NCBI GenBank assembly: GCA_963281255.1
Contig: OY725500.1
Coordinates: 124,001 to 188,000 of the forward strand
Direction: 5' to 3'
Length of the DNA: 64,000 nt
Source of the DNA: Aphrocallistes beatrix
Taxonomy: Eukaryota; Porifera; Hexactinellida; Sceptrulophora; Aphrocallistidae
A program made the translations under genes and the position numbers. Below the pieces are notes generated by a model. It searched no databases. It was not told where the DNA came from and saw only the letters and a program-made list of their open reading frames with translations. How positions within the stretch are numbered: the first letter of the stretch is position 1; each line of letters opens with the position of its first letter. Shown here piece after piece: positions 1 to 64,000 of this stretch.

Positions 1-276
1 ATTTTCTTCGTGGAATTTCAAATTTGGATTTTGATGGACATTCATACCTTCAAGCTGTTCGATCATCTGTTCCAACTCTTGGGCCTGTTTCTTCCTCAGA
101 TCCTCCTTGCTCAGGTAGTCCTGCTTCAGATCGTTGAGTTGCTGGAGCAGCTCATCTCTTTTGACGGTCACTGCACTGATAATGGTGTCGAAGTATGTTC
201 GGATTTCTTGTTCCACTCTTGAAAATGTGTCCAGTGGAATGTTGGTTGGATTTATTTGTGGGAATCTTGTCGCCAT
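1..276 (-). CDS. NHL gene A, N-terminal part of coiled-coil/NHL protein (runs off window)
   Basis: The reverse strand encodes 92 codons from an ATG at 276 and stays open to the window edge. The peptide starts MATRFPQINPTN and is nearly identical to the N-terminus of gene B (start 2594) and gene C (start 57056). It holds a predicted coiled coil rich in Leu, Lys, Glu and Gln. By homology the missing downstream part should be a six-bladed NHL propeller of about 270 residues. No RING or B-box cysteines are visible, so it is not a complete TRIM protein. The upstream flank (277 to about 600) is also conserved with B and C, so the duplicated unit includes the promoter. Function is unknown; NHL propellers bind RNA or protein. 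Confidence 0.8.
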   Translation of the reverse strand, partial: MATRFPQINPTNIPLDTFSRVEQEIRTYFDTIISAVTVKRDELLQQLNDLKQDYLSKEDLRKKQAQELEQMIEQLEGMNVHQNPNLKFHEEN

Positions 277-600
277 TTCGTGTTAGAATTGTGTCGTTTT
301 GTTAGATAGAACACAAGTTGAAGAGATTGTATTTATGTGAGTTGAGATCTGGTTGTATGAGTATTGGAATGAGATGTGGCATTGGAAGTGAAAGTGTGAA
401 GTGGTTAAGAGGCTGTGAGTATGGAATTGTTGTGTCTTGTGTTTCCTTGTTTCTGAGTAAAGTTTCAGTTTTAGAAAGGGAGAATGATTTAATTCGTATC
501 TATTTTGGATACTTTCATAGGAACTCTAGTTTCTACTTAGAACCTGCAATCCCACTCCATTGAAATGATTCTATGTCTCTCAGTGCCATTCCAATCCTTC
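277..600 (-). repeat. Conserved 5' flank of the NHL A/B/C subfamily, copy A
   Basis: This stretch matches 2595-2930 and 57057-57265 with few changes, directly upstream of three paralogous start codons. It therefore holds the shared 5'UTR and probably the promoter. An A/T-rich TATA-like stretch lies near 327-338 on the reverse strand. From about 600 to 1415 I see no gene, only unique A/T-rich sequence. Confidence 0.6.
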
Positions 601-1415
601 TACCAGATAATAGATTCATCTGTGTTAGACAATGATACGTATATAACACTCATGTTTGGATTTAGTTTTATTTACGGAGAAAGGAGTGAATGTAGTTAGT
701 TATCTCCTCCCTGGATACGTATGTAGTTGTTTGGTATTTGGCATCAGTCTGCAGTGTAGAGGAACAATCTTAGCTACCTCTATGACAGTAGAGACTTATG
801 TCTTGACTTTATGTTCATTGTGGAAGACAATATCTACACACGTGTGCTAGGATGTTCACGCATGAACGTTTCCAGAGGAAAGTACTTGAATTTTGTGACA
901 TGAATAGTGCATTGGGGAAATAGGTTTATTGTTAGTTACGTAACGGATTGCATCATTTGAAATTTCATGAAATACTCCACTGATATTTAGTATTGAAGCA
1001 CACGGTCTTAATATAAATTCTTTTACGATTCTTTACAGAGTATGTCACGATTAAGTTGACTCATTTTAACATTTCAGATATTATTGTTTGTTGACACAAC
1101 GAATCTGTTTAAGGTATGAGTCATCCTGGAAGATGTTGGTTTGTGTTTCTGCGTTACGTACGTTTGAACTGCCCATTATACTGAACTGCATCTAATTTTG
1201 GAGTTTGTATAAATGTGCACTTGAAGTAGCGTTTTCACACATTCACTAATGGCGCCCATTTGGTATATCCTTCTATTCAATCCCTCAATTACTGACAGAA
1301 AATCTTTACCCACCATCGTTCAATTTGGAAAGAAATTTAATGAATTCAAATAGACAAACTGGAAACACAGTAATGTACAGAAATATATCAGTTGATACAA
1401 ACAAACATATTTATA

Positions 1416-2594
1416 TTAATAGAATTTAATTGAATTATCAACAGCACACACAATAGTATTATTATTAGTTACTGCTATTCCCATAGGACATCCTCCACAC
1501 TGAATGGAATGTATTAACTGTCCTTCTGACGTAAATATTTGTATAGATTCATCTTCTCCGTTGCTAATTATAATATTACTAAACTGATCTAAACACAGAA
1601 ACTTTTGTGAGAATGTTTCTCTTTTCGCACTTATCATACTGTACAACAGATCAGCTGATTTAGAGAATACATACACATTATGAGAACTATTTTCATCAAC
1701 TACAAATATTTTGTTTGAATCAATTTTTACATCATGTGGATATTTAAGCACTCCTTTTCCTATCTCTCTTAAATAGTGTAAATCTAAATTTAGAACTGCT
1801 ATTCTGCGTCTATTACCATCTGCCACTAACACTTCATTCCTATCCACTGTCAGACCTCTAGGACTACTAAGCACTCCTTCTACACTCTTATTCATAAACT
1901 TAAAATTAGATATTTGGAATTTTAAGACTGTATTTGGTGCCCAATCACTTACAAACGCCCATTTATCACACAGTGCTATGTCATACGGATAAACTAGCTT
2001 TCCCTTACCGAATTCTGTTAAGAACTTACCGTCGTTAGAGAATACCTGAACTCTGCTGTTGTCACTATCACAGACATAGATCTTCTCTCCCTCTATTCTG
2101 ATACCATGAGGATAGTCGAACTCTCCTTTCTTGTTTCCATATTTCCCGATACTCCAGACAGGTTCCAATTTGTCAGAGTAGAATCTTCTCATTTCCTGAA
2201 CAGTTCCTATCCTCTCCAGCTGTTGCAGGAGAGATTGGAGATCTTCTGAGCTGAAGTGAGGGACAGGGACGGGAGTTGGTTGTTCAGCCTTTTTCAATTC
2301 TTCTTTTGTTCTGTCGATATTTTCTTCGTGGAATTTCAAATTTGGATTCTGATGGACATTCATATCGTCAAGCTGTCCGATAATCTTTTCCAACTCTTGG
2401 ACCTGTTTCTTCCTCAGATCCTCCTTGCTCATGTAGTCCTGCTTCAGATCGTTGAGTTGCTGGAGCAGCTCATCTCTTCTGACGGTCACTGCACTGATAA
2501 TGGTGTCGAAGTATGTTCGGATTTCTTGTTCCACTTTTGAAAATGTGTCCAGTGGAAAGTTGGTTGGATTTATTTGTGGGAATCTTGTCGCCAT
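1416..2594 (-). CDS. NHL gene B, coiled-coil/NHL-repeat protein, 392 aa
   Basis: Single-exon gene starting at an ATG (complement of 2592-2594). Residues about 20-145 form a charged coiled coil. The rest is a series of about six NHL blades recognisable by P-x-G/D, VxD and R-x-x-V/I-F motifs such as YPHGIRI, YVCDSDNSRVQVF and FVVDENSS. There is no RING, B-box or signal peptide, so a cytosolic RING-less TRIM-NHL-like protein is most likely. It is the intact reference for the truncated copy C at 55962-57056 and the partial copy A at the window start. Differences from C concentrate around the blade turns while the coiled coil is nearly unchanged. Molecular ligand unknown. Confidence 0.85.
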   Translation of the reverse strand: MATRFPQINPTNFPLDTFSKVEQEIRTYFDTIISAVTVRRDELLQQLNDLKQDYMSKEDLRKKQVQELEKIIGQLDDMNVHQNPNLKFHEENIDRTKEELKKAEQPTPVPVPHFSSEDLQSLLQQLERIGTVQEMRRFYSDKLEPVWSIGKYGNKKGEFDYPHGIRIEGEKIYVCDSDNSRVQVFSNDGKFLTEFGKGKLVYPYDIALCDKWAFVSDWAPNTVLKFQISNFKFMNKSVEGVLSSPRGLTVDRNEVLVADGNRRRIAVLNLDLHYLREIGKGVLKYPHDVKIDSNKIFVVDENSSHNVYVFSKSADLLYSMISAKRETFSQKFLCLDQFSNIIISNGEDESIQIFTSEGQLIHSIQCGGCPMGIAVTNNNTIVCAVDNSIKFY

Positions 2595-2930
2595 TTCGTG
2601 TTAGTATTGTGTCGTTTTGTTAGATAGAACACAAGTTGAAGAGATTGTATTTATGTGAGTTTAGATCTGGTTGTATGAGAATTGGAATGAGATGTGGCAT
2701 TGGAAGTGAAAGTGTGAAGTGGTTATGAGACTGTGAATATGGAATTGTTGTGTCTTGTGTTTCCTTGTTTCTGAGTAAGTTTCAGTTTTAGAAAGGAAGA
2801 ATTGTTTAATTCGTATCTATTTTGGGATACTTTCATGTAAGTTCTTAGCTTCTACTTTGTACCACAATCCCACTCCATTGAAAATGATTCTATGTCTCTC
2901 TCTGCAATCCAAATCCTTCCTCTGTCACAA
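2595..2930 (-). repeat. Conserved 5' flank of the NHL A/B/C subfamily, copy B
   Basis: Nearly the same sequence as 277-600 and 57057-57265, upstream of the gene B start. It ends near 2930; 2931-3106 is unique and shows no further exon. Confidence 0.6.
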
Positions 2931-3106
2931 CAAATAATTTACTTATTTAGAATTAGGTTTGAGAGTACATATAAAATGTATAAATCTGGTAACCTTCGAT
3001 TGGCTAATAGGAGTCAAAATTCGATTGCGAATCTGTTTTTTGCCGTAGCATAGTGAGTGTGAGATATAATTAGTAACATGGTTCTATAATTAGCACATCT
3101 GTGTAG

Positions 3107-3611
3107 TCAAGCACCAGGGGAACCTGACACTGGAGCAAGTGAAGGAGATAGCGCATAAGCTCGAGTACAAGACTTTCTCTAAGAAGTTCTCCGGAACTGT
3201 TCTCTCCGTCCTGGGAACAGCACAGTCCATTGGTGAGTCTATTTATAGCTTCTTGTGATATTATTGTAACTTTATAATCATAAACATACAGTCAGGGTCG
3301 CTTATTATGAACACCTTGGGGACCAAAAAGTCTGTTCATAATAGAGAGACTTCATATTAAGCGACCTAATACAAATCCTATGGAACCTGTTGAATTGGGC
3401 TCAGAGAGTTAGTTCATAATAAACGAATGTTCATATTAAGCGGGTTCATAATAAGCGAACCTGACTGTATCTCTATTTCCTATCAGCGATAACAGTGAGG
3501 AATCTTGTTTACTATTTTGTTTGTTTGTGTTTAGGTTGCTCAATTGAGAAGAGGCGGCCTAAGGAGATCATAGACGCGATCAAGGGTGGAGAGATTGATG
3601 TGGACTCCTAG
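3107..3611 (+). CDS. RPL12: 60S ribosomal protein L12, last two exons (C-terminal part)
   Basis: Two exons, 3107-3232 and 3535-3611, joined in phase by a GTGAGT donor and a TTTGTGTTTAG acceptor, encode the C-terminal 66 or so residues of ribosomal protein uL11/RPL12. Recognisable blocks are LGTAQSIGC, RRPKEIIDAI and a final acidic EIDVDS before TAG. The family is about 165 residues and binds 23S/28S rRNA at the GTPase-associated centre. The first exon here enters in phase through an acceptor, but the N-terminal ~100 codons are not found between 1 and 3106. They must lie upstream of the window, which would place NHL genes A and B inside an RPL12 intron, or else be missing. The intron 3233-3534 holds a small inverted-repeat element. 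Confidence 0.85.
3289..3467. mobile_element. MITE, CAGTCAGGGTCGCTTA family, in RPL12 intron
   Basis: Inverted termini beginning CAGTCAGGGTCGCTTAT and ending AAGCGAACCTGACTG are flanked by TA on both sides. A second copy of the family lies at 17043-17166. TA target duplication and CAGT termini suggest mobilisation by a pogo/Tc1-mariner-type transposase; there is no internal coding sequence. Confidence 0.75.
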
Positions 3612-3839
3612 ACACTCTTTATTTAGAATGAATGGCTGACTAGCTAGCTCCATAGTTAAATGGTTGATTGATTAGTATTGTTTTATTGAGTGGGGAAGCT
3701 ACTTTATGGCGAAGCTATTAATAGCGGAAAAGGTGTGAAAAGGATATATATTATAGCGCAATAGACTCCTACATGTTTGAAATGAGAACGGGAGTATGGA
3801 ACCTTGGTAGAAGTATTTTATTCCAAAATTATCCAACTA

Positions 3840-4012
3840 GAGTGCAGTCTCCGAATAACGGACACATTGAGACATAGCTTTGTCTGTTGTAGAGAGTTGT
3901 CTACTCTCTGAGAGTGCTTAACTGTTACGTGTATGGTAGATTCATTCTGTTCCTCATTGGATGTTGTAGAGGGTTGCCCGCTTTCCGGAATCCGTTTTGT
4001 GAGACTGCACTG
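3840..4012. mobile_element. MITE with AGTGCAGTCTC termini
   Basis: Left end GAGTGCAGTCTCC and right end GAGACTGCACTG form an inverted pair flanked by TA dinucleotides, about 173 bp long, non-coding. It occupies most of the RPL12-HMGB intergenic space. Confidence 0.6.
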
Positions 4013-4039
4013 TATTTAAATTCGGGATTATTTTAATTA

Positions 4040-4264
4040 CAGTATTGCTTCGAATAAGCGCCCGGGCGCTTATTTATTTCGTGCACCCTTTAGACCGGCG
4101 TTATTCAAACCGGCGCTTATTTTTTTCATTCGCTATTTTGACCCGGCGCTCTTTTTTTTGTTTACTACATCGACTGGCACTTTTATTTAGGCCACAACTG
4201 AGAACTAAAATGCCCCGGCGTCCGACGCTTATTCGAGCCCCGGCGCTTACTCAGGGAAATACGG
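4040..4264. mobile_element. MITE with ATAAGCGCC-type inverted ends
   Basis: The left end CAGTATTGCTTCGAATAAGCG pairs with a right end reading CCGTATTTCCCTGAGTAAGC on the other strand. It is TA-flanked, and the interior repeats GGCGCTTATT motifs. Similar palindromic AATAAGCGCC elements are widespread in marine invertebrate genomes (general knowledge). Confidence 0.65.
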
Positions 4265-4370
4265 TACTTTCTCGTTTACCATCACATAAGATTTCCTCTT
4301 GCAACTGACTCCTAGGTCTTACTTTTAGCATATTTTAACACCTCGTAACAGCTGATATAACGTGAGCAAG

Positions 4371-4937
4371 ATGCCCAAAGACTCCAACAAGCCCAAAAGG
4401 GCCATGGGCCCTTACAATTTCTTTATTAAAGAGAGACGAGCGGACTATGTGAGTAGAAACCAACCAATCGGCTTCACTGAATTCTCAAAGGAATGCTCCA
4501 GGATTTGGAAAACTTTGTCAGACGGTGACAAGAAGAAATACAGCAAGGACGCAGCGAAAGATAAAGTTAGGTTTCAGGATGAAATGGCTTCGTATGTACC
4601 GCCGGTGGATTCGAAAGGAAAGAAAAAACGGAAGAAGGACCCCAACCAACCCAAGAGATCGTTGTCTGCATTTTTCTTCTTTTGCTATGAAGCCCGCCCA
4701 AAATTGCGCGCCAAAGATCCATCAGCTTCTGTAGGTGAACTCGCGAAGAAATTAGGCGCCGAATGGAGGAATCTCAGTGAAAAGGATCGAGCGCCTTTTA
4801 ACGTTTCGGCGCAAAAAGATAAAGCGAGATATGAACAGGAAATGGCGAAGTATAAAAGCGCAATTTCAAAGAGTGCGGATTCTGATGACGCAGAGGCAGA
4901 CGAAAGTTCTCTTTCCGAAGGGGACAAGGAGGCATAG
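4371..4937 (+). CDS. HMGB: High-mobility-group B protein with two HMG boxes
   Basis: A single exon of 188 codons starts at an ATG (MPKDSNKPKR) and stops with TAG. HMG box A spans roughly residues 8-78, with the typical PKRAMGPYNFF start and W in the second helix. Box B spans roughly 92-160, starting DPNQPKRSLSAFFFF and containing EWRNLSEKD. A basic KGKKKRKK linker joins them, and the tail (DSDDAEADESS) is a short acidic segment, shorter than the run of vertebrate HMGB1. The protein is an abundant nuclear DNA-bending chromatin factor. The longer frame from GTG at 4362 was not chosen because ATG at 4371 is a normal start. The gene converges with UAP1, whose stop is 0.75 kb downstream. Confidence 0.93.
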   Translation: MPKDSNKPKRAMGPYNFFIKERRADYVSRNQPIGFTEFSKECSRIWKTLSDGDKKKYSKDAAKDKVRFQDEMASYVPPVDSKGKKKRKKDPNQPKRSLSAFFFFCYEARPKLRAKDPSASVGELAKKLGAEWRNLSEKDRAPFNVSAQKDKARYEQEMAKYKSAISKSADSDDAEADESSLSEGDKEA

Positions 4938-5050
4938 CAGCACCATAGCAACGCGACCGCTTAATTGGTATTTGATTCATAGTGTTTAGCTTTACTCTAT
5001 CTTATTTGTACTCCGTGACCTTAGACTATTGATTAACTATCAAATTGATT

Positions 5051-5056
5051 AATAAA
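5051..5056 (+). terminator. Polyadenylation signal AATAAA for HMGB
   Basis: Canonical AATAAA lies about 114 bases after the HMGB stop. The rest of 4938-5560 is non-coding UTR and intergenic sequence with a G-rich run near 5382. Confidence 0.6.
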
Positions 5057-5560
5057 ATTCTCACTCATTCCTCTGAATTATTACACTGCAAAATCAATGC
5101 ATTTTCTGGTTTATTTGTCTTATCCAAATACGAATTCGCTCCAGCATTCCTTCTTAACAAATTAACTGACCGAAACCAATGAATTCGCTTGCAGCAGATG
5201 GAAATAGATTCTTTAATCCAAGCTAGAAAGCTGATAGGTGAATGCTCTGCAATTAAAGTCTTCCTGGTAAAATGCCAGCTGATTGATTGGGCAGTTCTGG
5301 TCCTTAGAGGAACTGCTACGCTCCTCTTGTATCTCATTGGCTGAACAGACAATGAGTGAAGTATGCATAGGCGCCAAACCCGGGGGGGGGGTTGGTGGGG
5401 CTCGAGCCCCCCTTGGAACCCCGAAATTGTCCTTGGATTTCGAAAAGTTCGGCTCGAATAATAAAAGCAACATTTTCCTCTTCCAATATGTCCAATCCGT
5501 ATATACTCCGTTGGATTTCATTGTACAAATAAGGAACTCCGTTTCAATCAAATATTGATG

Positions 5561-5566
5561 TTTATT
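5561..5566 (-). terminator. Polyadenylation signal (AATAAA on minus strand) for UAP1
   Basis: TTTATT on the plus strand reads AATAAA on the reverse strand, about 130 bases past the UAP1 stop codon. Confidence 0.55.
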
Positions 5567-5693
5567 GAATGAATTTCATTTAGATTGAATAAGAGCATTT
5601 AAGTGTAAATGAATTGAATTGAGTCAGTATATACACAATAACCTAGTCTAGATAAAAATGTAAAATGGATAGTCCTATTTAGCTGCTACAAGC

Positions 5694-8600
5694 TTAGAGA
5701 TTAGAGTTGTCATTGCATTCCTTTGGTCGTTTGGAGGAGTGAGGGAGACCATCGGAATTGTTCTGTGTCTCAGATCTTCTCTTCACGGGCTGCATAACCT
5801 TGTGCAGTGGCTGCGTGACTAAGAAGTCTCCGCCTTTCTTGTGGAGGTAGAAATTGTTCTCTAGTTTCTGTCCTTTCAAGAATTCGAGGCCCTATAAATA
5901 GATTTAGATAATACAAGTTCTATTTATAGCACAACCTTATGATTCAAATAATTCTAAAAAGATAATTTTGTCACGTTTTGATGCAAGGTGTTAAAATATG
6001 AATAATCGCTACCCCAATGCAAAACTATCCATAAAAGGAATGGATGTTCCAAATTTGGTAAATATGGGTTCAGTAAACTTTTCTAACGAACCTCTCCGAA
6101 GTAAGTGACTGAAGGACAGATCTCCACCTGCACTCCACTGCTCGTCTCTGTGTCAGAAGCTCTCCTATAAATAGAAATATATGAGCGGAAACAGCCAATC
6201 ATTACGCTACATTCTCAAAAATGTTAAAAGTAAATACAGTTTAACAGATCTATATTTATCAATGTTAAGGAGTTGGCTATATTTAGAATTACCTCCTCGG
6301 GATGAATGGAAGCGGAGTTCCGTTCTTATCCACCACGCTTCCACCTGCTGCCAGAATAAACCTATTTATAGGGACAAGATATAAATAGATATGTACCAAT
6401 AGAGCACAGTACTGTCACCATAGATTAAGTTATAAGTTGAATATCCTGATACACAACATTATATGGAACTAAGATAGTTCCAGTTCTTCTCACCTGTAGT
6501 GGAGGTCGTAGACAGCTGCTCGGCTGGTGTAAGGGGACTCTTTGGCCACTCCGGGGGCGTTCTTAAGTGGCGCGAACTCGTCCTCTCTGACTATCTCCAG
6601 GACCGCCAAGTTCTCCGCGAACTGAAACACGTCGAACACGAACTTCTCCATCTTGATTCCGTTGTTGAAGACAGGCGTTATGCTATTTATAGAACAGGCG
6701 TTATGCTATTTATAGAACAGGAATTATGCTATTTATAGAACAGGTGTGATAACTTAAAACTTCAAATATTCGAGTCTCAAAAGTCGCCGATGTGTCTTCA
6801 CAAGAATACCAGTATACACATGGTGCCAGAAAGCATTCCAATAGAAACAGTTGGTAACTAACATTTTGCGATTAATAACCCCGCCTATACCAGGAATGTG
6901 TTGCGTCATTTCCTGTTCAAGCCATTTTGGGTGGGGAAGCCATATAAATTTGGGGTCCAGACTATAAATAGAAAAGACCCCAGGTAAAAGTGGCATTAAA
7001 TAATGCGGTTTCAACGTCTGACCCAATCCATGGTTTACGGTGCAGACTCACCTCTTTCCTTCCTCGTTGATGTGTGGGATTTTCTTCTTCGCGATGTGGT
7101 AAGGCAGCGTGGAGAACTTCTTACAAATCTCTTTCAGGAAATCTACTCGGAAGTAATGAATGGCGATGTTTCCCCATCTGTAGGTGAGCTCTCCGTTCTC
7201 GTCTCTCTTCTCGGCGGATTCGAAGGAGAGTTCGCTGTACTCCACTATCTGGAACTGACCGTTCACACGTGCGAATACGCCCACGGGCTCAGATGGCATC
7301 ATCTTCTTCACAACCTAATGGATGATTGGAATGTAAACTGTAGCTCTATAGGAAGATTTATTATGGTACGTCCGTACGTTCCACGAAATATAACAGTCAT
7401 TCTGACCAAATTTGGTATGAGATAAATGAATGAAAATAATAAACAGTTCCTTAACAACTTAAATAAGTAACTGGAATGTACTACAGCCGACTCCGCTTAA
7501 TAGGGTCACTGTTTAATCGGTTCAACCGCTTAATCGGGTCACTTTTGGCAGGACCGGAATAGTTCTCACACATAGAAGCTAATGTAAATATTTTCGGTTA
7601 ATAGAGTTCTCCGCTTAATCGGGACAAAATGTCTTCTGACCGATGTGACCCTATTAAGCGGAGTCGACTGTATATATATCCTATCTAAATATAGCACACA
7701 CCTTGTTACCACACTCTGCTCCTTTCTCCATGCAGAATCCAGTGAAGACGGGGTCCGCTATCTTCACCAGCACGTTATCCACACAGTAGACATGAACGTC
7801 CTCCACCCCTCTCCGCTCCATGTCCTCCAGAGCACCACTGGACGCCAGCGCCTCGTAGAGACCGCCATTCCCGCCTGGCGCCATGGCCACACGGCTCTTG
7901 TCCTTGAGAAGAATCTTCCCTGATAGGTCCAGACAAGGCATCTGTTTCTGTTCGAAGAATTTTATGTTTTCCGGTTTTATTCCGAAGTGGCGGTGCTGCT
8001 TGAAGAATTCCATTGACTGTAGTTTGGTGTCTTCGCTTGTCATTATGTACCTGAGTGTGAAAGGTGTGAAAATGTGATATTTCGTGAATATACACACGTG
8101 TGTTAAGTAGTTTTAACCAATTGGAGTTGAGGGGTACACGGAAATAAATTAGAAATGGAATGAGTTCTATATTTAGATTCGTTACCAGGGAATGACGACT
8201 TCACAGCTGTGTTTCTCTCCGACGATTCTCTGCAGAGTCAGTAGTCTCTCCGCCTGGATCTGGTACAGACTCTTGCTGCTCAGTAGGCCGATGTTGTACA
8301 TGCCTTTAGGGTAGCTCACTCCCAGTCTGGTGCCCTGCCCGCCAGCCAATAGGACCGCACACACCTTGCCTTCTGAGATTCTCTTCATGCCTAAACGCGT
8401 GAAAGTATAAATACTCTTAAAAGTTCCAGTGTTTCAAAGCGCGTAATTTAACGGCTTTATCTGCTAAAAATTTCAACAAAAATGTGTATTTTAACGCGCC
8501 ATAACATTCCTAAGGAATGCATTGGTTAAAACCAATCATTCTTTTGGGAAGAATATGAGCCATTCAATATATTCCAAACAAATCCCCCCTCTCTGTCTAG

Positions 8601-8931
8601 CCCCTAAAGGGTGCTGAAAAGTAAGAGTGTTTGAGACAATCCTCAAGTCAAACTCACCTATTTCTTCCCATTCCTTTACATCTCCCTTGTTCCTAAGCAC
8701 AGACCCGCACGCCTCCATTGGGACAGGCTCCATTTTCATTGGCGGAGGCGGTTGCTCTTCAGCTGAGCTCCTCTGCTCTTCTTTCCAGAAAGCAGCCAAC
8801 TCTTCGAAGTCGATATTCGCGACATCATTCAGCAGTAGGCCTAACTCCTGCTCACTCAGCTGATCGGAGAACCTCAGCAGCTGCTCTTGATTGTGCTGCT
8901 TCAGAAGGATGCGAGCAGACTCGATATCCAT
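5694..8931 (-). CDS. UAP1: UDP-N-acetylglucosamine pyrophosphorylase, 8 exons, 539 aa
   Basis: Exons on the reverse strand: 8931-8658, 8390-8186, 8050-7702, 7314-7052, 6682-6494, 6361-6293, 6164-6092, 5891-5694; phases agree throughout (1620 coding bases). The product makes UDP-GlcNAc from UTP and GlcNAc-1-phosphate in the cytosol, feeding glycan and chitin synthesis. Key evidence is the nucleotide-binding loop [11 protein letters not shown] at residues 105-115 followed by YPKGMYNIG, the [12 protein letters not shown] block near 217-228, and [16 protein letters not shown] in exon 5. Length compares with about 505-522 in other animals. The C-terminus diverges after GEGLEF, adding a lysine-rich KRPKE tail. 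MYNIG has N where the human enzyme has D. Exon 5 is preceded by a triplicated 3' splice site at 6673-6741. Introns contain MITEs at 7484-7670 and a dispersed repeat near 6870-7000. Confidence 0.93.
6673..6741 (-). repeat. Three tandem 23-bp units, each containing a 3' splice-site motif
   Basis: Units 6673-6695, 6696-6718 and 6719-6741 are tandem copies (the last with two changes). Read on the minus strand, each ends an intron-like CTATAAATAG. Only the innermost copy (exon start 6682) keeps the UAP1 frame; use of either outer copy adds 23 or 46 bases and shifts the frame. Confidence 0.85.
6870..7000. repeat. Dispersed repeat with GGGGTCCAGACTATAAATAG core, UAP1 intron
   Basis: About 120 bp here is nearly the same as 57447-57575, and a degraded form occurs at 48980-49085 and 49725-49835. 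Shared parts include ATACCAGGAATGTGTTGCG, TTTTGGGYGGGGAA and GGGGTCCAGRCTATAAATAG. No termini or coding capacity could be defined. Confidence 0.55.
7484..7670. mobile_element. MITE, CAGTCGACTCCGCTTAAT family (M1), UAP1 intron
   Basis: Starts CAGCCGACTCCGCTTAATAG, ends GCGGAGTCGACTG, TA on both sides. The same family is at 9100-9287, 11776-11929, 24581-24769 and 47780-47943. The interior carries the shared TTAATCGGGTCACTTTTGG and CACACATAGAAGCTAATG segments. Non-coding; CAGT termini and TA duplication suggest a pogo-like source. Confidence 0.8.
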
Positions 8932-9004
8932 TGGTCAGACTACTGCACGAGAATGTATAAATACTGCTAATACAGAGTGAACCCATCCAATACATGGTCA
9001 TAAG

Positions 9005-9400
9005 GGAGTAAGGGATTATAGAGGAGCGAAAAACTCTCCTTTATGCCCGAAAGTGTATAAGAGCGTGAAAATTTAGAATATTATCCAATTTACCATATAC
9101 AGTCGACTCCGCTTAATAGGGCCACTGTTTAATCGGGCCAACCACCTAATCGGGTCACTTTTGGAAGGACCGGAATAGCTCTCACACATAGAAGCTAATG
9201 CAAAATATTTTCGGTTAATATGGTTCTCCGCTTAATCGGGGAAAAATGTCCTCTGACCGATGTGACCCTATTAAGCGGAGTCCACTGTATTATAATGTTA
9301 TTATCGATTTAGGAGTACAAAAATTTATGAGTTTGAGACTAGGCGCGTATCTCTGGGGCATACTGTATAATGCTATCACAAATCAATGGAATGCAGTTGT
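9005..9400. mobile_element. Older palindromic element (M5) split by an M1 insertion
   Basis: Left part AAGGGATTATAGAGGAGC and right part GAGTTTGAGACTAGGCGCGTATCTCT match the uninterrupted elements at 45050-45240 and 49172-49345. The M1 MITE at 9100-9287 sits between their shared blocks TTATCCAATTTA and ATCGATTTAGG. The rest of 8932-9903 is intergenic space between UAP1 and the cyclase, with no gene seen. Confidence 0.6.
9100..9287. mobile_element. MITE, M1 family, nested
   Basis: CAGTCGACTCCGCTTAATAG start, GCGGAGTCCACTG end, TA target duplication. It interrupts an M5 element (see 9005-9400). Confidence 0.8.
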
Positions 9401-9903
9401 CCATTTCAAATGTTCATTTTCCTTTTTCTATCACAAATTTATACTAAGATCAATAAGCTTATTATGTACCTAAGCACCCACACACAACATTGAAATTTGG
9501 CTACAAATAAATGATCCTAATTACGTGAACCAGAATATACAAATGCACAATATTGCAGGATGAATATTCTAGTGCGTAGACAGCCACTATAGCATATACG
9601 CAGAATTTGAACCTGGAGCTAGTAGCCAATCTGATTATGCTTCCATTTCCATGAGATGAGGTTTGAAACGCCACAATATTAGAAATATTATTCGATTATT
9701 CACTTTGCATTATAACTTCCACAAATTTAACAGTTTCACTTATTTAATCTAATTTTAAATACCAATATTTAAGTGTGAAATAACTGGATATATTTAATCA
9801 CCATTCAATTAGTTTAGATAATAAGGACAGTCATATGTATTCCAATTGTACCTCAACTCATATATACAAACAAACAAACAAACATCAACATTTGATAAAA
9901 TAA

Positions 9904-12900
9904 TTAAACATAATATTCATCAGGTGTTTCTAGTATAAACACATCCAATTCTCCTTTCCCTTTACAGAAAACTTTCCCTCGCGACTTTAGCTCAAATCTT
10001 TCTTTGGTTAATGCGTCTGCCACTTTTTTTGTCACTTGTGTCCTGCCAGTAACACCTGTGGACTCCATGCGACTCGCAACATTCACTGTGTCGCCCCAGA
10101 TGTCGAAAAGTGGCTTTTCTGCCCCTATCACCCCAGCTACCACGGGCCCCGTGTTGATCCCTAGAGGACGGCAAGGATCACTTTTGAGGAAAGAGTTAAA
10201 TATAGCATACATGCAAACTGCCAAATTTTTGATGGGACGTCCCGCTTTTATCTCCTTTTATAGGCTAATTTTTTCGAGGGTCCCGTTTTTACATTAAATT
10301 TCCCAATTATCACCCGGCTACCACTGGCCCCGTGTTGATTCCTAGATGACGTCATGGATCACTTTTGAGGAAAGAGTACCAGGGACTTTTATGGCTTCAG
10401 TGCCATAGAAAATGGCTGGGAGACATCCGCGATATCGGGGACACTGTGTCCCCAGTGGGCATTCAACGGTAAAAAAGAGTTTGAGATTAGGAGCGTATCT
10501 CTGGAGGGCTGTACAACCCTGAAAGAGTTAACTTTTGCACTGAAACACACCTATTCTGAATTGGAAGTCATTGAAAGCATTATCTGACAATTCTTTCAGC
10601 TTTCCTCTGAGAGCGAATGTGAACTTTGCCATGGTGATAATGTGTCCATCATCGTAGGTGCCTTCCTAAACAGAGGTGTGAAATGTTATATTCATATGGA
10701 TAACTCTTGTCAGGTGTTTAAGAGTGAGAGACTACCTCGTTTAACCCGGTAGCAGCCATGTAGGTACTCCCAATCGTCTTTATCTTCTCCACTCCTTCAA
10801 ACTCAATTCTCTCAAGCAACTGAATAGAGATAATTGTATTCATAATTCTCAAGTGTTAACTAACAACTAAATTTAAAATTTCTTGGTCAAAATTGAAATT
10901 ATCCGCTTAGCATTAAAAAAATAAATTTATAATTCCTAAATCTGATTGGTCAGAATCTGAAAGTGGTCTCACCATATCGAACTCGTGGAACATTTCGTTG
11001 AGAAGTCTCAGCCACTCCTTCCCCTGATGGTTGATGTCATCTTCACTGTACAGAGTCTCGAAGTCTGGGATGGAAGCGAACATCACACAAGCATTGCCGT
11101 GCTTATTCGAGTACTGACTCGCCTAGTGAGACACAGCGATAAACAGCATTCATAGGCGTAGGAGTAGGTGCAGGTCCGGACCACTTTTTTGGACAAGGAT
11201 CAGATGGTCCGGCTTTTGGCTGGACTTCTTTGTTAGCCGGTCCGGTGGCTCCGGTTTTTGGCCGGACCATGAATTTTCCTATTTGCTGACTTATAAGTTT
11301 GTGCTATTGCATTCCAATGTATGTATATCTTTTGTCTGGCCTTATTTATCAAGTTTGCTAGCTGAATTATATCTCTCAATGGCATCGCCTTTACCTAAAG
11401 AGCCCCATCATCCAAAAACTTTTATTTTCCCAAAACGCTCTTTTGGGTTGACTAATGTTGTGCAATTATTGGACAAATGATATAGCAAAATTCCGAGTCC
11501 AACTCATGGTTTACATGTTTTTAGCCGGACCACTTTTTGAGTCAGTGCTACGCCACTGAACATCACATGTCACCATGTTGAGAAATAGCTCAGCGTTTTC
11601 AACCTTTTTTGGGTGTAGACCCTTTTTCCTATATTCCACAGAATTTTCCTATATTCTGTGGACCCCTTCTATTAACCGTAACACAAAATTTCGAATCCTG
11701 TGGACCGCTAAGGGACCCATGGACCCCAGGTTGGAAACCACTGGGCTACTTCGACATTTTAAAGGCTTACTATTACAGTCGACTCCGCTTAATCGGGCCA
11801 CTTTTGGCAGGACTGGAATAGCTCTCATACATAGAGCCAATACAAAATATTTTTGGTTAATAGGGTTCTCCGCTTAATCGGGGCAAAATGTTTTCTGACC
11901 GATGTGACCCTATTAAGCGGAGTCGACTGTACATAGTTATATGCATGGAATCAGCTCTTTAATGGATATCCTGATGAAAAGAAGTATGAGTTTATAAGTC
12001 TCTAAAGTTTCCGGGTACGTATTAGAATAATTCTGAATAAAAACGTTTCAAAATATTTAAACTAAGAATAGAGTCAGACAGAAAGAGAGACTTTTACGGT
12101 CTGGGACAGGAGCGGTCACAGGAACTTTCCAAACCGGAGCCAAATAAAAAAAAGCCGGGGCCCTTACTATGATTTGGCTTAGGTCGTCGGATGGAATCCG
12201 GGGTCGCAGAATCAAACTCGGGGCAAATGCCCCCCCCCCCCCCCCCTGGGACCGGAGCCTACCTTGTTGTCTCCTAGGTAGTGCTCTGCGACGTGCTTGG
12301 GTAGGATGTTGTGTAGGAGGTTCGTGTGCTCTTCAATTGCTTGTTTGTGTAGATCATTCTTCACTTTACCCTAACCAATCAAAATAGGTAAATTAAAGGA
12401 TCGAGGATGAACAATAAATAACTCTAAGTACTTACAAGATACCTCCAGATGAACCCGATTCTGTTAGTTCTCTCAATCTACATCCCAGGAATCCATAAAC
12501 AAACAAATATATCGAATTTAATAGTATAGATTATTGGGTAAACCTACCAATCTCTCAAACATGACGAGTGCCAGGAACTCGATGAGAATCCAATAGACTC
12601 CTCTCTCTATCAACCAAATGTAAGCAGCCCTCCTGGAATGGGAAATAGCGATAATATGGAATCAGTGATAGCAAGGGAAGTAGTGGAAGTAGTGGAATCA
12701 GTGATAGCAAGGGATAGCAGTGGAAGTAGTGGAAGTAGTGGAATCAGTGATAGCAAGGGATAGCAGTGGAAGTAGTGGAATCAGTGATAGCAAGGGAAGC
12801 AGTGGAAGTAGTGGAAGTAGTGGAAGTAGTGGAATCAGTGGGAAGAGTCCGCTAGCTGATTTACAAGGAGCGCCAAATAGTGGCGGCTCAATTCTTATTT

Positions 12901-13784
12901 AGGAGGCCAACTTAAATTCGACTTCCTAGAAGACCGGCAGGGGGCGTATCCAGGATTTTGGATTTTGGGGTCCTGAGCGAGCGAAGCGAGCAAGTAAGAT
13001 TGTCTGAGGCTAATTTATATATTCATTTATAGTTGCATAAAAAGACAAAAGTAGAAGCAACTTGGGATCATGGTCATCCCTGGTCTTCATGTGGAGCCGC
13101 TACTGGCGCCAAAACTATTGGTTTAGTTTAGTCCAAATATTGTTCTTAGTTACGCCACATATTTAAGTGTTCAAGCTCACGGTGTGCAGATTCCGCTGTG
13201 TCTGTAATCCCATTGTTCGAAGAGAGCATTGGAATGGGAGGCGTATATGGTGATGTAGATGATGAACCCGATCGTGTTGATGACTGCCTTGTAGATCCAG
13301 TTCAGTCCAATGAACATAGACGGCACCAGCATAGCCAGAATGGCGTTGTATACGAAGTACTGCGGGTTAGTGCACTAAAGGGAGATATGGAATGTTTGAG
13401 AAATTGTGGCTTTATGCTACATGGTTGTCCCACTGCATTTCAAATGGATAACTGATGATTTGATTGACACTGATTCTTGACTATCATTACAACATTCCAA
13501 TGACCACATCACAGCGCCATAACAACCACCATTTCCAACTCACCTTGATACAATCAACTTCATCTGTCATATTGAAGTATGCATTGAATGCTGCACACTC
13601 ATTGAATACACTCTGTAGTGGAAGTGACTCATTGCACTACAATAAAAAATAACACAGCAACTCTAAGAATTCTAAAAAAATGTGTTTACTCTTACCAAAG
13701 TAGTCATGAAAAGAGGATCATCTACATCACAACAAGAAATCTAGACAAATGGACAATAACAACAACAACAACAACAATAATAAT

Positions 13785-13863
<79 letters not shown>

Positions 13864-16800
13864 TTACTCACCAGGTTAATAGTAGCAGAGACCATAACGA
13901 GAACGATAACAATGAATGACACGATATATCGCATGTAAATATTCCCTATCATCCAGTTAGAAAATCCAGCGAGACAGTTCTTAACTTTCTTCAGTTTGAG
14001 TGGGACGCGATCTATGTACTAAGATTCAATTAAAAAGTAACAAATATATTTAGGAATAGGCCATAGTTGTTGTTGTTTACCTCTAGCAGATACATCCAGT
14101 AGATACTGTCAAGGATTGCCAAAAATATTGAGACAGAAACGAAGAAGTAGACAGGTAGTAGAGCACTATAAAACAGCCATAAAGTAAACAATAACAAGGT
14201 AAATACAAACAAAATGCTGTGTCATACGTGTGTACAATCATCTGCACGATGAAGATAGCGACGTGAACTATCCATGAGGAGATGATGTAGTACTTGAAAG
14301 ACTTGTCTGGCAGCTTCAGATACTACACAACATGACGGGATGGGTTTAAACTATTAACTAAACAAGCGCGCTTCGCTTGCTTGGGCTCCGCGGATGGCAG
14401 ACACTTTGTGTCCGCCGGAGGCGCCTGGGGTAATATTGATTAATTATAGGGGAGATAACATCTCTAAATATTTCTATCCAACTGTTATAATCGATAACGC
14501 ACGAAAAATCACCAAATTTGTCAATTTTTAAAATTTTTGATGCGTAATGATGACGTCATAACAGAGTGATGAGTCATCCTTTTTTGATGATAGTTGCATC
14601 ATATGTGAGGTATATTAATATACACATTCTATTAAAATTTCAGCCTTCTATCACTTAAAATGGCTGAGTTATAGTCGAAAAACTGAAATTTCTAAGGTGA
14701 CAATGACGTCATAATTCCATGATGAGTAGACATTTTCGTCTGAGGTCAGAACTTACTGGAGCCATAGCCAAAGGACTCCCACATGGCAAAAATCAGCTTT
14801 CTGTGCCTGGCAGTTTCTTCAATCAATTCGTTCCAGATGTATAAACATTAATCGAGTTTTAATAGTAAGGATAAGAAGGCACACTTCTGAAATCTGTAGA
14901 AATTACTCTGTGCCAATAGGGGGGGGGTGCAGTGTATATATTAAGATCAATATAATCTACTCAAAATGGAACACTCACTTTAATTTCTAGCTCTCTGTCA
15001 GTGAAGATAAGGAATATCGGACTGAGATGTGCGTGAGTGTCACTGATACTGAAGTTATTGTTCCTAAAAGATCTCACTTCAAAACAACTCTGAACACTAA
15101 TACCACAAATTTGATATAAACAAACAAATTCAATAGCATTAAAATACAATTTTCAGTAAACAATCTTACTTTTCTTCGGTCAGTTCGTTCTTACTTTTCT
15201 TGCTCTTGATGAGTGACTCCTCGATCTCCTGCTTAATCTGTTTGTCTATGTTCTCCTCAAAATCAGTGGCGGTAGAATCCATTGTGTAGCGTCTGGCGCT
15301 CATTCTTCTTCCTGGCACTACTCTCGTCTCCAACGGCTACAACGGACTATATTAAGCAGCCGTGTTCTATTAATAGACTCCTCAGGCTCATCTAGCCTTA
15401 GAGAACCCGCGCACCCTAGGGGTCCTCCGTGAACCCAAACTGCCCATTTATAGTGATTTATAAGAAATTTGAACTGTTTCTCGTACACTCCCAGTTTTTT
15501 ACTGAAAACCCTTGGGGCACAATATACACCAGATTATGGCCTGGATAGGACCGATGGAATCCTTTGATGAGATAGTTCGTTTACAGAAGGTTAAGTAGTG
15601 AGGGGTACACTCTGTTTCCATCAGGATTATTAGAAAGCGCTTTAATTTCGCAATTTTGTGCGGTTTATTCGGTTAAATTACATTATTCAATAACCAAAGC
15701 GCGCTATTTGACAAGCTAAGCGCGTTAAAAAAGTGCGTTTTAAGCGCTCAATTGGAAACAATGAATGCACTGGATTGGGTAAATCCATTAAGATTAAATG
15801 AATTCGCATTCGATACACGTACAGAGTTGTGAATAACTCACATTGGATTTCTTGACCATTTCAATCGACTGCTTAGAGAAGGGAAGTGCACTCGCTTTCA
15901 AATGGATGAAAGAAAGTTTCAAAGGTCTCGTTTTCTAGAAAAAATATCAGAATAAAGACAGAAATCTTCCTTCGCATAGAGCAGCGTACTTGCTGGACTT
16001 CTGGCTGTATGAGATAAGTATTTATTTTCTGGTCTTGCAGAAAGTTGTCTTTCCCACCTTCCTCAACTGGAGAGATCTGGTAGCTGGTTGTCAGGAAATC
16101 CTTGGTCGTGTGGGAGATATGCACACAGCTACAAGACACACTCGGAAACTAAAAGAACCTTCATCGAGAACAGAAAACTCAGATTTATCTTATATAGGAA
16201 TTCTGCTCCCCTCACCCTGGTACGCCACTGGATTCTAAGCGATTGGCTATCTTGACGTCAGTAGACCAGATGTCAAACTGGTACTTTTTGGCGCCTAAAA
16301 TCCCTGAGAACACGTGTCCTGAATGTACGCCAACCCGCATCTTCAGTTCTGGAAATGTGTCTCTCTGAAATTTTCTAAAAATAGATCAGTTCTAGTACAT
16401 ATTTGGTACAACATTCCTAATCCCGGATCTGGTTGCTAGCTTACTTTATAGTCTCACACATATCCAATCCCATGTTGACACAGTTGTCCGCGTGGTTGTC
16501 AATTTTATTGGGGACACCCGACACACAGTAATAGCAGTCCCCCAGGATCTTGATACGAAGGCAGTTGTTCTGCTAAAGTATAAATAGAACACGTATCAGC
16601 TGTTTCTTCCTACGCTAGCAACAGTAATCAGGTTGTGGAATTTATTCGTTCAGTTTAACTTACTCTGGCCAAATCGTCAAATTCTCCGAAAAGGCTATTG
16701 AGCATTGACACCAGTTCTTTCGGTTCCATCGAAGAAGAAATCTTTGTGAATCCAACAATATCAGCGAACAGAATACTAGATGGGGGGAACATATCAACAA

Positions 16801-19800
16801 CTAAGGAGCATTGGAATGTGGATTTTATGATCAAGGTTAACGTACCTAACTTGCTCGATATGGTCCACATGGAGTTCTTTGAAGTTGGAATTCCTTTCCT
16901 TCACATCCGTCCCTCCGAACTCATACTTATCATAGAAGTACTTGGGCATGATGGAGAGGAGAAGGTATTTCTAAACAACAACAACAACAACAACACTTTA
17001 TCACTCATATACATTGAACGGAGAAATGCTGAGTGATCAGTACAGTCAGGGTCGCTTAATATGAACATTCGATTATTATGAACTAACCTCCTGGTCACAA
17101 TTTCATTTTTAGATAGGACTTGTACCTGTCGAATCAAGTCTGATTCACAATAAGCGACCCTGACTGTATATGGATTATGGACAGTATAATCTGATTGGTC
17201 GGAATATCACACTAAATGAATGTCAGGCATTAAGAAGGGCTGTGACGTAATTTACAAGGCTCACTCACGGATTTAAATTTGGACCATGGATAAGACCGAA
17301 GTCATTGAGCTAATACATAATGAAATCTAAACAGAGTGGAATCAGAGGCGTAGCCAGCCCAATTTTTAGGGTGCGGCAATTCCGTGAGAGGGTTGCGGCA
17401 CCCAATGCTAATTTGTGAAATTTTAGTGGGCACAGCCTTTGAGGTTGCGGCCTAGGTCCCATGTGCCGCACCCTGGCTACGCCTCTGAGTGGAATAGCAT
17501 TGTATGGGGGGGGGGGAGAGGGGGCAATTAAATACCATCTTCTCGCGTTCCGTGTTGAGCATGATGCAGGCCTTAGCTGAGTCTCTGACGGTGAGGAAGA
17601 TCCTCCTAGCGGAGAGTTCGTAGAGCGTGTTGTGGTAGAAACCGTTCAGGTTAGCCGCGATCAGAATGATTATAGTAGCGATCAGCTCGTGGTAGATCTA
17701 CAGCGAGCAGAGTTAGTGGCAGACATGCCAGCTTGAGCCAGCAAAAAAGCGGGACGCAGCCTTGAATTTCGCGGGACATGGCGGGACGTAATTGAAAAGT
17801 ATTATACATAGAAACAAAAAAAGCGGACATAATGGGGAAATTTCATGAAAAAGCGGGATACTCGTGAAGATAAGCTCAATAGAAAAGTGAAAAATCGGGA
17901 TGTCCCGCCAAAAATGGGATAGCTGGCTAGTTAGTAGAATCCTGAAATGTGTGATGAGCTACAACGAGAATTCTCAACCATCCCTGGTCCAATAGAACTA
18001 ATATGAACTCACGAATTCGTCTATGTGTCTGTGTGTGAAGGCGAATATGGTGATGAGGGTGATGTGGAAGATGGAGAGGATGAATGCCAGCCCTAGCGAC
18101 CAGAATAGAGGCACTGGAATGAGAGTGTACGTCATGAATATGATGAACTGAGTGAACCCTGCTTCATTGTCTGGCACCTGATTGGGGCTGATCTAGCAAC
18201 AGAATTGGGTTAATGGAATGTTGTACTGACAGGTGCTAGCAATTAATGTTAAACTAACAGTGTGAAGAAAACTACATCTATAACAACAGAGGATTATAAT
18301 ATTAATAAATTGTGTCGTGTGCCATCAAATGTGTCGCTTGACACAGTTTGGTGGTTATCAAGGTACAGTATGATAAACAGATTGGACCACCACAAGGAGT
18401 AAGTGAAACTAAATCTCACGGGGGACGCAGCATTTGTCCGAATTTCTAAGTTGTCATTTGTCCGAATCGTAATTTGGAATATTGTCATTTGAGATTGAAA
18501 ATCAACATTTTGGAAATGATATATATCAGAAAAGTGTGAAAAGGAGCTTTTCAAATTCGAAATATTGTCCAATTGAGTGTAAAATTGGCATTTTAATTTC
18601 AAGTGACAATATTCCAAGAATCGATTCGGACAAATGACAACTTAAAAATTCGGATAAATGCATGCGCCTCATCTCACGATTCTACGGACATCCATGGTTA
18701 CGTAGTATAATAATCCCACATATCTACACAGCAGAACTAACAGCGAAGAGAGTGTAGTTGATGGAGCAGAGAATGAACCACAGCAGTATGGCGTAACCGC
18801 GTCTGCGCCGAGTTGGTGGATGTCTGTCGAACTGCCACAAGATGGCGAGGCTCACGAACACGATGAGAGAGATGAAGTGGATTATCAGTCTGGGCAGGGC
18901 GCCATAATGGTAGAGATCATAGCTGTGCTAAAAATAGAAAGTTTATGTATACAAGTAGGCCACTGAGTGCGACACAATTGTGTTTACCACATCCGGTGTG
19001 AGGATCTGATCCGATTCTGAAGTTTCTGCGAGGAAAGTGGCACAAGTGGAGAAGTTGTCGTGATGTGTAGGGTAGCAGATACTAGAACGACACACGTCGT
19101 CATCATAGTCATCCCTCGTGATTGGCATCTCCACGAATTGGTACTAAACAAATAAACAAATAAACAAACAAACAAACAAACAAATAAACAAACAAATAAA
19201 CAAACAAACAAACAAACAAATAAACAAACAAACAAACAAATAAATAAACAAACAAACAAACAAATAAACAAATAAACAAACAAATAAACAAACAAACAAA
19301 CAAACAAATAAATAAACAAACAAACAAACAAATAAACAAATAAACAAACAAACAAACAAACAAACAAATAAACAAACAAATAAACAAACAAATAAACAAA
19401 CAAATAAACAAACAAACAAACAAACAAACAAACAAGCGAGCAAACACGAAAAAACTATTTTAAAATCCGTGAAGAAACTAACCTTTTGAAAACCAAAGAA
19501 AGTGAATATCTGTAAGATGTCCCAGACAATGTTGGCGAGTCCCAAAAACTGAAAATGGAAATGAGCGTCCAAGTAAAAGAACTTCCGATATAACCTAAAA
19601 TAGATAAATCTATAAATAGCCTCAAATCACAGGTGTTAGTTTGTTTGTCTGTTTAGGTTCCTGAATCAGGGCTGGGGTTGGTTAACCGATATTCGGGGTC
19701 GGTTATTTTGGTTTCCTCCAGGGCGGTTAACCGGTTAACCGATGTCAATATTAATTAGTATAAATATGGATTTGTCGACCAATATTTAACCTGATATTGA

Positions 19801-21727
19801 AAAATTTACAATCTTCAGTGGTCTCGAAATATACTATTTGAATAGAAAAATTGTAATAATGTTGTAATATCAAAATTTTAAATGTAATATTCATGAATCT
19901 TCATCGAAAAGCAATGAAATTAGTCTAAATATTTAGAAAATAAAGCAGATCGGCTAACCGATTCAAAATTTTCTTAACCGTTAACCGTGATGGACGGCGG
20001 TTAGCCGGTTAACCGAATCCAGCCTTGCTGAATTCTCATAAAGACAATTTTAAACGATATTTCTAAATTATATCTAAATATTTACTGAGAAATCTTAGTG
20101 AAAATTGTTCAAATGCGATTGGTGTAATCGAATCTAAATCGGAACAGCTGTTATTTTGGGAATATAATATGAATTCTTATGAAACATCACGTCATTCATC
20201 TCAGAGATTATTCTCGGCTAAATTAAGAATTTTATCGCTATATTTAGATATATAGACTCGTTAATGTGATGGAGATTGATAAGTATGTGGATTATAAACC
20301 AACCTCTCTAATTGAGAATCTTTAAACGTGCACCACCATGATAAACCTGAGATCTTCCCATGTTTCAATATCATGTCTGGAGCAGCTAGCTCCTCTGGCT
20401 CTTCCTATATACAAATTAATCATATTATCACACCTTTTATGTCAATAACAACAAATAAATGGCAATAAAGTTGACACTTGAGTATAATCAACAGTTACCT
20501 TCGTAGTTTCCAGTTTGGCAGAAGGGAATGCGTTGAGAAAGGCACCTGGAGTCCGGTTAGAATCTGATTGGCTCATGCTAGTCACAGAAATCCTTCTGCT
20601 CAATGGAGCTACAGAATAGGAATGAGTATAAATACCACTGCAGGCCTGCACATATGAATAACTCAACCACAAATACACATCATGCTCAGATAACTTTAAA
20701 ATATTCACTGCAACCGGGATTCTATTGTTTCCACTGAAAAGATTTATAAATATTTGCTGTATTAGCTGTTTATATGCATATTTTTAACAAATTTCTGTGA
20801 AAAATTCCAAACCAGTAATTCATCAATTAAAAAAAGCATCTGTTCAAGTTTAATTTTGCAAACTGCACAACAATGATTTAACACCAAAAATCACACTTCA
20901 AATCCTCTGAATATAAAAGACTACTTATTTCTACTCAAATTTCAGATTAAACAGGAAATAATTGAGGAGAGGTTGCTGCTCATAATTCTGTTTTAGCAGT
21001 GATCCAGTTTATCAGTAAACTAACACTCCACAAACCCATTAAAAAGCCTATACATTATCCATGAAGAGAATGAGGTGCCAAATCCTCTTATCTTCTTAGA
21101 CTTATTAGTGAATGAAGGAATTTGTTCTCAGAATTGCAATCTTAAATTACAAAACTAGTTGAATATTCTAACATTAATTTGCCGTTAAAGTTAGAGTTTC
21201 ATAGTTTGTGTATCAGAAAAACAACACTCAAGCTTATTAAAAAATTAGGTTTGAAAATTAAAATTAAGACTATTTCAATACTGAATCCATTTAAGTAAAA
21301 TCTCACTCAACTCATTATGAGGTAAACCCCCACCACCTAAAAATAGCTCCACACCTCCACTCTAACGCCCATTCTGCTCTGAATGCCAATGCTTACAACA
21401 TCATTGGTCAGCTTAAAGCCTTGTTACATTATTACATTATGTGTGTAGGCATTCTACTGTGAATCAGTGGGCACATTCTCATCTTAGCATCCAAAGGTGA
21501 GATCCTGAGTTCATGGGCGAATTACTGAGTTGATTTTAACGGAAATACGCTAATTTTAGAATCTAGATACTAAATTGTGACAATGGAATGCTTGGAATAC
21601 TCGTATGATTTAATTAACTTTTTGTGTTTTACAAAAATAGATTTCAAGTCTATTTGTTTTCTCAATGAATTGAATAGAAAGTAATCAAACAAGGAAAACA
21701 CACATGCTGATTGAGAGTATAGAATAT

Positions 21728-21785
<58 letters not shown>

Positions 21786-22004
21786 GAAGGTAGTTCTATA
21801 CTCTGTTAAATAACTGTACGTTTAATATCAAACATTATTAAACACAGACTTACTGGGGATGGACTGTCCATTCAGTTTGGATAGAGAGATGTTGGATGAC
21901 GTCATCGCATTCCTCCCAAAATTGGGAGTGCCCGAAATACCTGTCAGCTTGTCGCTAGGCAACACATTGGAATTTGAATCACACAATAATAGTCTCGATT
22001 CCAT
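9904..22004 (-). CDS. Transmembrane adenylyl cyclase (class III), 28 exons, 1201 aa
   Basis: Reverse-strand exons: 22004-21854, 20608-20499, 20404-20304, 19594-19483, 19143-18988, 18927-18742, 18192-18013, 17697-17536, 16970-16846, 16775-16664, 16572-16445, 16374-16216, 16128-15990, 15934-15842, 15336-15170, 15063-14979, 14322-14228, 14165-14081, 14018-13872, 13636-13544, 13359-13181, 12632-12548, 12477-12436, 12370-12263, 11122-10973, 10819-10736, 10665-10551, 10160-9904 (3606 bases, all phases consistent). It converts ATP to cAMP at the plasma membrane, normally under G-protein control. Two six-helix membrane cassettes alternate with catalytic domains C1 and C2. C1 has FADIVGFT with metal-binding D433 and GDCYYC with D477. 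C2 has [12 protein letters not shown] (1062-1073), [12 protein letters not shown] with D1136, N1143 and R1147, and K1183 in CKGKGE, so the catalytic set is complete. The ATG at 22004 follows an in-frame TAA. Isoform class not assigned; C2 reads somewhat like the AC2/AC3 types. Confidence 0.93.
10313..10377 (-). repeat. Partial duplicate of the 5' end of adenylyl cyclase exon 28
   Basis: About 65 bases copy 10131-10195, including a CTAG acceptor and the first codons of exon 28 ([10 protein letters not shown]), and then reach TGA. The interval between the copies holds a fragment of a GTCCCGCTTTT-type element (10220-10310). Confidence 0.75.
11776..11929. mobile_element. MITE, M1 family, cyclase intron
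   Basis: CAGTCGACTCCGCTTAATCG start, GCGGAGTCGACTG end, flanked by TA; slightly shorter interior than other copies. It sits in the intron between cyclase exons 24 and 25. Confidence 0.8.
12657..12843. repeat. Minisatellite of GGAATCAGTGATAGCAAGG and GGAAGTAGT units
   Basis: Tandem, imperfect units in the intron between cyclase exons 21 and 22. The frames through it encode Ser/Gly-rich peptides only because of the repeat. Confidence 0.8.
13754..13863. repeat. (AAC)n microsatellite, cyclase intron
   Basis: A near-perfect AAC array of roughly 110 bases ends 8 bases from the donor of cyclase exon 19. On the sense strand it reads (GTT)n. Confidence 0.95.
16971..16995 (-). repeat. (TTG)n tract forming the end of a cyclase intron
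   Basis: On the sense strand GTTGTTGTTGTTGTTGTTTAG runs directly into exon 9, so the triplet repeat supplies the polypyrimidine-like tract. Confidence 0.8.
17043..17166. mobile_element. MITE, CAGTCAGGGTCGCTTA family, cyclase intron
   Basis: CAGTCAGGGTCGCTTAATATG start, AATAAGCGACCCTGACTG end, TA on both sides; short sibling of 3289-3467. Confidence 0.8.
17343..17487. mobile_element. Palindromic element with CAGAGGCGTAGCCAG termini
   Basis: Ends CAGAGGCGTAGCCAG and CTGGCTACGCCTCTG are exact inverted repeats. An inverted full copy is at 27207-27351. Confidence 0.8.
17722..17930. mobile_element. Palindromic element with ATGCCAxCxTGAG / GTCCCGC ends (M7)
   Basis: The family has ends that read CATGCCAACCTGAG and interior GCGGGACxTxGTGGGA blocks. 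Other members are near 24784-24965, 39138-39590 (interrupted) and 57876-58100, with a fragment at 10220-10310. Non-coding. Boundaries approximate. Confidence 0.55.
18420..18665. mobile_element. Inverted-repeat element with GCATTTGTCCGAAT termini, cyclase intron
   Basis: Left arm GCATTTGTCCGAATTTCTAA with GTCATTTGTCCGAATC pairs with right arm GATTCGGACAAATGACAACT and ATTCGGATAAATGC. No coding capacity. The adjacent 18300-18420 is a decayed relative of the fold-back at 46188-46650. Confidence 0.6.
19146..19437. repeat. (CAAA/TAAA)n tetranucleotide array in cyclase intron 4
   Basis: About 290 bases of CAAA and TAAA units. On the sense strand the array (TTTG/TTTA) ends in TTTGTTTAG, which is the acceptor of cyclase exon 5. 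The long Phe/Val/Cys/Leu frames across it are repeat artefacts. Confidence 0.95.
21727..21785. repeat. (AAC)n microsatellite in cyclase intron 1
   Basis: About 19 AAC units between exons 1 and 2. The surrounding 20609-21853 intron shows no other feature. Confidence 0.95.
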
Positions 22005-22731
22005 TTAACTCATTCATAGCATAGTGATGTATTTATACAAATGGAATTCGATGTGTAAGGGTGGAGTGGTAGCTAGGACAATGGTCTATTCATCCTACAT
22101 CGAAGTACTATAATTAGAAGTGGCGAGTAACCAACTTAATATAATCACATTGATCTACAGTGAATGGTTTCAGCCTATCAGAATCACGCATTGATTGTGA
22201 CATCAGTGACACCAAGTACGACAGTTTGGAATGTTATATAAAATCTGAATGAACAGACAGAAGTTTGGATTCGCTTTCTCTTCAAGGATAGTAATTTTGT
22301 GGAAAAATGGGGTGATTTAGGTTTAAAAGTGGATGCATACAACCCAACACTTTCAAGATTCAAGTCACAACCGTCATTATATGACATAGCAGGATATATT
22401 CATATATAAAATCTTGAGATCCAGGATTGGATAGGAAAATATCTTTCAGAAAACTCTGAATTATAAAAAATGGGTTAAAAGCAGTGCACTACAATGGTTG
22501 CTTAAAACACAATTGCTTAATGGCAAAAATCTCAGACAGACATATTTGAAGATATCCATTTTCGGCATAAAAATAGACTCACAGAGCCTGAAATATTCGA
22601 CTAAATCCCATCTCACCTGCTTCATAAATAAAAATAACTAGAATAAATATTCAATAAAAAAGTATTACAAAAAGTCCCCAAAAATATCAAACAAAATTCT
22701 GAATATCAAATATACACAAACAACAACAAAA

Positions 22732-24195
22732 TCAGAAAACCTGTAGTCCGTAATTCTCATTTTCGGAGATTACAATAATTCTCTTGTCTTCCGTAATCGC
22801 GACTCCAGTGGGATGTGCCATCTGCCCTTTCTCTTCGCCACTTTCTCCGAATTTGTAGATTCGTTTTCCGTTTTTATTGAAAATCACAATTCGATGGTTT
22901 AAGAAATCGCTTATTATTAAATTCTTTAGAGGGTCCACGCAGAAGAAACTAGGCTTAGCCACATCCTTATCTCTTGCTTGATTAACACATGACCTTATAT
23001 GGCAGTTGTCCCCACCCCCTTTTATGAAAAATTTGACACACGATCCCCCCCAGTCTAACACAACTACCATCTTCTGAGTTACAGCTACGTCTTGTGGGTT
23101 CTTTAGTCCGCTATCTTTCTCACCTTCCAATTCTATCTTGTGCCTGAACTCCAAATCTTTTGAGTACACTAGCACTCTGTGGTTGTTGGAATCTGCGATG
23201 TAAACATCTTCTTCTGAGTGAATATCCACACACAGCCCTTTGGGAGATGAAAAACTCTTCTTATTGGCTCCTTTTTGGCCGACTTTTTTGTGTAGTTCGA
23301 AGGAATCGTTGAGGAAGCAGAGAACTGAGTGGGATTCTGTGTCAGTCACGTAGACGTACTCGTTGGACACTGCAATGCCATATGGACTCTCCATCTGTTC
23401 GTTTTTAATAAACGTAACTTGTTCAAAATCTAAGCTCAGCACCTGAATGAGATGGTTTGTCTTATCCGCGACGAAGCAATTCTTCTTACCCACGGCTACT
23501 CCTTTCAGGTCGCTGGAGTTTTCACGATTTTTGAAGGACTTTTCAGGGATTTTTAGTATTTTGTAATCTGGTGCCTCCCAGTCCGTCTCTTCCGGGGGTT
23601 CTTCTGGTTTAGGAGGACGGGGGGGTACAGTGTACCTTTTTTTGGGCTTGAAGTGAAAGGTTTGATTGTCACAAGAAGATTCTGAATGATGGTCCGTTGT
23701 TCTAATTTTGAAATCCCGCTCGATGGAGAATTTGATCTCTTTAAAAAAATCCTCAGCAAATTTTTCTATTGAGCAAGGGTGACCCCCACAAAACACATTT
23801 TCAATTTCCTTATAAATCTTTTCATGAGATTTCTTGACTTCATTCATTAACTTAGTACTTTGTTCTCCAGAAATCTTCTCGATATCAGCTGCTGTAACCT
23901 GTTCATCTTCAAATTCGTCGCTTCTAGAATCTATTCTGCTAACTTCTTTCAATAGGCCGTCTTTCAGACCTACCAATGCTGGGGACACGAGATGGAGGTT
24001 AATGCTATCTCGCACGTCTACGAGCTGTTCCATTCTAGCTCGTTTGCAAGGAGTTCCTTGGTAAACTTTGTGTTTGTAATTTTGAGACAAGTCTAGCAAA
24101 CGATGCTCTTCGATCGCTAACTGCGTATGGATATGGGAGAATCCCTGAGAGAGCCGCTCGGCGAATCGAATTTGGCTGATGTAACTATCTGTCAT
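22732..24195 (-). CDS. NHL gene H1, coiled-coil/Pro-rich/NHL protein, 487 aa
   Basis: Single-exon gene; the ATG at 24195 (MTDSYISQIRF) is the first on the frame, since a longer frame to 24327 has no ATG. Residues 1-180 are helical and charged. A proline-rich linker (PPRPPKPEEPP) follows near 200-215, then an NHL propeller with blades marked by VYVTDTESHSV, VYIADSNNHRVLVY, IISDFLNHRIVIF and a final YGLQVF at the C-terminus. It is a divergent sister of H2 at 25431-26993, sharing the layout and blocks such as GTxCKxAxxEQL near residue 50. No RING or B-box is present. It lies between the 5' end of the cyclase and the 3' end of HARS. The 5' region 24196-25430 is MITE-rich. Function unknown; cytosolic adaptor or RNA-binding role is inference. 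Confidence 0.85.
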   Translation of the reverse strand: MTDSYISQIRFAERLSQGFSHIHTQLAIEEHRLLDLSQNYKHKVYQGTPCKRARMEQLVDVRDSINLHLVSPALVGLKDGLLKEVSRIDSRSDEFEDEQVTAADIEKISGEQSTKLMNEVKKSHEKIYKEIENVFCGGHPCSIEKFAEDFFKEIKFSIERDFKIRTTDHHSESSCDNQTFHFKPKKRYTVPPRPPKPEEPPEETDWEAPDYKILKIPEKSFKNRENSSDLKGVAVGKKNCFVADKTNHLIQVLSLDFEQVTFIKNEQMESPYGIAVSNEYVYVTDTESHSVLCFLNDSFELHKKVGQKGANKKSFSSPKGLCVDIHSEEDVYIADSNNHRVLVYSKDLEFRHKIELEGEKDSGLKNPQDVAVTQKMVVVLDWGGSCVKFFIKGGGDNCHIRSCVNQARDKDVAKPSFFCVDPLKNLIISDFLNHRIVIFNKNGKRIYKFGESGEEKGQMAHPTGVAITEDKRIIVISENENYGLQVF

Positions 24196-24415
24196 TACGA
24201 ATTGAAGTATTCTCCCTTCTACCGTACTAGATATGCCTAGAGGAATTAAACGTATCTGGTAGCTATAGTGAGTATGTGCATTAAGATCTTGTTCTATGCA
24301 ATTGTTCCATCCACCCACTCGACACAATTAAGATTCTAGTCATATGGACACTACGAATGTTCAACTTGAAATAATCTGGCTTACCATCACTATTTAGCAT
24401 TGCAAAGGCCAATAC

Positions 24416-24580
24416 AGTGGAATTCGCTTATTAGCAACTCGAGTTTTGCTCATAAAATGGTTGCTAATACGCGAAGTTGCTAATAAGGGAACAGAATTAA
24501 CACAAAATCTTCACCTGGGACCTGAAGATTGGTTGCTAATAGAGTAATATTGCTAATAAGGGAGTTGCTAATAACAAAAT
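24416..24580. mobile_element. MITE with CAGTGGAATTCGCTTATTAGCAACTC start, right end lost
   Basis: The left terminus is TA-flanked with TTGCTAATA repeats in direct and inverted form. The expected right terminus is absent where the M1 element at 24581 begins, so the second insertion seems to have truncated or split it. Confidence 0.55.
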
Positions 24581-24769
24581 ACAGTAGACTCCGCTTAATA
24601 GGGTCACATCGGTCAGAGGACAGTTTGCCCCGATTAAGCGGAGAACCCTATTAACCGAAAAAAAACTGCATTAGCTTCTATGTGTGAGAGCTATTCAGGT
24701 CCTGACAAAATTGGCCCGATTAAGCTGTTGACCCGATTAAACAGTGACCCTATTAAGCGGAGTCGACTG
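24581..24769. mobile_element. MITE, M1 family
   Basis: CAGTAGACTCCGCTTAATAG start, GCGGAGTCGACTG end with TA on both sides; interior oriented opposite to the 7484 copy. Confidence 0.8.
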
Positions 24770-24783
24770 TATGTAAAATCGCC

Positions 24784-24965
24784 ATCATACATGCCAACCT
24801 GAGCCATGGTTTTAATTTCGCGGTACATAGCGGGATGGAATAGAAAAGTATTGAACGGAATCCGAGAAAGCGGGACAAAATGGAGAAATTTCAAGTAAGA
24901 ACGGGAAACTCGTGAAAATTAGCTCAATAGAAGAGTCAAAAAAGTGGGACGGTTGGCATTGCATA
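24784..24965. mobile_element. M7-type palindromic element
   Basis: CATACATGCCAACCTGAGCC start and GGGACGGTTGGCATTGCAT end, with interior GCGGGACAAAATGG; same family as 17722-17930. Confidence 0.55.
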
Positions 24966-25430
24966 TACATACCATGGATAAGGGTGTCACAGTTATATTT
25001 CAGTGATTTTGGATTTAGAATGTTTCTCCAATGGTTTAGGGCAGCGGTTCCCAAACTGGGGTGCACGGGTCCTTAGTCGGGGGTGCACGGGACAAGGATT
25101 CGTCCTTATTGCAATGACAAGTCGGATCAATAGAGTTTTTCAGACTTAGGTGGGTCCTGGGGTGCACAAAATAATTTTTAGGTGTCAGGGAGTGCACGAG
25201 GTAAAAGAGGTTGGGAACCAATGGTTTAGGGCAATATTATTAGTATCATTGGCGCCTGTTTATAAATATGCATATAGGTGAGTTTGCATGTTTACTGCAC
25301 AAAAATGAAATAACAAAAATAGGAATAAAATAGAATATATCACAAAAAAAGTAGTATTTCTAAAAAAGGAAAAGATGCATCGAATAATAATATTTACAAT
25401 CACACTCTCTCAGTCCAAATCTACAAAATG

Positions 25431-26993
25431 TTAAAATATCTGGTAGCCATTATTCTTGTTTCCAGATACGACAATAACTGAGCCAGTATTGGAGACTGCC
25501 ACTCCTCCTTGCATCTTGAATTGTCCCAGATCATCTCCCTTGGTCCCAAACTCGTACGTTGATTTGCCGTCTTTATCGAAAATCTTGATTCTGTTATTTT
25601 TATAATCGCTGATAATGATATTCTTCAAGGGATCTAACCTGAAAAAAGATGGAGAGTTTACCTCACCGCCATCCCCATGTGTTATGCAAGATCGGATATA
25701 TTTCCTACCTGGGGTTCTCTGAAAGAAATGGACACACTTGTCTCCATTATCTAACACCACTATGGTGTGATGAGTTGTCGCGACATCTTTAGGAGAAGTA
25801 AATTTATCAGGACTCCCTACTGACCCAAGGAACTTATTGAAATGGAGATTGAAGACTACAACGCGGTTATTGTCGCTATCTGCCACGTAGACGTTGTTTT
25901 CAATGTCAACACAGATCCCTTTTGGACAATTAAACTGTTTTTCACCATCTCCTAGCTCTCCGTAAACTTTACACTGATAAGTTTCTTGTTTAAATCTGAA
26001 AACTTTGTGGCAAACAGTGTCAGTCACAAATATGTAGTCATTGTTAACAGCTATCCCCCAAGGCCTTTTCATCTCGGGATTACTAATTTTTCTGTTAAAG
26101 TTAAATTGGTTTTTTTGGTTCTCAATTTCATTCCAAATTTGGACACATTCGGTATCCGCCACCAGAAACCTTATTAGCAACTCTTCAGTTTCGTCGAAAG
26201 TGACTCCTTTTGCAACATGTATTTCTCCGATTCCTTTCCCCTTTTTCCCGCCTGAACTTATTGGGTTCTTCTTTGCCGCGTAATTTGGATTGGCGAATGG
26301 AGGCTCAGGATCTGGCTCAGCTGGTTCAAGGTCAGGTTCAGTTTTCACGGGTATAGGAGGTGGATCAGGTGAGTCTTTTGATGGTATCTGTGATGGTTCT
26401 GGTTTCTTAGATTTGGGTTGTTCTGAATAACCAGATGATGGATGGTATAGACTGTCGGTATGCAATGAAGATGGAGATATTTCTCCACCACATTGTGAAA
26501 TCACTGCATCCACTATCTTAGGGAAAATTTCTTCCACACGTCTTGCAATCTCCCCGTCTTCCCCAAATATGCCATCAAGGTTTTCAGAAATATTATTTCT
26601 AGTTTGAATCAGTTCTGATTTGTACAGGTTAAGCTGCCTCTTTCCAGATTCTCTTACATCATCCTCAGGTACACTGTCTTCATCCATTTCTTCACCGCAA
26701 GTTTTAATTTCATTATCGATCTGAGCAAGTAAATTATCTTTCAGGCCTTCGAAGGAGGGACACACAATGGTGTAGTTGAGGGTCTCCTTGGCTTCTGTCA
26801 GTTGCTCTATCTTCGCTTTTTTGCAAGAAGTGCCATGGAAAACAACTCGCCGTAATCGCCTTGTGAAATCTTTCAACTTAATTTCTTCGTAATCCAACTG
26901 AGCTCTCACTTCGCGGAAATGATCCGACAAAGAATCGGAGAATTGTATAAGGTCCATGTCGACCGTATCGACCCATCGGGTGTACGAACTCAT
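25431..26993 (-). CDS. NHL gene H2, coiled-coil/Pro-rich/NHL protein, 520 aa
   Basis: Single-exon gene starting at an ATG (complement of 26991-26993; MSSYTRWVDTVD). The N-terminal ~190 residues are helical and acidic. Residues about 195-255 form a Pro/Glu/Asp-rich linker (PDPPPIPVKTEPDLEP). The C-terminal ~270 residues are NHL blades such as IFVTDTVCHKVFRF, VYVADSDNNRVVVF and IISDYKNNRIKIF, ending GYQIF. It is the tandem, strongly diverged neighbour of H1, in the same orientation about 1.2 kb upstream of it. No zinc-binding N-terminal domains are visible. Downstream of HARS (stop at 27538), both genes are read from the same strand. Ligand and role are unknown. Confidence 0.87.
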   Translation of the reverse strand: MSSYTRWVDTVDMDLIQFSDSLSDHFREVRAQLDYEEIKLKDFTRRLRRVVFHGTSCKKAKIEQLTEAKETLNYTIVCPSFEGLKDNLLAQIDNEIKTCGEEMDEDSVPEDDVRESGKRQLNLYKSELIQTRNNISENLDGIFGEDGEIARRVEEIFPKIVDAVISQCGGEISPSSLHTDSLYHPSSGYSEQPKSKKPEPSQIPSKDSPDPPPIPVKTEPDLEPAEPDPEPPFANPNYAAKKNPISSGGKKGKGIGEIHVAKGVTFDETEELLIRFLVADTECVQIWNEIENQKNQFNFNRKISNPEMKRPWGIAVNNDYIFVTDTVCHKVFRFKQETYQCKVYGELGDGEKQFNCPKGICVDIENNVYVADSDNNRVVVFNLHFNKFLGSVGSPDKFTSPKDVATTHHTIVVLDNGDKCVHFFQRTPGRKYIRSCITHGDGGEVNSPSFFRLDPLKNIIISDYKNNRIKIFDKDGKSTYEFGTKGDDLGQFKMQGGVAVSNTGSVIVVSGNKNNGYQIF

Positions 26994-27206
26994 TTGCGTC
27001 TAGTTTAGAGATAAGTGGACCTATTCTGGCATATAAGAGAGTTAGCAATGAGATATAATTACACTGTAACACAATATTAACCTCTCACGAGTACTGATAC
27101 AGCTTCTAAATTTAGAATGCATTAACTTTAAAGTCACCAAGGCTTTGCACTGTAAATCTTTGTAACAGGTTAGAATAGAAAAGGAAAAAAATGAGAGAGC
27201 TGGAAT

Positions 27207-27351
27207 CAGAGGCGTAGCCAGGGTGCGGCACATGGGGCCTAGGCCGCAACCTCAAAGGCTGTGCCCACTAAAATTTCACAAATTAGCATTGGGTGCCGCA
27301 ACCCTCTCACAGAATTGCCGCACCCTAAAAATTGGGCTGGCTACGCCTCTG
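27207..27351. mobile_element. Palindromic element with CAGAGGCGTAGCCAG termini
   Basis: Inverted copy of 17343-17487, same termini and interior, between H2 and HARS. No other feature is seen in 26994-27537. Confidence 0.8.
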
Positions 27352-27537
27352 GCTGGAATTGAGACGAGAATAGATTTAGTGTCGTACAAACTATCTCACA
27401 TCTCAGATGGTTGAAATTGGAACCAAATTTAGATTAGTTCCAGTTTACTATTCAAACATTAAAGCCAGGAAAGATAATTATTTAGACAACAGTACTAAAT
27501 ATACCTAATGAGCAATGAACCTATAAATAACTCATTT

Positions 27538-30500
27538 CTAACTATTTTTAGTACTCAACAGAGCTCTAAGTTCCATAATTAGATCTTCATTCTTCACAAA
27601 CTTATCTTCACGCGCCGAAATGTTCCTAATTTTAACACCACCGCATTTCTTCTCCTCAGTTCCGATTATGATTCCAACTGGAACCAATTCCTTCTCACAG
27701 TACTGGATCTGCGTGAGTAGCTTAGAGTTCTTTTTATAGAACAGTTCTGCCTTGATGTTATTTTCCCAGAGATTGGCTATGCAGCTCAGGCGATCGTTAA
27801 TGAATCCTTCTTCACTTGACATCACCAACACTTCAGTCTCGTTAGTCCGTACCTACGTGGACCATGGATTAACCAATGGCTCCCATCAAACAAAGGGGAG
27901 GTTGGTATTAATCAGAAAAATGATAACTCACAAGTCAGAATCAATTTTTCTAGAGCTAGTAGTCTGAAAATTGATTCTGAGCAAATTCTGTGGATTCGAT
28001 TCGACCTAAACCGAATCATAGTAAGGCTCTGGACTTAAAAATTCTTGTGACCGCTATTGATTATAGAGAGGTTATCATTTTTCTGACTAATGCCAACTTC
28101 AAAATTCTGACAAGTGGATAAGCTTCCATATAAGATACAGTTTGAAACTATCCATGGTCCAATAACATAATAACTCACTCCATTATAAGACATACCTTCT
28201 GTCCTTTGAAGTTCTGCTCCATAATACTGAACAACCTCTCCACACCAATGCTCACTCCCACACAAGGAACAACTCTATTTTTAGCATCAAACATTCCAAC
28301 CAACCCATCGTATCTCCCACCAGCCGCCACACTGCCCACTTCCAATTTGTGTCCGCCGACAAACACAGCCTCATAGATGACACCGGTGTAGTAGTCCAGT
28401 CCACGCGCCAAACTCATGTCATAGGACACGAACTGGCCAATCAGCAGCTGCTGGCAGTAGGAGCTGAGCAGCTGCAGTTCATTCAGGCCCTGTACAGCGT
28501 TCTGATTGGCTGAGAGGAGAGGGTCGGACTGGAGTTTGGTGAGGAGTTCGCTGCCTCCTGATTGGTTCACGTATGCGCCTATTCTGTCTGCTGTCTCCTC
28601 TGGAATGTGCTTCTCCGAGACAAGCTCAGTTCTGTCAGAGGTGTGAAATTAAAATAAGAAAACAAAAGAAATAAAAAAAAAAATACAACAAATATATAAC
28701 GTGGAAAATGTGTCTGCAATTAAACAATTAGAATGGAAGACTATTAATTACCAACATTGAAATAAATATTCAGAGATGTGCGGCTGGCGGACACTTTGTA
28801 TCTGCCGAAGGCGCCCAAAGGGCGCCTGGGGTCACATTGATTAATTAGAAGGGAAATAACATCTCTAAATACGTCTGTCCTACTGTTATAATCGATATCG
28901 CACGAAAAATCACCAAAATTAAGAGGTCCTGTATTAAACACATAAAAAGGTGATGGCCGTTATACACAGTTTTAGGGTCAGTAAGGGACTAAAAACGGGT
29001 GGCCGCTGGCCGCGTTGAGCAGGTGACCGCTATACACAGGTTCAATATTATGGAATTTCGGACGGGATTGTTCATTGGTGACCGCTATAGACAGGTGACC
29101 GTAATATAGAGTGGCCGTTATAGCAGGTTCGACTGTATACAGTCGAACCTGCTATAACGGCCACTCTATATAACGGTCACCTGTGTATAACGGCCAATTT
29201 AGTCCAGTCCATTGGGTGCCGTAATATACAGGTTCCACTGTATATATATATAGTAAGGATATAGTAAGGATAGTAAGGAATAGTAAGGATGTAGTATAAG
29301 TACTAGACAAACAAACAATAACTCACTTCACTTCCTCCCATGTCATCTTGTCCAACTTGTCCACAGAAGAACAAACAGTTCGAAACTTATCTTCACTCAC
29401 ACCACAAACGCTAAAAATAGCATCCAGCACCTGTCTGTGGTTAACCTTGATGAGGAAATCTGCTAAGTTTAGCTCTCTGAGAATCTCCACCATGATCCGT
29501 ACACATTCAGCATCAGGGAGCATGGGGTCGTAGAGTCCGGATATGTCGAAGTCGCACTGGTAGAACTCTCTGTACCTTCCTTTCTGGATGGAAGGATTGT
29601 CTCTGCGGTACACTTTAGCGATTTGATAGCGCTTTATCTGCTTTATCCTGTTCATAGCGACGTATCTGTAGACAAGGAATGTAGTCATGAGCTGGAATAT
29701 AATACGTAGGGCACTCGAAAAGTTTTGACGTTTGCTATGAAACCATTAATGTAGAAGAAAGATTTATTGCTAATTCGTTTCATTCTGCGGTTATTAGCAT
29801 ACACTGAAAATTTCATTCATTTATCTTTCATACTTTCAGAAATATTTGACTTGTTAGTCTGCATGGCTTCTAACTTGCTTGCATCATCCTCAGATTTCAC
29901 AAGACGTGATTTTCGTGCAATGATTTTGATTTTATTCAAAATGAAGAAGACGAGGCAGGAGATCCATGAAACTTTACAGGAACATTTCCTAGATGTTGCT
30001 CCTTCTTTGAGTACAATTGAGCGATGGTACAGAGAATTTACTCATGGGAACTTCGTTCTGGAGGATGCTCCTCGTGCAGGGAGGCCGAGTGTTTCCCACA
30101 ATGAGCAAAATGTGGATCAAGTATTGGAACTAGTGATCCAGGATTCTCATGTTACATACGCTCAGATAGAGCATGAAACTGGCCTCTCATCGGGGACTAT
30201 TAATACCATTATACATAAAGAACTTTGTCTACGAAAGTTGTGTGCCCGCTGGATCCCCCATTCTTTGACTTTAGAGCAAAAATCGGCCCGAGTTGACTTT
30301 TGCAAAATTATGCTCAAAAGATTTGATAATGGAACTTCAAGGGCTGTTTCGGATATTCTTACAGGGGATGAAACATGGATATACCATTATGATCCGGAAA
30401 CAAAACAACAATCGAAGGAGTGGGTGGAAGAAGATGCTCCACCCCCAACAAAAGTACGAAGGGCGAAATCTGTAGGGAAGCAAATGTGGGCAATTTTTTT

Positions 30501-32909
30501 CAGATCCAGTGGGTTTGTAGCAGCTGTGGCGCTTGAGGATAGAAAAACAGTTACTGCCGATTGGTACACCACAGTATGCCTCCCCAAAGTCATCACAGAA
30601 ATAAATTCACAGCGTGAAAAGACGGGCGTCAGGGGAATTTTGCTCCATCATGATAACGCATCATCTCACACCGCACTCAGAACTCGCGAGTTTTTGGAAG
30701 ATTGTGGACTTAGAACACTGCCCCATCCTCCCTACAGTCCAGACCTAGCCCCTTGCGACTTCTGGCTGTTCCCTACGATAAAGAATGAGTTGCGTGGAAG
30801 GAGATTTTCATCGAATGAGGAGCTGGCGGGGGCACTTTTCAAGGTAATCGAAGCCATACCCAAAGATGAGTGGAAAATGTGTTTTCAGAAGTGGTTTAGT
30901 AGAATGAAAAAATGTATAGAGTCTCATGGAGAGTATTTTGAAAAAATGTAATATAAATCTTCATACTAACTATTTGATATGTAGGTGAACGTCAAAACTT
31001 TTCGAGTGCCCCTCGTACAATGTATATATTCAAAAACAAGGAAGACTAAAATAGATTCCAAAATTTGAGAGTTTAATGAGTAACCATGGATAAGTGCGAA
31101 TGAAACAGAACTTCACGGTTCTATTGCCTCAGTAAACTGACGGTTGTATCCGATTGGTTAGAATTAGAAATTGGATCTTTCTATAAAGTTTTTAACAGAC
31201 CATAGTACAGGACAGTGTTTCATACAGGATTTGAATGGGAGGGAAGCAATCTGGAATATTTAAATATTCAAAAGGGTCAGGTACAAAATCATATCTCCTC
31301 ATTATATTTCTAAGGGAAAAATTCAACTTTAGTACACTCTGTATGAAAGATTGCCGAAGAAGTCAATGTTAAGAACATATAACACATCCGTAATTCGAAT
31401 GTGTCACTGAAAAATCAAAAATTAAAATATACACAAGCTTCATTGGGTATAAAATTTCTTATACTCAAACAATCTTAGTTATTATGGTCTTTAGAGATTC
31501 TAAATCGAATATTCTCAATGATTTTAGAAAATGCTCACTTTCACTTTAAGACCTCGAACTGTGTTTTGTATGTTGATTTTTATGGGGAAAAATGTGTCCT
31601 GGCACGCAGCAAAAATCGAGTATCAGGACCCATTGCTTTTCAAATGATCTTTTTAGAATCTTCAAATTATACGAAAAATTGGCTCACACATTTCCATTGA
31701 AAAACTCTAAATTTGTAGAAATATAGGATGTTTATATCAGTACATATTGAGAACCATTTGGATCAGACTTTTGGTAATGTGCAATTTTGGGTGATTTTGC
31801 AAAATGTACTTAATTTGATCTCATGAAATAATAAATTTCTCTCGTTTCTGATAATTAATTCAATGGATTTATGAAATATTTCCATGGTGAATGAAAGGTC
31901 TCTGGTGCTAAATCATCATAGGACATCGATTATAAAGACATTATTCACAGAAGTAGCGACCTAAATTCACGATTTTCGTTGCGTGTCAAGACACATTTTT
32001 CCCCATAAACTCACCATACAAAACGCAATTCCAGGTCTTAGACTCTATTGAAATCATTGAGAATATTCGAATTACAATCTCTAAAGGTCATAATAACCAA
32101 GATAGTTTGAGTATAAATCAATTTATACATATTGAAGCTTGTGTCAGAACTTATGAGCCACCCTGCATAACACAAAATACGAAAATTATCCATGGTCCAT
32201 CAAATCAAATTCAGTTAAATTGAACGTGGAGGATGAAAATAATGAAATCGATTGAAATAGAATTGAAGATTCTACCTTGCAAAGGGGACAGTCAAGTCGT
32301 ATCTGAGAGAGAGCAGCTCTCCTCCTTGATCCTGGAGGTCATAGATCAGCTTGGAATCCTCGCCGTACTTTCCCGTCAGAGTCTCCTTCAGCTCGAATAC
32401 CGGAGTTTCTATGGTAACGGCGCCGTGACGTTTGAAGCATGACGTGATCACTTGGAACAGCTGGTCGCGTATGGACATCTGATACGGGTCGAAATCCCGT
32501 GTCCCCTTAGCGCACTTTAAGGCTACTTGGAATTTGTCCTCTTTCCCATGCTCCTTCTTGATCAGCTGGAGCTTAGCTATGGCTTCGTCTATCTGCTCCT
32601 GTGGAGCTTCTAAATATAGAACTAGACTCAGCTCACAGTTTTGGTGAAAATAAAAACTTATGAAATTTGAAATGTATTCTATTGGGTAAGTAAATATAAA
32701 CATTTTCACACCTCACCTGAGGATTTGAGGGATCTGATCACTTCTCCCTGAGACTTGATGAGAGCATTCACATCAGCAGTGTTCTCACTTGCCATCTCGC
32801 TGAACTGTCTTAGAAAAGGTGTGAAGTGGTCTACTCTCTTTCTCGATTGGACAGCTGGTCTGTTGATGAGGAGGATGGTTCGAATGGACGCAGATAGAAA
32901 CAATAGCAT
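27538..32909 (-). CDS. HARS: Histidyl-tRNA synthetase, 5 exons, 538 aa, probably dual-targeted
   Basis: Reverse-strand exons: 32909-32717, 32609-32276, 29665-29327, 28631-28196, 27852-27538 (1617 bases, phases consistent). The enzyme charges tRNA-His with histidine. It is a class II synthetase: motif 2 appears around [12 protein letters not shown] and FYQCDFDI, histidine-binding blocks are [12 protein letters not shown] (365-376) and [11 protein letters not shown], and motif 3 is [10 protein letters not shown]. The last exon is the anticodon-binding domain. An N-terminal WHEP-like helix region lies between residues about 39 and 90. The first ~38 residues ([16 protein letters not shown], then RKR) carry many Arg and only D27 and E38 as acids, like a mitochondrial presequence. 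A second ATG (M39, complement of 32793-32795) would give a cytosolic form of 500 residues. Intron 2 (32275-29666) hosts a mariner element and a fold-back repeat. Confidence 0.95.
28785..28930. repeat. Dispersed repeat also present at 14390-14530
   Basis: Shared blocks GGCxGACACTTTGT, GGCGCCTGGGGT, ATTGATTAATTA and AACATCTCTAAATA followed by TAATCGATAxCGCACG occur in both places, here in a HARS intron and there in a cyclase intron. Termini not defined. Confidence 0.55.
28945..29240. mobile_element. Two abutting MITEs with CAGTCGAACCTGCTATAACG termini
   Basis: A complete 101-bp copy (29140-29240) starts CAGTCGAACCTGCTATAACG and ends CAGGTTCCACTG. It directly abuts a second, inverted copy ending TTCGACTG at 29135 whose far end is degraded. 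The shared TATA between them contains overlapping TA targets, as if one inserted next to the other. Confidence 0.7.
29705..31015 (+). mobile_element. Intact mariner transposon in HARS intron 2
   Basis: The 1311-bp element is bounded by 28-bp inverted repeats (GGCACTCGAAAAGTTTTGACGTT core, two mismatches) and TA at 29703-29704 and 31016-31017. It contains one open transposase gene and lies antisense to HARS. All hallmarks of a recently active mariner are present. Confidence 0.95.
29863..30951 (+). CDS. Mariner transposase, DD34D, 362 aa
   Basis: The ATG at 29863 ([12 protein letters not shown]) gives 362 residues; most mariner transposases are about 345-350, and an internal ATG at KMKKTRQ is possible. 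The N-terminal half holds the two helix-turn-helix DNA-binding motifs. The catalytic triad is visible: D in LTGDETW, D in HHDNASSH, and a third D in [11 protein letters not shown] spaced by 34 residues from the second, the mariner signature. YSPDLAP is the usual family motif. No stop or frameshift interrupts the frame, so it may be functional. It cuts and pastes its element at TA sites. Confidence 0.93.
   Translation: MASNLLASSSDFTRRDFRAMILILFKMKKTRQEIHETLQEHFLDVAPSLSTIERWYREFTHGNFVLEDAPRAGRPSVSHNEQNVDQVLELVIQDSHVTYAQIEHETGLSSGTINTIIHKELCLRKLCARWIPHSLTLEQKSARVDFCKIMLKRFDNGTSRAVSDILTGDETWIYHYDPETKQQSKEWVEEDAPPPTKVRRAKSVGKQMWAIFFRSSGFVAAVALEDRKTVTADWYTTVCLPKVITEINSQREKTGVRGILLHHDNASSHTALRTREFLEDCGLRTLPHPPYSPDLAPCDFWLFPTIKNELRGRRFSSNEELAGALFKVIEAIPKDEWKMCFQKWFSRMKKCIESHGEYFEKM
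31425..32150. repeat. Long fold-back repeat in HARS intron 2
   Basis: The left arm (about 31425-31625: ACACAAGCTTCA, TTATTATGGTCTTTAGAGAT, ATTCTCAATGATTT) is mirrored by the right arm (about 31960-32150: AATCATTGAGAATATTCG, TAAAGGTCATAATAACC, GAAGCTTGTGT). Arms of roughly 190 bp enclose about 335 bp of unique sequence. No transposase. It probably derives from a Tc1/mariner-like element. Confidence 0.7.
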
Positions 32910-33029
32910 AAGACGGTACAACTGACCAATCAGATTCTAGTGCTACATTACACAAGAAGATGGAAATGTAGATTTATTAAACAATAAGAAATCTGCAAGA
33001 TATATTTGTACCAAGGTTGCAACCGAATA

Positions 33030-33360
33030 GTTCAATATTCGGTTAGACCAAATACTATTTGGCAAAAAGATAATATTCAGTTAGCAACCGAATATTATCA
33101 GTATTCATCAGGCTTTCATCCAAGCGTACTGGGCGTGCCTAGAGGCGCGCGTATTTGATGTATCATTAGGCGTATAATTTTGGGGGATAGCCGCGTGGCA
33201 TAAAACATATATAAAATTGCTATATAAAAATGAGTTTTGGATGAAACCTTGGTATTCATATTCGTTAGAGTAACTAAATATTATCTATTCGTTTTCGGTT
33301 AGGGAACTATTCATGAATACTGATATTCGGTTCAATCAGTTTCAATATTGATTTGTACGA
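33030..33360. repeat. Repeat complex shared with the 3' flank of gene F
   Basis: CCGAATATTCGG-type and GTATTCATGAATA blocks plus a shortened copy of the CATCCAGCTTTCC/CGCGCCTAG element recur at 55280-55540, beyond the 3' end of gene F. The full-length member of the inner element is at 51078-51258. No gene is seen in 32910-33892. Confidence 0.55.
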
Positions 33361-33892
33361 AATTAGAATAAACATTCTCACATAAAATTTTCACACCTCA
33401 AATAGAGAGGGGACATTTCACACTAACTAATCAAATCAGAGAAATATAAAACAGCTGTTCAGAATAAAAAGAGAATAAAGAGCAGATACAAAATTAGAAA
33501 ACACAGAAATAGAACTTCTTTAACACTCCATCAAAGTAGAGTCACATTCTTAGTAGAACCATCTCGAGACCACTTCCTCCACGATCAGCTGATACAGTGA
33601 CACATGTTCCTCTTCTGATGACGTCAGAGACTACTCGTGAGTATCCTCAGGTCTGTAGACACGGTAAAAGTGTAGGAGACTATTGGTTCGTGAGTGCTGT
33701 AGGATCAGGAATAGAGAAGTCGATACTATCAGTGCTACACTCTGTCATTCCTAGTGATAGAAGTGGGATGTAGTTATGCAACCTTAGTTCCATATGGAAG
33801 TGGATGGTAATTAGGTTTAAATATAAATAGATGGAGGTCAAAGTATAATTAGGAACTAAATAGAAACAAACAAATAATGACACAAACAACAC

Positions 33893-35137
33893 TTATAGAG
33901 AAGAAAATATTTGAAGTCCGTAGTTATTATTCCAGGACACAGTAACTAAGTTTAGATTTGAAGTCAGAGCTAATCCATGAGGACAATAAAACATTCCTAC
34001 TTGGTGACCACGTTCCCCTATCGTGTGGAGGAGATCTCCTTCATTTGAGAATATTCTGATCTGGTCAGCATAGAAATCGCTGATAATTAAATTCTTTTTG
34101 GTGTCGAGACAGAAGATGTAGGATTGAGCTATCTGCATTACTCTACCACATGTGATTAGAGAGCGTGTCTTGTGTCCGGTATGAGTAAACACATGCACAC
34201 AAGGAGAATCAACATCACTAAGTACGTACATTTCTTCTGTCGTTAATTTTACGTCACAAGGTCTGTGCATGGATGGATGTGTTACCTCTCTAATCGGGTG
34301 CAGGGAGCTATCTAGGATTTGGATTCTGTTGTTGTTTGTATCAGCTATGTACACATCTCCATTGGTAGAGATGGAGAGTTGGCGGGGTTCATTAAACTGT
34401 CCGATACCAGATCCTCTGCTCCCTAGCCTAGCCACCAGACGGAAGTCAGTCTCTATCTTCAAGTGGAACACAGCGTGTACCTTCCAGTCCGTTACATACA
34501 GGTTGTTTCCATGTATGGCGATACCACATAATGATTCCATGTGCTCGTGAGTGTAGCTGTTTAGGAACTCGCCCGACTCTGAAAATATAGACACTCTCGC
34601 GAAATTAGGATATTTACTTCCCTCAGCGACATATATGTGGTTGGTGGCTGGGTCTATAGCGACACCACGAGGAAACCAGAGTTCACCAGGAGCTTGACCT
34701 TCCTTCGCAACTGCTACTGTGGGTCTCATATCGTGGTAGCGGGGGACAACTGGTACCTCTTCCTCGTAGATCTCTCCCACACCTTCAATCAGCTGCTCCA
34801 GCTGTTCACACTCGCCACGAAACACCAGATACGTGTCGGGGACAGGAGCACGTAACACTTCCAGTTTCTGCTCTATCTCTGCTAGGAGGCGCTCCTGTGT
34901 CTCTTGAAGGAAGTTCTCTCTGAGGTGTCGCTCTATGTCAGCTCTCGCGGACAGAAGCTGCTGCTCGCTGCGTTCGCGCTCTGTCACTCTAGCTGCCATT
35001 TCCTGTCTCTTCTCGTGCGCGGTATTCAGGAGTGTCGCTCTTCTGTGCTGTGCACACGCGACCACGCGGTCGAAGAAGTGGTTGATGTGGACCTCCACTG
35101 GGTCCACGGGCTGTGGGGCGGGAAACGCTACGGCCAT
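33893..35137 (-). CDS. NHL gene D, coiled-coil/NHL protein, 414 aa
   Basis: Single exon, ATG at 35137 (MAVAFPAPQPVDP). Residues 1-145 form an amphipathic coiled coil with blocks HFFDRVVACAQHRR and LAEIEQKLEVL. Residues about 150-414 are a six-bladed NHL propeller with blades marked by HIYVAEG, NLYVTDWKV, VYIADTNNNRIQILD, MYVLSDVDSP, LIISDFYADQIRIF and YGLQIF. The subfamily includes E (37279-38526) and F (53500-54744), whose coiled coils differ from D at only a few residues, while the propellers differ at about 40 positions clustered in the same blade turns. A TATA box at 35202-35209 is shared by all three. There are no RING, B-box or signal sequences. Role unknown; a recognition protein is a reasonable inference. 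Confidence 0.88.
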   Translation of the reverse strand: MAVAFPAPQPVDPVEVHINHFFDRVVACAQHRRATLLNTAHEKRQEMAARVTERERSEQQLLSARADIERHLRENFLQETQERLLAEIEQKLEVLRAPVPDTYLVFRGECEQLEQLIEGVGEIYEEEVPVVPRYHDMRPTVAVAKEGQAPGELWFPRGVAIDPATNHIYVAEGSKYPNFARVSIFSESGEFLNSYTHEHMESLCGIAIHGNNLYVTDWKVHAVFHLKIETDFRLVARLGSRGSGIGQFNEPRQLSISTNGDVYIADTNNNRIQILDSSLHPIREVTHPSMHRPCDVKLTTEEMYVLSDVDSPCVHVFTHTGHKTRSLITCGRVMQIAQSYIFCLDTKKNLIISDFYADQIRIFSNEGDLLHTIGERGHQVGMFYCPHGLALTSNLNLVTVSWNNNYGLQIFSSL

Positions 35138-35201
35138 TCTACTCAACTCGTAATATTGCTAATAGGATAGTATTGTGAATGAACAGGAGTCTCGTAAGGC
35201 T

Positions 35202-35209
35202 ATTTTATA
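35202..35209 (-). promoter_or_regulatory. TATA box of gene D
   Basis: TATAAAAT on the reverse strand, about 65-72 bases before the ATG and conserved at the same place in genes E and F. Confidence 0.65.
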
Positions 35210-35568
35210 TTGGAACAGTGCACCAGTGCAGAGATCAGGTTACGAATGTTAAATTAACAATCCTATTCCATTGCAATATTATAATTGTGTCTCTGTATAG
35301 CGACACAATTTGTGTCACTATACAGTATTATAGTGTACGAGTAAGTATATACTATATTAATCGAGTTTTAATACTAAGGATTTCTAGTATTGTACTAAAT
35401 ACATTACATATACGTTTATCCCTTTCCTGAACGCAACACTACTGGTTAATCCCTGATTATACAGTGTAAGCACCTCACATATACCAGCTGAGGTATCCCT
35501 TCTAACTATAGTAATTACTGTTAGCAAAATACCATCTAATACATAGCAACATAAGAGGGGTGTTGGAA

Positions 35569-35793
35569 TGCATACCGTCATAGTTGGGCCTCCTTCTGGG
35601 GGGTCCTCTAGGGGGGGTAGGACATGTACTCCCTCCTGGGAGGAGGCGGTCCCCTCATCGGCGGATCGTAATCATTCGGGGGCCTACATAACAACAGCAT
35701 AAAACGGTCGCTATGGAGATGGAAAGGGTAGAATGGCACTCACCTTGTCTGGGGATTCCTCTTCCTCCACGCGGTCTGTTGTAACTATTCATC
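35569..35793 (-). pseudogene. Possible RGG/proline-rich gene start, two exons, frame broken
   Basis: On the reverse strand an ATG at 35793 opens MNSYNRPRGGRGIPRQ and ends at a good GTGAGT donor (35739/35738). After an acceptor near 35688 the best frame reads NDYDPPMRGPPPPRREY, then after a run of seven C's a different frame reads PRGPPRRRPNYDG before a GTATGC donor. The two exons do not join in phase, and the C-run needs one base fewer. It could be a decayed RNA-binding RGG protein, a sequence error in the homopolymer, or a chance match. No family is assigned. Confidence 0.3.
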
Positions 35794-37278
35794 TTGTTGC
35801 TCAGTTCAGTTCTCACAGCTAATCACAGCTAACAGCATCAGACCTCTGCCTAGCCCGCTATACAGCTCTATAATTAGCACAGTTAGTTTCAGTTCCAGTT
35901 AGTACAGGTAGTTAGTGCAGTATGGAATTTGAATGGAAGTGCTGTGAGGTTGGGATGAGGGAGATTTACTTACTGGGGAGTGGAATACGAATAAGGTCGT
36001 ATTAGAAGTACGAGCTTACAAATTGCAGTAGAAACTAGTCATACGTCACTCCACATAACAATCCCGCATCGGATTTCCATTAATAATTATATTCACATAA
36101 CATAACAGCTATTCTGCTCATATCTATGGCATGGATCTCCACCATATATTAGCTAGACTCAGTAACCAGCACGTATTACAAGGTCTCCTACAAGTTACAC
36201 TGTATATTGGATAGTACTGCGTGAGTACACAGATATTATTGAAGTCAAGGATTGGATATATTATACAGTCCTTCAGAGATGACTCCTAATCTCAACCCCT
36301 TATATTTCCATACGCCTAAATCGATAAATAACATTATAATAGAGGGTAAATTTGGTATTATTATGGATTTTCTAGCACCTAAACAATTCGAGGCTTCAAC
36401 TCTTACGCCTAGATAATTCATTGAGGAAAAGTCAGTGTCTTAGCTAGGGATTCGTTGAGTGAAGCTAGATCTTGCCTAGGTACGTATTATACCAACAAAC
36501 ATCTCGAGATAAATAAACATGTTAAATACAGGACATGATAAGATCAAGCCTGGTTGTGTAGAGTGATGATTCGATGCCACATAATATTAAGTGGAAACGA
36601 TGGAGAGACAAACTCTCTAACGCGAGTAAGTTTAATAGATTTGTATTCATTTGATCAGTATCGAACTTATTGAAAAAAAAATTACGAGGAAATATGGAAA
36701 ATGCGTGATTAGTAAGCATATATGTATGGGAAGTGTTAGAATTGGAAATCTAAATCCAAATAAGACATTGATATGACTCAGTTTTCAGTTCAAAATCGAA
36801 ACAAACTAAACTCTACAAGAATTCATTCCTAAAAGCAGGCACAGGTGTAGGGAAATATTCGGACAATGTCTGAGAATTGAGTTGATTGTATCTTCAGAGA
36901 ACTTTCTCATGTCTATCCTAATCCTCTGACAGAACTCTTCATAGGTGCAAATGACCACTTCTTCCACGATCAGCTGATACAGTGACACATGTTCCTCTTC
37001 TGATGACGTCAGAGACTACTCGTGAGTATCCTCAGGTCTGTAGACACGGTAACAGAGTAGGAGACTATTGGTTCGTGAGTGCTGTAGGATTAGGAATAGA
37101 GAAGTCGATACTATCAGTGCTACACTCTGTCATTCCTAGTGATGGAAGTGGGATGTAGTTATGCAACCTTAGTTCCATAAGGAAGTGGATGGTAATTAGG
37201 TTTAAATACAAATAGATGGAGGTCAGAGTTTAATTAGGAACTAAATAGAAACAAACAAATAATGACACAAAACAACAC

Positions 37279-38526
37279 TTATAGAGAAGAAAATATTTGA
37301 AGTCTGTAGTTAGTATTCCGGGACACAGTAACTAAGTTTAGATTTGAAGTCAGAGCTAATCCAGTAGGACGATAAAACATTCCTACTTGGTGTCCACGTT
37401 CCCCTATCGTGTGGAGGAGATCTCCTTCATTTGAGAATATTCTGATCTGGTTAGCATCCCAATCGCTGATAATTAAATTCTTTTTGGTGTCGAGACAGAA
37501 GAAGTAGGGTATAGTTACTTGCATTCCATTACCAAGTGTGATTATAGAGCGTGTCTTGTGTCCGGTATGATTGAATACATGCACACAAGGAGAATTTTCT
37601 GAACTAAGTACGTACATTTCTTCTGTCGTTAATTTCACGTCATAAGGCCAGTGCATGGATGGATGTGTTACCTCTCTAATCGGGTGTAGGGAGCTATCTA
37701 GGATTTGGATTCTGTTGTTGTTTGCATCAGCTATGTACACATCTCCATTGGTAGAGATGGAGAGTTGGCGGGGTTCATTAAACTGTCCGATACCAGACCC
37801 TCTTCTCCCTAGCCTAGCCACCAGACGGAAGTCAGTCTCTATCTTCAAGTGGAACACAGCGTGTACCTCCCTATCCCTTACATACAGGTTGTTTCCGTTT
37901 ATGGCGATACCCCATAATGCTCTCATGTGCTCGTGAGTGTAACTGTTTAGGAACTCGCCCGACTCTGAAAATATAGACACTCTCGTGAAATAAGTAGGAT
38001 GTCTAACACCCTCAGCGACATATATGTGGTTAGTGGCTGGGTCTATAGCGACACCATTAGGAAACCAGAGTTCACCAGGAGCTTTACCATTCTTCGCAAC
38101 TGCTACTGTGGGTCTCATATCGTGGTAGCGGGGGACAACTGGTACCTCTTCCTCGTAGATCTCTCCCACACCTTCAATCAGCTGCTCCAGCTGTTCACAC
38201 TCGCCGAGAAACACCAGATACGTGTCGGGGACAGGAGCACGTAACACTTCCAGTTTCTGCTCTATCTCTGCTAGGAGGCGCTCCTGTGTCTCCCGAAGGA
38301 AGTTTTCTCTGAGGTGTCGCTCTATGTCAGCTCTCGCGGACAGAAGCTGCTGCTCGCTGCGTTCGCGCTCTGTCACTCTAGCTGCCATTTCCTGTCTCTT
38401 CTCGTGCGCGGCATTCAGGAGTGTCGCTCTTCTGTGCTGTGCACACGCGACCACGCGGTCGAAGAAGTGGTTGATGTGGACCTCCACTGGGTCCACGGGC
38501 TGTGGGGCGGGAAACGCTACGGCCAT
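37279..38526 (-). CDS. NHL gene E, coiled-coil/NHL protein, 415 aa
   Basis: Single exon, ATG at 38526. Same layout as D: N-terminal coiled coil (1-145) and NHL propeller (150-415). The coiled coil differs from D at only about three residues (for example NAAHEK against NTAHEK). The propeller differs at roughly 40, including one inserted residue (HPTYFTRV against YPNFARV). Changed residues sit around x-P-x-G turns (WFPNG, HWPYD, FYRPTG) and just after VxD motifs (RDREV, SDWDAN, VSRNTN). The gene is intact. Its stop-proximal flank and promoter are nearly the same as in D and F. It lies in tandem with D, 2.1 kb upstream of it on the reverse strand. Confidence 0.88.
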   Translation of the reverse strand: MAVAFPAPQPVDPVEVHINHFFDRVVACAQHRRATLLNAAHEKRQEMAARVTERERSEQQLLSARADIERHLRENFLRETQERLLAEIEQKLEVLRAPVPDTYLVFLGECEQLEQLIEGVGEIYEEEVPVVPRYHDMRPTVAVAKNGKAPGELWFPNGVAIDPATNHIYVAEGVRHPTYFTRVSIFSESGEFLNSYTHEHMRALWGIAINGNNLYVRDREVHAVFHLKIETDFRLVARLGRRGSGIGQFNEPRQLSISTNGDVYIADANNNRIQILDSSLHPIREVTHPSMHWPYDVKLTTEEMYVLSSENSPCVHVFNHTGHKTRSIITLGNGMQVTIPYFFCLDTKKNLIISDWDANQIRIFSNEGDLLHTIGERGHQVGMFYRPTGLALTSNLNLVTVSRNTNYRLQIFSSL

Positions 38527-38590
38527 TCTACTCAACTCGTAATATTGCTAATAGGATAGTATTGTGAATGAACTGGAGTCTCGTAAGGCT

Positions 38591-38598
38591 ATTTTATA
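38591..38598 (-). promoter_or_regulatory. TATA box of gene E
   Basis: TATAAAAT on the reverse strand, same position as in D and F relative to the ATG. Confidence 0.65.
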
Positions 38599-39137
38599 TT
38601 GGAACAGTGCACCAGTGCAGAGATCAGGTTACGAATGTTAAATAACAATCCTATTCCATTGCAATATTATAATTGTGTCTCTGTATAGCGACACAATTTG
38701 TGTCGCTATACAGTATTATAGTGTATCAGTATAGTGAATCCATCATAATATCGCTATTAGGACATTGTGGAAGAGAGAAAACAAGATTTTGCCTGCCATC
38801 AACCATTACAGTCATCCTAAGATTTATTTAAGGCATTTAATAAGTAAACTAGAATAAAATTAAGTAAAATATTTTGTCGAACCAAGAAAATTAAGTTTTC
38901 TTAATATTTTGCTATTATAATGGATTATATGTATCTGTCGTAATGGAAGCATGTTTTAGGGAGAGACAGTGGATTCGAGTTTATAAGAGCTAGTGAACTA
39001 TCAGAATTGCTCTAGGAAAGTTTGAAACTAAAGAGATAAGATACACAATACCAATAAAAACTAACACACATCAGTTTATCCTTTGAAAATAAGAATTATT
39101 GGAAGGATTGTTTGTCAGAATTATCATAATTGTCCAT

Positions 39138-39590
39138 AGTAGCCAACTGTCCCGTTTTTTGGCGGGAGATACCCCTTTTTCGGACATATGTTGAAAATGG
39201 GATACAGACAATTCGTGACATTACAATTCGTGACATTACAATTCGTGACATACAATTCGTGACATTACAATTCGTGACATTGCTATTTGTGACTATTCAA
39301 CATAGAATTGATGAATTCAATGTTAGAATGTGAGAATGAATTTCTCTCTCGGGAAGTAATTCTTTTAGTTGTAATTGTCTTTCATCTTTAATTAATCAAA
39401 AAAAGTTGAATGAAACTCTTTAATCTCAACTAATGATTGTTTACACGACTACAAGAATGTCACGAATTGTAATGTCACGAATTGTATGTCACGAATTGTA
39501 ATGTCACGAATTATCTGTATCCCGTTGAAAATAGTGTCTCGCTAAAATAATGCTCATATCCCGCTTGTTTCCTAGCAGAGGTTGGCATGT
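39138..39590. mobile_element. M7-type element interrupted by a hAT-like insertion
   Basis: Outer arms GCCAACTGTCCCGTTTTTTG and CATATCCCGCTTG with GGTTGGCATGTA match the uninterrupted element at 57876-58100. The inner 39199-39524 element separates them. Confidence 0.65.
39199..39524. mobile_element. Non-autonomous hAT-like element with tandem-repeat termini
   Basis: Flanked by an exact 8-bp duplication TTGAAAAT (39191-39198 and 39525-39532), the length typical of hAT insertions. Both ends start GGGATACAG and carry four or five tandem copies of ACAATTCGTGACATT in opposite orientation. The interior is A/T rich without coding potential. The remaining stretch 38830-40712 before CNOT4 shows no gene. 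Confidence 0.75.
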
Positions 39591-40712
39591 AGGATGGATA
39601 CCAAGATAAACCTAAGTCCTTTAAGATTTGTTAGGGTTGTAGACCCTGAAGCATCCATGGTTCCACCACATATGCCCTGTGGACATAAACTCTTCACAGA
39701 CTTCTCAACTCTAAAGATCTCGTAGTGTGTCCCAATAGTTTCGCTGTTATATGAGACCATTACTCTATTATCTCAGATTCAGAACACTGTTCATAATACT
39801 ATTCACCACATCTCACGATTCACTACATGCTATCACAAGATTTGGCTAGACTACAGGTGTCAGCAGTGTAACGCTAGCAAGTGAAGTGCTTGTGTATCAG
39901 TGACATACACGGCTGTGAATGAGTATGCATAGTTTCGTTGTCTAACCATCTCTAACGTCATGCATACATCCTAATTTGAGCTATATGATAACTATTCACG
40001 AATGTTCATTCCATCCATGGTCTATTCTAAAATCTATGCGTTCTATTTACACTTGTGACTCTCCTGATCCCACTCAGACTTGCGTAGCTGTTCCCTACAT
40101 TCCTGATTATCTAATACTCGTACTGAGTTCGTGTTACCGACAATAACTATAAATGTTTTCGGGCTACGTATGCTAGATATCAGGTATGTTATTCAGCCTT
40201 CCAGAGATACACTCCTAGTCTCAAACCCTTCAATTCCATACGCCTAAATCGCTAAATAAAATTGTAATATAGAATATATTAGGTATTAATTTAAACTTTC
40301 CTCTTAAACACTTTCGGGCTTAAATTCATACGCCTAAAGGAGCGTATCTCATAGATAATATCTTGGTAGATATATATATACGAGCAACACATTCTAAAAA
40401 TATTCCAGAGGTGTTCAATGTATACAGTTTTCAATAAATTGAATATTTTTTTATTTTTTAAAGGTTCGAATCAGAGGAGGGTATTGCACAAATTTATTTA
40501 GTTACAGATCTGTTTCCCTTTCCAATCCTTTAGAAAATATTTTCATTCTATTTGCAATTAGACAAATAAATATAATTTGAACTTCTTACTGCTAATCCTA
40601 CTTCTTGGCTTTTCATTTATCTTTTTGTTGTCTTGCTAGGTTTTGTTGTTATTTACTGTTAGTTTATATTTATAATTAGAACAGAGATCTATTTATAACA
40701 CTTACAAACTAA

Positions 40713-43700
40713 ATGTCGAAATCCGATCTAATCGAGACAGATTGTCACGAAGTGAGTTACAAATATTTTATTTTTTTTCATATTTATAAATTTATTTGTG
40801 ACTATTGAGTTCTTTCAGATGTTTGTTTATATCTATAAAGGATTTAAGAGTGTAGATTCCGAGATATTTCTGAAAATTTATACGTATGATCGATACAGTA
40901 GAACTCGGATAGACGTACCCTTTCAGGAAGGAATTATTGATACGTACTAACCGAGTTTGTACTACATAGAAATCTATATTGGGAAACGGAACTTTCTTCA
41001 CTCAACGTTTAGAAATTATTATTATTATAAACGTATGTAATTGATTATTGTTAACAAATATAATTTCGCCTCATTAGCGACTAAAATAAACGGTACTAAT
41101 GTGTAAGCAACGGAAGTTGAGGCTTTTTGAGTGGAGAATGTTTGAAAGTATGGTTGAGGGCTTTTGATTGAGAAATAAGTAAATGCGAAAGGGGTATTGT
41201 GATGAAAATTCCAGGGGCAAAAGTTCCGCTACCCGTTGTCCGGTAACTAATGTTCAGAGGACGAAATGATACATCTATATTATAGATGGATTATGGTTCA
41301 GTGAAATGAGTACGTACTAAACCGAAGAATGTATTATCTGAGTCCTAACCGAGTTCTACTGTATATATATATGTATAATATTTGTGTTTTTACACCTTCC
41401 AGACAGGTTTATACCAATGATAGTGAGATAACACTATTCGAAGGGGAATAACGATAATAAAATTCTAATGTTAGGATAGGATGTACCTAATTCACGGAAC
41501 GGAACGGATCCATTCCGGGAAATCTTAATTTACGGAACATTCCGGGAAATAAGCATTTATTATATTCGAATGGGCATGCCTAATTTTTTCGGGACGGGAT
41601 CCTGTCCTGTCCGGGAAAGTTTCTTGTTTACCTCACCTATTTACTTATTTCTTGTTTACTTATTTACTTGTTTACTTATTTCCTTGTTTACTTATTTACT
41701 TGTTTACTTATTTAAATATTTACTTATTTCTTGTTTACTTATTTACTTGTTTACTTATTTACTTGTTTACTTATTTAAATGTTTACTTATTTCTTGTTTA
41801 CTTATTTACTTGTTTACTTATTTCTTGTTTACTTATTTACTTGTTTACTTGTTTACTTATTTACTTGTTTACTTGTTTACTCAGTGTCCGCTATGCATGG
41901 AGCCGTTCGAGCTAGACGACGTGAACTTCTACCCGTGTGGCTGTGGCTATCAGATCTGTCGGTTCTGCTGGCACAGAATCAAGACAGATGAGAGCGGACT
42001 CTGTCCCGCCTGTAGACAAGTGAGTTACACTCCGACACAATTCATGCCACTTCACACCTAACCAGGAGGAACGGAAATTTGATCAGGAAATACCTATGTA
42101 GGGTTTTGATTAAAAAAAGTGTGGAATTTTAATACATACAACTCCACTTTCTGACCAAAATTCTACATAATGATCAAGTGTTCAGTTTCTCGTAGGACTA
42201 ACTAAACGGAAAAAATTCCTACGTAATCCACATAGTCTAAAAATGGCTCAGTTGTCTCAAAGCCTTGTCAACTGATTTCAGGAACCGTAAAATGGGGCGA
42301 CTTTGGCCCTAAGAGGTGACTTTGTCCTACAATAGCAATTTTAATAAAATATACTCAAACTTATGAATCAATGTAATCACATTGATAATATGTTGAACGA
42401 AACTCTCAATATATCCAAACGTATTTAAAACGCAATATTTCTAAGTTTGAGTATGCTTTATTTAAATTGCTATCGTGGGACAAAGTCACCTCTAGGGGCA
42501 AAGTCGCCCCAGTTTACGGTAATTGACCAATCAGGAAACCCGCTATCCTGATTGATCAATCCACTCCTGCTTATGATAATACACATCTCTGTCCATTATT
42601 TCTATCATGATGCTTTAATCTAGGAGAGAGTATTGATTCAGATTTTGATTCATTCATTGGTGTGGGAGTGGTATGCCAGTCATGCCATTCTGACCACTTT
42701 TGTTAAGGCGTATTGGTAAATAGCTCAGTGGATCTCTCTACAGCTGTTACCTTGTATTTAATAAACATGAAAAGGGAAATACTTTATATTTTAAAAATTG
42801 TGACTTAAATATTCCAGTTTATATACAATTAATTTTTATTCCCAGTTCTCCACTCTCGTGTTTTATCTATTGTTTGTATTTACTTTATAGCCATACACAG
42901 AGAATCCAGCAGAATACACACCTCTCACACAAGAACAGTGAGTTGTTTACACTTGTTTACATTTGTTTATTCCTCATTTTTATATTCTAAATACCTTTCT
43001 AGAATCACAAAATTAAAACAGAAAAAGAAAACAAAAAATCACGAAAAGAAACAGAAACAAATAGAAAATAGAAAGAATTTATCAGAAGTCAGGTGTGTAT
43101 CTATTTATAGTTGTTTACAAGTGTGTATTATGTTGTTTACAAGTGTGTATTCTGTTGTTTACAAGTGTATTTCTGTTGTTTACTTGTTTACTTCTGTTGT
43201 TTTTGTTGTTTAGAGTTGTACAGAAGAATTTAGTATTTGTAGTCGGATTATCTAAAAGATTAGCAGATATAGAAGTGAGTTATTTGTTAAGACTACAAAT
43301 AAGATTACAGACCTAAATCATGGATCATAATCTATTGGAGAGAAAATTCTAAAATTAGGAATAGTGTGAAAATATATTTACAGTAAAACCTTTTTAATAC
43401 GAACACCGAACGAAATTTGTTCGCATTATCTGGAATTCCTCTGGAATTATTTACATTTCTTTTTCTGATGAAATATATGTTCGTATTGACTAGATTATAC
43501 TGTACAGTATAACCCATAGTGTTCTAATGATATTTTAAACCATTCCCTTTAAAGTGTTGAAATGGTTGACACATAATAACTGCCACTTATGTGATAGCCA
43601 ATAGGCTTCAGTCAAATATGTGTCAGATTACCCAATTTGTGGATTATATATAATACTATAACACATGTAGTAATATAGAATAGAGAAATTAGTGCACGAA

Positions 43701-46700
43701 AATTTTTTAAAAAAATTAGTGCACGAAAAATAAAAAAAATTTGTCAGATAGAGGTGTGGTATTATTGGGTGTCAGTGTAATGGAACTGTTCTATATTTAG
43801 GTTTTAAAGAAACCAGAATATTTCGGGAAATTCGGTAAAATTCAGAAAATCGTCATTAACACAAACACAGTCTACCACGGACCTCAAGGTCCTAGTGTTA
43901 GCGCCTACGTCACATACTTGAAATCAGAGGTGAGGAGTGTTGTTGTTGTTGGTGTTTTATTATTATTGTTGTTGTTGTTGTTGTTGTTGTTGTTTTATTG
44001 TTGTTTTATTGTTGTTTACTTAGGACGCTTCAAAAGCTATACAAGCAGTTAACAATGCTAAAGTAGACGGTAGGATGCTGAAGTGAGTTTTAGAGAGATT
44101 GTATCTATTTATAGATCTGATAATAGGGAGAAGAGAATTCTTGATTAAATCCTCATTTTCTCATTTTAATTTTAGAATTTGTATTTAGTGGGGGGGGGGG
44201 GGCATTCAATTGTATCTATAAGGGCAGGGAGATATGCCCAAATGAAACATCCTGAAACATATCCAGACACGAACGATTAAAATACAGTAGAACTCGGTTA
44301 GTACTCGGATAATAAGTTCTTCGGTTTAGTACATATGTACTCATTTCTCTGAGCCAAAATCCATCTATAATATAGATTTCTATGTAATACAAACTGTTCT
44401 CGGTTAGTACGAACTAATAATTCCTTCCTGAAGGGGTACGTCTTATCTGAGTTCTACTGTGTGAGGAATAAAATTTATATTTTTCAGTTCTACATCTATT
44501 CTCTCTTCTCTTTCAGATTGAATACTCATAAATTATTATTCCCAAAAAATTCCCCTAATTTTGTCTATTGAAAATGCCATGTACTAAATATAACTACTAA
44601 CTATTTCCGTTTAAATTCTAAATTATCTCTTTCAAGAGTAGTTTCTTGGTGATGTGTAGGATTGCATGGAGTGAGTGTGTTTTGTTGTAGAGTATCGTTT
44701 GGGACTACCAAATACTGCAGCAACTTCCTCAAAGGAGCTTCATGCCCCAAGACCGTGAGTTATATTTAGAATCATTCCTTTATATTTATAGAATTCTTAT
44801 ATATGAAGACCTCAAATTTAATATTTAAGGCATCGTCCTACTTCTGTTCTATTTATAGAATATTCTGACATATGGTTCTATTTATAGGATATTATGACTT
44901 CTGAGTTCTATTTATAGGATTGTATGTATCTGCATGAGTTAGGGGAGGAAGAAGCAAGTTTCACGAAAGAAGATATGGCACAAGGGTAAGTGCATGGGTA
45001 GCTATTCTCCGAATTCTCTGTGGAGAGGATTATTGGGGGTAGGGGGGGGGCATCAAGGGATTATCTAGAGACGCTCCTTTAGGAGTATATTTTAAACCTC
45101 ACAGCATTTAGGAGCGTGAAAATCCCAAATATTATCCAATTTATCCTCTATCATAATGCTATTTATAGATTTAGGCATGTGGAAATTTAGAGTTTGAGAT
45201 TAGGAGCTTATCTCTTGAGGGCTGTAATGCCCTGGTAGATAGATGTATGGTTATTTAATGTTAGACTAGGCCTATCACTTTGAATGAGATGAAACAAACC
45301 AATCAGAAGATATCTTCAGTTCTATTTCCGTTCGTGTCAGCTGATTTTGTTTTTATTTATTAGTAAACATCAACTTTATGAATCAGCTACTCTCTCACAA
45401 GCAAATGTAAACAAAGAAAGTGTAAATAAAGAAATAAACAAAAGGTCAGTTATTTACAACTTTATTTTCATATTTACTTTTTGTTTATGTTTGTTTGTTT
45501 CTATTTTTAGACCAAATTCCGCACAGAATAAAGTCAAAGAACAACCAAAGGTAGATTGCCTGTTTAAAGTGTTACTTTAAATAGAATGTGGAATTATGGT
45601 GTGTAATTATCAGACAACAATAGCAGCTACCACCACAACCACCACAACAATGACAACAACAACCACAACAACAACATCAACATCAACACCGACACCTCCT
45701 CTCACAATACCAACAACAACAGCAACAACAACAACCTCCACTTCACAATCAGCCCTCCCTGCTTCTGCTTCTTGGTAAATGGATTGTGTCACATTGACAC
45801 ATATTTCACACCTCTACCATACCATTCATGCCATGTTAAGGCGTATCTCATTACTTTCTATGAAATGGAAATATCGCGAAGCTATTATAATGCACACTTC
45901 TGAAATTCTAAATCTTACTTCCTATTTTCGAGCGTATTTTTTGGTAAAAATGAAATCTAACAAAGACTAAATTTATAATTTGGTTTCTGTTTCTACAGGG
46001 CTTCTAAAACCACACAGAATCGAGATGTCGTGAGTTCTCCTCCCAAATCCACCGCTACCTACCTCCCTCCCTCAACTCAGCAGACCAAGGGACACCTCGT
46101 GTCCTCTCCCACGCCACTCGAAGCTAGCACCGCTTCTCAAAATGTGTCGAATGGAACTAAAAATAGGTACTGTTGCGTGGTATCTTGAGATCCTAGTATT
46201 AACTAACCATGGATTAATATGTACCGTTGTATTTTGAGATATATCGTAGTATTCTGAGATTTTGTTTCGCTTACCCAAATGGCCTTGTGGTTCAATCGGT
46301 TTCATCATGACTTGATGACCACCGCAACCAAATTGTGGCATATTACACAATTTGAGGACGCGCTACACAATTTAGTGGCACGCGACACAATTTACTATGG
46401 TAGAACCCTATATGGACCATGGATAGAGTATATTTTTCATTCATGGTCCATATAGGGTTCTACCATAGTAAATTGTGTCGCATGACCTCAAATTGTGTCA
46501 TGTGCCACAATTTGGTTGGGGTGGTTATCAAGTTACGATGAAACCGATTGAACCACAAGGCCATTTGAGTAAGCGAAACAAAATCTCAGAATACTATGAT
46601 ATATCTCAAAATACCACGGCACCAATTAATCCATGGTTAGTTAATACAAGCACTCTTAAAGATAATTAATTTTTATGTGACATATTAGTTCTATAATTAG

Positions 46701-49700
46701 AATTCTGGCCTCATAAGCTAATACACACATCACTAGTCAGTTGGTGGTACATGTTTTTAATCATCAGCCACTGATTGGTCAGAGTAACCACGCCTTAACT
46801 CTCTTGTCTGAAATAATTCAATGGTTCCCTAATAACTGAAATCTCATTTAGTTCTTCCTCCTTGGACACCTTGAAATAACAATAATAATATTTTAGGCGC
46901 TAGAATAATGATCATTTACAGCTATAAATTCGATATTCTGGGCATACCTAATTTACGGGACTGGATAGTCCCGTAAATTAGGCATATTAACTCGTCCCAT
47001 CCCGGAAATTCGGCATCTTGACTCGTCCTGTCCCGGAAATTCGGCATCTTGACTCGTCCCATCTCGGAAATTAGGTATCTTAACCCATCCCCGAAATTCG
47101 GCATATTAACTCGTCCCATCCCGGAAATTCGGCATCTTGACTCGTCCTGTCCCGGAAATTCGGCATCTTGACTCGTCCCATCTCGGAAATTAGGTATCTT
47201 AACCCATCCCCGAAATTCGGCATATTAACTCGTCCCATCCCGGAAATTCGGCATCTTGACTCGTCCTGTCCCGGAAATTCGGCATCTTGACTCGTCCCAT
47301 CTCGGAAATTAGGTATCTTAACCCATCCCCGAAATTCGGCATCTTGACTCGTCCCATCCCGGAAATTAGGCATACCCGATATTCTGAATTTACACACTCA
47401 TAAATGTGGAGACTTGAATATAAACATTTCTAATTTATTTCTAGCTATTCTCTTCACTTCTATAAACAAACAAACTATAAATGTTATTATTATTGTTTGT
47501 GTTTAGACAATCCACACCTGACAATTCTCCCAGTCCACAGCGACAAGCTTGCTCCCCAAATCTCTGTAAATCTCCGAATTCCAACACAGACTCCAGTAAC
47601 CAGGTTACAAGCCCCACTCGACCTAGCAGGACGTTAGAGGGAGATTTAGGTGAGATGGAGGGTCTAAGTTATGACCATCATCTTATAGTGTTGATTCCAA
47701 TCTGTAATGGTGACTAGTGTCTCTATTGAATGCTTGATTTTGAAATTCTGTTAAAAAGTTAAAATTAATTTGTGAATTACAGTCGACTCTGTTTAATAGG
47801 GTCACATCGGTCAGAGGATATTTTGTCCCGATTAAGCGGAGAACTTTAGTAACCGAAAATATTTTGTATTAGCTTCTATGTGTGAGAGCTATTCCAGTCC
47901 TGCCAAAAGTGGCCCGATTAAGCGATTGAAGCGGAGTCGACTGTATTAATTAAAAACCTAAAGTGAAACAGTTGTTCAAATTCTGAGAACCATGTTTTGT
48001 GAATTCTAGGAGAATACTGAAATATTTTCATCTGAAAATACCGTCATTATCTGGTTGAGGCTGAAAACCGGTTTAAACCGGTTTTACCTGTTCTTACCAG
48101 TGTAGCAGCTCAGTACTGTTCTATCTGAAACCTGTTTTGCCAGACAGAATTCCACTTGAGACACTTGTACTGTTTGATCTGATTGGTCGTTTATATTTAG
48201 ATACTTTGTCACCTGTCACTCCCACTCACAGCACTGGAAGTTCCCCGCCCGAACCGACACTAATTTCACACCTCACTCAGACGAACAATTTAGAAATAAA
48301 CATTAAACAAACAGAAACAAATCCACTTCCTGATACAACCTGTCCAACAACCATTTATACAGATAGGAATGTGACATCTGTTCCTTCTTTCACATTAAGA
48401 GATAGATCGTTTGCTTCAAATGAATTTGGAGTGTGAGTTACACTTTTTCACACCTTTTCTTGTGTTTACATTCAGTGTTGATGTTTGTTTGTTTGTTTGT
48501 TTAGATTAGGAACTGCTTGGGGGAAATCTGATCATTCAACTGACCAACCATTTCAAACGACTCAACCAGGTTATATATTAGCTGTAATTCTAAAAATAGA
48601 ATTTTATTTATTTTGGCGTTTGTTTACTTGTGTTTGTGTCAACAGATACGTGGGACTATCTTCGCAGTGAAGTGCCACTAGCTACAGACTCACACCTCCC
48701 ACTGCACAGATCCAGCCAATCAGATCTCAGCATTCCCACGCATCAACTGGGCATAGACATCCCCTCTGTCCAATCAGCTGTTTCTTCTCTCCAAACAGAG
48801 GAAGTGAGCAACTCCTTGAAAGGTAAACAGACACATATATATATATGCATTTATATATGTGTAGGCAGGTGTGAATATATAGACTGCTAAGAGTAAACAA
48901 TCTCATTAGACCTACCAAGTCTAGGTGTGAAAATATGAATATATACTCTACGAGAATATTTCCCTTATGAATTGCGCTTAGTAATCTGTTAATCCCTATT
49001 TCGGACTATGGATTTTGCTAACTCATTTCCAATTAATATTTTGGGCGGGGAATCCCTATTCTATAAATAGAATTGACCCCTATACGAATTTGATTAAGAT
49101 TAATTTATTTTAAAACCATTAAATCTATTATAGTAGTATAGTACAGAAGAACTCTGTTAGTACGTACCAAGGGATTATCTAGGAGCGCGAGACGCTCCTT
49201 TAGGCGTATGATTTTAAGCCCAAAAGTGTTTAGGAGCGTGAAAATTTAGAACTTTTCCCAATTTCCCCTATAATATAATGTAATTTATCGATTTAGGGGT
49301 TTGAGATTAGGCGTATCTCTAGAGGGCTGTATAATGCCCTGGTACGTACCCCTCCGGGAAGCGGAAAAAAAGAACTATCCGTAAGTACGTACTAACCGAG
49401 TTGATATTGCATAGGAATCTATATAAGAAATGAATTCTGTTTCAGAGAAATGAGTAAAAGTACGTTGTATCCCGAGTACTAACCGAGTTCTACTGTACTA
49501 GCATTCCTATTAGAGTATTACACACTAACTAACTTCTGATTGGTCCACAGGCACAGAGGATCAGTCAACTGATGCTATTCAGTCAGAGTCTCTGCTGAAC
49601 AAGAGAGGCAGTGTGGGGAACCTTAGGCTGGGGTTTGGACTGGAACCAATGACTCATTCCATGCAAAGTGAGATCCTTAGAACTCCATCTCTAATTCCTA

Positions 49701-52205
49701 ATTATCCATTGGTTGAGTGGGATAATTCCCTTCAATGTACCATGGATTTTGCTAACTCATTTCGGGTTAAGTCATTTTGGGCGGGGAAACCTTAGAAATG
49801 CGGGGTCCAGGCTATAAATAGAATGGATCCCGTGTCATTGGCGGATTTAAGAAGTGTACTTGAGCAAAATTTCTTAAAAATATAATTCGAGTCAGATATT
49901 CCCTCTCGTGATTCGTTTAGATTTGAAACTGGGAGAGAGAGAAGAAAGTGGCCGCATTCGTTCTGCCACTAACACCTTAGTGTCAACAGCTCCTGATATG
50001 AACATGTACCCGGACACCACACACCCTAGCAACATATCGACAGCTCTGGTATGTAGAGTGGCGCATCAATACGTATTTGAATGCATTACCTATTTTATTG
50101 TTCTAAATTTAGGATAGAAGAAACTCCATTGACAATTCTCTCTCTTCTCTGAGAACTCCTTTTGATTCGCTAGGTTTGTTTGTTGATTTTGTTTATCTTT
50201 CCATTCCAAACTGATTTCCAAATTTGGAAATTGACACTTTTTTTAAATTAGAAGATTTGTTTACTTTTGGAGAAAAGACGGTTTTGTTATTTCATAAAGA
50301 ATAGAATTTATTTATTTGTGTTTCTTTCCATTCAGTTTATATTTAGTATAGAAATAAACTATGATAGAACCATGGATAAGATTGCTTCTATTTTTAGATT
50401 TATTCCCATCAAGACCCCTAATATATCCTTCTGCACCACCCAATCAGCCTCAACCCCTGAAACCCTCCAGCTACCTCTCCTCCAACCACTCACATACCAA
50501 TACACACTTCCAATCTCCTAGCAACGGCAGGCACGGAATGGAATCACATCCTAACAGAGAATTTGAAATGATGGTATTTAAACAGATTGGCTTACTCCAT
50601 TGATTCCCATTATATATCGTATGATGCATTCCATTCTACCCTCTCCATCACCATTCTCCTCCTTTAGGGCGGTTCTAGCTTCACACCTCCTCTAATGCCA
50701 ATGGATGACTGGTACAAACCACTTTCTCACGACACATGGAATTCCAGTATTCTCCCGCCCACAGACTCGACACTTCGTGGCAGAACTGAAGGCGACATTT
50801 TCAAACTACAAGACAAGCAGAGGGGACCTGTAAACAGATCCCATTGGACCATGCAAGGTAGAGATATCTATTTTAGATCCTGTGTTCTATAATTAGTACA
50901 GGTGTTAGGTGGTAGTCAGATTAAGGACACTTTGGTTCCGTGTGTATTTGTGTTTTTGTTTAGATTCCAATATGCCTACTCCACCTCCAGGCTTCCACAT
51001 GCCTGTCACTAACAGTACGTTACATTCACTTACATAGTATATTATATTACAGTACACCATCCATAGTCCCAACCAGGGTTTCATCCAGCTTTCCAAAGTC
51101 ATACGCCTAAATGGACGCCACCATTTTTCTACGCGCCTAGACTCATTTTTATATATGTTTTATGCCGCGCGCCTAGCCTCAAAATCATACGCCTAATTAC
51201 GATCCATGGGATCTAATACGCGCCTCTAGGCGCGCCCAGTACGCCTAGATGAAAACCTGTGGTCCCAACCTCGCCAATCAGAACCCTCTCTAATCCGAAC
51301 ACTTCATTCTTAAAATCCGAACACCCAAAATATAATCTGATTCTCCTCTATGCTTTGAATAAACGTTTATAAACTTAAATCTATCAATAAGATTGAGAAA
51401 CTGCGTTAAATACGCAATCATAGCGAAATAATATACTTAATATTCTAACAAAACAAATTTAATATAATTAATGTCCTAATGAATTAGTATTATTTCACTA
51501 ATCCTAACGATTATTCGATCATTGGAACAGAGCTGTTCGGATTAGTGAGGATGTACTGTAATAGCATCTGGAGTCTATTATTAGAATATTCTACACAAAA
51601 ATATAATTCTCTTTTTCAGGTCAACCTTATCCAAATCGAACACTCACACAATATCCCATGGTAAGAGTGCTTAGCTTGTATGCCTATAGTTCCACATGCC
51701 TATGACCACATGTTATCACTAGGATCCATCTAAACAGCTGATGAATCCATTCCATCAATCCTGTCCAGAGACGCTATATCCTCAAAGGAATGTCAAACCT
51801 TTCCCAGCACCAATGGAACAAACATACACTGGTTATCCACATTCCAATGCCTACCACATGTTGCCTAGAGAACAAACATGCCCAATTGCACCACGCCTAG
51901 ATTGCCACCAACCATTAGTCTACCAGACCTCCCACGAACTTGACACTATCGATCCTGTCACATACAAACAACCGCCAAATCAGGATTTTTTTTACACAAA
52001 GCAAGTAAAGAACAGACCAAAACAGCCTCCACCTAGTAAATACCAACACAAATATTGTCCACCGCAAGAAATGGGGTTTGGGAGATTTGATAAACCCAGG
52101 CTACCTCCTTTCGCCATTGGATCCTGTAACAGCGACCCAAATCTGACCAATGAGAGCTTGTACACAGAGCTGAATGAAACACAGTTCATGTCGGAGTATA
52201 ATTAG
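40713..52205 (+). CDS. CNOT4: CCR4-NOT subunit 4, RING E3 ligase, 25 exons, 1001 aa
   Basis: Exons: 40713-40751, 41885-42019, 42891-42937, 43003-43092, 43214-43274, 43801-43929, 44024-44082, 44691-44754, 44918-44985, 45364-45444, 45511-45550, 45614-45774, 45999-46166, 47507-47649, 48201-48432, 48505-48569, 48646-48822, 49551-49667, 49921-50048, 50113-50173, 50398-50573, 50668-50857, 50964-51014, 51620-51660, 51723-52205 (3006 bases, in phase throughout). CNOT4 is the ubiquitin ligase linked to the CCR4-NOT deadenylase and ribosome quality control. The C4C4 RING starts at C14 (CPLCMEP, then GYQICRFCWHRI and CPAC). A basic helix follows, then an RRM (NLVFVVGLSKRLAD, YFGKFGKI). A CCCH finger with C-x8-C-x4-C-x3-H spacing straddles exons 8-9. 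The C-terminal ~700 residues are low-complexity, with a poly-Thr exon (45614-45774), so the protein is longer than the human one (roughly 575-710). Confidence 0.95.
40896..41361. mobile_element. Long MITE, CAGTAGAACTCGG family (M3), CNOT4 intron 1
   Basis: CAGTAGAACTCGGATAGACG start, CTAACCGAGTTCTACTG end with TA on both sides; 466 bp, the longest family member. Others: 44285-44459 and 49144-49495. No coding sequence. Confidence 0.8.
41641..41881 (+). repeat. (TTTACTTR)n tandem array ending at CNOT4 exon 2
   Basis: About 240 bases of TTTACTTATTTACTTG-type units finish in TTTACTCAG, which is the acceptor of exon 2. The long hydrophobic frames through the array are repeat artefacts. Confidence 0.92.
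42284..42520. mobile_element. Palindromic element with ACCGTAAAATGGGGCGAC ends, CNOT4 intron 2
   Basis: The left arm (ACCGTAAAATGGGGCGACTT, GAGGTGACTTTGTCC) mirrors the right arm (GGACAAAGTCACCTCTAGG, GTCGCCCCAGTTTACGGT). Arms of about 60-90 bp, non-coding. Confidence 0.7.
44285..44459. mobile_element. MITE, M3 family, CNOT4 intron 7
   Basis: CAGTAGAACTCGGTTAGTAC start, CTGAGTTCTACTG end; TA precedes the left end. Confidence 0.75.
45050..45240. mobile_element. M5 palindromic element, CNOT4 intron 9
   Basis: AAGGGATTATCTAGAGACGC start and TGAGGGCTGTAATGCCCTGG end, with interior AGGAGCGTGAAAAT and ATTATCCAATTTATC. Copies at 9005-9400 (split) and 49172-49345. Confidence 0.6.
46188..46650. repeat. 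Fold-back element with ~200-bp arms, CNOT4 intron 13
   Basis: The left arm (TATCTTGAGATCCTAGT to ACCATGGATAGAG) is the mirror of the right arm (CATGGTCCATATAGGGTTCT to ATCCATGGTTAGTTAA). Both contain TTACCCAAATGGCC or its complement and several CACAATTT motifs. Spacer only about 20-30 bp. A decayed fragment is at 18300-18420. Confidence 0.75.
46922..47380. repeat. 119-bp tandem repeat inside an ATTTACGGGAC palindromic element
   Basis: Blocks starting GGCATATTAACTCGTCCC recur at 46981, 47100 and 47219 (period 119), each composed of four roughly 30-bp CGGAAATTCGGCATCTTGACT units. The whole is bounded by GGGCATACCTAATTTACGGG and CCGGAAATTAGGCATACCCG. Related degenerate pieces are at 41480-41625 and 57780-57870. 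Confidence 0.85.
47780..47943. mobile_element. MITE, M1 family, CNOT4 intron 14
   Basis: CAGTCGACTCTGTTTAATAG start, GAAGCGGAGTCGACTG end, TA on both sides. Confidence 0.8.
49144..49495. mobile_element. M3 MITE with an M5 element inserted, CNOT4 intron 17
   Basis: Outer ends CAGAAGAACTCTGTTAGTAC and AACCGAGTTCTACTG belong to M3; the interior 49172-49345 is a full M5 copy (AGGGATTATCTAGGAGCG to TATAATGCCCTGG). Nested insertion. Confidence 0.7.
51078..51258. mobile_element. Palindromic element with GGTTTCATCCAGCTT ends, CNOT4 intron 23
   Basis: Left GGTTTCATCCAGCTTTCC and right CGCCTAGATGAAAACC arms with interior ACGCGCCTAGACTCATTTTT and CGCGCCTCTAGGCGCG. Partial copies near 33120-33250 and 55393-55540. 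Confidence 0.65.
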
Positions 52206-52777
52206 TGTTGCTATGCTACTGAATGGAATGTGTGGAATGTGGATAAGAATAGTATCTCTGTTTCTGATTTTTATGTTTAGAAACGTTAAAATTAGCTGCA
52301 TTTTAAATTAATCTATATTTGTGGATGTTATTGTAATCATATATATACCGTGATGACGTCAGTAGATTTGGGTATTTCTATTTATAGAACTTAACCCGCA
52401 CTTTTAATTTCCACGCTCCAACTCTTGACTTCTTGTTTGGAGTGTTTTTACAAAAAGTGTTCCTCCTACAAAATCTGTCCGATAAATTTCGTAAAGTACC
52501 ATGGATATGTTTTCCCTCCATTGATTAAAAAGTTGAGTTGACTGAACAGCAGAGATATTTTAGTGCACTCTATTTTAGACCACCCAGTACGAAAATACAT
52601 AAACACTGAAACTAATATTAATTACGAGTTTACTATTGAACTAATCAGAGTAACAAGACACATATCATCCAATGCTATTTATCTCTCTGTGGTGGTTGAT
52701 GGCAGACAAATCTTGTTTTCTCTCTTGCACAATGTCCCAATAGTGATACTATGATGGATCAACACTATACTGATATA

Positions 52778-53331
52778 CGAGGGTCACTCAATATGTTTTC
52801 AGCCTGGAGTAGTTGCTTCCGTTTGATTTTGTTGGGATTTCTAGGATTATTCACCTACCTATTATTATCTTTGACTTTGAGTTTGATTTCAATCTGACAA
52901 GTTTCTAAAATATTGTGATGAAGAAATTGTCTAAGATATTTTGTATATGCATCTATGAAAACACAACCACAAGTGTTGAATTGGAATATCTTTGAACAGT
53001 TTTGCACACGAAATTTAAATTTGATAATCATAGAATCCTCCTGGATTGTGAATATATCGCATCATTGATAATATTGCATTATGAAAGGTTTGGTCCCAAC
53101 TATAATTTTTCCATAAAGAGAATAAATAAAATTCCATAGGAAATGGCTTGTAAATGTGTCGGAGTCCATGAAGACACTCCATTATATGTGACATAATATT
53201 TTAAAAACTTGTCCTATTGAAATCAAACTCAAAGCCAAAGATAATAATAGGTAGATGAAGAATCCTGGAATTTTGAATAGAATCAAAGGGAAGCAATAAC
53301 TCCAGGCTCAAAATTTATCGAGTGACCGTCG
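52778..53331. mobile_element. Non-autonomous mariner-like element upstream of gene F
   Basis: Inverted repeats of about 120 bp begin CGAGGGTCACTCAATATG and end CGAGTGACCGTCG, flanked by TA (52776-52777, 53332-53333). 554 bp, with no transposase. Copies D and E lack it at the matching place, so it entered after the duplication. The remaining 52206-52777 is CNOT4 3'UTR and the outer flank shared with gene E. Confidence 0.88.
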
Positions 53332-53427
53332 TAATACTATATAGCGACACAATTATAATATTGCAATGGAATAGGATTGTTAATTTAACATTCGTAACCT
53401 GATCTCTGCACTGGTGCACTGTTCCAA

Positions 53428-53435
53428 TATAAAAT
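53428..53435 (+). promoter_or_regulatory. TATA box of gene F
   Basis: TATAAAAT, 65-72 bases before the ATG and about 97 bases after the mariner-like insertion; conserved with D and E. Confidence 0.65.
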
Positions 53436-53499
53436 AGCCTTACGAGACTCCTGTTCATTCACAATACTATCCTATTAGCAATATTACGAGTTGAGTAGA

Positions 53500-54744
53500 A
53501 TGGCCGTAGCGTTTCCCGCCCCACAGCCCGTGGACCCAGTGGAGGTCCACATCAACCACTTCTTCGACCGCGTGGTCGCGTGTGCACAGCACAGAAGAGC
53601 GACACTCCTAAATGCCGCGCACGAGAAGAGACAGGAAATGGCGGCTAGAGTGCCAGAGCACGAACGCAGCGAGCAGCAGCTTCTGTCCGCGAGAGTTGAG
53701 ATAGAGCGACACCTCAGAGAGAACTTCCTTCGAGAGACACAGGAGCGAATCCTAGCAGAGATAGAGCAGAAACTGGAAGTGTTACGTGCTCCTGTCCCCG
53801 ACACGTATCTGGTGTTTCGTGGCGAGTGTCAACAGCTGGAGCAGCTGATTGAAGGTGTGGGAGAGATCTACGAGGAAGAGGTACCAGTTGTCCCCCGCTA
53901 CCACGATATGAGACCCACAGTAGCCGTTGCAAAGCAAGGTAGAGCTCCTGGCGAACTCTGGAATCCTAATGGTGTCGCTATAGACCCAGCCACTAATCAC
54001 ATATATGTCGCTGAAGGAGGTATATTTCCTATTTTCGCGAGAGTGTCTATATTTTCAGAGTCGGGCGAGTTCCTAAACAGCTACACTCACGAGCACATGA
54101 AATTATTATGGGGTATCGCCATACATGGAAACAACCTGTATATAACGGACTGTATGGTACACGCTGTGTTCCACTTGAAGATAGAGACTGACTTCCGTCT
54201 GGTGGCTAGGCTAGGGAGCAGAGGGTCTGGTATCGGACAGTTTAATGAACCCCGCCAACTCTCCATCTCTACCAATGGAGATGTGTACATACCTGATAGA
54301 GACAACGACAGAATCCAAATCCTAGATAGCTCCCTACACCCGATTAGAGAGGTAACACATCCATCCATGCACATACCTTGTGACGTAAAACTAACGACAG
54401 AAGAAATGTACGTGCTTAGTAAAGAAGATTCTCCTTGCGTGCATGTATTCAATCATACCGGACACAAGACACGCTCTCTAATCACACGTGGTAATGGAAT
54501 GCAGGTAACTCTACCCCTCTTCTTCTGTCTCGACACCAAAAAGAATTTAATTATCAGCGATGACTTTGCTAACCAGATCAGAATATTCTCAAATGAAGGA
54601 GATCTCCTCCACACGATAGGGGAACATGGACACCAAGTAGGGATGTTTTCTGGTCCTCGTGGATTAGCTCTGACTTCAAATCTAAACTTAGTTTCTGTGT
54701 CCTTTAATGATAACTACGGACTTCAAATATTTTCTTCTCTATAA
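53500..54744 (+). CDS. NHL gene F, coiled-coil/NHL protein, 414 aa
   Basis: Single exon from the ATG at 53500, oriented opposite to D and E. The coiled coil (1-145) is close to theirs (for example HEKRQEMAARVPEHER). Propeller residues 150-414 are intact but differ at the same turns: WNPNG, EGGIFPIFARV, TDCMVHAV, IPDRDNDRI, HIPCD, SDDFANQI, FSGPRG and VSFNDN. Residues between these turns are almost unchanged across the three genes. The upstream region carries a 554-bp mariner-like insertion absent from D and E, leaving the TATA box in place. The 5' flank beyond the promoter matches E, while the far 3' flank matches D, suggesting a mosaic duplication history. Function unknown; a binding protein with a diversified face is inferred. 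Confidence 0.9.
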   Translation: MAVAFPAPQPVDPVEVHINHFFDRVVACAQHRRATLLNAAHEKRQEMAARVPEHERSEQQLLSARVEIERHLRENFLRETQERILAEIEQKLEVLRAPVPDTYLVFRGECQQLEQLIEGVGEIYEEEVPVVPRYHDMRPTVAVAKQGRAPGELWNPNGVAIDPATNHIYVAEGGIFPIFARVSIFSESGEFLNSYTHEHMKLLWGIAIHGNNLYITDCMVHAVFHLKIETDFRLVARLGSRGSGIGQFNEPRQLSISTNGDVYIPDRDNDRIQILDSSLHPIREVTHPSMHIPCDVKLTTEEMYVLSKEDSPCVHVFNHTGHKTRSLITRGNGMQVTLPLFFCLDTKKNLIISDDFANQIRIFSNEGDLLHTIGEHGHQVGMFSGPRGLALTSNLNLVSVSFNDNYGLQIFSSL

Positions 54745-54844
54745 GTGTTGTTTTGTGTCATTATTTGTTTGTTTCTATTTAGTTCCTAATTAAACTTTGA
54801 CCTCCATCTATTTATATTTAAACCTAATTACCATCCACTTCCAT

Positions 54845-54958
54845 ATGGAACTAAGGTTGCATAACTACATCCCACTTCTATCACTAGGAATGACAGAGTG
54901 TAGCACTGATAGTATCGACTTCTCTATTCCTGATCCTACAGCACTCACGAACCAATAA
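54845..54958 (+). other. 37-codon reading frame downstream of gene F, kept in D and E
   Basis: ATG GAA CTA to CAA TAA, beginning MELRLHNYIPLLSLG. The frame is open in the corresponding 3' flanks of D and E (two replacement changes in E). It may simply reflect recent duplication rather than coding function. The rest of 54959-55870 is flank and repeats. Confidence 0.25.
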
Positions 54959-55961
54959 TCTCCTACTCTGTTACCGTGTCTACAGACCTGAGGATACTCA
55001 CGAGTAGTCTCTGACGTCATCAGAAGAGGAACATGTGTCACTGTATCAGCTGATCGTGGAGGAAGTGGTCTCGAGATGTTCTACTAAGAATGTGACTCTA
55101 CTTTGATGGAGTGTTAAAGAAGTTCTATTTCTGTGTTTTCATTTTTTATATATGCTCCTTATTTTTTTTAAAATTCTGAAAAGCTGTTTTATGTATTCTC
55201 TGATTTGATTGTTTAGTGCAAAATGTCACTTATCTATTTGAAGTGTGTTAATTTTATGTGTGAATATTTATTCTAAATTTCGTACAAATCAAGGTTGAAA
55301 CCGATTGAACCGAATATCAGTATTCATGAATAATTCCCTAAACAAATACGATTGGATAATATTTGGTTACTCTAACGAGTAAGAATACCAAGGTTTCATC
55401 CAGCTTTCCAGAGTTATACGCCTAAATGTACTTCTCCATTTTTTGACGCGCCTAGACTCATTTTTATATAGCAATTTTATATATGTTTTAAGCCACACGC
55501 CTTGCCTCAAAGAATCATACGCCTAATTACGATCCATGGGAAAAGTGTCCCCCTACAAAATCTGTCAGTGGGGGGACATATTTTGTAAAGTACCATGGAT
55601 ATCTTTTGCTTCTTGCTTCCATATATCCTGTCAGTTCTTGCTTCCATATATCCTGTCAGTTCTTGCTATGGCCTTGGTAATGTGACCTAACAAGAACTGA
55701 TTTGGGGCCACTTAAGAATTAAGGTTGCCCGCCACTATTCTAAAGGGTAACAATGAAAATTTGCTCCACTTGTGTAGTTAGAGATTATTCGAATTTGCAT
55801 GTTTTTATCAGAACTTTTATTATGAAATATAATAAATACAAATACGAATATAAACACAAATATTTGATTGGAAATTAATAGAATTTAATTGAATCAAAGT
55901 CAACACAGACAATAGTGATGGAATTATTGGCTACTGCTATTCCCCTTGGATACCCTTTGCA

Positions 55962-57056
55962 CTAAATGGAATGTATTAACTGTCCTTCCAACGTATATAT
56001 TTGTATTGAGTTATCTTTTAAATCGCTAATTATAATATTACTAAACTGATCTAAACACAGAAACAATTCGCTTGTTCCACTTTTCACACTTATCATACTG
56101 TACAACAGATCAGCTGATTGTGAGAATATATGCACATTATATGGTTTATTCTTATCAACTACAAATATTTTGTTTGAGTTCATTTTCACATCGCATGGGT
56201 ATAAAAGTATTCCTTTCCCTATCTCTCTTACAAATTGTAAATCTAAATTTAGAACTGCTATTCTGTTATTATGAGTGTCAGCTACCAGCACTTCATTCCT
56301 ATCCACTGTTAGACCCTTTGGTACTCTTAGAATTCCTTTTACACTCTTACTCACAAACCTAAAATTAGAATATCTCAATACTGAGTCTGGTAGTCCCCAA
56401 TCACTTACAAACGCCCATTTATCACACAGTGCTATGTCGTGAGGATGATCTAGCTGTCCCTTACCGAATTCTGTTAAGAATTTGCCGTCGTTAGAGAATA
56501 CTTGAACTCTGCTGTTGTTAGTATCACAGACATAGATCTTCTCTCCATCTACTCTGACACCATGAGGCAAATTGAACTCTCCTTTCTTGTTTCCTTTCTT
56601 CCCGAAACTGCTAACAGGTTCCAGTTTGTCAGAGTAGAATCTTCTCACTTCCTGAACAGTTCCTATCCTCTCCAGCTGTTGCAGGAGAGATTGGAGATCT
56701 TCTGAGCTGAAGTGAGGGACAGGGACGGGAGTTGGTTGTTTTTCTAATTTCCTTAATTCTTCTTTAGTTTTCTGTACATTTTCGTCCATTAGCATTAACA
56801 AGTTCTGATTTTGACGGACACTCATATCATTAAGCTGTCCGATCATCTTTTCCAACTCTTGGACCTGTTTCTTCCTCAGATCCTCCTTGCTCAGGTAGTC
56901 CTGCTTCAGATCGTTGAGTTGCTGGAGCAGCTCATCTCTTCTGACGGTCACTGCACTGATAATGGTGTCGAAGTATGTTCGGATTTCTTGTTCCACTCTT
57001 GAAAATGTGTCCAGTGGAATGTTGGTTAGATTTATTTGTGGGAATCTTGTCGCCAT
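55962..57056 (-). pseudogene. NHL gene C, truncated copy of gene B (premature TAG), 364 codons
   Basis: The ATG at 57056 opens the same coiled-coil/NHL protein as gene B. The frame stops at TAG (complement of 55962-55964) where B has CAG, just after GQLIHSI. Past that stop the frame continues for 28 codons with recognisable family sequence (GIAVANN, ending SIKFY) to an ancestral TAA at 55875-55877. The lost segment is the last strand set that normally closes the propeller, so the product would probably misfold or be open-ended. Upstream parts are intact and show propeller changes relative to B at the usual turns. It may be a young pseudogene, a truncated functional form, or an allele. The 5' flank 57057-57265 is shared with A and B. 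Confidence 0.85.
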
Positions 57057-57265
57057 TTCGTGTTAGAATTGTGTCGTTTGTTAGATAGAACACAAGTTGA
57101 AGAGATTTTATATGAGTTGAGATCTGGTTGTATGAGTATTGGAATGAGATGTGGCATTGGAAGTGAAAGTGTGAAGTGGTTAAGAGGTTGTGAGTATGGA
57201 ATTGTTGTGTCTTGTGTTTCCTTGTTTCTGAGTAAAGTTTCAGTTTTAGAAAGGAAGATTTATTT
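57057..57265 (-). repeat. Conserved 5' flank of the NHL A/B/C subfamily, copy C
   Basis: Same sequence as 277-600 up to the GTTTCAGTTTTAGAAAGG block, then divergent. Confidence 0.6.
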
Positions 57266-57446
57266 TATTTGTTTCTATTTTTAAACTTAATAAACCAATT
57301 TACTTTCAGTATCAAATATTAATTCTAATTTGAGACTATTTCTTCAAATTTGATTGGAGGAAGTGGGATGTACATTATAGTTGAATTACCAGTCATTAAA
57401 GAGTCTGAAAAACTAGAGTTGACTGGAATGAGTTTGACTTGAAAGT

Positions 57447-57575
57447 TCCTTAACGCCTATACCAGGAATGTGTTGCGTCATTTCCTGTTTAAACCATTTT
57501 GGGCGGGGAAGCCATATACATTTGGGGTCCAGACTATAAATAGAAAAGATCCCAGGTAAATGTGGTATTAAGAAT
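57447..57575. repeat. Dispersed repeat with GGGGTCCAGACTATAAATAG core
   Basis: Close copy of 6870-7000 in intergenic space between genes C and pinin. Confidence 0.6.
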
Positions 57576-57875
57576 CATTTAAGCGGTAACTTACGTAACA
57601 CTTCCAAAGGGTACAGGGTATCAAAGTGTGATAGCTTCACTGTTGTATCACAAGAAGTTCAAAAGCTGACATAGGGAAGGAGGTGTCTAAAGAGAATTTT
57701 TCTTTGCGTAACGTTTGATTGGCTCCTTATATGGAGTTAGTATACAAATCTGATTTTATGGACATATCTATTTTACAGAGTTTCCATAATTATAGAATGG
57801 AATATTCCGTAAAATAGGTATTGAAAATTCTGGAACAGTCAAGTTCCGTAAATTATGTACTCAATTTCCCGGAAT

Positions 57876-58100
57876 GGTTCCCATACTTGCCAACTGTCCC
57901 GTTTTTGGCGGGACGTCCCGCTTTTTTCACCCTTCTATTGACCTAATTTTATCGAGTGTCCCGCTTTTGCATGAAATTTCCCCATTATGTCCCGCTTTTT
58001 TGACTCTATGTATATTACTTTTCTGTGCGTCCCGCATTGTCCCGCGAAATTCTACACTGCGTCCCGCTTTTATCATGATCAGGTTGGCATGTATGGGTTC
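57876..58100. mobile_element. M7-type palindromic element, full copy
   Basis: Ends CATACTTGCCAACTGTCCCG and GGTTGGCATGTATGGG are near-perfect inverted repeats, with GTCCCGC blocks between. No gene is seen from 57266 to 58825 apart from these repeats. Confidence 0.65.
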
Positions 58101-58825
58101 CATTCCGTAGATTAGCTATGTCCTGGTTTTATTGTAATTCTTGAGCAATATTATAATTTATCTGTTTACTTATATATATGATTCTCGTTAGCACTTTCTG
58201 TAAATACAAACATTCCTATCCTGGAATTAGTAACTATGCGATATCAAGTCTTTATATCATAATGCATAGGTGAGCTGAAAGGTGTTATTTTATTTTGTAA
58301 CTTTTTTTAATAAATTCTTCATATTCTATTTTTAACTCGATCTTATATTTCTTATTTATTTTTGTGGAGGTGATTCCTGTTCTATTTTTAGGTTATTTTG
58401 GTCTGACTTCGCCAGTAAGTGCCTAATTAATCTCAAGTGGTTGTGTGTAAATATAGTTAAACATGGCTGTGTGGTTCGCGACACTCTGCCACTTTATCAT
58501 AATTGACTTGTGTAGTAAGACACTTTGACACCTGATTCGAATTAAAGATTCTGATTTGGTCAAAATATCTTAGTCATTTCTATTTTTATATTTCGGAAAA
58601 GTATTTTATTGAAATTCAGAAATATTTCGTGAACTAAAAGTTCATAAATTCTAAATTTAGAACGGATGAAATTATTTTTTGGATCCTGAACTTTTTATGT
58701 CTCTTAACCCATAAATTCTGTATTTATACGAAACTATCCACATACTGCGTTGTAACGGACCAATCAGAATCCATTATTCCGTCAGACAGCTGTTATTCTC
58801 TGACATTGTAAACTGTTACTGTTCA

Positions 58826-61800
58826 ATGAAGGCTAGTTGGGAGATGACGTCACTCGACAAACTACAGTCATCCCTCGCTGATGCTAAAAATAGCCTGGAC
58901 GATGTCAATACTAAACTCAGGAAGATCACAGGTCGCGAGGAAACCTACAGGTCAATATATTCATATTTTCACACCTCAACGTATTGTAGCAATTCTATAT
59001 TTATTTATGTAAATACTTTTAGGCACAATACGGATTCCAAAATGGAAACCCCGTTGCCAAGGAGAATATCCAGGTATGCATTGCTTTTGCATATTTTCGC
59101 GCCTATACTTCTATTTATAGTTTTCTATTATTAGTACGGAGAGTGGTTCTGGCTGGCGTTCTTATAAGAGGAGTCGAGACGAACCATTACGAGAGTAAGA
59201 ATCTAAATTTAGAATTTTTTCTATGTTTTCAGAGGTGTTAATTTATGTTATTTTACCAAAAGAGAAAGCGAATCAAAGGAAAAACGAATGAAGCAGTATA
59301 AACCAGTCAAAGTGTCCAGAATTCCAAGACTACAGGATGTCAGTTACCATTCTAACTTTAAACAGAATTCTGTTTGATTGTTTAATCGTTTTATTGTTTA
59401 GTCTGAGATACTCAAGGTCAGTGAGAAACCTCATAAACCAAATACAGATGACGAAGTTACTATCCAAAGGTGTGAAATAGTTCATATTCGCATATTTTTT
59501 ACATTTATGCAAGTTATTATTTGTGATTTATTTATAGGAACCGACGCATGTTCGGTAGCATAATGTCAACACTGAAGCAATTTCAAATGACTGAAGTTAG
59601 GAATTCTACATCAAGCAAGGTTCTAATCTAACATTAGTATTTACACCTCACTCACAGCAATTTACTTGGTTTATACACTACCTGACCAATAGTATTGGAA
59701 CACTATTTTGCTTTGCAGCATAAGTAATAATAAAATTATGGACGCTAATCAATTATAGCCACCAGGTTTAAAGAAATCTAACATCAATTTCGAAATATAC
59801 AAACTCGAAATCAATCTAGAAGATTTCTATAGATAATCCTTTCCAAAGCGTAATTACTACCACCTGTATTACCTTGTGCCACTTGCCACCATTATATATT
59901 ATGGGAACAAGTGGATCAAGGTGGCACAAGCGATATTAATTACCATTAGACATAAAGATGATTAGAAAACTTCTAAACTGAGTAACTCGAGTGTGTAGAT
60001 TTCGAAGTTGATGTCAGATTTTCGGTATCTGTCGTAATTTTAATGAATTGGCCTCCATGGATAGACTCATTTTAGTATTATTCATGATGCAAAACAATAT
60101 GGTGTTCCAATACTTCTGGCCAGACTGTGTGTAAAATATTTCCCCCCTACCCAATATCCTGGTGAAACCAGGATATTGGGTAGGGAGGAACGAAAATGGT
60201 TGACCTGATGGGTCATTTGAGGATGAAACTATTCAAAGAATATGTTTGATTTTAAAAATATTTTCTGTAAGAGACTATATTATATTGAAATTTATTCTTA
60301 ACAGAATTATTCTCTTATAAAAAATATTTGAAAAATGTTACTGATAAAAGAACGCAATTATGAGTGCAGAACTGAGTGCATAATGTCTGACAGCTGCTTT
60401 TATACTTTAGGAGCAGCGCAGACGTGAGATAGCGCACAAGCTGGAGAGAGAAGAGCAGGAGGAGAGAGAGCTGGCAGCCAATGAGAAGAGAGAGTTAGTG
60501 AAGAGCAAGCAGGATACACAGCAACAGATTGCTTGTATTGAGGAGAAGATTGAGATTGAGAAATTGGTTAGTTTGAATTTAAAATAGACATAAATGAGTG
60601 AATAATAATAATGATGTGAAGTACAATAATAATATAATATTTTTCGAATCCATGCAACCATTGTGTGACAATGGAATGCTAGGAATTCTCAGACACCCAA
60701 ATGTTCTCCGCTCCTGAACCAAACCTCTTCTCTCCTCTTCTCCTGAGCGGGAATCTCCCAGATATGACAGTCCCGCCTCTCTTTAGTTCAGATTTAAGTT
60801 TCAGTTCCATTTCCGGTATCATTTCTTCCACACCAAACACAATGATGACGTCATAAGTTTTCAAATTCACCCGCCATAAATTCTTTTTATAGAATTGCGT
60901 CATTTTATTGACACCTAACAACACAGCTCTTAATTTAGACCACACCACTAACCACGTGTTTAATTCGTACCCAGAACTGAGTATGCCACTTTTCGCCAAT
61001 TCCAAAACCACTCTGCCATCTCCAGAACCTAGATCACATACCTTGAATGGGATGTTGTTTCCATGGTGAAGGCGAGAATGTTGTCTCTGGATTTGTAGAC
61101 ATATTTTGATGACGTTGTTTACTTGTTTGTTTGTGGCTGGTATGTATGGGATGCAGTGTTTACGAGTTGCTGGTAGGATGAAAGGTAAACACAGCGCACT
61201 GAGTGTCCCGAAAAATATTGCAAAACCACCTAGCAACCTGTAACTCGGACTGGAATGTTCTTTATTATCCATCACTTTACGTGCATCCGTTAACACATAA
61301 AGTTTAATTATTTGTAAATATCAGTAAAATGGTTTGATAATAAATTAAACCTACCTACCATCCATCTATCTATCCATCCATCCATCCATCCATCCATCCA
61401 TCCATCCATCCATCCATCCATCCATCCATCCATCCATCCATCCATCCATCCATCCATCCATCCATCCATCCATCCATCCATCCATCCATCCATCTATCCA
61501 TCCATCCATCCATCCATCCATCCATCCATCCATCCATCCATTCATCCATCCATCCATCCATCCATCCATCCATCCATCCATCCATCCATCCATCCATCCA
61601 CCCATTCCATTGGATAATCGGTATAATTATTTTATTACATTTCACACCTATTCAGAACACGGAGTGGGATGCACACTACGACACATTATCACACTTTATA
61701 AGAACCAAAGCTTCTCCTCGCATTTTCTATCTTCCTAAGCGACACACCAAAACCACTCAAAAGCTATTGGAGAATACGAAGAAACAGTTAAACGGTTAGT

Positions 61801-61993
61801 TAAACGAACAGTAGAATGGTTAGGCTGTTTGGAATTTTACTTACTTGATTGATGTCTAAATTTAGCCCACAAGACTGCTCGCAGGAAGCGATTTGATGAC
61901 GCAATCACTTCTAAATATAGTAACAATGTGTCTAAGCCATCCAAACACAAGTCTGAACCGAATCCCTCAAAACACAATCAGAAGCATAATTGA
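58826..61993 (+). CDS. PNN: Pinin, splicing/exon-junction associated protein, 9 exons, 304 aa
   Basis: Exons: 58826-58950, 59023-59073, 59135-59194, 59233-59338, 59402-59469, 59538-59619, 60411-60566, 61656-61794, 61866-61993 (915 bases, phases consistent). Pinin is a nuclear-speckle protein associated with the spliceosome and exon-junction (ASAP/PSAP) factors. Evidence: the N-terminus [15 protein letters not shown] with RKITGRE matches the pinin N-terminal region. The conserved pinin core appears as [16 protein letters not shown], then a Glu/Arg-rich helix ([16 protein letters not shown]), then [20 protein letters not shown] and [16 protein letters not shown]. The C-terminal Ser/Arg and Glu-rich extension of vertebrate pinin (about 717 residues) is missing, leaving a short basic KPSKHK tail. 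For exon 4, a second in-frame acceptor at 59261 is possible. A methyltransferase gene is nested antisense in intron 7. Confidence 0.9.
59676..60131. mobile_element. Tc1-like non-autonomous element in pinin intron 6
   Basis: Ends CACTACCTGACCAATAGTAT and ATACTTCTGGCCAGACTGTG, both followed inward by a TTGGAACAC or GTGTTCCAA block and flanked by TA. 456 bp, no transposase frame. The GGCCA...AGTATTGGAACAC pattern is typical of Tc1-like ends. Confidence 0.75.
60146..60184. repeat. Perfect 18-bp hairpin in pinin intron 6
   Basis: CCTACCCAATATCCTGGT is followed by a GAA loop and its exact complement, extended one further pair outside. No terminal features of a transposon are visible. Confidence 0.8.
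60679..61272 (-). CDS. ATPSCKMT: ATP synthase c-subunit lysine methyltransferase (FAM173 family), 197 aa, nested gene
   Basis: Single exon on the reverse strand, entirely inside pinin intron 7 (60567-61655). The first ATG is at 61272 ([13 protein letters not shown]); a GTG eight codons upstream was not used. Residues about 14-36 form one hydrophobic helix ([19 protein letters not shown]), consistent with membrane anchoring in mitochondria. A class I SAM-dependent methyltransferase fold follows, with motif [18 protein letters not shown], then [10 protein letters not shown] and [12 protein letters not shown]. Family members trimethylate a lysine of the ATP synthase c subunit (ATPSCKMT) or ADP/ATP carrier (ANTKMT); which applies here cannot be told by eye. 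Length fits the family (about 200-230). The tail ends [14 protein letters not shown]. Confidence 0.88.
   Translation of the reverse strand: MDNKEHSSPSYRLLGGFAIFFGTLSALCLPFILPATRKHCIPYIPATNKQVNNVIKICLQIQRQHSRLHHGNNIPFKVCDLGSGDGRVVLELAKSGILSSGYELNTWLVVWSKLRAVLLGVNKMTQFYKKNLWRVNLKTYDVIIVFGVEEMIPEMELKLKSELKRGGTVISGRFPLRRRGEKRFGSGAENIWVSENS
61361..61605. repeat. (ATCC)n tetranucleotide array in pinin intron 7
   Basis: About 60 ATCC units with rare T/C changes, between the nested methyltransferase start and pinin exon 8. MDGW-repeat frames across it are artefacts. Confidence 0.97.
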
Positions 61994-62002
61994 ATGGTCG
62001 TG

Positions 62003-62046
62003 AGTTGTTTGTTTGTTTGTTTGTTTGTTTGTTTGTTTGTTTGTTT
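62003..62046 (+). repeat. (GTTT)n array in pinin 3'UTR
   Basis: Eleven or so GTTT units directly after the pinin stop. Confidence 0.9.
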
Positions 62047-62117
62047 ACTTATTTTGTTTATTTTTTGTAGTCCTAATGTTTGTTTTGTTGTTGTTGTTTG
62101 TTTTATTCATATCGGAC

Positions 62118-62123
62118 AATAAA
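62118..62123 (+). terminator. Polyadenylation signal AATAAA for pinin
   Basis: AATAAA about 125 bases after the pinin stop codon. 62124-62933 shows no other gene. Confidence 0.6.
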
Positions 62124-62933
62124 ATACAATCTTTTTCATTAAAATTGACTTTTCTTGATATGTTGTTATTTAGCAGGTTTGGTTCATATATTTGTTAGTT
62201 CAGATTCTATCACAAGAATCTTCGTACGCATTTTCTCAGAATTTGTCTATAATTAAGCCAATCAATAAGAAAGTTATTAATAGTAACATTGACACAAACA
62301 ATACAGTGTTAAATTCAACGAATATGTTACTTATCTCCCGCCTAATATATAATACGTATTAGAATTCCATTGTATGTTAATGGTTGATATGGAAAGCACA
62401 GGAAAGAAGGAATGTTTTTGTAGAAAAGGTCACAGCCAATAAGAATCCTTTATTGAGAAAATAAATCTATTTTTAATTATGCTTCAGATCTGTCTCGGGG
62501 TAATAAACTCAACTTTAAACTTGTTTACCTCTCAAGTTATTTGAATATATTAATTAGTTCCTATCAACAAGATTTGAGGACTTATAACCTTAGTGTGTAA
62601 ACAACAACATTGCACAATACAATTAATTATTTATTATGTCTGAAAGTACAAAGTTAATTGGAAACATTTCCATTTCCATTCATAATTCCAGTTTACATTT
62701 GTTATTGAATTCTGTTGTTTACTGTTAGAGAGCGTCTGCCATCATATCTTGCATCAGAACTGTGTCTACTAAGCTAATTCCAAGATTGTCTCCATAGCAA
62801 CCACTTCAATGTGGTTGTGTACTGACATATACACCACTCAATTCCTATAAATAGAAACAAAACATACTCTATAACATTCCTAGCTAACTCTTTTTTCTCT
62901 CTTTACTTTAGATAAATATTTTTATTGAACAAG

Positions 62934-64000
62934 ATGGCCGCTCGATACCCCGAAGCCCTCGAACTCGCAGATCCCATCGTGGGACAAATCAACCAGTTTT
63001 TCGATCGAGTGGTCGCATGTGTGGACCATCGTAGAAGGACACTCATCGCTGAGGTAGTCGATAAACGCCTCGAAATGGCCGCAGGAATAACACACCGCGC
63101 ACAGAAAGAGGCAGAATTGATGACTGTGAAAGGAGAAGTGGAGCAAAAAATCAAGAATAACGAACTCCGAGATTTGCAGGAGCGAATTTTGGCAGAGATT
63201 GAAGAGAAGTTGGCAGAGGTGAGACTGCCACATCCTGAGACACATCTGGTGTTCCAAGGCGAGTGTGAGCAGCTGGAGCAGCTGATACTGAATGTGGGAG
63301 ATGTCCTGGAAGAGGAAGTGTCAGTCATCCCTCGATACCAAGAGATGAGGAAAGTGGTAGAAGTAGGGAAGGATGGTGTGAATCCTGGAGAACTCTCTGA
63401 ACCTAGATGTGTCGCTATCGATGAAAATACAAATCACATTTATGTGACTGAGTATTATCCCGCTAGAGTGTCGGTATTCTCTGAGTCCGGCGAGTTCCTG
63501 AATACCTTCACTCACGAACAAATGGAACAACCATGGGGTATTGCAATCCATCTAAATAATGTGTACATAACGGACCAAGGAGTAGACGGAGTGTTCCAAT
63601 TCAAAATAGAGTCAGACATGCGTCTCGTTGCTAGGTTAGGGGGTTATGGATTTGATGATGGAAAGTTCGACCGTCCTTATCAACTGACTGTCTCTTCTAA
63701 CGGAGATGTCTTCGTAACTGACTACCACAACCACAGAATTCAAATACTGGATGTGAACCTATACCACCAACGTTCCATTGAACACAACTCTATGTACTAC
63801 CCTCTTGACGTCAAACTAACTAATAACCAAATGTTTGTTTTAACTAACAGAAGTTCTCCTTGTGTGCACGAGTTCTCTATCGCCGGAGAGAAAATACGCT
63901 CCTTCATTACACAAGGTCAAGGAATGCAAGTAACTCGTCCCTGTTACTTCTGCCTGGACGCTCTAAAGAATCTAATCATCAGTGATGGTAGGAATAGAAG
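62934..64000 (+). CDS. NHL gene G, coiled-coil/NHL protein (runs off window)
   Basis: The ATG at 62934 (AAGATGG context, MAARYPEALELAD) opens 355 codons that remain open to the window end. It belongs to the D/E/F subfamily. The coiled coil has INQFFDRVVACVDHRRRTL and LAEIEEKLAEV, then the shared linker GECEQLEQLI. Five NHL blades are visible (HIYVTEYYPARVSVF, VYITDQGVDGVF, VFVTDYHNHRIQILD, MFVLTNRSSP, NLIISDGRNR). It is clearly more diverged from D/E/F than they are from each other, including in the coiled coil, so it is an older paralogue. An intron-like pyrimidine tract and TAG lie at 62891-62911, so a non-coding first exon is possible. Confidence 0.87.
   Translation, partial: MAARYPEALELADPIVGQINQFFDRVVACVDHRRRTLIAEVVDKRLEMAAGITHRAQKEAELMTVKGEVEQKIKNNELRDLQERILAEIEEKLAEVRLPHPETHLVFQGECEQLEQLILNVGDVLEEEVSVIPRYQEMRKVVEVGKDGVNPGELSEPRCVAIDENTNHIYVTEYYPARVSVFSESGEFLNTFTHEQMEQPWGIAIHLNNVYITDQGVDGVFQFKIESDMRLVARLGGYGFDDGKFDRPYQLTVSSNGDVFVTDYHNHRIQILDVNLYHQRSIEHNSMYYPLDVKLTNNQMFVLTNRSSPCVHEFSIAGEKIRSFITQGQGMQVTRPCYFCLDALKNLIISDGRNR

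Follow-up and report, generated by a model that had tools for sequence, protein, structure and literature searches.

Diversifying selection at equivalent blade positions in a large NHL-propeller gene family of the glass sponge Aphrocallistes beatrix

Three NHL-repeat genes (D, E, and F) in a window of 64,000 nucleotides from Aphrocallistes beatrix, a glass sponge, as its mitochondrial code also suggests, were found to be nearly identical in their N-terminal domains and flanks and to have diversified under selection at equivalent positions of their propeller blades. We estimate at roughly 60% the probability that they are part of a large germline-encoded, probably cytosolic recognition repertoire, which would most likely be innate-immune. 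The genes and their parts are located as follows.

33893..35137, minus strand: gene D, 414 aa, a single open frame from ATG 35137 to stop 33893
34715-35137, minus strand: N-terminal domain of D
33896-34714, minus strand: NHL propeller of D
37279..38526, minus strand: gene E, 415 aa, ATG 38526 to stop 37279
38104-38526, minus strand: N-terminal domain of E
37282-38103, minus strand: NHL propeller of E
53500..54744, plus strand: gene F, 414 aa, ATG 53500 to stop 54744
53500-53922, plus strand: N-terminal domain of F
53923-54741, plus strand: NHL propeller of F

All three genes are intact, encoding 414-415 aa, and the proteins of D and F are identical to the entries P0001 and P0002 of the protein collection. 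The open reading frames given in the earlier note were confirmed, except that its coordinates carry three extra upstream codons from a TTG. D, E, and F are NHL-repeat proteins, as the Pfam model PF01436 (NHL; cut-off 20 bits) matched three stretches in D, four in E, and two in F with scores of 68.5, 74.3, and 48 bits, respectively; the match of the propeller to the NCBIfam ScyF model was below that model's cut-off. The propeller profile matched the solved structures of Thin, TRIM71, and Brat, the nearest sequence relatives among solved structures were Thin, TRIM71, TRIM2, TRIM3, and Brat, and a six-bladed NHL fold is predicted. Neither RING nor B-box was detected in D, E, or F by Pfam, and their Pfam matches included no NACHT or WD40 model. 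The frame opens about seven codons before the ATG, and an upstream spliced exon may be present. In a sequence scan of D/E/F, neither a secretion signal nor a membrane helix was likely, the highest 19-residue hydropathy being 1.32, which is low for a membrane helix, and the proteins are probably cytosolic.

The N-terminal domain (141 residues) differed at 3 residues between D and E, 8 between D and F, and 7 between E and F, in agreement with the earlier claim that the paralogues differ there at only a few residues. The coiled coil described there is at most putative: the domain is poor in Gly and Pro, but its heptad periodicity was not significant (p 0.10-0.91), and no relative with a meaningful score, even a remote one, was found in Pfam, PDB, or NCBIfam. 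No fusion of this domain to an effector or signalling part was clearly seen among 130 matches, with 150 of 341 candidates scored; the frames of the matches were at most 501 aa, and nearly all were, by frame length, of the usual family length or shorter. The domain may be an oligomerisation or signalling part, and 42 fetched family members were without it.

The propellers differed at 41 of 274 columns between D and E (one being a gap), 41 between D and F, and 39 between E and F, as expected from the figure of about 40 given earlier, and all six motif triplets quoted for the variable turns were found exactly as given. To describe the positions of these differences, we used a register of 30 sites, which consists of P-2, P-1, and P+1 of x-x-P-x-G/D plus D+1 and D+2 after V-x-D and was taken from the RNA contacts of LIN41/TRIM71 (14 contacts, five positions per repeat). 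The agreement of the register with 14/14 of the LIN41 contacts is by construction, the test being whether it predicts variability, and it was fixed after the variable motifs of D/E/F had been seen. In all, 23 of the 30 register sites were variable in D/E/F compared with 26 of the 244 other propeller sites (odds ratio 27.5, p 3e-14), so that the register contained 23 of the 49 variable sites. When the register was shifted by 1-8 residues either way, 0-15 of the 30 sites were variable; the shifts of +1, +2, and +3 were still somewhat raised (15, 12, and 9 sites), partly because the shifted registers overlap the true one. The variable sites are thus concentrated at equivalent points of the blades, as had been proposed, and not spread randomly over the propeller, and within one protein the blades are not alike in sequence. 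In 60 relatives from outside this genome, the 40 sites with the highest variability included 24 of the register, and the mean entropy was 2.52 in the register vs 0.55 in the rest; in 50 sequences of this genome it was 2.30 vs 0.77. Register strings were unique in 49 of these 50 sequences, with a median of 21 of 30 residues differing. Since the register equals the LIN41 contact positions, its sites are predicted to form one ligand-binding face, an assignment made by sequence register.

Codon likelihood analysis of D/E/F, for which just one topology is possible, gave a w_register of 9.8 and a w_rest of 0.65 (2dlnL 70.5, p 4.5e-17), supporting strong diversifying selection on a multigene family at equivalent blade positions, as the earlier note had suggested; part of the 9.8 may reflect a raised silent divergence of the register, because a shared silent rate was assumed. 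The w_register was 6.3 for seven recent members and 6.9 with a star tree. By counting with separate silent rates, dN/dS was 3.87 in the register and 0.48 in the rest for D/E/F, so that the value at the turns, which had been proposed as a check, was above 1 by both methods; the corresponding values were 3.43 and 0.61 for the seven recent members and 1.56 and 0.39 for 11 genes of the 55-57% group. A FUBAR-like scan of 274 sites in 50 sequences indicated 33 positive and 139 negative sites, the positive ones lying inside the register in 16 cases and outside it in 17, with 12 of the 33 outside HV40. Two close allelic pairs (P0003, P0005) showed no differences at HV sites.

The family comprises at least 244 loci in the genome, with 11 clusters of five or more, and its expansion is lineage-specific and clustered. 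The window contains three further NHL genes.

62916..64000, plus strand: further full-length member, 54% identical to E, with a 361-aa open frame to the end of the window, by which it is cut (it spans C14:186931-188169, past the window)
1416..2594, minus strand: gene A, an NHL protein from a different subfamily (MATRFPQIN type)
55962..57056, minus strand: gene G, a paralogue of A, whose open reading frame ends about 28 residues earlier

Between A and G, 16 of 20 register sites differed vs 41 of 196 other sites. Among 110 sequences, 84 formed one clade with a support of 1.0, which had no match above 60.8% to any fetched locus of this genome; two of its members, searched genome-wide, gave best matches of 61% and 54%. 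This clade is a separate expansion. Entry P0105 is locus L041 of this genome, and at some loci the sequence differed from that of an earlier assembly.

The flanks of D, E, and F were compared over the following stretches.

35138..35302, minus strand: 5' flanking stretch (165 bp) of D; those of E and F are almost the same
38527..38691, minus strand: 5' flanking stretch (165 bp) of E, differing from that of D at 1/164
53335..53499, plus strand: 5' flanking stretch (165 bp) of F, differing from that of D at 4/165
33723..33892, minus strand: 3' flanking stretch (170 bp) of D, with near-identical counterparts in E and F
37109..37278, minus strand: 3' flank of E, 170 bp
54745..54914, plus strand: 3' flank of F, 170 bp

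Pairwise differences among D/E/F were 1/164, 4/165, and 5/164 in the 165 bp upstream and 5/169, 1/169, and 4/170 in the 170 bp downstream. The statement that everything except the propeller surface is nearly identical was therefore borne out for D/E/F, but it does not extend to the whole close set, which includes L013, L015, and L017. About 54 bp before the ATG (from GACTCC) are common even to L013 and L015, in which the sequence further upstream differs, and this block is a possible splice-acceptor block; L017 combines a near-identical N-terminal half with an old propeller. It is evident that 5' halves, consisting of upstream sequence and N-terminal domain, were recombined between loci. As for the origin of the copies, DNA duplication is preferred to retroposition from the flank comparison, because stretches common to D and L014 reach about 1.7 kb downstream.

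Taken together, D, E, and F would each consist of a near-constant N-terminal domain and a six-bladed propeller with a conserved frame, of which the face used by LIN41/TRIM71 for RNA binding would be re-specified in every copy. The copies are made by tandem and dispersed DNA duplication with birth-and-death, after which point mutations altering P-2, P-1, P+1, D+1, and D+2 of each blade are favoured, so that almost every gene would have a ligand face of its own. Recombination between loci sometimes affects the 5' half, and many members are bare propellers without the N-terminal domain. The likeliest ligands would be molecules of intracellular microbes or viruses, which would point to innate immunity among the two roles, innate immunity and self/non-self recognition, that had been considered. 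An identical footprint would result if the selection came from endogenous targets, RNA or protein, that change over time. It is conceivable, if unlikely, that the propellers bind RNA like LIN41 and Brat and track transposon or viral RNAs in an arms race like that of KRAB zinc fingers: the selected positions are the RNA-contact positions of LIN41, the most frequent residue of the register is Arg (11.1% vs 3.8% in the rest of the propeller), and Trp and Tyr (8.7% each) could stack on bases. However, much of the Trp excess comes from two sites at which Trp is nearly fixed (154 and 205), and the net charge of the register in the 50 sequences ranged from -5 to +5 with a mean of 0.9, unlike the basic pocket reported for LIN41 (PMC5908797). 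Allorecognition, in which the variable faces would recognise polymorphic partner products like the propellers of fungal HET-D/HET-E, has a precedent in the Podospora HNWD proteins, whose hypervariable propeller sites are under diversifying selection (PMC12222747). The probable allele pair P0010 and L018 was, moreover, only about 89% identical. We regard allorecognition as improbable, given that the family has dozens of paralogues instead of one or two highly polymorphic loci and that a secretion signal or a membrane helix is unlikely in D/E/F. Sponge allorecognition is expected at the cell surface.

Two explanations that place mutation or loss of constraint before selection were also weighed. 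A machinery, somatic or germline, that alters the loop codons by targeted mutation or templated conversion, with selection being secondary, could account for loop-sized patches that differ between probable alleles (P0086 and L024 have 8 differences, 7 of them within E-residues 189-222, and the 171-181 loop of P0080 matches the tandem neighbour L027, not L025), for the exchanged 5' halves, and for the raised silent divergence of the register, which was 0.144 vs 0.085 in the rest of the propeller in D/E/F (the former based on about six changes) and 0.449 vs 0.304 in the 55-57% group. The patches are, however, also explicable as retained ancestral loops. Changes at codon positions 1/2/3 numbered 40/38/16 in the register and 39/24/44 elsewhere in the propeller, and since the register changes are mostly at positions 1 and 2, selection fits better than targeted mutation. 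In addition, only 1 of 20 silent-only codons of D/E/F was in the register, and a PHI-type test detected no decay of linkage inside the propeller in 50, 10, and 40 sequences (p 0.44-0.72), although its power may be low; its restriction to fourfold sites left 0-1 usable sites and was void. Targeted conversion, which the earlier note had named beside selection, is therefore very improbable. It is scarcely credible that the exposed turns are under relaxed constraint or form a mutation hotspot, in either case with no adaptive value: the register sites do correspond to turns in the known fold of NHL propellers, and the silent divergence at fourfold sites in D/E/F was somewhat raised in the propeller relative to the N-terminal domain (0.069-0.092 vs 0.046-0.048), with silent divergence higher again at the register, but the replacement divergence of the register (0.52-0.56) was 4.7-6.6 times the silent divergence of the remaining propeller (0.085-0.112), 3.4-3.9 times its own, and well in excess of the 0.058 by which the 3' flanks differ. 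The residue use of the register was also non-random, with Trp, Tyr, Arg, and Cys raised and Ile, Leu, Val, and Ala lowered.

A recognition repertoire of this kind, if confirmed, would mean that an early-branching animal handles intracellular recognition with a repeat propeller, the sequence of which is enough to reveal its specificity sites, and it would tie a fold known from developmental RNA regulation to such a repertoire. Prediction and testing of ligands would then be direct, because 30 positions are known and dozens of natural variants exist on one frame. A more far-reaching idea, to which we give slightly less than even odds, is that glass sponges possess an antibody-like propeller repertoire, in which hundreds of cytosolic NHL proteins with one common frame and about 30 variable contacts at ancestral RNA-binding positions would have undergone separate diversification in two or more lineages and been reshuffled among loci and haplotypes, the bare propellers serving as decoys or soluble forms. 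Literature searches by titles and abstract openings gave no paper that deals with a hypervariable family of NHL proteins; one paper treats an NHL-1 gene family in a shrimp (PMC11200715). The term 'NHL' did not occur in the main text of either of two papers on glass sponge genomes (PMC10282587, PMC10280926).

The system may be compared with four known ones. LIN-41/TRIM71-type proteins are few, conserved regulators, usually with RING and B-box domains. The propeller of LIN-41/TRIM71 is a homologous NHL propeller, and its RNA-contact sites are the diversified sites of the D/E/F family (PMC5908797), whereas that family is very large, is without RING and B-box, and is hypervariable at the contact sites. 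Teleost finTRIM genes likewise form a large clustered multigene family with a near-identical N-terminal part, a C-terminal recognition domain under positive selection, and lineage-specific expansion; however, their recognition domain is B30.2 instead of NHL, they carry RING and B-box, and they were discovered as virus-induced transcripts (PMC2657112). The Podospora HNWD NLRs HET-D/HET-E share a beta-propeller sensor made of repeats with a conserved frame, in which four variable codons per repeat are under diversifying selection on a predicted interaction surface, but their WD40 repeats are alike within a gene and are joined to HET and NACHT parts (PMC12222747). In the D/E/F family, by contrast, the blades differ, NACHT is absent, and the diversity lies among many paralogues. 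Tachylectin-2 is a five-bladed propeller. The coral tachylectin-2 resembles D/E/F as an invertebrate protein that was modelled on a microbe-binding lectin and bears signatures of positive selection, and it differs in belonging to another fold family and in having been surveyed as alleles of one gene, not as a large gene family (PMC2880987).

The genes D, E and F (33893-35137, minus strand; 37279-38526, minus strand; and 53500-54744, plus strand) are part of contig C14 of a 100.5-Mb genome assembled in 28 contigs and, when counted from the first ATG, encode 414, 415 and 414 amino acids, respectively, in open frames that are intact. A Pfam search detected NHL repeats above the cut-off in all three, with neither a RING nor a B-box. 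Their N-terminal 141 residues, for which no meaningful relative was found in Pfam, PDB or NCBIfam, are poor in Gly and Pro, although the periodicity test did not indicate a coiled coil, and hence the "coiled coil" of the earlier note is kept as a label only. A signal peptide or membrane helix is not likely, judging from a 19-residue hydropathy maximum of 1.32. The N-terminal domains differed at 3 (D-E), 8 (D-F) and 7 (E-F) of 141 residues, and the propellers at 41, 41 and 39 of 274 columns, respectively; all of the motif triplets quoted previously were present in the translation.

An RNA hairpin is contacted by 14 named residues of LIN41 (PMC5908797, in part). When placed on the TRIM71 repeats, these contacts fell on five repeat positions: P-2, P-1 and P+1 of x-x-P-x-G/D, and D+1 and D+2 after V-x-D. 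The positions thus fixed by LIN41 were transferred to the six blades of E, resulting in a register of 30 sites, the variable motifs having been seen beforehand. The register included 23 of the 49 propeller sites variable in D/E/F (odds ratio 27.5, p = 3e-14), 7 of its 30 sites being invariant. Of the 40 propeller sites that varied most among 60 related proteins (P0011-P0070), it included 24; the best identity of these proteins to any fetched locus of the own genome was 60.8% or less. The mean entropy was 2.52 in the register versus 0.55 elsewhere for P0011-P0070, and 2.30 versus 0.77 for 50 own-genome sequences. When the register was displaced by 1-8 residues in either direction, the mean entropy fell at every shift, to 0.39-1.35 and 0.59-1.56, respectively, with the highest values kept at +1 to +3, where some displaced registers overlap the true one. 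The changes hence recur at equivalent points of the blades, as had been claimed.

The strong diversifying selection proposed for the turn positions was supported by counting and by likelihood. By the Nei-Gojobori method, the pooled dN of D/E/F was 0.559 for register sites versus 0.041 for the remaining propeller sites, and the pooled dS was 0.144 versus 0.085, resulting in a dN/dS of 3.87 versus 0.48, in which the register dS represents only about 6 silent changes; for seven recent members, it was 3.43 versus 0.61. With variable sites taken from the 60 outside proteins, the ratios of the D/E/F pairs were 5.3, 9.5 and 18.4 versus 0.27-0.39. Codon likelihood with a shared silent rate gave w of 9.8 in the register and 0.65 in the rest for D/E/F. 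Fixing the register w at 1 lost 70.5 in 2dlnL (p = 4.5e-17), and this test is safe from a wrong tree, since three sequences have only one possible topology. For the seven recent members, the register w was 6.3 (6.9 with a star tree). All of these register values may be inflated by the shared silent rate, because the silent divergence of the register is somewhat higher. A scan of 50 sequences by self-written FUBAR-like code, using a poorly supported tree, indicated 33 positive and 139 negative sites among 274, the register accounting for 16 of the former and 2 of the latter. Among 11 full-length genes of 55-57% identity to E, the ratio over all pairs was 1.56 in the register versus 0.39 elsewhere. 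In another subfamily, the genes A (1416-2594, minus strand) and G (55962-57056, minus strand) differed at 16 of 20 register sites versus 41 of 196 others (p = 2e-7).

Blind hypermutation of the loop codons would be in line with the raised register dS, not only in D/E/F (0.144 versus 0.085) but also in the group of 55-57% identity (0.449 versus 0.304). However, it should also hit third bases, and the D/E/F changes at codon positions 1, 2 and 3 numbered 40, 38 and only 16 in the register; those in the rest of the propeller numbered 39, 24 and 44. Of the 20 codons in which all changes were silent, 1 belonged to the register (about 2 expected). Targeted conversion of the variable loops, also suggested earlier, found no support, as a PHI-type test gave no sign of tract-wise exchange within the propeller (p = 0.44-0.72), although site incompatibility was high at all distances (0.33-0.53), so that recurrent change or saturating recombination may mask such exchange. 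With regard to function, RNA-directed defence is the main rival to immune recognition. The register, which is enriched in Arg (11.1%), Trp (8.7%, much of it from two nearly fixed sites, 154 and 205), Tyr (8.7%) and Cys (5.7%) but depleted in Ile, Leu, Val and Ala, ranged in net charge from -5 to +5 among the 50 sequences; given this composition, the family as a whole is unlikely to have an RNA pocket that is basic throughout. Allorecognition is less likely.

The claim that everything outside the propellers is nearly identical was upheld in part. The D/E/F flanks (165 bp on the 5' side and 170 bp on the 3' side) diverged at 0.6-3.0% of positions, but in L013 and L015, two loci of the family, the shared sequence covers only the 54 bp or so up to the ATG, with a different sequence further 5'. 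Among the seven recent members, fourfold-site differences were 0.046-0.048 in the N-terminal domain and 0.069-0.092 in the propeller, the 3' flank having 0.058 differences per base. The loci L017 and L015 differed silently at 2 of 66 sites in the N-terminal half but, in the propeller, at 25 of 83 (p = 9e-6). Given these differences and those of L013 and L015, the 5' halves have been exchanged or homogenised between loci, which explains part of the likeness.

The family is very large, with at least 244 distinct loci in the own genome matching the NHL model or D/E/F-type proteins, some of them broken copies, as counted from the merged union of several searches in each of which only some 100-150 candidates were scored. 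Eleven clusters contain at least five loci, the largest with 32 (C3:441-703 kb). At C12:4254386-4264612, four NHL matches of equal score are spaced by exactly 3380 bp, suggesting a very recent tandem amplification. Further features of the window are as follows.

22732-24327 and 25431-26993, minus strand: two longer NHL proteins of 531 and 520 aa (ORFs, Pfam), a further subfamily with a different N-terminal half
29767-30951, plus strand: long ORF encoding a mariner/Mos1-type transposase (HTH_48, DDE_3, Transposase_1), between NHL genes
41570-42061, plus strand: ORF with a coding 16-bp tandem repeat rich in TTTACTTA before a RING, which we take to be CNOT4-like
46969-47373: tandem array of 3.4 copies (98% match), with periods of 31 and 119 bp
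62916 to beyond the window end, plus strand: further full-length family member (genome search, open frame)

Upstream of gene E, at a distance of about 0.7-1 kb, two short tandem arrays of the 15-bp unit ACAATTCGTGACATT (39208-39293 and 39456-39512) are oppositely oriented and could form a hairpin.

Of 78 loci searched, 76 matched E, and 42 of these (L029, L031, L040-L079) aligned only from residue 115 or later, and the N-terminal domain was not matched within the fetched stretch; many of them read MAxAFPxxxPVDHLTAVAK, that is, the first 12-14 residues fused to the propeller. The distant NHL proteins L005 and L006 matched only from residue 128. The N-terminal domain as the sole query gave at least 130 matches, mostly in frames some 400-450 aa long or in shorter fragments, with no obvious effector fusion among the 130 matches listed.

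Of 110 proteins placed in a tree, 84 formed one clade (support 1.0) with no tip labelled own-genome; its sister was P0098, an own-genome member, and the other 25 own-labelled tips, including P0110 and P0117 labelled on best matches of just 72-79%, grouped together with a split support of 0.086. All 84 were at most 60.8% identical to every fetched locus, and whole-genome searches with two of them gave 61% (P0011) and 54% (P0114), which fits a separate expansion in a second species. Exact matches to fetched loci were found for 19 of 120 listed proteins. P0086 differed from L024 at 8 residues (7 within E-residues 189-222), P0080 from L025 at 17, with one loop equal to that of the neighbour L027, and P0010 from L018 at 48 (13 at the HV40 variable sites), and these pairs look like alleles, although individual or assembly differences may instead be involved; the genome search found no better position for P0086 or P0010. 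The contigs of P0010, P0105 and P0120 are each listed at 110,194, P0105 equals L041 exactly, and P0120 is 99.7% identical to L044, about 15 kb from L018; P0010 hence probably belongs at the L018 position. Between P0003, P0005 and P0120 and their own loci, there were 1, 2 and 1 residue differences, respectively, and no variable site was affected. The frame of L019 (C3:702915), a close D/E/F relative, is broken in the own genome, and P0008, from an earlier assembly, is its intact 414-aa counterpart. In COX1 of the mitochondrial contig C28 (L039), TGA is read as Trp, ATA and AAA occupy sites of conserved Ile and Lys residues, respectively, and several sites that normally hold Ser or Gly carry AGA; this is presumably the code of Hexactinellida.

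Taken together, strong positive selection acts on those repeat positions through which the best-studied relative binds its ligand, and the family concerned is very large. Register strings were unique in 49 of 50 sequences, and the median pair differed at 21 of 30 residues. We infer that the D/E/F family constitutes a recognition repertoire, for which intracellular immune recognition is the likeliest predicted use. The literature searched, which was incompletely covered, yielded no description of a hypervariable NHL family, and by term search neither the Aphrocallistes nor the Oopsacas genome paper (PMC10282587, PMC10280926) contained "NHL" in its main text; for Halichondria, a figure legend names NHL as one of the domains of receptor architectures (PMC8242945). 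LIN41 is the source of the fold for comparison with the NHL propeller (PMC5908797, in part). The finTRIMs work in the same way, but through B30.2 (PMC2657112, in part), and the propellers of HET-D/HET-E are hypervariable but of the WD40 type (PMC12222747, in part), whereas those of the present family are NHL propellers.
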